A DNA stretch of 32,718 nucleotides from an uncultured Eubacteriales bacterium (GTDB taxonomy: Bacteria; Bacillota; Clostridia; Christensenellales; Aristaeellaceae): contig CACWZI010000063.1 of NCBI GenBank assembly GCA_902765305.1, positions 1 through 32,718 on the forward strand, in the 5' to 3' direction. Both the position numbers and the translations under genes were made by a program. This document shows positions 1-32,718 of this stretch, one piece after another. Below the pieces are notes generated by a model. That model had not been told where the DNA came from. It saw only the letters and a program-made list of their open reading frames with translations, and did not search any database. Position 1 is the stretch's first letter. Each line of letters begins with the position of its first letter.

Positions 1-1770
1 GACGGCATGTACTACGACTTCCTGCTGCCCCGGGGCATCAGCACCGAGGACTTCCCCGCCATCGAGCAGAAGATGAAGGAGATCATGAAGCGCAAGGAGG
101 CCTGGACCCGCAAGGTGGTCGGCAAGGCAGAGGCGCTGGAGATCTTCAAGGGCCAGAAGTACAAGGAGGAGCTCATCAACGACCTGCCCGAGGATGAGAC
201 CATCACCGTCTACTACACCGGCGACGACTTCGTGGACCTGTGCCGCGGCCCTCACGTAGAGAACTCCGCGGAGCTTCTGAGCGTAGCCTACAAGATCCGC
301 GCCGTGTCCAGCGCCTACTGGCGGGGCGACGAGAAGCGGGATTCCCTGCAGCGCGTATACGTCTACGCCTTCCCGGACCAGCAGCAGCTGAAGGCCCACC
401 TCAACATGATCAAGGAGGCCCAGGAGCGGGACCACAAGAAGATCGGCAAGGAGCTGGACCTGTTCATGTTCGACGAGACCGCCCCCGGCATGCCCTACTG
501 GCTGCCCCGTGGCTGGAAGCTGTACCAGACGCTGCTGGCCTACTCCCGCAAGCTGCAGGCCCGGCACGGCTACACCGAGATTTCCGCACCGCTGATCAAC
601 AAGAAGAAGCTTTGGGTCATCTCCGGCCACTGGGCCCACTACCAGAACAACATGTTCATGGTGCCCGGCTTGGAGGGCTTTGTAGCCGCCGACGCCGAGA
701 TCCCCGGCGTGCTGGACAACCCGGCGGACGGCCTGGACGAAATGGCGACCGTGAAGCTGCCCAAGGGCGCGCCGGTTTTCAACCGCGACCTGGACGACAC
801 CATGGGCGCAAAGCCCATGAACTGCCCCAACGCCATGATGACCTACCGGCGCACGCTGCATTCCTACAAGGAGCTGCCCATCCGCTACAGCGAGTATGAC
901 GTGCTGCACCGCAAGGAGAAGTCCGGCCAGATGAACGGCCTGTTCCGGGTGCAGGAATTCCGCCAGGACGACGACCACACCTTCGTGATGGAGAGTCAAA
1001 TCGAGAGCGAAATTGCCGACATCATCTCCATCGCCGACGAGATCTATTCGACCTTCGGCGTCACCTATCGCGCTGAGCTGTCCACCCGCCCCGAGGACTT
1101 CATGGGCGACATCGAGGTCTGGAACCGGGCCGAGGCCGCTCTGAAGAAGATCCTCGACGACAAGTACGGCGAGGGCGGCTATGAGATCAACGAGGGCGAC
1201 GGCGCATTCTACGGCCCGAAGATCGACCTTCAGATCAAGGACGCCCTGGGCCGCGAGTGGCAGTGCGGCACGATCCAGCTGGACTTCCAGCTGCCCCACA
1301 ACTTCGGCCTGACCTACGTCAACGCCGAGGGCAACCAGGAGATGCCCGTGGTCATCCACCGCGCCATCTACGGGTCTCTTGAGCGCTTCATCGGCATCAT
1401 CATCGAGAACTTCAAGGGCGCCTTCCCCTTCTGGCTGAACCCCTACCAGGTGGCCGTGGTGCCGATCCGCCCCGAGCACAACGACTACGCCCGCAAGGTG
1501 GCCGAGCGTCTGGAGGACGAGGGCATCCGCGTGGAGGTCGATTACGCCGACATCAACATGAACACCAAGATCAAGAACTTCAAGACCATGAAGGATCCCT
1601 ACATCGTGGTGGTTGGCGACAAAGAGGCCGCCGAGGGCACCGTGGCCATCACCGTGCGCGGCCAGAAGCAGCAGCTGCACAACGTGCCGCTGGAGACCCT
1701 GGTGAAAATGTGCAACAAGATGAACGACGAGCACAGCCTCGAGCTGATCGGGGAAACACCTGTGGATTAA
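1..1770 (+). CDS. thrS: Threonyl-tRNA synthetase, 5' end outside window
   Basis: Class II synthetase that charges tRNA(Thr) with threonine in the cytoplasm. The frame is already open at base 1, so the TGS domain and the start of the editing domain lie upstream. The visible part carries the end of the editing domain (DLCRGPHVENS), the class II core with the zinc-ligand cysteine in AKPMNCPNAMM, motif 2 near FRVQEFRQDDDHTF and motif 3 around VVIHRAIYGSLERF. The last 110 residues or so, from WLNPYQVAVVPI, are the anticodon-binding domain. The stop TAA is followed at once by a TTAG-heptamer repeat element. Any T-box or other leader would be upstream of the window. Identification is secure from family motifs. 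Confidence 0.97.
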   Translation, partial: DGMYYDFLLPRGISTEDFPAIEQKMKEIMKRKEAWTRKVVGKAEALEIFKGQKYKEELINDLPEDETITVYYTGDDFVDLCRGPHVENSAELLSVAYKIRAVSSAYWRGDEKRDSLQRVYVYAFPDQQQLKAHLNMIKEAQERDHKKIGKELDLFMFDETAPGMPYWLPRGWKLYQTLLAYSRKLQARHGYTEISAPLINKKKLWVISGHWAHYQNNMFMVPGLEGFVAADAEIPGVLDNPADGLDEMATVKLPKGAPVFNRDLDDTMGAKPMNCPNAMMTYRRTLHSYKELPIRYSEYDVLHRKEKSGQMNGLFRVQEFRQDDDHTFVMESQIESEIADIISIADEIYSTFGVTYRAELSTRPEDFMGDIEVWNRAEAALKKILDDKYGEGGYEINEGDGAFYGPKIDLQIKDALGREWQCGTIQLDFQLPHNFGLTYVNAEGNQEMPVVIHRAIYGSLERFIGIIIENFKGAFPFWLNPYQVAVVPIRPEHNDYARKVAERLEDEGIRVEVDYADINMNTKIKNFKTMKDPYIVVVGDKEAAEGTVAITVRGQKQQLHNVPLETLVKMCNKMNDEHSLELIGETPVD

Positions 1771-1905
1771 ATTAGGAATTAGGAATGAGGAATGAGGAAT
1801 TGAGTTAGCCATGAGGACAGTGGCGCGGTTCAAATCAAAGAAATCCCGCCAGGGATTTCCCCCGCCATTCCTCATTCCTAATTCCTAATTCCTCATTCCT
1901 CATTT
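1769..1905. repeat. TTAG-heptamer inverted-arm element A
   Basis: The left arm (about 1771-1805) is a run of 7-nt units TTAGGAA or TGAGGAA. The right arm (1867-1905) is the same kind of run in reverse complement. Between them is a module at 1831-1858 reading AATCAAAGAAATCCCG then GGGATTT. The element fills most of the thrS to GH27 gap. Its origin is unknown. It resembles elements at 3246-3430, 6940-7113 and 17620-17692 in design but not in exact sequence. Confidence 0.7.
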
Positions 1906-1938
1906 ATATTCAGTCTTCATTTGCGAGGAGTAATAGAT

Positions 1939-3216
1939 ATGATAGCAAATTATCCTCCCATGGGCTGGAACAGCTGGGACTGCTACGGCGCGGCGGTCAA
2001 CGAGGCCCAGGTGCGCCAAAACGCCGAATACATGGCGAAACATCTGAAGGACTTCGGCTGGGAGTACGTGGTGGTGGACATCCAGTGGTACAACCCCACC
2101 TCCAGCTCCCACGAATACGAGCCCTTCGCCGAGGAATGCATGGATGAATACGGCCGCTTCCTGCCGGCGGAGAACCGCTTTCCCAGCGCGACTGGCGGCG
2201 CGGGCTTCAAGCCGTTGGCCGACTATATCCACAGTCTGGGTCTGAAGTTTGGCGTCCACATCATGCGGGGCCTGCCCCGGATGGCCGCCCACCGCCGCCT
2301 GCCCATCGAGGGCAGCGCCTACACTTGCGCGGACGTGGCGAACCCCAATTCCGTCTGCGCCTGGAACCCGGACATGTACGGCGTGCGGCAGGATCACCCC
2401 GGCGCGCGGGACTACTATGACAGCATCTTCCGCCTCTACGCCCAGTGGGGCGTTGATTACGTCAAGTGCGACGACATCGCCCGGGAATACCCCCACTGCC
2501 AGCGGGAGATCGAGCTGATCAGCGCGGCCTGCCGGGGCTGCGGCCGGGACATCGTGCTGAGCCTTTCCCCCGGTCCCGCGCCGCTGGAGCAGGCGGAGCA
2601 CCTGAAGCAATACGCCAACCTGTGGCGCATCACCGACGACTTCTGGGACGAGTGGCCGCTGTTGAAAGGCATGTTCGAGCGGGCGGAGAAGTGGTGCGTT
2701 CACGCGGGGCCGGGCCACTGGCCCGACGCGGACATGCTGCCCGTGGGAGCCCTGCGACAGTGCTACGACAGCCATCCAAGGGGCGAATGGACGAACTTCA
2801 CCGAGGCCGAGCAGCGCACGATGCTGACGCTGTGGTGCATGCTGCGCTCACCGCTGATAGTCGGGGCCGAGCTGACGAAGAACGACGACTTCACCCTCGC
2901 CCTGCTCACCAACCGGGATGTGCTGGCCATCGAAAGGGAGAGCTGGTGCGCCCACCCGCTGGTTACCACGGCGGATGAATGCGCCTGGATCGCCCCGCGC
3001 AGGGACGGAACGGGCTGCTACGTGGCGGCCTTCAACCTGTCGGACCGCACCCGCCGGGTGCAGGTGGACGAAGGCTGCCTGGAAGGCGCGCCCGCCCGCG
3101 CCACCGAGCTGTGGACCGGCCGCCGAAGCGAAGCTAGTCCTTTAGGGCAGGCCCGCCGCAGCCTGATCGCAAGGCTGGCCCCCCACGACGCCGCGGTGTG
3201 GCGGGTGGACTTCTGA
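1939..3216 (+). CDS. GH27 alpha-galactosidase-like glycoside hydrolase
   Basis: A 425-residue retaining glycoside hydrolase of family 27, expected to remove terminal alpha-D-galactose (or a related alpha-linked sugar) from oligosaccharides. It has no signal peptide, so it probably acts in the cytoplasm. The family opening MGWNSWDCYG is at residues 8-17, the nucleophile is Asp178 in YVKCDD, and the acid/base is probably Asp234 in WRITDDFWDEW. The C-terminal 100 residues look like the usual beta-sandwich. The start is ATG 1939, with GAGGAG eight bases upstream. Two oddities: bases 3124-3148 of the coding region match a repeat found elsewhere in the window, and the stop TGA lies inside a 16-bp palindrome. 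GH27 also includes N-acetylgalactosaminidases and arabinopyranosidases, so the exact substrate is open. Confidence 0.9.
   Translation: MIANYPPMGWNSWDCYGAAVNEAQVRQNAEYMAKHLKDFGWEYVVVDIQWYNPTSSSHEYEPFAEECMDEYGRFLPAENRFPSATGGAGFKPLADYIHSLGLKFGVHIMRGLPRMAAHRRLPIEGSAYTCADVANPNSVCAWNPDMYGVRQDHPGARDYYDSIFRLYAQWGVDYVKCDDIAREYPHCQREIELISAACRGCGRDIVLSLSPGPAPLEQAEHLKQYANLWRITDDFWDEWPLLKGMFERAEKWCVHAGPGHWPDADMLPVGALRQCYDSHPRGEWTNFTEAEQRTMLTLWCMLRSPLIVGAELTKNDDFTLALLTNRDVLAIERESWCAHPLVTTADECAWIAPRRDGTGCYVAAFNLSDRTRRVQVDEGCLEGAPARATELWTGRRSEASPLGQARRSLIARLAPHDAAVWRVDF
3124..3148 (+). repeat. CGAAGC...AGTCCTTTAGGGC repeat, copy inside GH27 gene
   Basis: This copy reads CGAAGCGAAG then CTAGTCCTTTAGGGC and encodes SEASPLG in the hydrolase frame. 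Related copies are at 3367-3389 (diverged 3' end) and 32696-32715 (AGTCCTTTAGGGC identical). The function is unknown. Confidence 0.55.
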
Positions 3217-3243
3217 TTTGTCGCAGCGCGACAAATCAGAAGT
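3209..3243. repeat. CTGATTT palindrome copy 1, supplies GH27 stop
   Basis: A perfect 16-bp inverted repeat (acttctgatttgtcgc and its complement) with a 3-nt loop. The GH27 stop TGA at 3214-3216 is part of the left arm, giving the C-terminus VDF. No T-run follows, so it is not a typical rho-independent terminator. Confidence 0.8.
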
Positions 3244-3245
3244 CA

Positions 3246-3430
3246 GGGGTTAGGTTTTAGGGATTAGGGGTTAGGGAACGGCCGGAAAACCGAACTGTGT
3301 ACGATGTAGGGGCGCCGATGCGGCGCCCGGCTTGCAACGATGCGCGAGGTTGTACCTCGCGATCAACGAAGCGAAGCCAGTCCTTCAGCATCCTCCCCTA
3401 ACCCCTAAAACCTAACCCCTAAACCCTCAA
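3246..3430. repeat. TTAG-heptamer inverted-arm element B
   Basis: The left arm (3246-3277) is TTAGGTT, TTAGGGA, TTAGGGG, TTAGGGA in tandem. The right arm (3393-3430) is the inverted form and runs into the stop region of the diguanylate cyclase gene. The interior holds two GC-rich hairpins (3309-3329 with GGCGCC arms, and 3343-3361 with GCGAGGT/ACCTCGC arms) and a copy of the CGAAGC...AGTCC repeat at 3367-3389. It fills the gap between two convergent genes. Confidence 0.7.
3367..3389 (+). repeat. CGAAGC...AGTCC repeat, diverged copy
   Basis: CGAAGCGAAGCCAGTCCTTCAG, matching 3124-3148 except at a few positions near the 3' end. It lies inside heptamer element B. Confidence 0.5.
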
Positions 3431-6243
3431 CTTCCCGTCCGCCCATGGAACCGGTTCTTGCTCTCCAGGAGCTTCAAATCGGAGAAGCGCAGGCCGTCGT
3501 CAAAGTTGAAGTGACCCTTTTGCTGCTCGCACAGGCCGTATTCGAAGGTCACCGGTATGCCGTTCACCTCCACGGCGGAGGCGTCGAGGGTCAGCTGCTC
3601 CAGCTTCTGCCGGACCTGCTCGCCGTCCACGCCCCTTGCCAGCACCAGGAACTCGTCGCCGCCGGTGCGCACCACCGCGTAGCAGGCCTCGCCGAAGTGC
3701 TTCTTCAGAAGATCCGCCAACGCCCGCAGCAGACGGTCGCCGTCGGCATGGCCGTGGATGTCGTTGACAACCTTCAGGTTGTTCAGGTCGATGGACACGA
3801 AAGTGATGGGCCAGTCCCCTTCCGAAGGCGCTTTTTTATTCCATACCTCCAGGTAATTGCGGTTGTACAGGCCCGTCAGGTAGTCCTTGTAGGCGATCTC
3901 CTGCAGCCGCGTCTTTTCCTTCTGCTCGTATTCCTGCTGCAGCCGCCGGGTGATGCGCCGGGACCGGGCCCGGATGATCAGCAGCGTGATCAGCACCAGC
4001 AGCAGCGTCCCCAGCAGTATGGCCCCGAGGCGCACCCGGGGATCCTCATACCAGGCAAAGCGCTTGACGATGGGGAACGTGATCTCCTGCAGCACCGCGT
4101 CTGTCTTGTAATCCCGGATGCCGAAGTGGAAGGTGTAGGTGCCCCCGCTGAGGTTGGTGTAGCTGATGTCGCCGATGTTGCTCAGCTGATCGAGGGTCTC
4201 CTCCGTATCGAAGCCCTCCAGGCGGTAGAACACGAAGGGATTGCCGGTCTGGAAGGTCAGCACGTAGGCGTTGATGTCGATGCGCCGCACATCTGAATCA
4301 AGGGTACAGGGATCGCCGGGACGCACATAGAGCGCCTGTCCATCGGCGTTCACGCTGTCGATCACCAGCTTGTATTCCCCCGCCTCGGCGCCGGAAAAAT
4401 CGGTTTGCAGGCTGAACACGCCGCCGGAGCCGCACACGTACAGCAGATCGTCCGTCAGGCACTGATAGGAATTCGGAGTCACCTCGTAGGGCAGGCCGTC
4501 CACGTGGCGGTAAGGCAGGTAGCGGGGCGCGTCGTCATGGAGCAGGGAATCCTCGGTGGTCTGGTAGATGCCTGTGCCGGTGAACACCCAGGCGTCCCCG
4601 TTGGCCATGGCCAGCAGATCCAGGTTGTTGGTGGACGGGAAGTTCGTGATCGCGGTGATGCCGCCGTCGTCGTGCAGGAAGTCGATATCGTTGCCCGTCA
4701 CCAGCCACAGCCCGTCATAGGCTTCGCTGCGGTATTCCTTCATGATGACGTCCGAGCTGAGGCCATCCTCGGTGGTAATGCGCCGAACGACCTTGCCCTC
4801 CTGCACCAGGTAAAAGCCGTTGCCGTCCGAGCCCAGATATACGGTGTCGCCAAACTGGGCCGCGCAGAGGATCCTGAACGCCAGCGCGCCGGGGTCGTCC
4901 AGCACATTTTTGACTCCGTCCTCCGTCACCCGATAGGCGCCCTTGTCAGTGCCGATCAGCACGCCGCCCTCCACCGGGGTGATGGAGCGGATGTTGTCGG
5001 ACAGCAGTTCCGGGTATTCCCGGGAGGTGTAGCTGACGAGGACGCCCTCCGGCGTATAGCGCATCAGGCCCTTCTTCATCGTGCCGATCCACAGGCTGCC
5101 CGCATCGTCCGCCAGCAGCGCGCGCACGCGGACCCCTGCCAGTCCTGCGAGGGGCTCGACGGCGATGGGCGTGAAATCGGCGGCGTTCAGGGTGACCAGG
5201 CCGGCGTCGTGGCCGATGAACAGCGTATCCCCGATCTGCTGGATCGCGTTGACCACCATGGAATCCAGCCCGGCGCTCTGGCTCACGTCCCCAAACTTGC
5301 TGCGGGAGACCTCCAGCACGCCCTGACGGGAGGAAGCGAACCAGTAGTTGCCCTCCCGGTCCACCAGCATCTGGTCCACGGAATTGTCCATCAGCAGGTT
5401 CTGCATCCGGATGCGGCCCTGCACATAGATGGCGATGCCGTTATCGGCGCAGAGCCACAGGGCCCCGCCGGCGTCGCAGTGCAGATCGTTGATGCAGGAG
5501 AGCCCCTCCATCGTCAACAGGTCGACCTGGTTCAGTTCCCGGTCGAACACCAGCACCTCGTCGCCCGAGGTGCCGGCTGCATAGGTGCCGTTCGCCGGGT
5601 CGAAGCAAACCGAGCGCAGCGCGTAATCGCCGTCCACGGACACCCAGCGAACCTGCTGACCGTCCCAGGCGCACAGTCGGCCCGACTTGGTGATGCAGAA
5701 CATCCGTTTTCCATCGGGGCACAGCAGGCGATCGATCCCTTCAGACTCCAGCTCCGGAATATCCAACCGGTGGATGTGATCCTCCTCCACCTCTCCGAGG
5801 CCCGAATCCAGGCCCAGGACCAGCCTGCCGTCCGGCGCGAAGGCCAGGCAGTTCACGCCGTCAGCATTCTCCCCATTCTCCATGGGGATGGACTGGAAGT
5901 CGTTGTCCGCATAGCGAAACAGGCCCTTGTCGGAGGTGGCGACCCACAGCACGCCATCCTCGCCGGCCTCCAGGTCGCAGATGCGGGTGACGCGCTTGTA
6001 GGCAAAGGTCTTGAAGCGCTTGCCGTCGTAGCGGACCAGCCCGCCGTAGCCGCCGATCCAGATGAAGCCGTCGCTGGTCTGGGCCACCGCCTGGGTGGAG
6101 GTGGACAGCAGGCCGTCCTCGGAAGTGAATATCTTCTGGGCGTTTCCGTCGATGTACAGGTCCTTTTCATCCGCCGACGCGCCGACAGCACAAAAGACGA
6201 CCACTGACAGGATTATCAGCGTCACAGCGAGCAGCCTTTTCAT
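3427..6243 (-). CDS. Exported beta-propeller sensor with GGDEF diguanylate cyclase
   Basis: A 938-residue one-protein signalling device. Residues 1-24 are a signal peptide. About 30-620 contain repeated propeller blades of the two-component-regulator type (for example DGFIWIGGYGGLVRYDG, GSLWIGTMKKGLMRY). About 640-735 resemble a Y_Y_Y domain (FVFYRLEGFD, SGGTYTFHFG). There is one membrane helix at 738-757, a short basic coiled coil, and a GGDEF domain with intact GGDEF at 861-865, so it should make cyclic di-GMP. No RxxD inhibitory site is seen five residues upstream, suggesting no product inhibition there. There is no EAL or HD-GYP domain. The propeller should face outside and sense an unknown ligand, possibly a glycan given the neighbouring GH27. 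A promoter lies at 6320-6348. Confidence 0.92.
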   Translation of the reverse strand: MKRLLAVTLIILSVVVFCAVGASADEKDLYIDGNAQKIFTSEDGLLSTSTQAVAQTSDGFIWIGGYGGLVRYDGKRFKTFAYKRVTRICDLEAGEDGVLWVATSDKGLFRYADNDFQSIPMENGENADGVNCLAFAPDGRLVLGLDSGLGEVEEDHIHRLDIPELESEGIDRLLCPDGKRMFCITKSGRLCAWDGQQVRWVSVDGDYALRSVCFDPANGTYAAGTSGDEVLVFDRELNQVDLLTMEGLSCINDLHCDAGGALWLCADNGIAIYVQGRIRMQNLLMDNSVDQMLVDREGNYWFASSRQGVLEVSRSKFGDVSQSAGLDSMVVNAIQQIGDTLFIGHDAGLVTLNAADFTPIAVEPLAGLAGVRVRALLADDAGSLWIGTMKKGLMRYTPEGVLVSYTSREYPELLSDNIRSITPVEGGVLIGTDKGAYRVTEDGVKNVLDDPGALAFRILCAAQFGDTVYLGSDGNGFYLVQEGKVVRRITTEDGLSSDVIMKEYRSEAYDGLWLVTGNDIDFLHDDGGITAITNFPSTNNLDLLAMANGDAWVFTGTGIYQTTEDSLLHDDAPRYLPYRHVDGLPYEVTPNSYQCLTDDLLYVCGSGGVFSLQTDFSGAEAGEYKLVIDSVNADGQALYVRPGDPCTLDSDVRRIDINAYVLTFQTGNPFVFYRLEGFDTEETLDQLSNIGDISYTNLSGGTYTFHFGIRDYKTDAVLQEITFPIVKRFAWYEDPRVRLGAILLGTLLLVLITLLIIRARSRRITRRLQQEYEQKEKTRLQEIAYKDYLTGLYNRNYLEVWNKKAPSEGDWPITFVSIDLNNLKVVNDIHGHADGDRLLRALADLLKKHFGEACYAVVRTGGDEFLVLARGVDGEQVRQKLEQLTLDASAVEVNGIPVTFEYGLCEQQKGHFNFDDGLRFSDLKLLESKNRFHGRTGS

Positions 6244-6319
6244 TCTTTCACCCTTGTTTCTCTTCCCCCGCGGGCAAACGTGCCGCCCGCAAGGTCATTG
6301 GATATAAAAAACCAAAGCT

Positions 6320-6348
6320 ATTATACCAGCATGTCCCTGCTATTGCAA
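6320..6348 (-). promoter_or_regulatory. Sigma-A promoter for the sensor cyclase
   Basis: On the minus strand: TTGCAA (6348-6343), 17-bp spacer, TATAAT (6325-6320). This leaves a leader of about 70 nt before ATG 6243. Confidence 0.7.
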
Positions 6349-6390
6349 ATATTTTTTCTCTCAACCAATTATCGTTTTTCGAAAATAGCA

Positions 6391-6422
6391 GCCGGTTCCC
6401 TTCACTTGCCAGGGGAACCGGC
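6391..6422 (-). terminator. Hairpin after the methionine sulfoxide reductase gene
   Basis: A 10-bp stem (gccggttccc paired with gggaaccggc) and 12-nt loop, just past the stop at 6441. The T-rich tail on the minus strand is short (ctattttcg), so termination may be weak. Confidence 0.55.
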
Positions 6423-6440
6423 GGTTCACAATATTTTGTT

Positions 6441-6920
6441 TCATGCGTCCAGGTCGATATGCGCCTCCAGCACCTTTACCAGGGCCTCCAGCCCGGCCCG
6501 GTCCGCCTCCGAAAAGCGGTTTGGGACGGGACTGTCGATGTCCAGCACGGCGACGACGGCGCGGCGATTCAATTCCTTTAGGGCGCCTTTCCTGTGGATG
6601 GGCACCACGATCTCGGAATTGGAGGCGCTGTCACAGGCGATGTGCCCGGGAAATGCGTGCACATCCAGCACGAGTTGGGTCTCGTCCCGCTGGGCTGCCG
6701 TGCCGCAGACGCCCTTGCCCAGTGGAATGTGGATGCAGGCCACCTTGCCCTGGAAGGGCCCCAGCACCAGCCGGTCGCCCCGCAATAAATAAAAGCCCAC
6801 CCAGTTCACATCCGCCAGCGCGTCGAACAGCAGCGCCGCCGCGTTCGCCATCAACGGCACATACCAGTTGTCGGCTTCCGCGAAGCTCTGAAGCTGGGCC
6901 CCCAGTAATTCATAGTCCAT
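6441..6920 (-). CDS. msrC: Free methionine-(R)-sulfoxide reductase, GAF type
   Basis: A small cytoplasmic GAF-domain enzyme (159 residues, normal for the family) that reduces free methionine-R-sulfoxide, protecting against oxidants. The three conserved cysteines used in the fRMsr cycle are present at Cys62 (GKVACIHIP), Cys72 (GKGVCGT) and Cys96 (GHIACDSASNSEIVVPI). The ATG at 6920 follows AGGAGG with good spacing. A hairpin at 6391-6422 closes the gene. The upstream gap to tatD is filled with heptamer element C and a palindrome, and no clear promoter was seen there. Confidence 0.93.
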   Translation of the reverse strand: MDYELLGAQLQSFAEADNWYVPLMANAAALLFDALADVNWVGFYLLRGDRLVLGPFQGKVACIHIPLGKGVCGTAAQRDETQLVLDVHAFPGHIACDSASNSEIVVPIHRKGALKELNRRAVVAVLDIDSPVPNRFSEADRAGLEALVKVLEAHIDLDA

Positions 6921-6939
6921 CTGTTCTCCTCCTAATGAT

Positions 6940-7113
6940 TTAAGGTTTTAGGTTTTAGGTTATAGGTGTCAGGGGATGTGGAAATCCTTGCGGATTTCTT
7001 TGATTAAATGATTAATGATCGTTGATAACCCAGTCTTTTCCTTAGTTAAATCAAACAAATCCCGAAGGGATTTGAACCTCCCCCTAAAACCTAACCCCTG
7101 AAACCTAATCCCT
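6940..7113. repeat. TTAG-heptamer inverted-arm element C
   Basis: The left arm (6941-6975) has units such as TTTAGGT and TCAGGGG. The right arm (7079-7113) is the complement of TTAGGGA, TTAGGTT, TCAGGGG, TTAGGTT, TTAGGGG. Inside are two inverted copies (6981-7008 and 7047-7074) of the AATCAAA-AAATCCCG-GGGATTT module also present in element A. It fills most of the tatD to msrC gap and abuts the palindrome at 7114. Confidence 0.7.
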
Positions 7114-7154
7114 AAATTCTGATTTATCGAGCACAGCTCGATAAATCAGAATTT
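7114..7154. repeat. CTGATTT palindrome copy 2, supplies tatD stop
   Basis: A perfect 19-bp inverted repeat (aaattctgatttatcgagc and its complement) with a 3-nt loop. The tatD stop TGA (minus strand, 7148-7146) lies in the arm, so the protein ends GIKF. Confidence 0.8.
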
Positions 7155-7979
7155 GATCCCCATCGCCCTGTTTGCGTTCTCCCACAGCTGTTCGGCGAGA
7201 GCTTCCGGGGCCGCCTGGCGCAGGGCGGCCACCTTCTCAAAGGTGTGAACGATAAACGCGGGCTCGTTGCGCCGTCCCCTCAGGGGCACCGGGGCCATGT
7301 AGGGACAATCCGTCTCGATAAGCAGCCGGTCCGAAGGCACCTTTTGGGCAACCTCTGCCAGCTTTGGGGCGTTCTTGAAGGTCACCGCGCCGGAAAGGCT
7401 GATGTACAGTCCCAGATCCAGGTACACCTTCGCGCTTTCCCAGCTGCCCGTATAGCAGTGCATGATGCCCCCGGGCATGCGGCCCGCCCGTGCCCGGGTG
7501 CGCAGCATATCCATGCAGTCGCCGTGGGCCTCACGGATGTGCAGCTGCACCGGTACATTCTGCTCGAAGGCCATGTCCAGCTGGATGTCGAATACCCTGC
7601 GCTGGTCGTCCCGGGGGGAAAGGTCGTAGTGGTAATCCAGACCGATCTCCCCCAGCAGGCGGCATTTGGGGTGCTTCAGGCAGCCCGTCACCGTGCCCTC
7701 GGCGTCGGCGTCCCAGCCCGAGGCGTTGTGGGGATGCACCCCGACGGCGCCGTAGAGAAAGTCGTACCGGTCCACCAGTGAAAAGACCTTCTTCTCGTTG
7801 CCGACGGCCACCAGCCTGCCGCCCTCGTCCTCGGGGCCATCGTAGATCGCCTCCCGGGGGTCGGCCACCACCAGCGCGCGCTGAACGCCGGCGTCGAAAA
7901 AGCGCTGTATGACCGCATCGCGGTCCCCGTCAAAGCGGGGATCCGCGATGTGGCAGTGGGTATCAAAGAGCCTGATCAT
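7146..7979 (-). CDS. tatD: TatD-family metal-dependent DNase
   Basis: A cytoplasmic TIM-barrel metallohydrolase of the TatD family (277 residues), linked to DNA 3'-5' exonuclease and repair activity. The metal-binding signatures are the N-terminal FDTHCHIAD, the mid HIREAHGD, GGIMHCYTGS and the C-terminal ETDCPYMAP. The ATG at 7979 lies one base past the metG stop at 7981, so the two are translationally coupled; metG-tatD is a common pair in Bacillota. The gene should be controlled by the upstream Met T-box. The last two residues and stop come from a repeat palindrome. Confidence 0.94.
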   Translation of the reverse strand: MIRLFDTHCHIADPRFDGDRDAVIQRFFDAGVQRALVVADPREAIYDGPEDEGGRLVAVGNEKKVFSLVDRYDFLYGAVGVHPHNASGWDADAEGTVTGCLKHPKCRLLGEIGLDYHYDLSPRDDQRRVFDIQLDMAFEQNVPVQLHIREAHGDCMDMLRTRARAGRMPGGIMHCYTGSWESAKVYLDLGLYISLSGAVTFKNAPKLAEVAQKVPSDRLLIETDCPYMAPVPLRGRRNEPAFIVHTFEKVAALRQAAPEALAEQLWENANRAMGIKF

Positions 7980-7980
7980 A

Positions 7981-9972
7981 TCAGCCGATCTCGCTGCCGG
8001 GGGCCACGTCGCCGTCCACGGTCAGCAACCGCACCCGCCCGTCGGGGTCCTCGGCGCACAGCAGCATGCCCTCGGACACCTGGCCGGCCATCTTGCGGGG
8101 CGCAAAGTTGTTCACCAGCACCACCGTCTTGCCCACCATCTCCTCGGGGCTGTAGAACTTCGCAATGCCGGAGCAGACGGTCTTGGTTTGGCCGCCGCCG
8201 ACGTCCAGGGTCTCCTTGAGCAGCTTGTCGCTCTTTTCCACCTTCTCGCAGGCGATGACCTTCGCGGCGACGAGCTTGATCTTCATGAAGTCGTCGAATG
8301 AGGCGATGCCGTCGTCGGCCTTCTTCTCTTCCTTCTTTTCTTCCTTCTTCGCTGCCTTATCGTCCTTCTTCTGGGCCTTGGCCTCGGCCTTTTGGGCCTT
8401 TTCCTTCTCGGCGGCCATGGCCTCAAGCTCCTTTTTGATGTCCACGCGGGGGAACAGCGCCTCGCCCTTCTTCACCACGGTGCCAGGCTTCAGTTGGCCG
8501 AAGGTCTGAACGCTCTCCCAGGTCATCTGCCCGGGGTCGGTCACGCCCAGCTGGGCATAGATGCGCGCCGGGGTGGAGGGCATCGTGGGCTGGATGTACA
8601 CGGCGATGGCGCGGATGCACTCGGCCAGCACGTACATGACGGTCGCAAGCCTCGGCTTGCCCTCGTCGCTCTTGCCCAGCACCCAGGGCTGGGTGAGGTC
8701 GATGTACTTGTTGCACTCGCCGATCAGCTTCCAGATCTCGGAAAGGGCCACGGAGAATTGCAGCCGGTTCATCTGATCCTCGACGATGCCGGGCAGCGCC
8801 TCGAAGTGGGCCTTCAGATCAAGGTCCGGCCCTTCATAGCCGGTGGGCGCGGGCACCACGCCGTCGAAGTACTTCTCGATCATCGCCACGGTGCGGCTGA
8901 CCAGGTTGCCCAGGTCGTTCACCAGGTCGGCGTTCATGCGGGTCAGCAGCGCCTCGTTGGTATAGTTGCCGTCCGCGCCGAAGGGCATCTCCCGCATCAG
9001 GTAATAGCGCAGCGCGTCCACGCCGTAGCGCTTTACGATGGGGCCGGGATAGACGATGTTGCCCTTGGATTTGGACATCTTGTCCTCGCCGAACAGCAGC
9101 CAGCCGTGGCCGAACACCTGCTTGGGCAGCGGCAGGCCCAGGGCGTGGAGCATGATGGGCCAGTAGATGGTGTGGAAGCGCACGATCTCCTTGCCCACCA
9201 GGTGCACGTCGGCGGGCCAATACTTTTTGAACAGCTCGTCGTGATCGGTGCCGTAGCCCAGGGCGGTGATGTAGTTGGACAGTGCGTCGATCCACACGTA
9301 GACCACGTGGCCCGGATCGAAATCCACCGGCACGCCCCACTTGAACGAGGTGCGGCTGACGCACAGGTCCTGAAGGCCCGGCTTCAGGAAGTTGTTCAGC
9401 ATCTCGTTGGCCCGCGACGGCGGCTGGATGAAGTCGGGGTGGTCCTCGATGTACTTGATCATCCAGTCCTGGTATTTGCTCATGCGGAAGAAGTAGCTCT
9501 CCTCCTTCATGGGCTCCACGGGCCGGCCGCAGTCGGGGCACTTGCCGTCCTTCACCTGGGTGGGCGTCCAGAAGGCTTCGCAGGGCGTGCAGTACAGGCC
9601 CTCGTATTCGCTCTTGTAGATGTCGCCCTGGTCGTAGAACTGCTTGAAGATCTTCTGGACGATCTTCATGTGCCGATCCTCGGTGGTGCGGATGAAGTCG
9701 TCGTACTCGATGTTCATTAGCTTCCACAGCTCCTTGGTCTCGGCGACGATCTTGTCTACGAACTGCTGGGGCGTTACGCCGGCCTCCGCGGCCTTGCGCT
9801 CGATCTTCTGGCCGTGCTCGTCGGTACCGGTCAGGAAATAGGTATCATAGCCCGTCTGCTTCTTGAAGCGGATCATGGTATCCGCCGCCACCGTGGTATA
9901 GGTGTGGCCGATGTGCATGTTGCCGCTGGGATAGTAGATGGGCGTGGTCAGGTAAAACGTGGGCTTGGGCAT
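7981..9972 (-). CDS. metG: Methionyl-tRNA synthetase with C-terminal tRNA-binding domain
   Basis: A class I synthetase that charges tRNA(Met), including the initiator tRNA. In the 663 residues, HIGH is at 20-23, a four-cysteine zinc knuckle at Cys128, 131, 145 and 148, and KMSKS at 298-302. An alpha-helical anticodon domain follows, then a lysine-rich linker (about 515-555, AKAQKKDDKAAKKEEKKEEK), and an EMAP-II/Trbp-type OB fold from about 560 to the end. The start ATG 9972 has GGGGGA upstream. It is first in a metG-tatD operon. The leader carries a T-box with an AUG specifier, which matches the enzyme, so expression should rise when tRNA(Met) is uncharged. Confidence 0.97.
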   Translation of the reverse strand: MPKPTFYLTTPIYYPSGNMHIGHTYTTVAADTMIRFKKQTGYDTYFLTGTDEHGQKIERKAAEAGVTPQQFVDKIVAETKELWKLMNIEYDDFIRTTEDRHMKIVQKIFKQFYDQGDIYKSEYEGLYCTPCEAFWTPTQVKDGKCPDCGRPVEPMKEESYFFRMSKYQDWMIKYIEDHPDFIQPPSRANEMLNNFLKPGLQDLCVSRTSFKWGVPVDFDPGHVVYVWIDALSNYITALGYGTDHDELFKKYWPADVHLVGKEIVRFHTIYWPIMLHALGLPLPKQVFGHGWLLFGEDKMSKSKGNIVYPGPIVKRYGVDALRYYLMREMPFGADGNYTNEALLTRMNADLVNDLGNLVSRTVAMIEKYFDGVVPAPTGYEGPDLDLKAHFEALPGIVEDQMNRLQFSVALSEIWKLIGECNKYIDLTQPWVLGKSDEGKPRLATVMYVLAECIRAIAVYIQPTMPSTPARIYAQLGVTDPGQMTWESVQTFGQLKPGTVVKKGEALFPRVDIKKELEAMAAEKEKAQKAEAKAQKKDDKAAKKEEKKEEKKADDGIASFDDFMKIKLVAAKVIACEKVEKSDKLLKETLDVGGGQTKTVCSGIAKFYSPEEMVGKTVVLVNNFAPRKMAGQVSEGMLLCAEDPDGRVRLLTVDGDVAPGSEIG

Positions 9973-9993
9973 GGTGATCTTCCCCCTTTTGGA

Positions 9994-10013
9994 TAATTAG
10001 GAATGAGGAATGA
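9994..10013. repeat. Single TTAG-heptamer arm in metG leader
   Basis: ATTAGGAATGAGGAATGAG: three 7-nt units of the type found in element A, without a partner arm. It lies between the metG ribosome binding site and the 63-nt hairpin. Confidence 0.55.
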
Positions 10014-10076
10014 GTTGTCATGGGGACGGTTCTCCTGGCAACATTTTGTTGTCAGGAGAACCGTCCCCATGACAAC
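10014..10076. repeat. 63-nt near-perfect hairpin (REP-like) in metG leader
   Basis: Two 29-nt arms (10014-10042 and 10048-10076) around a 5-nt loop, with one G-T pair. The arms contain ATGGGGACGGTTCTCC and its complement. No T-run follows on either side. It sits between the T-box terminator and metG, so it would be transcribed in the leader. The shape is like REP or MITE palindromes, but no transposase is in the window. Confidence 0.75.
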
Positions 10077-10088
10077 TATTCTGTCCCC

Positions 10089-10122
10089 AAAAAAACGCGC
10101 CCCCTTATTTCAGGGGCGCGTT
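10089..10122 (-). terminator. T-box rho-independent terminator
   Basis: A strong GC-rich stem with an 8-nt loop, followed on the minus strand by seven T. It competes with the antiterminator that contains the T-box sequence. Confidence 0.88.
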
Positions 10123-10350
10123 GCGCGCGGTACCAACCCTTTTCACGCGGCCACGGACATCCCCGTCCCGAAGCCGCGCCTTGAATGCCTGTAACGTGGC
10201 GGCAGGTTTGCCTACGCCGGACGCTAAAGCCACGCGGCCACTCACGCCCGGAGCTCAGGAGCCATGTTCGCGCCGCTTCGGCCGCCGGCTTTCACCTTCC
10301 CCGGCTCTCTGCTGGCTTTTGCCGACGCTACTCTCTCCGTCATCGCCTGT
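10089..10350 (-). ncRNA. T-box leader, methionine-specific, upstream of metG
   Basis: A tRNA-sensing leader RNA read on the minus strand. The T-box sequence AGGGTTGGTACCGCG is at 10140-10126. The terminator hairpin follows directly (aacgcgcccc paired with ggggcgcgtt, 10122-10094) with a T-run at 10095-10089. Upstream are the stem I features: GGAGAGAG near 10338-10331, the distal AAGGTGAAAGCC near 10297-10286, and the specifier loop GAACATGGC with codon AUG at 10265-10263. AUG reads methionine, in agreement with metG downstream. Uncharged tRNA(Met) should favour the antiterminator. The 5' limit is estimated from the promoter. Confidence 0.92.
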
Positions 10351-10356
10351 AGCAGT

Positions 10357-10386
10357 ATTATAATGCGGAGCCGTGTTAAAAGTCAA
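10357..10386 (-). promoter_or_regulatory. Sigma-A promoter for the T-box-metG-tatD unit
   Basis: TTGACT (10386-10381), 18-bp spacer, TATAAT (10362-10357) on the minus strand, placed just before the stem I region of the T-box. Confidence 0.82.
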
Positions 10387-10414
10387 GGCTATAGCCGGAT
10401 ATCGGAAAATGGTT

Positions 10415-10439
10415 ATCCCCGGAGTTAATCTCCGGGGAT
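10415..10439 (-). terminator. Hairpin downstream of the MBOAT remnant
   Basis: A 10-bp perfect stem (atccccggag paired with ctccggggat) with a 5-nt loop, 10 bases past the stop at 10449. The following minus-strand tail (aaccattttcc) has only a short T-run. Confidence 0.6.
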
Positions 10440-10448
10440 GGTATGGGA

Positions 10449-11513
10449 TCAGAATCCCTGATAAATGAAGCTCGCGGCGTCGTACCGGGGGCCGTACAGG
10501 CCGAAGATGAGTATGACGAGCACCGCGCCGATGTAGATGAGCCAGCGGAAAATGATGTCCTGCCGGTCAATGACCTCCCGGAACGAGATGTCGCGCTCAT
10601 GAACCAGGTCCACGTAGAACAGCACCATCAGGAATACCGCCAGCACGACCCAGTTCGCGGTATCCAGGCCCAGCTTCAGCAGCGTGCTGTTGGTCAGGAA
10701 GGTGATGTCCCGCCAGTTTTTGAAGGGGCAGCCGATCATATCCAGCGCGTCCTTCAGGCTGTTGCCCCGGGAGAAATACCGTCCAATGCTGATGACGACA
10801 AAGGTTCTGACGATCCTGAAGATTCGCCAGGTGATGGTTTCCTCCCGGATACGCAGCAGCCGGCGCGCCTTGTCGTGAAGGCCGTCCATCAGTATGCCCA
10901 GCATGATGAACACACCGTTCCACAGGCCGAACACCACATAGTTCCAGGCGGCCCCGTGCCACAGGCCGGCCAGTATATACACGATGAACATCGCGCAAAA
11001 CGGCGGCAGCCGCTTGCCGACATACTGGCCCAGCAGCTTACGGCTCTTCTGGCCGAAGGTCGTAAATACCTTGGACATGGACAGCGGATAGAACACATAG
11101 TCGCGCATCCAGTTGCCCATCGTCATGTGCCAGCGACGCCAGTATTCCTCGACCGAGGAGGAAAAATAGGGCTGTCTGAAGTTCAGCTCCAGCTCGACGC
11201 CCAGGGTCAGTATGCGCCGGGTGGTTCTCTTGGTGGCCGTTTTTTAGGCTTTTCGCTGCTCCCGGTCCATTTCCGCCTTGTGGGCATCCATGTACGCCTT
11301 CCGGCCGTCCTGCACCCTCTGGATCCAAAGCCCGATCAGATAGGTGACGCGTGTGGTACCCAGCAGCACCAGCGCCAGCCACCGGATGTTCAGCCAGCAA
11401 AAGACATAGCTTCCCGCCAGGAGCACCGCCCAGCGGAAGGACTTCGGCACCAGGAAGCAGACCAGCGTCAGCGCTGCGACAAATATGAAAAACGCAAGGG
11501 ATACAAAGGCCAT
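10449..11513 (-). pseudogene. MBOAT O-acyltransferase (AlgI/DltB type), broken
   Basis: Members of this membrane family move acyl groups onto extracellular polymers and are usually about 450-500 residues. Here one frame encodes an N-terminal piece (11513-11247: MAFVSLAFFIF, PKSFRWAVLLAGSYVF), then TAA at 11246-11244. The same frame continues without a shift (TKRTTRRILTLG) directly into the C-terminal half (VELELNFRQPYFS, EEYWRRWHMTMGNWMRDYVF, AGLWHGAAWNYVVFGLWNG) to the stop at 10449. About 150-200 residues of the central membrane region normally found between RRILTLG and NFRQPYFS are missing. The catalytic-region His in LWHG is kept. The start is ATG 11513 with AGGAGG nine bases upstream. 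The in-frame stop and internal deletion make full-length activity very unlikely; a 225-residue C-terminal product from ATG 11126 is possible but lacks the core. Confidence 0.8.
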
Positions 11514-11690
11514 TCGTCATACCCTCCTATCGATTCGTCCGTATCCTCCGGCGCTTCCTCCAGGGATGTCCCGTCCGCCGCCTTGTCGCCCTTTACCGTG
11601 GTGCTGACGCCATTTATATCGAAGCTGCCAAACGACAGTTCATCCCCCGACCCGCGGCAGGCGGTCACCGTATAGGTATACTTGGCACAC
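11514..11690 (-). pseudogene. 3' remnant of an unrecognised gene upstream of MBOAT
   Basis: A minus-strand frame of about 58 codons (KYTYTVTACRGSGDELSFG and on to EEAPEDTDESIGGYDE) has codon use like a real gene but no start. Upstream of about 11690 the frame runs into the divergent PHP promoter. It overlaps the MBOAT start, as expected for the preceding gene of an operon. It looks like the 3' end of a truncated gene. No family was recognised. Confidence 0.35.
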
Positions 11691-11785
11691 TCTAGTGACC
11701 CGTATATTTTCCGAAAAATATTTTCAAATGCAACGGTCCGTCGTTCCGGGCATGCGGAGACGACGGCGATTTCGCCATTTTTCCC

Positions 11786-11814
11786 TTGCCTGTCTGCGCC
11801 GAAAGTGATAGAAT
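11786..11814 (+). promoter_or_regulatory. Sigma-A promoter for the PHP gene
   Basis: TTGCCT (11786-11791), 17-bp spacer, TAGAAT (11809-11814), 45 bases before ATG 11860. Confidence 0.65.
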
Positions 11815-11859
11815 TGGATACAGAAAGCAAAATAACGCACACGAAAGGAATGATACCCC

Positions 11860-13128
11860 ATGCCGAAAACCCGTGAGGAAATGCTCTCCCTGCTGAACGG
11901 CGAAAACGCGCTGGAAAACCTTCAAAAGCTGCTGGAAACGGAGGAACTGCCTCCGGTGGCCCGGGATGTGAACAACCACATCCACACCACTTATTCCTTC
12001 TCACCCTACAGCCCCACTGCGGCGGTGTACTTTGCCCGGGCGGCGGGGCTTTGCACCTGCGGGCTGATGGACCACGATTCCATCGCCGGCGCAAGTGAAT
12101 TCCTGGCGGCGGCAAAGGTCGCCCGAATGGGCGCGACCATCGGCATGGAGTGCCGTGCGTCCTTCGCGAACACCCCCTTCGCTGACCGCAAGCTGAACAA
12201 TCCGGACCAGAAGGGCATTGTCTACATGGCGCTGCACGGCGTGCCCCACGACCGCGCCGCCGAGCTGAACGCGCTGTACGCCCCCTATCGCGAAAAGCGC
12301 AACGTGCGCAACCGGAAAATGGTGGACGCCATCAACGGCATGATGGGCAAATACGGGGTGACCATCGACTTCGAAAAGGACGTGCTGCCCCTGTCGAACT
12401 TCGCCAAAGGCGGCTCCGTCACCGAGCGCCACCTCTCCAGCGCCCTGGCCTACCGGATGATCGACGTCATCGGCAAGGGCGAGAAGCTGGTGAAGTTCAT
12501 CAAGGACGAATTGCGGCTGCCCATCTCCGGAAAGATCGAGGGCTACCTGCTGGACGAGGCCAACCCCCACATGATGTACGACCTGCTGGGCTGGATCAAG
12601 AGCCAGCTGATCAGCCGCTTTTACATCGATGCCACCGACGAGTGCCCCGACGTGCGCGTGCTGCTGGCGCTGTCTGAACGGATAGGCGCGATCTCGGCCT
12701 ATGCCTACCTGGGCGACGTGGGCGACAGCGTGACCGGCGACAAGAAGGCCCAGAAATTCGAGGACGACTTCCTGGACGAGCTGGTGGAATATATAGCAGG
12801 CCTGGGCTATCGGGCCATCACCTACATGCCCAGCCGCAACACCAAGGAACAGCTGCGCCGCGTGCGCGCCCTGTGCGAAAAGCACCACCTGTTCCAGATC
12901 AGCGGCGAGGACATCAACCAGCCCCGCCAGAGCTTCGTATGCCAGGCCCAGCGGGACCCGGAATATGCCAACCTCTACGAGGCCACCTGGGCCCTGATCG
13001 CCCACGAATGGCGCGCCACCGAAAACCCCGGGGATGGCCTGTTCAGCGCCAAGTCCATCGAAAGGTGGCCCGACCTCAACGCGCGGGTGAAGGCGTTTGC
13101 GGGATTCGGGGAAGCGATGGCAAGGTAA
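11860..13128 (+). CDS. PHP-domain phosphoesterase-like protein
   Basis: A 422-residue cytoplasmic protein with an N-terminal PHP metal-binding fold: NHIHTTYS (residues 40-47) provides the HxH motif, LMDHDS (about 69-74) the second metal site, and GMEC (about 93-96) the next. PHP proteins hydrolyse phosphate esters or nucleotides using several metal ions; the substrate here cannot be inferred. The long middle region (about 120-330) is not a recognised domain. C-terminal ISGEDINQPRQSF may carry further metal ligands. ATG 11860 follows AAGGA at a spacing of about 10. It is probably transcribed alone from the promoter at 11786; the next gene has its own promoter. Confidence 0.85.
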   Translation: MPKTREEMLSLLNGENALENLQKLLETEELPPVARDVNNHIHTTYSFSPYSPTAAVYFARAAGLCTCGLMDHDSIAGASEFLAAAKVARMGATIGMECRASFANTPFADRKLNNPDQKGIVYMALHGVPHDRAAELNALYAPYREKRNVRNRKMVDAINGMMGKYGVTIDFEKDVLPLSNFAKGGSVTERHLSSALAYRMIDVIGKGEKLVKFIKDELRLPISGKIEGYLLDEANPHMMYDLLGWIKSQLISRFYIDATDECPDVRVLLALSERIGAISAYAYLGDVGDSVTGDKKAQKFEDDFLDELVEYIAGLGYRAITYMPSRNTKEQLRRVRALCEKHHLFQISGEDINQPRQSFVCQAQRDPEYANLYEATWALIAHEWRATENPGDGLFSAKSIERWPDLNARVKAFAGFGEAMAR

Positions 13129-13171
13129 ATATCATATATCGGATCAAGCACGATAAATACGGGTTATTCTA

Positions 13172-13200
13172 TTGACCTTCGCCCCAAAACCCACTATAAT
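13172..13200 (+). promoter_or_regulatory. Sigma-A promoter for the Lrp-aminotransferase operon
   Basis: TTGACC (13172-13177), 17-bp spacer, TATAAT (13195-13200), about 50 bases before ATG 13250. Lrp-family regulators often control their own promoter, but no clear operator palindrome was seen. Confidence 0.82.
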
Positions 13201-13249
13201 ATCTTTTATATCACTTGGAGCGGAGCGTCCGTTCCGGGGAGAAAGGCTG

Positions 13250-13741
13250 ATGACGGGTATGAACACTGAACTTTTGACGCTGTTGGAGAAGGACGCGCGA
13301 CTGACGCCGGCGCAGCTGGGCACGATGCTGGGCCGGGACGAGCAGAGCGTTTCCGACGAGATCGCCGAGTACGAGAGGAACCACATCATACTGGGCTATC
13401 CGGCGCTGATCGATTGGACCAAGACCGACGACGAGCTGGTTACGGCGCTGATCGAGGTGCGCATCTCTCCCCAGCGGGGCGACGGCTTTGACCGCATCGC
13501 CGAGCGCATCTATCAGTATGAAGAGGTGGAGAGCCTCTACCTGATGTCCGGTTCCTACGACCTGGCCGTCACCATCACCGGCCGAAGCCTGCGGGCGGTG
13601 GCGGAGTTCGTGCACGCGCGGCTGGCCGTCATCGACGGCGTGACCGGCACAGCCACTCACTTCATACTGAAGAAGTACAAGGAAAAGCACCACCTGTACA
13701 CCAAGCTGCCGGAGCAGGAAGAGAGGGTGTTGTTCGTATGA
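13250..13741 (+). CDS. Lrp/AsnC-family transcriptional regulator
   Basis: A 163-residue DNA-binding regulator. Residues 1-50 form the winged HTH (LLEKDARLTPAQLGTMLGRD). Residues 65-150 form the RAM ligand-binding and oligomerisation domain (ALIEVRISPQRGDGFDRIAE, YLMSGSYDLAVTITGRS). Such proteins sense amino acids. ATG 13250 was chosen because GGGGAGAAAGG lies just upstream; ATG 13259 is an alternative. The 3' end overlaps the aminotransferase start by ATGA, so the pair is coupled, and the regulator probably controls the aminotransferase in response to its amino-acid substrate. Confidence 0.92.
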   Translation: MTGMNTELLTLLEKDARLTPAQLGTMLGRDEQSVSDEIAEYERNHIILGYPALIDWTKTDDELVTALIEVRISPQRGDGFDRIAERIYQYEEVESLYLMSGSYDLAVTITGRSLRAVAEFVHARLAVIDGVTGTATHFILKKYKEKHHLYTKLPEQEERVLFV

Positions 13742-14910
13742 TCGACTATGAAGCCGCGCTTTCGCCCCGCGTAAAGGGCATCGCCCCCTCGGGCATTCGC
13801 AAGTTCTTCGACCTGCTCGAAAACATGGATTCCAGCGACGCCATCTCCCTGGGCGTGGGCGAGCCCGATTTCGTCACGCCCTGGCACATACGGGACGCGG
13901 GCGTCTACGCGCTGGAGAAGGGCTTCACCAAGTACACCTCCAACGCCGGTCTGATGGAGCTGCGCAAAGAAATATCCAAATACATGCTGCGCCGCTTCGG
14001 CCTGAGCTACGACCCCGCAGGGCAGATGGTGGTGACCGTGGGCGGCAGCGAGGGCATCGACATCGCCGTGCGGGCCATCGTGAACCAGGGGGACGAGGTG
14101 ATCATCCCCGTGCCCTCCTTCGTGTGCTACGGCCCCATCGTGGAGCTGGTGGGCGGCGTGCCGGTATTCGTCGAAACCAGGGCCGAAAACGAATTCCGGC
14201 TGACCGCTGACGAGCTTCGAAACGCCATCACCCCCCGCACCAAGCTGCTGGTGCTGCCCTTCCCCAACAACCCCACCGGGGCCATCATGGAGCGAAAGGA
14301 CCTGGAGGCCATCGCCGAGGTGCTGCGGGACACCAACATCATCGTGCTCTCCGACGAGATCTATGCCGAGCTGACCTATGGCGGGCGGCACATGTCCATC
14401 GCCAACATCCCGGACATGTACATCCGCACGCTGGTGGTCAACGGCTTTTCCAAGGCCTATGCCATGACCGGCTGGCGGCTGGGCTTCGTATGCGGGCCGC
14501 GGGAGCTGATCAAACAGATGATGAAGATCCACCAGTACGCCATCATGTGCGCCCCCACCACCAGCCAGTACGCCGCCGTGGAGGCCATGCGCGCCGGTGA
14601 CGGCGACATTTCGATGATGTGCAAGGACTACGACTACCGCCGCCGCTTCCTGCTGGAAAAGCTGCGGGACGCGGGGCTTACGTGCTTTGAGCCACGGGGC
14701 GCGTTCTACATGTTCCCGTCGATCCAGTCCACGGGCATGTCCTCCGCCGACTTCTGCGCCCGCTTCCTCACCGAGGAGCATGTGGCTGTCATCCCCGGCA
14801 CCGCTTTCGGCGCGGGCGGCGAGGGCTTTGTGCGCATGTGCTATGCCAGTTCACTGGCCAACCTCAGCGAGGCCATGGACCGGCTGGATCGGTTCCTGAA
14901 GCGGCTGTAG
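13738..14910 (+). CDS. PLP-dependent aminotransferase, class I/II (fold type I)
   Basis: A 390-residue cytoplasmic aminotransferase. Key residues: the Schiff-base lysine Lys239 in VVNGFSKAYAMTGWRLGF, Asp206 in LSDEIYA that pairs with the pyridine nitrogen, Asn178 in PFPNNPTG, and an arginine in FVRMCYA that should bind the substrate carboxylate. It belongs to the aspartate/aromatic/alanine subgroup common in Bacillota; the sequence alone does not settle the amino-acid preference. It overlaps the upstream Lrp gene by four bases. A very strong bidirectional terminator follows. Confidence 0.93.
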   Translation: MIDYEAALSPRVKGIAPSGIRKFFDLLENMDSSDAISLGVGEPDFVTPWHIRDAGVYALEKGFTKYTSNAGLMELRKEISKYMLRRFGLSYDPAGQMVVTVGGSEGIDIAVRAIVNQGDEVIIPVPSFVCYGPIVELVGGVPVFVETRAENEFRLTADELRNAITPRTKLLVLPFPNNPTGAIMERKDLEAIAEVLRDTNIIVLSDEIYAELTYGGRHMSIANIPDMYIRTLVVNGFSKAYAMTGWRLGFVCGPRELIKQMMKIHQYAIMCAPTTSQYAAVEAMRAGDGDISMMCKDYDYRRRFLLEKLRDAGLTCFEPRGAFYMFPSIQSTGMSSADFCARFLTEEHVAVIPGTAFGAGGEGFVRMCYASSLANLSEAMDRLDRFLKRL

Positions 14911-14920
14911 GCTTCTTCCA

Positions 14921-14972
14921 AAACCCCCGACAGGGGCGGCATGATTGCCGCCCCTGTCGGGGGTTTATTATG
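14921..14972. terminator. Bidirectional rho-independent terminator
   Basis: A 20-bp perfect stem (arms 14921-14940 and 14947-14966) with a 6-nt loop, ending in TTTATTATGTT on the plus strand and AAAA on the left side. It serves the convergent aminotransferase and glyS genes. Confidence 0.9.
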
Positions 14973-14975
14973 TTA

Positions 14976-16317
14976 TCAAAAATCGATCTTTGCCTCCAGC
15001 CAGGCAACCAGCTCATCCACGGCCACCAGCTCCTGCTGCATGGTGTCGCGGTCGCGGACGGTGACCTTGCCGGTCTCGGCGGTGTCGAAGTCCACGCAGA
15101 TGCAGTACGGGATGCCGGCTTCGTCGGCGCGGCGGTAGCGCTTGCCGATGGAACCCGTCTCGTCGTAGTCGCACATGAACTTTTTGCTCAGCTTCGCGTA
15201 CAGCTCCCTGGCCTGCTCGCCCAGCTTGTTCTTCTGAAGCGGCATGACGGAAACCTTGTAGGGGGCCAGGGCCGGGTGCAGGCGCAGCACCACGCGGCTG
15301 TCGCCGCCCTCCAGCTCCTCCTCGTCATAGGCGTTGCACAGGAAGGCCAGCACGGCGCGGTCTACGCCCAGCGAGGGCTCCACACAGTAGGGGATGAACT
15401 TCTCACCGGTGGCGGGGTCCAGGTACTCCATGCTCTTGCCGGAGTGCTCCTGGTGCTGGGTCAGGTCGTAGTCGGTGCGGTCCGCCACGCCCCACAGCTC
15501 GCCCCAGCCGAAGGGGAACAGGAACTCGAAGTCGGTGGTCGCCTTGGAATAGAAGGCCAGCTTCTCGGGCTCGTGATCCCGCAGGCGCAGGTTTTCTTCC
15601 TTGATGCCCAGGCTCAGCAGCCAGTTCTTGCAGAAGGAACGCCAGTAGTTGAACCACTCCAGGTCCTCGCCGGGCTTGCAGAAGAATTCCAGCTCCATCT
15701 GCTCGAACTCGCGCACGCGGAAGATGAAGTTGCCGGGGGTGATCTCGTTGCGGAAGCTCTTGCCGATCTGGCAGATGCCGGCGGGCAGCTTCTTGCGGGT
15801 GGTGCGCATGGCGTTCTGGAAATTCACGAAGATGCCCTGGGCCGTCTCGGGACGCAGGTACAGCTCCGCCGCGGAATCCTGGTTTACGCCCTGGAAGGTC
15901 TTGAACATCAGGTTGAACTGGCGGATGCCGGTGAAATCCTTCTTGCCGCAGACGGGGCAGACGATGTCGTGCTCGGCGATGTAGGTCTCCAGCTGCTCGT
16001 TGGTCCAGCCGTCGCCGGTCTCGGCGCCGTTCGTGAACTTCTCGATCAGGTTGTCGGCGCGGAAGCGGGCCTTGCAGGCCTTGCAGTCCATCAGCGGATC
16101 GTTGAAGCCGCCCACGTGGCCCGAGGCCACCCACACCTCGCGGTTCATCAGGATCGCGCAATCCAGGCCCGTGTTGTAGGGGCTCTCCTGTACGAACTTG
16201 CGCCACCAGGCCTTTTTCACGTTGTTCTTGAATTCCACGCCCAGGGGGCCGTAGTCCCAGGTGTTGGCCAGGCCGCCGTAGATCTCGGAGCCCGCGAAGA
16301 TGTAGCCGCGGTTCCAT
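14976..16317 (-). CDS. glyS: Glycyl-tRNA synthetase (alpha2 type), 5' end damaged
   Basis: A class II synthetase that charges tRNA(Gly), of the single-chain type found in Bacillota. The body is intact from [20 protein letters not shown]: zinc cysteines ([16 protein letters not shown]), motif 2 [20 protein letters not shown] and motif 3 [20 protein letters not shown] are all present, with the anticodon-binding domain to the end. The only well-placed start, ATG 16317 with AGAGG seven bases upstream, is in a different frame from the body. The body frame runs upstream with no ATG, GTG or TTG until it enters the neighbouring gene. The family's usual ten or so residues between the initial Met-Glu and RGxxFxGSEIYGG are missing, so a short out-of-frame deletion, or an assembly error, has probably hit codon 2. 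A weak promoter is at 16370-16398; no T-box was seen. Confidence 0.88.
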
Positions 16318-16369
16318 TGCGCTAACCTCTTTTGATTGTATTTGCGCGGGGAACGCGCAGTCTGTATTA

Positions 16370-16398
16370 AGGTTAGCAGATTTTTGAAGGGGTTGCAA
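16370..16398 (-). promoter_or_regulatory. Possible glyS promoter
   Basis: TTGCAA (16398-16393), 17-bp spacer, TAACCT (16375-16370) on the minus strand. The -10 is poor. The short leader holds a small TGCGCG/CGCGCA hairpin. Confidence 0.4.
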
Positions 16399-16402
16399 CG
16401 GG

Positions 16403-17542
16403 TTATTGTAAATTCTGATTTGGCGTTTCCTCCGTCACCCAGAAGCCCGCCTCGCCCTCGCCGGGCAGCCACTGGCAGTTCTCCAGGCCCGCAGGAGGCT
16501 CGGGAGTGCGGCGGGCGGGCAGGGCGTGGCGTATGGCGGTGATCCTCCCGCCGTCGGCCTTCAGCCCCACGAGGCTATTCCCGTAGCCGGAGCCGTCCGG
16601 CATGGGCCAGGCGACGTAGGTGAAGCCATCGTCCGGGGCGTCGGCCGCCGAGGCCTGGGTGGCGAACAGGCGACGCAGGGCTTCGGCGATGCCGGGCCAG
16701 GGTACGGTGATGTCCAGCCCCAGCTGCTTTGCGGCGGTGACGGGATCGGTTGGCAGCGCCGCAGGCTCGGGCGCCGTTCCGACCATGCCGGCATCAGGTT
16801 CGACTTGGGCGCTCCCTGCTTCAGGCGCAGCCTGTGGAACTTCGGCTTCCTGCTCAGACTGCGCCGGTGCGCTTTGATGTGCCTCTGCCCTGTCGCCCCG
16901 GCCGGCCAGGCGGCGCAGACGCGCGCGGGTCATGGTATAGATACGCACGTCGCCGCGCGTCTCTTCGTCGCCGTCCCCTGCCCCATCGACCGGCATCGCC
17001 CGGGACGCGGAATCGTCAGGTGAACTCCAGATTGGCGTCTGAACGTCCGGCGAATCGTCAACCGGCGCTTCGAAATGGGCAGGCGCCGGCTCCGGTTCGG
17101 GCAGATCAGCCGCGGGGGCGGCGTCGGTCGCCCCCGCGGCGAACAGCGCGCAGGCCACGCGCTCAAGGGCGCGGGCGTCCACCGTCCGGGAGCCCTCCAC
17201 ATTGCCGGTCAGCGCCAGCGCGCAGGGCCCGCCCGTGGCGACGACGGCGATCCAGGGATAGGCCTCCAGGGGCCGGCCGTCGATGCTGCGGGGATCGAAC
17301 TGCCACGCCAGCGCCAGCTGGCCCCGCCGATCGCGGTTCAGCGGCCCGATGGGCGCGGCATAGTATACGCCGTTCTGCTGCCCCACCAGGGCCGCAGCCA
17401 GCTCGCCCACCCCCTGAGGCGCGGTGATGATGAAGTACATGCTGCCCGTCAGCGTCCGCCGTTCCAACCGAACGTGACCGCCGTAGCCCGGCATGACCGC
17501 CCGAAGCATGATAAACGCCCGCCGGTATTCGTTTCGAATCAT
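16403..17542 (-). CDS. Unrecognised two-domain protein with acidic Ala/Pro linker
   Basis: 379 residues; no family recognised. The N-terminal part (about 1-125, [38 protein letters not shown]) looks like a compact globular domain. Residues 130-275 are an Ala/Pro/Glu-rich low-complexity linker with a basic patch ([11 protein letters not shown]). The C-terminal 100 residues ([36 protein letters not shown]) form a second domain. No signal peptide or membrane helix. The start is ATG 17542, because AGGAGG is seven bases upstream; ATG 17548 is too close to it. The last codons (NQNLQ, stop) are partly encoded by a half copy of the CTGATTT palindrome. The gene lies downstream of the S24 regulator, across heptamer element D. 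Confidence 0.7.
16410..16422. repeat. CTGATTT palindrome, half copy
   Basis: Aaattctgatttgg, matching one arm of the palindrome family. It encodes the C-terminal NQNL of the unrecognised protein on the minus strand. Confidence 0.5.
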
Positions 17543-17586
17543 GGTCATCCCTCCTGTGTCATGGGTATGCGGGAGGGAAGGGCGTC

Positions 17587-17619
17587 ATTCTGATTTGTCG
17601 TCAGGCGGCAAATCAGAAT
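17587..17619. repeat. CTGATTT palindrome copy 3
   Basis: 14-bp arms (attctgatttgtcg and cggcaaatcagaat, one G-T pair) with a 5-nt loop, in the gap between two minus-strand genes. It directly abuts heptamer element D. Confidence 0.75.
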
Positions 17620-17692
17620 TCAGTATTTAGCATTTAGCATTTAGTGGTTAGTGGAGGCGCCTTAAAAGGGCTCCGCTAACCACTAAATACTC
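17620..17692. repeat. TTAG-heptamer inverted-arm element D
   Basis: The left arm (17623-17655) has units TTAGCAT, TTAGCAT, TTAGTGG, TTAGTGG. The right arm (17671-17690) is the complement of GTATTTAGTGGTTAGCGGAG. The left arm carries two extra heptamers. The centre is a short GGCGCC/GGGCTCC stretch. It lies next to the stop of the S24-like regulator. Confidence 0.7.
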
Positions 17693-17698
17693 AAATCA

Positions 17699-18400
17699 TC
17701 ACAGCCGCCGCGTCAGCGACACGCACCGGCCCAGCACCTTCACGTCCATGATCGTGCCCACCGTGGCGGAAAATTCGTGATCGAAGGCCTGCATCTGTAT
17801 GCGTCCGCCGTCCAGCTTCAGCAGCTTGCGAACCATGCGCTGGCCCTGGTAGTCCACCAGCATCAGCTGGCCGTCCTCGGCCTTGGAAGCGGGCACCACC
17901 AGCAGAAGATCCCCGGCATGGACGCGAAAGCCCCGCAGCATGTCATCCGGGCAGCGGTAATACAGCACCTTGTCCGGCGCGCCGCCCTCGATCTTGCCGT
18001 TCACGATGGGCGTGAGCACGTGGTCGATCACCAGCCCGTCCGGCGACATCACCGGCACCCGCTTCACCACGCCGCCCAGGGCGTCCAGCCAGGCGTCCGA
18101 CGATTCCTCCGCCGCCTTCCTGGCGTTCTCGGCCTGCTCCTGGGCCGAGAGCACATAGGCCCGGGGCTTCGGGCGCAGCTTCACCTCCGGCTCTGCGGCC
18201 ACCTCCAGCTCCGTGGATACCGGGTTGGCCACCCCCAGCACCTTCAGTATGCGCTGGGCCTGTTCGTCCGAGACGATCTTTCGCCCGGACTCCACGTCCT
18301 TGATAAAGCTCTCCGCCAGGCCGCACTTCCTGCCCAGCGCCTTCTCCGTCATCTTGGCCTTGATCCTGGCCTTCTGTATGGTATCGCCCAATCGGCTCAT
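17699..18400 (-). CDS. XRE-type regulator with Ser-less S24/LexA-like domain
   Basis: A 233-residue repressor-like protein. Residues 3-57 are a Cro/CI-type HTH (KARIKAKMTEKALGRKCGLA). Residues 115-230 resemble the S24 peptidase domain of LexA and CI. The position of the catalytic serine reads PDDMLRGFRVHAGD, with Asp153 where Ser is expected, while the lysine is kept (RMVRKLL, Lys192). It therefore probably cannot cleave itself and may bind a partner or ligand instead. ATG 18400 has GGAGG eight bases upstream. It begins 21 bases after the PIN toxin stop, so it is probably the third gene of the toxin-antitoxin operon. Confidence 0.8.
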   Translation of the reverse strand: MSRLGDTIQKARIKAKMTEKALGRKCGLAESFIKDVESGRKIVSDEQAQRILKVLGVANPVSTELEVAAEPEVKLRPKPRAYVLSAQEQAENARKAAEESSDAWLDALGGVVKRVPVMSPDGLVIDHVLTPIVNGKIEGGAPDKVLYYRCPDDMLRGFRVHAGDLLLVVPASKAEDGQLMLVDYQGQRMVRKLLKLDGGRIQMQAFDHEFSATVGTIMDVKVLGRCVSLTRRL

Positions 18401-18421
18401 TTGATTGTCCTCCAAAACAGA

Positions 18422-18832
18422 TCAGTATTCCCCCAGGATGTCGAGCATTTCCCGAGGTGTCACAATATAGGTGCGCATCGGGAAGTGCTTCAGGTTTCCC
18501 GTCACCAGATACGCATCCTCCTCCCTGCGCTTCTCCATGAGCACCGCATAGAAGACAACGTCCTTCGGATCAGGAACTTCATCGTCGATCATCCCGACAT
18601 CCGCATACACAGCGCGCCGTTTCAAATCGTCCATAAAGACCTGCACGGCACGCTTGTCGAATCGAAACTTGGGTCGCTTCAAGACATCTTCATATTCCGC
18701 TATGATGCCGTCGTTCAATATGGGAATGATATCCCCCATCAAGGCCTCCGCAAGAACCCGTCCGGGAACAGATTCGGTTTTGACCAGCGTAGAAACCAGA
18801 ACATTCGTGTCCAATACAGCATAGTATCTCAT
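18422..18832 (-). CDS. PIN-domain toxin of a toxin-antitoxin pair
   Basis: A 136-residue putative ribonuclease toxin of the PIN superfamily. Acidic active-site residues are visible: Asp8 in AVLDTNVLVS, Glu46 in IIAEYEDVL, Asp88/Asp91 in PDPKDVVFY, and the C-terminal EEDAYLVTGNLKHF typical of the family, where Asn113 replaces the more usual Asp. Its ATG overlaps the antitoxin stop by ATGA, so the two are coupled. PIN toxins cut tRNA or mRNA when the antitoxin is lost; the target here is unknown. Confidence 0.88.
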   Translation of the reverse strand: MRYYAVLDTNVLVSTLVKTESVPGRVLAEALMGDIIPILNDGIIAEYEDVLKRPKFRFDKRAVQVFMDDLKRRAVYADVGMIDDEVPDPKDVVFYAVLMEKRREEDAYLVTGNLKHFPMRTYIVTPREMLDILGEY

Positions 18833-19137
18833 CGCTCAACCGCCATTCGTTCTGCTCTGGATGCATCGATCTCAGCATTGATCTCGTCCAGGGTCAGTTC
18901 CGACACACCGTTGCGCTGTGACGACTCGCCGATTGCCAGCATGGCCCGGTAGCCCCGCTCCGCCTTATAAGGCGCCTGGGGCAAGGTCATTCTGAAGGGT
19001 ATTCCATTTTCCAGAACCGCCCGCTTCAAAAACATACGGACTGCCGTTGAGGTATCGATACCCAACCCCTCGAACACGCGCGCAGCCTCATCCTTCAATG
19101 AATCATCTATTCGCACCTGCAAAAGCGTTGTTGCCAT
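18829..19137 (-). CDS. RelB/DinJ-type antitoxin
   Basis: A 102-residue antitoxin. The N-terminal half (TLLQVRIDDSLKDEAARVFE, IDTSTAVRMFLKRAVLE) is a ribbon-helix-helix DNA-binding domain of the RelB/DinJ class. The C-terminal half (LTLDEINAEIDASRAERM) should wrap and block the toxin. The start is ATG 19137, with AGGAGG eight bases upstream. RelB/DinJ proteins are best known with RelE or YafQ toxins; here the partner is a PIN protein. It is expected to repress its own promoter at 19164-19192. Confidence 0.88.
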   Translation of the reverse strand: MATTLLQVRIDDSLKDEAARVFEGLGIDTSTAVRMFLKRAVLENGIPFRMTLPQAPYKAERGYRAMLAIGESSQRNGVSELTLDEINAEIDASRAERMAVER

Positions 19138-19163
19138 TCGCCCACCTCCTTTTTTGTAATTCA

Positions 19164-19192
19164 ATTATATTACATTGTCATTCAAAAAGCAA
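19164..19192 (-). promoter_or_regulatory. Sigma-A promoter for the toxin-antitoxin operon
   Basis: TTGCTT (19192-19187), 17-bp spacer, TATAAT (19169-19164) on the minus strand, about 27 bases before the antitoxin ATG. Confidence 0.68.
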
Positions 19193-19215
19193 GTAAATAA
19201 GCATCGAATGCACCA

Positions 19216-20136
19216 TCATTTTTTCAGCTTTTCCAGCCACCAGGTAAACCGCGCTTCCGGCTCTGCCTCGAACAGCATATCCTCGCCCGTGCGGGGATGG
19301 ACAAAGCCCAGCCGGAAGGCGTGCAGCAGCTGGCCGCCCTCCACCGGGTATGGGGATTTCTTCGGCCCGTACACCGGGTCGCCCAGCACCGGGTGGCCGA
19401 TGGAGGCCATGTGCACGCGGATCTGGTGGGTGCGCCCGGTGGTCAGCCGCGCCTCGATCAGCGTGGCGCCACGCAGCGGCTCCAGCGCCGTCCAGTGGGT
19501 GGTCGCCTCGCGCCCGCCGGGCACGATGGCCATGCGCTTGCGGTCGGTGGGATGCCGCCCGATGGGGCCCTCCACGGTGCCTTCATCCTCGCGGAAGCCG
19601 CCGATCACGATGGCCCGGTAGGCCCGCTTCACCGTGTGAGCCCTTATCTGATCGGACAGGGAGACATGGGCAAAGTCGTTCTTGGCCACCAGCAGCAGCC
19701 CAGAGGTATCCTTGTCGATGCGGTGGACGATGCCGGGACGGATCTCGCCGCCGATGCCGGACAGGTTGTCCAGGTGCTTCAGCAGCGCGTTCACCAGCGT
19801 GCCGCGCTCGTTGCCCGCCGCCGGGTGCACCACCATGCCCGAGGGCTTGAACACCACCGCCAGGTCGTCGTCCTGATAGAGTATGTCCAGGTCGATGTCC
19901 TCGGCCTCCACGGCCACCGGGGCCGCCGGGGGCACCTCCACCCGCAGGGCCATGCCCGCCTTCAGCCTGAAGCCGGCCTTGGTCTGGGTCGTGCCGTCCA
20001 CGAGGACGCTGCCCTGTTTGATCAGCGTCCCGGCCCGGGAGCGTGTGACTCCCGCCAGCTCCGCGGCGATCACATCCAGTCGCTCCCCCTCCCGGTCTGT
20101 TTCAACCATGGCGGTGTAAACGAGGCTATTTTCCAT
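19216..20136 (-). CDS. rluD: 23S rRNA pseudouridine synthase, RluA/RluD family
   Basis: A 306-residue enzyme that turns uridines of 23S rRNA into pseudouridine. An S4 RNA-binding domain covers about 15-75 (ERLDVIAAELAGVTRSRA). The catalytic domain has GIVHRIDKDTSGLL with the catalytic Asp141, then GRTHQIRVHMASIGHPVLGD. Length is normal. ATG 20136 overlaps the 3' end of lspA, and lspA-rluD is a classic operon in Bacillota. The exact uridine targets are not shown by sequence, so the symbol follows the genomic context. Confidence 0.94.
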   Translation of the reverse strand: MENSLVYTAMVETDREGERLDVIAAELAGVTRSRAGTLIKQGSVLVDGTTQTKAGFRLKAGMALRVEVPPAAPVAVEAEDIDLDILYQDDDLAVVFKPSGMVVHPAAGNERGTLVNALLKHLDNLSGIGGEIRPGIVHRIDKDTSGLLLVAKNDFAHVSLSDQIRAHTVKRAYRAIVIGGFREDEGTVEGPIGRHPTDRKRMAIVPGGREATTHWTALEPLRGATLIEARLTTGRTHQIRVHMASIGHPVLGDPVYGPKKSPYPVEGGQLLHAFRLGFVHPRTGEDMLFEAEPEARFTWWLEKLKK

Positions 20137-20587
20137 TTTTCTCCTCCCGCAGGGCGCTCAGCAGCACCAGCCCCGCGCCCACGCAGATGCACACGTCGGC
20201 CACGTTGAACACGGCGAAGCGCACAAATGCCAGCTCGATGAAGTCGGAAACGCTCCCCGTTGTCAGCCTGTCATACAGGTTGCCCAGTCCGCCCCCGGCG
20301 ATCAGCCATAGGCCGGTCCGCACAAGCGTCGGGGCATCGGGATGGCGCACCAGCCAGATCACCAGCCCCGCGATCAGCGCCGCAGTGAACAGCGCCAGCG
20401 CGAGTCCCTGCCCCGAAAGCATCGAAAAGGCGATGCCCCGGTTCTCAACAGGCCGCAGATTCAGAACGCCCGGTATCACCGCGCCGCCCCGGGGACAAAA
20501 CCGCGCCACCAGCACCTTCGTCAGCCGGTCCGCCAGCGCCGCCGCCAGCGCGATCCACCAACCACGGATGCCTTGCCTGATTTGCAT
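20126..20587 (-). CDS. lspA: Lipoprotein signal peptidase (signal peptidase II)
   Basis: An inner-membrane aspartyl protease that removes signal peptides from prolipoproteins. The 153 residues contain four membrane helices. The catalytic aspartates are in GGLGNLYDRL and in FAVFNVADVCI; the conserved N-R-G of NRGIAFSML is also present. The start is ATG 20587 (MQIRQGIRGWW), because GGAGG lies six bases upstream; longer upstream frames are not supported. It is first in the lspA-rluD operon. Confidence 0.95.
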   Translation of the reverse strand: MQIRQGIRGWWIALAAALADRLTKVLVARFCPRGGAVIPGVLNLRPVENRGIAFSMLSGQGLALALFTAALIAGLVIWLVRHPDAPTLVRTGLWLIAGGGLGNLYDRLTTGSVSDFIELAFVRFAVFNVADVCICVGAGLVLLSALREEKNGK

Positions 20588-20629
20588 GAATTTCCTCCAA
20601 ACGTTGGGTCCTGTCAGAACACGGATAAC

Positions 20630-20660
20630 TTCTGATTTATCGGAGAGCGACAAATCAGAA
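20630..20660. repeat. CTGATTT palindrome copy 4, supplies PBP4B-like stop
   Basis: 13-bp arms (ttctgatttatcg and cgacaaatcagaa, one mismatch) with a 5-nt loop. The stop TGA of the upstream minus-strand gene (20657-20655) lies in the arm, so that protein ends GKF. Confidence 0.75.
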
Positions 20661-22589
20661 TTTCCCCAACCATTCCTCCGCCAATGCGACGTATTCATCG
20701 TTCCCTGCCGCTTCGGCCCGGGCCTTCAGCAGCTCGAACTTGCTCACGGCGTTTTGCACATAGGGATGATCAGAGTCTGCGTCCTCAGGGATCTTCCCCA
20801 GGCTCTCCACGGCCATGTCGGCCAGCAGGTCCAGCAGCTGGGCGGAGACGTCGCCCTCAGCGTCCATGCCGATGGAAAGCAGCTGGGGCACGAAGCCCAG
20901 GGTCGACGCAGTGAAGCATCCGCTGGCGAAGCTGTTCAACGCGCTGGCGCTCAGCACCGGGGAATTGATCTTGTTCGTCAGGTAGACCACCACCAGCTCG
21001 CGGCTGGGATCGATCATCACCAGCGTTCCGGTCCAGCCCTGGTGGCCGACGGTGCCCGGCGCAGCCTGGGTGCCGTAGTACCAGGGGCGCTGCTGATCCC
21101 CCTGGCGCCACCAGCCCAGGCCCCACTGGCCGAAGTCAAGTGCCTTCGGCGCGGTGAAGACGTCCATCACATTCCGGGAAAACAGCCGGCAATCGCCGTA
21201 ACCCCCGGTGAGCATGGCGCTGGCCAGCTTCGCCAGGTCCGTGGCGCTGGCGAACAGGCCCGCATGACCGGAGACCCCCTCCATGCAGTACCAGGCCCGC
21301 TCGTCGTGCACCTGGCCCTGGAGGGTTTCGGTGCGTATGCCAGGGAAGGAGACGTTGTTGTCCCGGGTGTTGCCGTTCAGCTCGGTGGCTGCGCAATCCT
21401 CGGGGGCAAAGCCGTTCTCCAGGGGCAGGAAGCCGATGTGCTCAAGGCCCAGTGGGCCATAGATATTCTGCTTCAGGTATTCATCCAGCCGCTGACCGGT
21501 GACCCGCTCCACGATGAACGCCGCCAGCATGTAGTCGGCGTCGGAATAGAGTGTGCGGCTGTGGGGCGGATACATCAGAGGCGTTTTGAAGAGCGCCTTC
21601 AGCGTAGCCTCGCGACCCACGGCGTAAATCACGTTCGACCCCGGCAATCCCCGCTGCTGGGCCGCAAAATCGAAGTTCGGATCGTTGTAGTTGGGCGTGC
21701 TCGGGAAGCCCGCCTCGTGGCACAGCAGGTCCCGCAGGGTGATGCTGCGCTTCCAGGCCTTCTGGGTCGCAAGGTCCGGCGGGTCATCCACCCCGGCATA
21801 GGCCAGGTCCATCGTATCCTCGGCAAAGGCGTCGCCCAGGATCTCCACCACGGGGGTATACAGATCCAGCTGCCCCTCTGTCACCAGCTTCTGGATGGCG
21901 TAGCCGGCGGCGAACATCTTGGTCACGCTGGCCAGGTCGTACATCGTCCCGGCAGTTACGGGAGCGGCGTCGTTGTTCTTCGAGCCGTCTGGATTATAGC
22001 TGTTCACCCGTCCCCAGGATTGCTGCGCCACCAGCCTGCCGTTTTTGACCACCGCCAGCTGGGCGCTGGTGAAGCCGTGGGCCACGTCGGATTCGATGAT
22101 GTCGTCGATCAGCCTCAGCGTCTCGGGGTCGATGCCTTCTGCCCCGGCGTCCCCGGCCAGCACGACGGGAAAGGCAATGTAGACGGTGACCGCCTTCTCG
22201 ATGCCCCCGGGCCGCAGGTTGGTGACCTGCAGCGTGTTCACGCCGTCCACCGCCGCCGCGGAGATGTCCACCGACCAGAGGCCTGCACCGACGCCCGACG
22301 TGTCGCATTTCACGCCGTTGACATACAGGTTGAAGCCGGTCACGCCCTCGGCCACGTCCAGATAAATCGTCCCCTGGCCGTGGTAGAAGCGAAAGCTGAA
22401 CATGCTGTTCATGGCAAGGGTATCGTCCAGATAGCCCTTCCAGTCCGGAAACTGGACGGTGTACTGCCAACCCGCTTCGGGCAGGGCGTCCAGCGGCACA
22501 AGGGCCGGGGTGGCAGTGCCACCTTCCGCATTGGCCATCCCTGTAAGCAGCATCAACAGCGCCAGGCAGGAGCAAAGGATCTTCTTCAT
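20655..22589 (-). CDS. Exported PBP4B-like serine hydrolase (class C beta-lactamase fold)
   Basis: A 644-residue secreted protein. Residues 1-21 are a signal peptide (MKKILCSCLALLMLL, GMANA). Residues 30-145 form an all-beta N-terminal domain. The rest is a beta-lactamase/D-Ala-D-Ala carboxypeptidase fold with SVTK (Ser221, Lys224), YSD at 348-350 in place of YxN, and HQG at 516-518. The layout matches PBP4B (YfeW-like) proteins, which act on peptidoglycan peptides; esterase activity is also possible. ATG 22589 was chosen for its signal peptide, though GGAG is 12 bases away; ATG 22607 is an alternative. A lone TATAAT sits at 22658-22653 without a good -35. The stop comes from a repeat. Confidence 0.88.
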   Translation of the reverse strand: MKKILCSCLALLMLLTGMANAEGGTATPALVPLDALPEAGWQYTVQFPDWKGYLDDTLAMNSMFSFRFYHGQGTIYLDVAEGVTGFNLYVNGVKCDTSGVGAGLWSVDISAAAVDGVNTLQVTNLRPGGIEKAVTVYIAFPVVLAGDAGAEGIDPETLRLIDDIIESDVAHGFTSAQLAVVKNGRLVAQQSWGRVNSYNPDGSKNNDAAPVTAGTMYDLASVTKMFAAGYAIQKLVTEGQLDLYTPVVEILGDAFAEDTMDLAYAGVDDPPDLATQKAWKRSITLRDLLCHEAGFPSTPNYNDPNFDFAAQQRGLPGSNVIYAVGREATLKALFKTPLMYPPHSRTLYSDADYMLAAFIVERVTGQRLDEYLKQNIYGPLGLEHIGFLPLENGFAPEDCAATELNGNTRDNNVSFPGIRTETLQGQVHDERAWYCMEGVSGHAGLFASATDLAKLASAMLTGGYGDCRLFSRNVMDVFTAPKALDFGQWGLGWWRQGDQQRPWYYGTQAAPGTVGHQGWTGTLVMIDPSRELVVVYLTNKINSPVLSASALNSFASGCFTASTLGFVPQLLSIGMDAEGDVSAQLLDLLADMAVESLGKIPEDADSDHPYVQNAVSKFELLKARAEAAGNDEYVALAEEWLGKF

Positions 22590-22783
22590 AATGATGATGA
22601 ACTCCATTTTCAAGGATTATTGCGTCACGGGCGAGAGCCGAACCGAGCCGCAATTATAGCTTATCACAATTTTCCCCCACTGGCAAGGGCTGATGCAATG
22701 CGGAAGATTATGGTTCGCGTGAATTCCGGTTTCGCTCTCCATTGGATCGAAGGTGCCCTTTCTGCCCTGGCTGCATTTTTTTC

Positions 22784-22812
22784 TTGCCTGTATGGAGCAT
22801 TTATGTTAATAT
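22784..22812 (+). promoter_or_regulatory. Promoter for the symporter-hydrolase-cupin operon
   Basis: TTGCCT (22784-22789), 17-bp spacer, TAATAT (22807-22812), with TG one base before the -10 (extended -10). It lies 45 bases before ATG 22857. Confidence 0.55.
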
Positions 22813-22856
22813 TATGGCATACCCGGTAAATGGTACATCAGGGGGAGGAGACTTTC

Positions 22857-24224
22857 ATGACGCAAACAAAGAAGCTCTCAACCGGCAAGGTGTGGTGCTT
22901 TGCGGTGGGCCAGTTCGGCTGGTCGGTGCTGGCGGCGCTGATCTCCAGCTGGCTGGTGAACTACTACCAGCCCGACCTGGCCACCCAGCAGGCGGGCCAG
23001 CCCATATTCATTCCCCAGGGGCTGGCGATACTGGGGGTGCTGACGGTGCTGGGGGCCATCACGGCCTTCGGGCGCATATTCGACGCCATCACCGACCCGC
23101 TGATCGCGTCGCTGTCGGACCGCTGCAAGTCGAAGGACGGGCGGCGCATACCGTTCATGCGAGCGGCGGCGGTGCCCTTTGCGCTGAGCTGCATACTCAC
23201 GTTCTGGTCCCCTGTGAACGGCGTAAGCTGGGTGAACGCCGCCTTCCTGTTTTTGATGCTGATGCTTTTCTATCTCTTCATGACGATGTACTGCACGCCC
23301 TACAACGCGCTCATCCCGGAGCTGGGCAGCAACCAGCAGACCCGCATGGCCATCTCAACGTCCATATCCTTCACTTACATCGCCGGCATGGCCATGGCCT
23401 ACCTGGCCCCGGTGATCTGGAGCGCGCTGCAGGGCGCGGGCCTGGAGCGGGTGACAGCCATCCGGGTGACCTTCACCGGCATGTCGCTGATCGGCATGGT
23501 CTGCATGTTCGTGCCGGTGTTCACGATCCGGGAGAAGGACTACGTCGTGGCCGTGCCCAGTGAATCCACCGCGCTGAAATCCCTGGGCGCCACCTTCCGC
23601 AACCGGGATTTCCGGGTGTTCGTGGCCTCGGACATCGCCTATTTCCTGGGCATCACCATGTTCCAGACGGCGCTGCCCTTCTTCGTCACCTCGCTACTGA
23701 AGCTCGACGAGGGCATGAGCACGGTGTACTTCGTGCTGATGACCGCGCTGTCGGTGCTGTTCTACGTGCCCGTGAACCGGCTGACGCCGAAATTCGGCAA
23801 GAAGAAGCTGATACTGTTCGCCTTTGTCGTATTTACGATCAGCTTCGTCTACACCGCCTTCTTCGGCAGTGCGCTGCCCATCCCGCCGGCGGTGCAGGGC
23901 TACATCCTCTGCGTGGTGGCGGCCCCGGCCATGGCCATATTCGGCATACTGCCCCAGGCCGTGGTGGCGGACATCGCCGAGTGCGACGCTCTGGAGACCG
24001 GCGAGAACCGCAGCGGCATGTTCTATGCCGCCCGCACCTTCGCCTTCAAGCTGGGCCAGTCCATCGCCATGCTGCTGGTGACCGCCTTCGCCACCATCGG
24101 CCAGGAGACCGGCGCCGGCTACCGCATCACCGCCGTCGCCGCAGCCGCGGTCTGTGTGCTGGGCGGCGCGCTGTTCATGGTGTATAATGAGAAGCGGGTA
24201 TACGCAAAAATAATGAGGAATTAG
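22857..24224 (+). CDS. GPH-family sugar:cation symporter (MFS)
   Basis: A 455-residue membrane transporter of the glycoside-pentoside-hexuronide family, expected to bring in small glycosides with Na+ or H+. About twelve hydrophobic segments are visible (for example VLAALISSWLVNYY, AAFLFLMLMLFYLFMTMY, AVAAAAVCVLGGALFMVY). The loop with DAITDPLIASLSDRCKSKDGRR (residues about 80-101) and the NALIPEL motif are family signatures. ATG 22857 has GGGAGGAG eight bases upstream. The last codons (MRN, TAG) fall in a TTAG-heptamer run. The substrate is unknown; the nearby GH27 and GH127 genes suggest plant oligosaccharides. Confidence 0.9.
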   Translation: MTQTKKLSTGKVWCFAVGQFGWSVLAALISSWLVNYYQPDLATQQAGQPIFIPQGLAILGVLTVLGAITAFGRIFDAITDPLIASLSDRCKSKDGRRIPFMRAAAVPFALSCILTFWSPVNGVSWVNAAFLFLMLMLFYLFMTMYCTPYNALIPELGSNQQTRMAISTSISFTYIAGMAMAYLAPVIWSALQGAGLERVTAIRVTFTGMSLIGMVCMFVPVFTIREKDYVVAVPSESTALKSLGATFRNRDFRVFVASDIAYFLGITMFQTALPFFVTSLLKLDEGMSTVYFVLMTALSVLFYVPVNRLTPKFGKKKLILFAFVVFTISFVYTAFFGSALPIPPAVQGYILCVVAAPAMAIFGILPQAVVADIAECDALETGENRSGMFYAARTFAFKLGQSIAMLLVTAFATIGQETGAGYRITAVAAAAVCVLGGALFMVYNEKRVYAKIMRN

Positions 24225-24244
24225 AAATGAGGAATGAGGAATTG
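24213..24244. repeat. Single TTAG-heptamer arm over the symporter stop
   Basis: Units TGAGGAA, TTAGAAA, TGAGGAA, TGAGGAA in tandem. The symporter stop TAG (24222-24224) is part of a unit. No partner arm is nearby. Confidence 0.55.
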
Positions 24245-24256
24245 GAAGTGTCTGCC

Positions 24257-25240
24257 ATGAGTGATGCGCGCTTCAATCCCGATGGGCTGGTTCTGTCCGG
24301 GCATTATACGGAGACGATGAATGAGATCGTGCTGCCCTGGCTGGCGGCGCGGCGGACGGACGCCACCGTGGAGGGAAAAGATGGAAGACCGCTGTTTTGC
24401 TGCCGGTTTGACGCTGAAACGCCCAGGGGCACGGTGGTGATCGTCCACGGCTTCACCGAGAACGCCGACAAGTACGCAGAATTGATCCATTCGCTGCTGC
24501 GGTGCGGCTACAGCGTGATTGCCTACGACCAGCGGGGGCACGGGCGCTCCTGGCGCGACCCGGCGATCACGGACATCTCCCTGACCCACGTGGACCGGTT
24601 TGTGGAATACGTGGACGACCTGAAATCCGTGTGCGACGCGGTGCTGAAGGCCATGCCCCGGCCCTGGCTGCTGTTTGCCCACAGCATGGGCGGCGCGGTT
24701 TCGTCGCTGTTCCTGGAAAACAACGCCGGCGTGTTCGAAAAGGCGGCGCTGTGCGCGCCGATGATCGCCCCAAACCTGGGCGGGCTGCCCCCGGTGGCGG
24801 GGAAACTGATGTGTGCCACGGCCAAACGGCTGGGCGGAGACAAGAAGCGCGTGCTGTTTTCTAGACCCTACGCCGGGGCTGAGAATTTTGAAACCTCCTG
24901 CGCCACAGGCCGGGAGCGATTCGAATGGTACGACGCCCTGCGGGTCAGGACCCCCGAATTCCAGAACAATGGCCCCACCTACGGCTGGACTTGGGAGGCG
25001 ATTTGGGCGTCGAAGGCCGTATTGGCCCCCGGCACGGTGGAGCGCATCGACATCCCGATGTGGCTGTTCACCGCCGAAGACGACAACTCCGTGATGCCCG
25101 ACGCCCAGAAGGCCTTCGCCGCGCGGCTGCGCGACGGCAAGCGGACCCTGGTGCCCGGCTCGAAGCACGAGATCTACCGCTCCCCGGATGCGGTGCTGTT
25201 CGGGTGGTGGCGAGGGATATTGGATTTTTGGAAGGCGTAA
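24257..25240 (+). CDS. Alpha/beta hydrolase, lysophospholipase / monoacylglycerol lipase type
   Basis: A 327-residue serine hydrolase of the PldB-like (hydrolase_4) group, acting on lysophospholipids or monoacylglycerols in relatives. The nucleophile is Ser143 in FAHSMGGAVS, the acid is Asp275 or Asp276 in FTAEDDNSV, and the base is His304 in GSKHEIYR. The oxyanion region is VHGFTENADKY. There is no signal peptide. ATG 24257 was chosen because GGAAG precedes it; ATG 24227 lies inside the repeat run and would add ten repeat-encoded residues. It follows the symporter by 32 bases and is probably cotranscribed with it. The stop TAA touches a palindrome. Confidence 0.88.
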   Translation: MSDARFNPDGLVLSGHYTETMNEIVLPWLAARRTDATVEGKDGRPLFCCRFDAETPRGTVVIVHGFTENADKYAELIHSLLRCGYSVIAYDQRGHGRSWRDPAITDISLTHVDRFVEYVDDLKSVCDAVLKAMPRPWLLFAHSMGGAVSSLFLENNAGVFEKAALCAPMIAPNLGGLPPVAGKLMCATAKRLGGDKKRVLFSRPYAGAENFETSCATGRERFEWYDALRVRTPEFQNNGPTYGWTWEAIWASKAVLAPGTVERIDIPMWLFTAEDDNSVMPDAQKAFAARLRDGKRTLVPGSKHEIYRSPDAVLFGWWRGILDFWKA

Positions 25241-25280
25241 ATTCTGATTTATCGAGCAACAGCTAGATAAATCAGAATTA
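25239..25280. repeat. CTGATTT palindrome copy 5
   Basis: 19-bp arms with two mismatches (aaattctgatttatcgagc and gctagataaatcagaatta) and a 4-nt loop. It starts within the TAA of the hydrolase and fills the gap to the cupin ribosome binding site. Confidence 0.78.
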
Positions 25281-25299
25281 ATAAACAGGAGGTACGAAT

Positions 25300-25629
25300 A
25301 TGAAAGCCAATGTAGTCTATCACGCTGACACAGTTTTGAACGACCTGGGCGGCGGGGTTTCCCGGCGGGTGCTGGCTTATACGCCCCAGCTGATGATCGT
25401 GGAGGTCAACTTTGAAAAGGGCAGCGAGGGCACCGTGCATACCCATCCCCACTGCCAGAACACCTATGTACGCTCCGGCCGCTTCCGCTTCAATGTGGAT
25501 GGCGAGGCCGTGGAGGTCGGCCCCGGCGATACGCTGGCCTTTCCGTCCGGCATCCCCCATGGCACGCTGTGCCTGGAGGCGGGTGCGCTGCTGGACATCT
25601 TCGCCCCGATGCGCGAGGATTTTGTGTAG
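25300..25629 (+). CDS. Small single-domain cupin
   Basis: A 109-residue beta-barrel protein with both cupin motifs: the metal-binding HTHPHCQNTYVRSGRFRF (residues 47-64) and PGDTLAFPSGIPHGT (about 75-89). The histidines could bind a metal. Such small cupins act as sugar isomerase-like enzymes, dioxygenases or ligand sensors; the sequence does not decide. ATG 25300 has AGGAGG eight bases upstream. It is probably the last gene of the symporter-hydrolase-cupin operon, closed by the hairpin at 25660. Confidence 0.88.
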   Translation: MKANVVYHADTVLNDLGGGVSRRVLAYTPQLMIVEVNFEKGSEGTVHTHPHCQNTYVRSGRFRFNVDGEAVEVGPGDTLAFPSGIPHGTLCLEAGALLDIFAPMREDFV

Positions 25630-25659
25630 CGTACGACTGACCGAGGTTAAATGTTTGAG

Positions 25660-25689
25660 AGCGCCTTTCTTCGCTTGAAGAAAGGCGCT
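25660..25689. terminator. Hairpin overlapping the next promoter
   Basis: A 12-bp perfect stem (agcgcctttctt and aagaaaggcgct) with a 6-nt loop, 30 bases past the cupin stop. The tail (taatcaattat) is A/T-rich without a T-run. The right arm overlaps the -35 box and spacer of the promoter at 25675-25703. Confidence 0.55.
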
Positions 25690-25703
25690 TAATCAATTAT
25701 AAT
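25675..25703 (+). promoter_or_regulatory. Sigma-A promoter for the methyltransferase-GH127 pair
   Basis: TTGAAG (25675-25680), 17-bp spacer, TATAAT (25698-25703), about 75 bases before ATG 25778. Confidence 0.75.
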
Positions 25704-25777
25704 AGAATATGGAATAATAGGGGGAAATGGTTTCTTCTTTTGACTGTAGAAAGAAGCCAGCGTATGGAGAAAAAGCG

Positions 25778-26908
25778 ATGGAATGGATAGCGAGCGCCGC
25801 CTTTGGCATGGAAGGCATGACCGGGCGGGATCTGAAGCACATGGGCATGAAAAACGTCCGGGTGATGGACGTGGGAGGCGCGTCGTTCGAGGGCAACTTC
25901 GAGGACGCCTTCCGGGCGAACCTGTGGCTGCGCACCTGCGATCGGATCATGCTGGTGATGGCCCGATTCGAGGCCCGAAGCTATGAGGAACTGTTCCAGG
26001 GCGTGAAGGCCGTCGACTGGCAGAAGCTGCTGCCGGCGGACGCGGCCTTCCCGATCCGCGCCCGGTGCGTAAAATCCCAGCTGATGAGCCCGTCGGACGT
26101 GCAGAAGATCGCCAAGCGGGCCATGGTGGAAAAGCTGAAGACCACCTATGGGGCGGACTGGTTTTCCGAGACCGGGGCCGTGTTCCAGGTGGATATATCC
26201 ATACGCAATGACATGGTCACCGTGGCGGTGGACGCCTCCGGAGAGCCGCTTTCGAAGCGGGGCTACCGCACCTGGAACGGCGAGGCGCCCCTGCGGGAGA
26301 CACTGGCGGCGGCGCTGGTGCTGCAGAGCGGCTGGCACCCCTGGCAGCCGCTGCACGACCCCTGCTGTGGCACGGGCACGGTACTGATCGAGGCGGCCTT
26401 CATCGCCCTGAACCGCGCCCCTGGGCTGACCCGCAAATTCGCCATGGAGGCCTGGCCCTGCGTTCCCCACGCCGCGCTGGACGCGATTCGCGCCGAGGCC
26501 CGGAAGAAGTTCGAGGAGGGCAGCCGGCGGCCGCTGGCCGTGTCCGGCAGCGATATCAACCCCGAGGCCATCGAGCTGGCCACCCGCCACGTGAAGCAGG
26601 CGGGACTGGCGGGGCGCATCGCACTTTCAGTGAAGGACATGCGGGCGCTGAACCCCGGTGACGACCTTCCCTTGGAGCCGACAGGCGTATTCGTGGCCAA
26701 TCCGCCCTACGGCGAGCGACTGGACAACCAACGGGCAGCCCACGCCGTGGCCAAACAGCTGGGCGAGCTGCAAAGGCGCTTCAGGGGCTGGAAGCTGTGC
26801 GCCTTCAGCGCCGACACACTCTTCGAGCAGGCCTATGGCCGCCGGGCCACCCGGCGCAGGCGTTACTATAACGGCAGGATCGAATGTGAATATCGTATAT
26901 TCGAATAA
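25778..26908 (+). CDS. THUMP-domain rRNA N2-guanine methyltransferase (RlmL/YpsC type)
   Basis: A 376-residue SAM-dependent RNA methyltransferase. The N-terminal 60 residues are a ferredoxin-like segment, followed by a THUMP RNA-binding domain (about 60-150) and a Rossmann methyltransferase domain (about 160-376). The SAM site is HDPCCGTGTVLIEAA, and the catalytic motif FVANPPYGERL (NPPY) is that of N2-guanine enzymes. RlmL homologues methylate 23S rRNA; the exact position in this organism is inferred only. The start is ATG 25778, with GGAG nine bases upstream. GH127 follows 14 bases after the stop, so the two are cotranscribed despite unrelated roles. Confidence 0.9.
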   Translation: MEWIASAAFGMEGMTGRDLKHMGMKNVRVMDVGGASFEGNFEDAFRANLWLRTCDRIMLVMARFEARSYEELFQGVKAVDWQKLLPADAAFPIRARCVKSQLMSPSDVQKIAKRAMVEKLKTTYGADWFSETGAVFQVDISIRNDMVTVAVDASGEPLSKRGYRTWNGEAPLRETLAAALVLQSGWHPWQPLHDPCCGTGTVLIEAAFIALNRAPGLTRKFAMEAWPCVPHAALDAIRAEARKKFEEGSRRPLAVSGSDINPEAIELATRHVKQAGLAGRIALSVKDMRALNPGDDLPLEPTGVFVANPPYGERLDNQRAAHAVAKQLGELQRRFRGWKLCAFSADTLFEQAYGRRATRRRRYYNGRIECEYRIFE

Positions 26909-26922
26909 ATAGAGGTGCAGAC

Positions 26923-28851
26923 ATGAAACCCATCTTCAACAGGGCGCCCCTGACGCCGAATACCCTTTCCCCGCTTCCCCTGGGCAGCATCCGCCCCGAA
27001 GAATGGCTGCTTGAGCAGCTGCAAACCCAGCGCGACGGCCTGACCGGCGGGCTGGATGAGCGGTGGTCAGACCTGGGGCCGGAGTCCGGCTGGCTGGGCG
27101 GCCCGGGCAATTGCGGTGAAAACGCGCCCTATTATCTGGATGGGTTGGTGGCCCTGGCCTGGACGCTGGACGACGAGGCACTGAAGGCCAAGGCCATGCG
27201 CTACATCGAGTGGATCCTGGCCAGCCAGCGGGAGGACGGCTGGTTCGGCCCGGAGCGCAACGACGATTACTGGCCGCTGATGATCGCGCTGAAGGCCCTG
27301 CGCCAGTATTTCACCGCCACCAACGACCGGCGGGTGCTGGTGCTGATGGATAGGTTCTTCAAGTACCAGGTGGCCCACCTGAACGACCACCCGCTGAAGG
27401 CGTGGGCCGTGGCCCGGGGCGGCGAGAACATGGAGCTGGCGCTGTGGCTGTACAACATCACCGGCCAGAAGCACCTGCTGGAGCTGTGCAAAAAGCTGCG
27501 GGCCCAGACGCTGGACTGGCCGAATTACTTCCACACCTTCGCCAACACCGTGCCCATGAGCCGCTCGCTGAAGTGGGACCGGCTGAAGGAGGCCCTGGAG
27601 GAGGAGCGGGAGGAGCCCCTGGAGGGGGAAAAGCGCCCCTATTTCCACACCCAGTTCCACCTGTCCCACGGCGTAAACATCGCCATGGGCCTGAAGACCC
27701 CCGGCGTGATCAACCTGTTCAAGTCGGGCTTCAAGGAGGAGGGCGGTTTCCGCTTCGGCTGGAGCAAGCTGGTGCGCCACCACGGCGTGGCCAGCGGCAT
27801 GTTCATCTGCGACAAGCATCTCAACGGCAACAGCCCCACCCAGGGCTCCGAGCTCTGCGCCATCGTGGAACTGATGAGCACGCTGGAGACGCTGCTGGGT
27901 CTGGGGGATTTCAACGCCGAATACGCCGACATACTGGAAAAGATCGCCTACAACGCGCTGCCCGCGGCCTTCTCGGCAGACATGACCGCCCACCAGTGCC
28001 AGGAGCAGGTCAACCAGGTGAAGGTGTCCCGGGAACCGCGCAGGTGGTACAACTGCACCGACGGCGCGAACCTGTTCGCCGCGGTGCCGGACGAGGACTG
28101 CTGCGCCGCCAACTGCGGCCAGGGGTGGCCCAGGTTTGTTGCGTCGCTGTGGTATGCCACCGCCGATGGCGGCCTGCAGGCCGTCAGCTACGCGCCCTGC
28201 ACGGTGCGCGCGGTGCTGGACGGCGTGCCGGTGCGCCTGCAGGTCAGCGGCAGCTATCCCTTCAGCCAGTCGGTGGAGATTCGGGTATCCGTCAAGAAGC
28301 CCTGTGAATTCCCGCTTTACCTGCGCATGCCCGCCTGGATCCGCCAGCCCATGGTGTTCCTGCCGGACGGCGAAATCATGCAGGTGCGGGCAGGCGATGT
28401 CAGCTGCGTGCGCCGCCGCTGGCGCTCCGGCGACGTGATCCGCCTGGAGATGGGCACGGTGCCCCGCCTGACCAAGTGGTATCACCAGTCCGGGGCAGTG
28501 GAGCTGGGGCCGCTGCTGATGGCCCTGCAGCCCGAAGAGATCCGGGAAAGGACGGAAAATGACGACTGGCAGGTGACCGCCGGGAGCCCCTGGAACTGGG
28601 CGCTGGTGCGGGATGAGCCCATGAAGGCCGTGTACAGCGGCGCACGCCCCGGCGCCTTCGGCAAGGGAGAAGCGCCGGTGAAGGTGCTGGTGAAGGCCGT
28701 GCCGGTGGATTGGCACATGGACGGTAACAGCTGCGCCAGCGTACCGATGGTGCCGACGGTGCGGGAAAAGGACGCCCAGGTGATCGAGCTGGTGCCCTTC
28801 GGCGGCACAACGCTGCGCATCGGCCAGTTCCCACTGGGACGGGGAAAGTAG
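26923..28851 (+). CDS. GH127-family beta-L-arabinofuranosidase
   Basis: A 642-residue glycoside hydrolase of the DUF1680/GH127 group, which removes beta-L-arabinofuranose from plant glycans such as extensin-linked arabinans. The family's zinc and nucleophile cluster is present: GSELC (Glu310, Cys312) and EDCCAANCG (Cys393, Cys394), equivalent to the Glu/Cys/Cys/Cys set of characterised members in which a cysteine is the nucleophile. The (alpha/alpha)6 barrel spans about 20-420, and the beta-sandwich follows. There is no signal peptide, so imported oligosaccharides are the likely substrates. GH146 and other DUF1680 families are alternatives. ATG 26923 has AGAGG about eight bases upstream. A strong hairpin at 28863 ends the operon. 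Confidence 0.9.
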   Translation: MKPIFNRAPLTPNTLSPLPLGSIRPEEWLLEQLQTQRDGLTGGLDERWSDLGPESGWLGGPGNCGENAPYYLDGLVALAWTLDDEALKAKAMRYIEWILASQREDGWFGPERNDDYWPLMIALKALRQYFTATNDRRVLVLMDRFFKYQVAHLNDHPLKAWAVARGGENMELALWLYNITGQKHLLELCKKLRAQTLDWPNYFHTFANTVPMSRSLKWDRLKEALEEEREEPLEGEKRPYFHTQFHLSHGVNIAMGLKTPGVINLFKSGFKEEGGFRFGWSKLVRHHGVASGMFICDKHLNGNSPTQGSELCAIVELMSTLETLLGLGDFNAEYADILEKIAYNALPAAFSADMTAHQCQEQVNQVKVSREPRRWYNCTDGANLFAAVPDEDCCAANCGQGWPRFVASLWYATADGGLQAVSYAPCTVRAVLDGVPVRLQVSGSYPFSQSVEIRVSVKKPCEFPLYLRMPAWIRQPMVFLPDGEIMQVRAGDVSCVRRRWRSGDVIRLEMGTVPRLTKWYHQSGAVELGPLLMALQPEEIRERTENDDWQVTAGSPWNWALVRDEPMKAVYSGARPGAFGKGEAPVKVLVKAVPVDWHMDGNSCASVPMVPTVREKDAQVIELVPFGGTTLRIGQFPLGRGK

Positions 28852-28862
28852 CCCTTGCAGAT

Positions 28863-28910
28863 GAATCGCCCCCGATTTGATCCATGCAAATCGGGGGCGA
28901 TTCACTTTAT
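28863..28910. terminator. Bidirectional terminator hairpin
   Basis: A 17-bp perfect stem (28863-28879 and 28887-28903) with a 7-nt loop, between convergent genes. The tail on the plus strand is ACTTTAT, so the stem is strong and the T-run weak. Confidence 0.8.
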
Positions 28911-28913
28911 CGG

Positions 28914-30122
28914 TCACTTCGTCTTCGGAAACAGCGTATCCTTGGCGTAGTTGCCGCGCTTGGTGGACTGGGCGGTGCGGTTGGCCGGGGCTTCAAAGTT
29001 GAAGCAGAAGTAGTAAGCCGCGTCGTAGGCGCCCTCGGCGGTATTCTCCACCTGGCGGATGTAGCTGTCCACCGAGGGATAGAAGTTGGGCAGCTCATAT
29101 TGCAGGTACCTCATCTGGCCTTCCACGGAATTGTAGTCCAAGCCTTTTTCGGTGCACCAGTTGATCAGGCGCGTCTTGCGGCCGGCGTGCCACTGGCACA
29201 GGCCGTAGCTGGTGCCGCCATCGCCGTCGATCACGGCCTTGTAGCCGGATTCCCAGTAGATGTTGGCCATCACGCCCATCGTTGCGGCGCGGTTCAGCTT
29301 CATTTCATTGATCAGAAAGTCGAAGATGATGTACTCGTTGCTGCCTGCGGTGAAGGGATTGGCCTTGGACTTGGATTCGCTCACGGGCTGGGTGGTCGCA
29401 GGCGCGCTGTCCTTGCTCAGGCAGGCCACCGGCAGATAGCCGATCATGCTGTTGCGGGTCACCATGGCTACCTCGCCGTTCACAGCCAGCAGCGTCAGCT
29501 TGTAGCCCTTGCGCACAGTCACGGCTTCGCCGGAATAATCGGGGTTTTCGTAAATCTGAGCCTCCACCAGGGTGACCACGGGCATATTGACGCTTTGCGC
29601 CGGCGCGGCGGTGGATGCTGCAGACGCGCTCAGGTGACTGTAGAGCATGTAGCCCACCCTGCCGTCCATTGAAACCTGGGCGTAAGCGCCGTTTACGGAA
29701 AGCACCTGCACCTTCACACCCGCCTGAAGCGTGACGTACTGGCTGGCCGCACTGGGCCGGCGGTAGACGCGCGTCTGCTGATTGGTGAACATGGACTGGC
29801 CCGGGGTTGGGGTAGCCGACGCCGTGGGTGCCGCGGACTGGGCGACGCGGGACATCTCGGAAACCCGGGCGACACCGGTGATCAAGCCAGCGCTGATCAG
29901 CGCCGCCTTGCCCGACCAGGCCAACACCGTCACCACGGTGCCCCGGGGCAGCGTGGTCAACACGTCGTGAGGCTTTGCCTGGGCATATACCTTCATACCG
30001 TCCACCGAGACGACCGCTTCAAAGTTGCCCTCGGCCAGGGCCTGCGGCAGGGCTGTCAGCAAAAGCGCCAGGGCCAGCAGCAATACGAGGAAGCGTTTGA
30101 CCGGCGAATATGTAACTCTCAT
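28914..30122 (-). CDS. Exported SH3-like / phage-tail-lysozyme cell-wall hydrolase
   Basis: A 402-residue secreted protein. Residues 1-30 are a signal peptide (FLVLLLALALLLTALPQALA). Three SH3-like modules occupy about 33-90, 115-165 and 183-236 (QTRVYRRPSAASQYVTLQAG, AQIYENPDYSGEAVTV), separated by Ser/Ala/Thr/Pro linkers. Residues 263-395 match the phage-tail-lysozyme fold, with the likely catalytic Glu291 in MANIYWESGYKAV and SYGLCQWHAGRKTRL. It should bind and cut peptidoglycan outside the cell. ATG 30122 follows GGAG at spacing 8. It has a near-consensus promoter at 30161-30189, implying high expression. Confidence 0.88.
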   Translation of the reverse strand: MRVTYSPVKRFLVLLLALALLLTALPQALAEGNFEAVVSVDGMKVYAQAKPHDVLTTLPRGTVVTVLAWSGKAALISAGLITGVARVSEMSRVAQSAAPTASATPTPGQSMFTNQQTRVYRRPSAASQYVTLQAGVKVQVLSVNGAYAQVSMDGRVGYMLYSHLSASAASTAAPAQSVNMPVVTLVEAQIYENPDYSGEAVTVRKGYKLTLLAVNGEVAMVTRNSMIGYLPVACLSKDSAPATTQPVSESKSKANPFTAGSNEYIIFDFLINEMKLNRAATMGVMANIYWESGYKAVIDGDGGTSYGLCQWHAGRKTRLINWCTEKGLDYNSVEGQMRYLQYELPNFYPSVDSYIRQVENTAEGAYDAAYYFCFNFEAPANRTAQSTKRGNYAKDTLFPKTK

Positions 30123-30160
30123 GGCTGTTTCTCCAGTACACAGATTTTCATTGTGCACTG

Positions 30161-30189
30161 ATTATAGCACTTGTTACAATAAATGTCAA
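30161..30189 (-). promoter_or_regulatory. Consensus sigma-A promoter for the cell-wall hydrolase
   Basis: TTGACA (30189-30184), 17-bp spacer, TATAAT (30166-30161) on the minus strand: a perfect match to both hexamers. Confidence 0.88.
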
Positions 30190-30234
30190 TGATTTTTAAT
30201 ACTTTTGAAATAAGATGAAAAATCCCATATGGTG

Positions 30235-30723
30235 TTAAGACAATATGACATCCTGCCAGCCCTTGCACACGTCCACCCACCCGGCAAAGTTCTGCGCCGC
30301 GGCCTCGAGGGCGTCACAGCTCAGCTCGATGGCGCTGTTTGCGCTGCCGCAGGCGGGAAACACCGTGTCAAAGCGCTTCAGCGAGACATCCAGCCAGGTG
30401 CGCACGTCGTCCTTGATGGCGAAGGGGCACACGCCCCCCACGGCATGGCCGATGCGCATGGCGACCTTGTCTGCGCTGAGCATCTTCGCCTTGGCATGGA
30501 AATGGGCCTTGAAGCGGGGGTTGTCGATGCGGGCGTCCCCGGCTGTCACCAGCAGGATCGGCCCATCCGGCAGCATCAGGCTCAGGCTCTTGGCAATGCG
30601 CGCCGGGATCACCCCCGCCGCCTGCGCCGCCAGCTCTACCGTGGCGCTGGAGGTTTCAAACTCAAGGATCCTGCCCGAAAGGCCCAGAGGGGTCAGGTAT
30701 TCGCGAACGTTTTGGATAGACAT
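30235..30723 (-). CDS. YbaK/EbsC-family aminoacyl-tRNA deacylase
   Basis: A 162-residue cytoplasmic protein of the YbaK/ProX superfamily, which frees mischarged amino acids from tRNA (Cys-tRNA(Pro) in YbaK, Ala-tRNA(Pro) in ProX). Family motifs include ARIAKSLSLML, RIDNPRFKAHF and the active-site region RIGHAVGGVCPFAI. The catalytic lysine of YbaK corresponds to the lysine in IAKSL. Length is normal. ATG 30723 has AAGGAAG upstream. It follows the CI/LexA-like gene on the same strand with a palindrome between, and may be cotranscribed. The exact mischarged substrate is open. Confidence 0.9.
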   Translation of the reverse strand: MSIQNVREYLTPLGLSGRILEFETSSATVELAAQAAGVIPARIAKSLSLMLPDGPILLVTAGDARIDNPRFKAHFHAKAKMLSADKVAMRIGHAVGGVCPFAIKDDVRTWLDVSLKRFDTVFPACGSANSAIELSCDALEAAAQNFAGWVDVCKGWQDVILS

Positions 30724-30745
30724 GGGTTTCTTCCTTTCTTTGAAT

Positions 30746-30782
30746 AAATTCTGATTTGTCGCTCCGCGACAAATCAGAATTT
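30746..30782. repeat. CTGATTT palindrome copy 6
   Basis: A perfect 17-bp inverted repeat (aaattctgatttgtcgc and complement) with a 3-nt loop. It overlaps the last base of the CI/LexA-like stop codon (30784-30782). Confidence 0.8.
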
Positions 30783-31459
30783 CACAGCCTCCCCGTAAAC
30801 CCCACCGCCAGGCCGAGGATGCGGATCACGCCGCATTCGGCCAGGGTGAACATCATCGGGGGATACTTGGGGTTTTCCGACAGCAGCTGCAGGCCGTTCT
30901 TCACGTGATACACCCGCTTCAGGGTGGCTTCGTCGTCGATGACCACCGCGGCGATCTGCCCGTCCGCCACATCGTCCTGGCGGCGGATGAAGACCACGTC
31001 GCCGTCGTGGATGCGGGCGCCGATCATGCTGTCGCCCTTTACCCGCAGGGCAAAGTCACAGTGGATACCGGTTTCGCAGTCCGCCACGGCCAGATCCTGC
31101 TCGGCGTAGATGGGCGTGCCCGCGGCGATCGTGCCCAGCAGCGGCACCCGGCGGGTCAGCACAGGCAGCAGATTGTCGAACCAATGGGCCTGTGCCCCAT
31201 CGCCCAGGCGGCGCACGCCCGGTATGTCCGCCGGTTGCGGGGGCGGCACGGCCGCGGAGCCACCGTTGTCGCTGAGCCATTCCAACGGGCATTCCAGTGC
31301 CTCCGCCAGGGCCTTCAACGTGCTGATGGTGGGATTGCGGGTCTCGCCGTTGAGCACCTTGTTGATCGTGCCCTTCGGTATGCCGGATTTCAACGACAGC
31401 GCGTCGGTGGTCAGTCCGCGCCGCGCCTTCAGCCGCGCCAGCTTTTCGCTCAGCTTCAC
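30782..31459 (-). CDS. CI/LexA-like self-cleaving repressor (HTH + S24)
   Basis: A 225-residue repressor. Residues 3-62 are a Cro/CI HTH (RRGLTTDALSLKSGIPKGTI, NKVLNGETRNPTISTL). Residues 105-222 form an intact S24 domain with an Ala113-Gly114 cleavage site in LLGTIAAGTPI, catalytic Ser144 in KGDSMIGARIHDGD and Lys181 in EATLKRVY. It should repress until RecA-stimulated cleavage after DNA damage. The start is a GTG at 31459 with AGGAGG nine bases upstream. It faces the two phage-type genes across an intergenic region with ACCG-N4-CGGT operators, like a temperate-phage switch. Confidence 0.9.
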   Translation of the reverse strand: MKLSEKLARLKARRGLTTDALSLKSGIPKGTINKVLNGETRNPTISTLKALAEALECPLEWLSDNGGSAAVPPPQPADIPGVRRLGDGAQAHWFDNLLPVLTRRVPLLGTIAAGTPIYAEQDLAVADCETGIHCDFALRVKGDSMIGARIHDGDVVFIRRQDDVADGQIAAVVIDDEATLKRVYHVKNGLQLLSENPKYPPMMFTLAECGVIRILGLAVGFTGRL

Positions 31460-31486
31460 CGTCGCTCACCTCCTGTATATATGCCA

Positions 31487-31515
31487 ATTATACCATATGA
31501 AAAGCTGTATAACAA
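31487..31515 (-). promoter_or_regulatory. Promoter for the CI/LexA-like repressor
   Basis: TTGTTA (31515-31510), 17-bp spacer, TATAAT (31492-31487) on the minus strand. The operator-like site at 31526-31537 lies just upstream of the -35. Confidence 0.68.
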
Positions 31516-31525
31516 GCACAATCTA

Positions 31526-31537
31526 ACCGAACACGGT
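31526..31537. promoter_or_regulatory. Operator-like palindrome O1
   Basis: ACCG-AACA-CGGT: 4-bp half sites 4 bases apart. It has the same half-site and spacing as O2 and lies between the two divergent promoters. Confidence 0.5.
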
Positions 31538-31557
31538 ATTAATTTTTAAAAATACGG

Positions 31558-31586
31558 TTGATTTCTAACCGTTTTCGGTTTATAAT
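31558..31586 (+). promoter_or_regulatory. Promoter for the phage-type two-gene cassette
   Basis: TTGATT (31558-31563), 17-bp spacer, TATAAT (31581-31586), about 52 bases before TTG 31638. The spacer contains operator O2, so a bound repressor would block polymerase. Confidence 0.8.
31567..31580. promoter_or_regulatory. Operator-like palindrome O2 in the cassette promoter
   Basis: AACCG-TTTT-CGGTT, a perfect 5+4+5 palindrome exactly between -35 and -10. A further CGGTT half site is at 31555-31559. The likely binding protein is the divergent CI/LexA-like repressor. Confidence 0.65.
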
Positions 31587-31637
31587 GTACAGGAATCAAG
31601 AACATTTGTTCGATTATGATAGGAGGGAACGGCGCCA

Positions 31638-32099
31638 TTGGATGTCAAAGGGAAGATTGAACAGCTGAAGCAGCTCAGGTATTTGAAGGGTGAAGTGATA
31701 CTGCTCACCCAGCGCCTCGAACGACTGGAGACCGAGATCACGGGAAATACACGCTGCCGATGGCGGGGACGGGCGACCCTGGAATATGGGGCACAGCTCG
31801 TCGCCCTGAGAGACGCCCTTGCTGCGAGGCGCGCCACTTGCATGGCACAGCTTGGCGCACTGCATCGCTACATCGACAGCATCGATGACAGCAGGATGCG
31901 GCAGATCATGGCCGGCCGCTATGTGGACGGCCTGAGCTGGAAGGAAGTGGCGGCGCGCATCGGCGAGCGTGACGAACAGTATCCCCGCAGGCTGCACAAT
32001 CGCTTCCTGTTGCAGAGCACGCTGCCTGCTTCACTGTCAACAGAGCGGGAATCACTCAGCGACGCGAAGGACCCGGATAGGAGGAACAGAATTGGATAA
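31638..32099 (+). CDS. Phage-type activator with sigma-like HTH (RinA/ArpU/DUF1492-like)
   Basis: A 153-residue basic protein. Residues 1-40 form an N-terminal coiled coil (KIEQLKQLRYLKGEVILLTQ). Residues 83-130 form a sigma-region-4-like HTH (IDDSRMRQIMAGRYVDGLSW, KEVAARIGERDEQYPRRLHN). This layout is typical of small late-gene activators found before the terminase genes of Bacillota prophages. The start is TTG 31638, with AGGAGG about 12 bases upstream, rather long. It overlaps the next gene by 8 bases. It should be repressed through O2. Confidence 0.78.
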   Translation: MDVKGKIEQLKQLRYLKGEVILLTQRLERLETEITGNTRCRWRGRATLEYGAQLVALRDALAARRATCMAQLGALHRYIDSIDDSRMRQIMAGRYVDGLSWKEVAARIGERDEQYPRRLHNRFLLQSTLPASLSTERESLSDAKDPDRRNRIG

Positions 32100-32412
32100 G
32101 CATGAAGACAAGAAGGGCCAGGTCGTCTGGCTGGCCGGCCTGCCGCTGGTGCTGCATTACACGATCAACAGCCTGTGCGCGATGGAGGCGCGGGCGGATA
32201 TGCCCCTTGACGAGCTGATGCACCATCATTTCAGCGCGACCCGGCTATTGCTGTGGGCAGGCCTGCGCCAGAATTACCGATATTTAACGGTATGGGACGC
32301 GGGTGAACTGATCACCGAGCACCTGCAAAGGGGCGGCACGTTGCAGGAGGTCATCGAGCTCTGCGCCGACAGCCTGCGGGCGTCGGGGCTGATAGAGGAG
32401 GAGAAATTCTGA
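32092..32412 (+). CDS. Phage tail assembly chaperone-like small protein
   Basis: 106 residues. The pattern (LVLHYTINSLCAMEARADMP, SATRLLLWAGLRQNYRYLTV, WDAGELITEHLQRGG) resembles small phage tail assembly chaperones of the GTA-gp10/TAC kind, in which LLWAGL is followed by a TxxDAGxLI segment. This is pattern-based and not proven. The start is TTG 32092, with AGGAGG seven bases upstream. The stop TGA and the final KF come from a palindrome half copy. In phages this gene sits inside the tail operon; here it directly follows the HTH gene and nothing phage-like follows. Confidence 0.6.
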   Translation: MDKHEDKKGQVVWLAGLPLVLHYTINSLCAMEARADMPLDELMHHHFSATRLLLWAGLRQNYRYLTVWDAGELITEHLQRGGTLQEVIELCADSLRASGLIEEEKF

Positions 32413-32423
32413 TTTATCGAGCT
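32404..32423. repeat. CTGATTT palindrome, half copy supplying a stop
   Basis: Aaattctgatttatcgagct, one arm only. It carries the TGA (32410-32412) of the tail-chaperone-like gene. Confidence 0.6.
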
Positions 32424-32477
32424 GTTGGTGGAAAAGCAGAGGGTAGTACAAAGGGAACAGGGACATCGAGCGCCCGG

Positions 32478-32510
32478 AAAACAGTCCTGTGGACTGTTTT
32501 TACTGTTTTT
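32478..32510 (+). terminator. Terminator after the phage-type cassette
   Basis: A 10-bp stem (aaaacagtcc and ggactgtttt) with a 3-nt loop, followed by TACTGTTTTT. It ends transcription about 65 bases after the cassette. Confidence 0.72.
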
Positions 32511-32718
32511 AGCAAGATGGGGCCGGCAGGCCCAAAGAACAGGGAACAGGAAAAGCCGCGCACGGAATGTTGCAGCCAGAACGAAGGGAACGTTCCCGCG
32601 ATGAAAATGATATCCCTGTAAGCCCTGTAGCGGCGGCAATCTGCCGCCACGGCATTCTTATCGGCTGGGAACGGTGGCGGCAGGTTGCCGCGACACGAAG
32701 TTAGTCCTTTAGGGCGAC
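32511..32718. repeat. Non-coding tail with inverted GGCGGCA repeats
   Basis: No gene seen. About 32631-32650 and 32674-32691 form an inverted pair (cggcggcaatctgccgccac against gtggcggcaggttgccgc), and each half is itself palindromic. A copy of the AGTCCTTTAGGGC repeat is at 32696-32715. GGGAACGTTCCC at 32586-32597 is a short perfect palindrome. This looks like another composite repeat cluster cut by the window edge. Confidence 0.5.

Follow-up and report, generated by a model that had tools for sequence, protein, structure and literature searches.

A small mobile DNA hairpin of a few related rumen bacteria and its contact with gene ends

The palindrome described here is a small mobile DNA hairpin that has spread in a few related rumen bacteria. 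We consider it probable, at roughly 0.6, that small, non-coding mobile elements of MITE/REP type form a superfamily specific to the genus, with the palindrome as their inverted-repeat end. A minority of them bear the outer repeat GTAACTGTTCAGTC; on the same reading, intact forms would be moved by an IS66-type transposase, and the stop codons left at gene ends would be tolerated. The contact of the hairpin with gene ends is real.

Results

Copies within the window

The window is the whole stretch of DNA that was analysed (32,718 nucleotides). Within it, ATTCTGATTTRTCG was matched 15 times at up to three mismatches, against 2.5 matches expected and a largest value of 6 in shuffled sequence, and a chance origin of the window palindromes was rejected on these figures. 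Fourteen of the matches are accounted for by six palindromes and two half copies or single arms of AAATTCTGATTTRTCG; the fifteenth, at 11477 with three mismatches, looks like chance. The sequence-only reading had proposed six full and two half copies, and the positions were borne out, but the 'half copy' at 32404 belongs to a 422-bp element, of which it is the left end; the second arm falls immediately past the window end. All window copies belong to a short class, without outer repeat and without duplication.

Three forms of the element were seen in 0.39 Mb of the source genome of the window (G000) and at other loci. Solo hairpins measure 31–38 bp and fall into a G-type, whose stem runs to GTCGC, and an A-type, whose stem runs to ATCGAGC. 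A two-hairpin element has one hairpin of each type and, between them, small stem-loops enclosed by inverted period-7 arrays; in longer inverted-repeat elements single arms bound unrelated interiors. Among 214 complete elements there were 136 solo hairpins (GG 69, AA 48, AG 19), 38 two-hairpin elements and 40 others. The arm AAATTCTGATTTRTCG is preceded by GGY, each base occurring in about half of cases. Like MITEs, the elements are short, non-coding and bounded by terminal inverted repeats.

The six window hairpins carry no strand assignment. The G-type hairpin at 3209–3243 (loop AGC) supplies the D-F-TGA end of a GH27-type gene at 1921–3216 (PF16499/PF17801) and is followed by period-7 arrays at 3245–3276 and, inverted, at 3395–3427, the whole forming a one-hairpin element. 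The A-type hairpin at 7114–7154 has a stem reaching GAGC and ACA as its loop; tatD (PF01026; 7146–7979, minus strand) takes its K-F-TGA end from it, and period-7 arrays lie to the left of the hairpin at 6943–6974 and 7081–7116. A further G-type hairpin (17587–17620), followed by a period-7 array at 17622–17653, lies towards a repressor gene at 17699–18415 on the minus strand. The copy at 20630 spans 20628–20663 and is a hybrid of one A-type and one G-type arm, which supplies the K-F-TGA end of a minus-strand gene (20655–22613) matching PF00144 (beta-lactamase/PBP type). Directly 3' of the TAA (25238–25240) of an alpha/beta hydrolase gene (24227–25240; PF12146) lies an A-type hairpin at 25239–25279, and a G-type hairpin at 30746–30782 has its edge at the TGA of an S24/HTH repressor gene (PF00717/PF01381; 30782–31459, minus strand).

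The remaining two copies are placed on the plus strand. That at 16410–16425 is a single arm, AAATTCTGATTTGGCG with one mismatch, for which no partner was found; the ORF whose C-terminus it was proposed to encode has no Pfam match, which leaves that C-terminus putative. That at 32404–32718 comprises the left end and body of the 422-bp inverted-repeat element, with an interior of GGGAACAGG type holding a nested palindrome and the right arm outside the window; it supplies the K-F-TGA end of ORF 31969–32412, which is likewise without a Pfam match. Earlier claims that the arm encodes the final Phe and the TGA stop of four of these genes (GH27-type, tatD, PF00144 and ORF 31969–32412), and that the stops of two more (hydrolase and S24/HTH repressor) touch the repeat, were confirmed, as was the constancy of the arms beside variable loops, which is evident from the hairpin listing and alignment. 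No Rfam RNA was matched within the window at the gathering threshold, and identity of the window copies with an Rfam RNA or a tRNA was rejected, not being supported by the window scans.

Copy number and spread among genomes

The source genome (3.88 Mb, 177 contigs) is probably metagenome-assembled. The 13-base arm TTCTGATTTRTCG was matched in it 231 times (118 forward and 113 reverse) and its reversed control not at all, which disposed of the concern that copies might be few elsewhere in the genome; a second genome, G008, gave 628 arm matches. When the hairpin core was searched as GATTTRTCG-N3-12-CGAYAAATC, 293 copies were found in G000, 255 in G008, 133 in G041, 26 in G017, 14 in G001 and 1–3 in each of six others. 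The core was thus present in 11 of the 28 genomes of the genus and found in none of the other 17. The core in G001 is a related one inside a different element, which is counted among the 11 and is not treated as the same form. No core was found in 390 other genomes sampled from the class, just one of which came from the same family. A scan of named genomes returned at least 110 stretches with the pattern; among the matches listed all were Clostridia-type, with names mostly of rumen or gut samples. Duplicate copies, recognised by identical flanks, were removed by script. The two-arm pattern was absent from the viral contig set, and carriage by known viruses is therefore not supported.

Gene ends and orthologues

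Genes were called with a codon model for which 155 long ORFs served as the training set; at 445 distinct edges it gave 253 genes reading towards an element (240 nt, score 15). When validated at 150 nt and a score above 10, it passed 59% of the in-frame segments and 16% of the out-of-frame ones. The model is imperfect, and the GH27-type gene at 3209 was not called. Of the 253 genes, 114 stop at three exact offsets, each other offset holding 0–4 genes, and 139 do not stop at the edge. In 43 of the flush genes the stop is the arm's own TGA; in 58 it precedes TTCTG by one base and is mostly TAA, and in 13 it precedes it by two and is mostly TGA. Among the 104 genes with coding DNA up to the edge, 95 stop there, the others stopping at −8 (two), at −7 (one) and at +7, +16 or beyond (six). 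That the copies are placed non-randomly with respect to stop codons is upheld by both figures. A recount on 168 elements gave 75 of 149 genes flush, 11 stopping up to 15 nt upstream, 61 farther away and 2 beyond; the gene context of these elements was convergent in 23, co-directional in 86, divergent in 16 and undetermined in 43.

Orthologues at 60% identity or more were available for 49 of the 114 flush genes, and 17 orthologues had no arm-like sequence near the stop. A comparison of C-termini with these 17 showed protein length to be usually unchanged: ten end at the same residue and 14 within two residues, while the other three differ by 9, 27 and 49 residues. Some seemingly empty orthologues hold decayed arms as judged by eye, for instance in G008 at the 25239 site and at locus L163 for the 20630 gene.

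The edge GGTAAATTCTGA carries TAA and TGA in two frames. Flush stops were distributed over the frames as 31:13:51, against 67:2:26 predicted from the element's edge alone, so that stops carried by the edge explain just part of the pattern; a contribution from native stop codons at the junction is probable. As a control, period-7 arrays without an arm within 120 bp were considered, at which 49 of 113 genes end between −10 and +20, an interval of 31 positions as compared with the arm's three exact offsets and hence a looser control. Arm-free arrays thus also end genes, so gene-end contact is not peculiar to the palindrome. Since another repeat class of the same genomes ends genes near its edge, the proposal that the element targets gene ends is unproven, and true stop-codon targeting by the hairpin is a minority view.

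Mobility and the outer inverted repeat

Occupied sites were set against sites with no arm in 12 of 32 orthologous-site comparisons, and orthologous sites were variously armless, solo-hairpin or two-hairpin, the presence/absence variation that characterizes MITEs. The 25239 site is armless in G009 and retains an arm remnant in G008, and the 30746 site is armless in G009, G002 and G013. In several such comparisons what lies between the flanks does not correspond exactly to a site before insertion, and no exact empty site was found within the sample by joined flanks. Five loci show the solo and the two-hairpin form at one orthologous site, seen from both sides; the 20630 hybrid is precisely the outer arms of the two-hairpin element that two relatives carry at the same site. 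This alternation would fit a middle part lost when the hairpins recombine or slip against each other, though the change may have run in either direction.

Both element ends read GGYAAA at the arm boundary, and direct repeats of 2–9 bp at that boundary showed no clear excess over chance in 211 elements. An outer inverted repeat like GTAACTGTTCAGTC was found beyond the arm, 7 or 9 bases outside it in 25 of 30 cases, and our initial placing of the true transposon end at the AAA/TTCTG junction was revised because of it. At a threshold of 10 of 14 bases the outer repeat occurs at 52 of 542 edges (1.4 expected), the remaining edges resembling shuffled sequence. Of 67 outer-repeat pairs, 12 have duplications that agree at 7 or more of 8 bp (0.28 expected); seven of these 12 enclose an arm, among them a 75-bp element with a solo hairpin, and five arm-bearing pairs lack a duplication. 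Counted per element (n=233), the outer repeat was absent from both ends in 207, present at one end in 15 and at both in 11, as compared with about 198, 34 and 1.5 under independent erosion (a hand-worked expectation). End-by-end erosion therefore does not explain the majority, and separate erosion of each outer end was rejected as sole cause, the two ends being correlated. By eye, some of the 15 one-ended elements resemble decayed two-ended ones.

Transposase genes

No transposase gene was found between neighbouring arms in 1.38 Mb, where two pairs lie 400–4500 bp apart: one (locus L034) is a 422-bp element, too small for a transposase gene, and the other (L048) is a composite whose listed ORFs are non-transposase as judged by eye. 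IS66-family elements have ends that begin GTAA and 8-bp target repeats. For ISDge4 (IS66 family, ISBst12 group), the available part of its description gives GTAACTGCTCAGCA as the end, together with a repeat of 8 bp (PMC12898284). IS66 genes were searched in eight genomes. In G006, a member of the genus with no hairpin core, two partial IS66-transposase frames were found, one above and one below the Pfam cut-off and both cut by contig ends, and exact GTAACTGTTCAGTC lies about 110 bp past the stop of each. No IS66 gene was found in G008; that of G000 has no matching end in the adjoining stretch examined; and a search of copy-rich genomes brought up no autonomous IS66-type copy with GTAACTGTTCAGTC-like ends.

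Y1 transposase genes were detected in 16 of the 28 genus genomes, both copy-rich and hairpin-free. All four copy-rich genomes have matches (three in G000 and two each in G008, G017 and G041), and a near-identical Y1, judged by its first 60 residues, is common to G008 and G017. The sequence-only reading had pointed to a Y1 transposase of the TnpA-REP type as a partner to look for; the genes are present, but a scan of 15 Y1 loci for perfect stems at least 11 long showed the palindrome less than 700 bp away at none of them (two loci lie near a contig start and have a short flank), and the arm was not found at up to three mismatches at the three Y1 loci of G000.

Discussion

The outer repeats and 8-bp duplications are marks of IS66/ISBst12-type miniature transposons in a minority of copies. 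They resemble ISDge4 as far as the accessible text describes it (PMC12898284), and the identical 14-mer near the two partial IS66 frames of G006 is a further likeness to the IS66 family. Unlike IS66-type elements, about 90% of the palindrome-family edges are without such ends and the hairpin arm is subterminal; IS66-type ends or the 8-bp duplication are confined to some of the outer-repeat minority, and the remaining copies, all window ones included, have neither. On our preferred reading, an IS66-family (ISBst12-group) transposase would move, or would once have moved, intact forms in trans, and copies without outer ends would be derived forms or have been moved by another, unspecified route. 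A copy landing on, or coming to lie on, the last codons or native stop of a gene would leave protein length nearly unchanged and so be tolerated, and the stop codons in the arm's edge would be the reason why genes end there. Such tolerance would parallel that of other stop-rich repeats of the same genomes, and we read the gene-end pattern as tolerance combined with stop-codon recruitment.

The hairpins might instead belong to the REP/BIME class and owe their movement to a Y1 (RAYT-type) transposase, the two-hairpin form being a BIME. This is unlikely, even though the hairpins are short, near-perfect, high-copy and mostly at gene 3' ends, two-hairpin pairs exist and every copy-rich genome has Y1 genes. 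The end logos show symmetrical ends and no unpaired GTAG tag, and with the hairpin alignment they show neither the unpaired CGTC tag nor the CCA-like tail of CGTC REPs (PMC3733652). Other hairpins stand at seven of the 15 Y1 loci, four of the seven with GGGGACGG- or GGGGACAGG-like motifs, Y1-rich genomes such as G042 (nine matches) and G022 (seven) lack the hairpin, and a number of copies show DDE-type ends together with duplications of 8 bp. What stands of the original description as a REP-type element is therefore a dispersed, high-copy, mobile palindrome, and what is not supported is strict REP membership, given the lack of Y1 linkage and the IS66-type ends of some copies. A separate insertion process that recognises stop codons or their surroundings, inserting hairpins precisely at the termination codon and leaving no duplication, would account for the 95 of 104 genes stopping at exact offsets, the mostly unchanged protein lengths, the arm boundaries without duplication and flush-stop frames that depart from the prediction. 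We regard it as distinctly unlikely, since arm-free period-7 arrays also end genes, 139 of the 253 genes stop elsewhere and the GGYAAA flank is unchanged at edges towards which no gene was called. We think it equally doubtful that the majority class, with neither outer ends nor duplication, was placed by a process recognising the termination codon or a terminating gene end, with one-for-one replacement of stops in many genes.

Very unlikely, to our minds, is that the hairpin is mobile in origin only and is now a 3'-end RNA structure under selection, which might act as an mRNA stabiliser, a processing site or a weak bidirectional terminator. The computed stems have at least 17 pairs and fold at −22.8 to −28 kcal/mol (z −8.4 to −11.7; three window hairpins at −22.8, −26.9 and −28.0), they sit at gene ends, and in 71 aligned hairpins, hand-picked from the distinct listed ones and the window copies, pairing holds in 94.4% of pair cells and both sides have changed in 8 of 17 pairs (31 cells as compared with 6.1 in shuffles). 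Covariation of this kind is, however, equally expected of inverted repeats whose ends stay matched for transposition; it supports a conserved palindrome and would not separate RNA use from matched transposon ends. With a stable, covarying stem, a role as a 3'-end RNA structure is possible. Also against an RNA role, no T-run follows the stem, 17 of the 28 genus genomes have no hairpin core and orthologous genes occur without the hairpin. The earlier observations that no T-run follows and that these are not ordinary terminators were sound: just TTT stands 3' of the stem, no hairpin copy was called terminator-like in the scan of 16000–32718, and a classical intrinsic terminator was rejected on both grounds. 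The nested palindrome at 32477–32501, inside the 32404 element, was called terminator-like.

Mobile elements of the MITE/REP kind, as which we read the family, have close parallels in other bacteria. In the consulted part of one account, GTAG/CGTC REP/BIME repeats are small high-copy palindromes, single or paired, downstream of genes, many of them within 20 bp of gene 3' ends, and REPs there supply stop codons (PMC3733652); our palindrome, by contrast, has no tag, symmetrical ends and a different arm, and belongs to a larger inverted-repeat family some members of which have 8-bp duplications. QMITE2 of Coxiella burnetii, so far as the portion consulted describes it, has full-size MITEs with inverted repeats and 7–9-bp duplications beside short forms that are essentially REPs, and overlaps gene 3' ends by 1–10 bp, with protein sizes little altered; the sequence and host of QMITE1 and QMITE2 are unrelated to ours, and just a few such overlaps are given in that portion (PMC5896051). 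According to RepRanger, 446 of the 4,072 REPs predicted for E. coli lie no more than 15 nt from a stop, with an effect on translation proposed; in the extract consulted those REPs lie near and follow the stop, whereas here the arm often contains it and exact contact is commoner (PMC12306157). No description of this palindrome family was found in the open-licence literature, judged on titles and abstract openings.

The family is thus a genus-specific variant of MITE/REP-type repeats, and similar gene-end behaviour is already known for other bacterial repeats. It provides a quantified case of a mobile hairpin becoming a gene end, in 114 of 253 called genes in the sampled loci. One sequence family here joins REP-like solo hairpins, two-hairpin elements and IS66-type MITEs, which bears on the origin of REP-like repeats. 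Finally, annotators should be aware that the repeat can encode a Lys-Phe C-terminus in these genomes.

Nested modules and accompanying repeats

The 422-bp inverted-repeat element whose left end lies at 32404 contains a palindrome, GAAAACAGTCCTGTGGACTGTTTTT (32477-32501), and because a module resembling it recurs in other copies of the family bounded by the 13-base arm (sampled loci L057 and L064), we conclude that elements of this family carry nested palindromic modules. Modules similar to a 25-bp, CGAAGCGAAGCTAGTCCTTTAGGGC-like repeat are likewise held by other elements of the family; in the window this repeat occupies 3124-3148, 3367-3391, 6560-6584 and 32691-32715, and one copy is contained in the GH27-type gene (1921-3216).

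Period-7 arrays, with units of AATGAGG, AGGTTTT, AGCATTT and similar, were found at 1770-1905, 3245-3427, 6943-7116, 17622-17653 and 24198-24244, and inverted pairs are frequent among them. These arrays are small elements of their own. Among arm-free arrays at the sampled loci, too, a gene ends near the array edge in 49 of 113, and the stop codons at these gene ends are built into the arrays.

Transposase genes and a separate hairpin element

A 31-bp inverted repeat with GGGGACGGTTCTC inside (10013-10077) may be a repeat belonging to Y1 transposase genes, since such genes in relatives are bordered by GGGGACGG hairpins (L271, L273 and L278). The window's own genome, G000, encodes a 544-aa IS66 transposase with two ORFs upstream (L299/L306, contig C64); no end matching the outer repeat, the further inverted repeat of a minority of elements, was found near this gene in a stretch that stops at the contig end.

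Exact copies of GTAACTGTTCAGTC are most numerous in G001, a genome of the same genus (117, the highest among 28 genomes searched). This genome, sampled at L290-L298, also holds a different hairpin element, GGGGATTTGTCGGGC, with ends of GTTACCATTCAG type, of which the L294 copy has an exact 8-bp duplication. The GTAACTGTTCAGTC copies and the GGGGATTTGTCGGGC hairpin element of G001 are a parallel burst.
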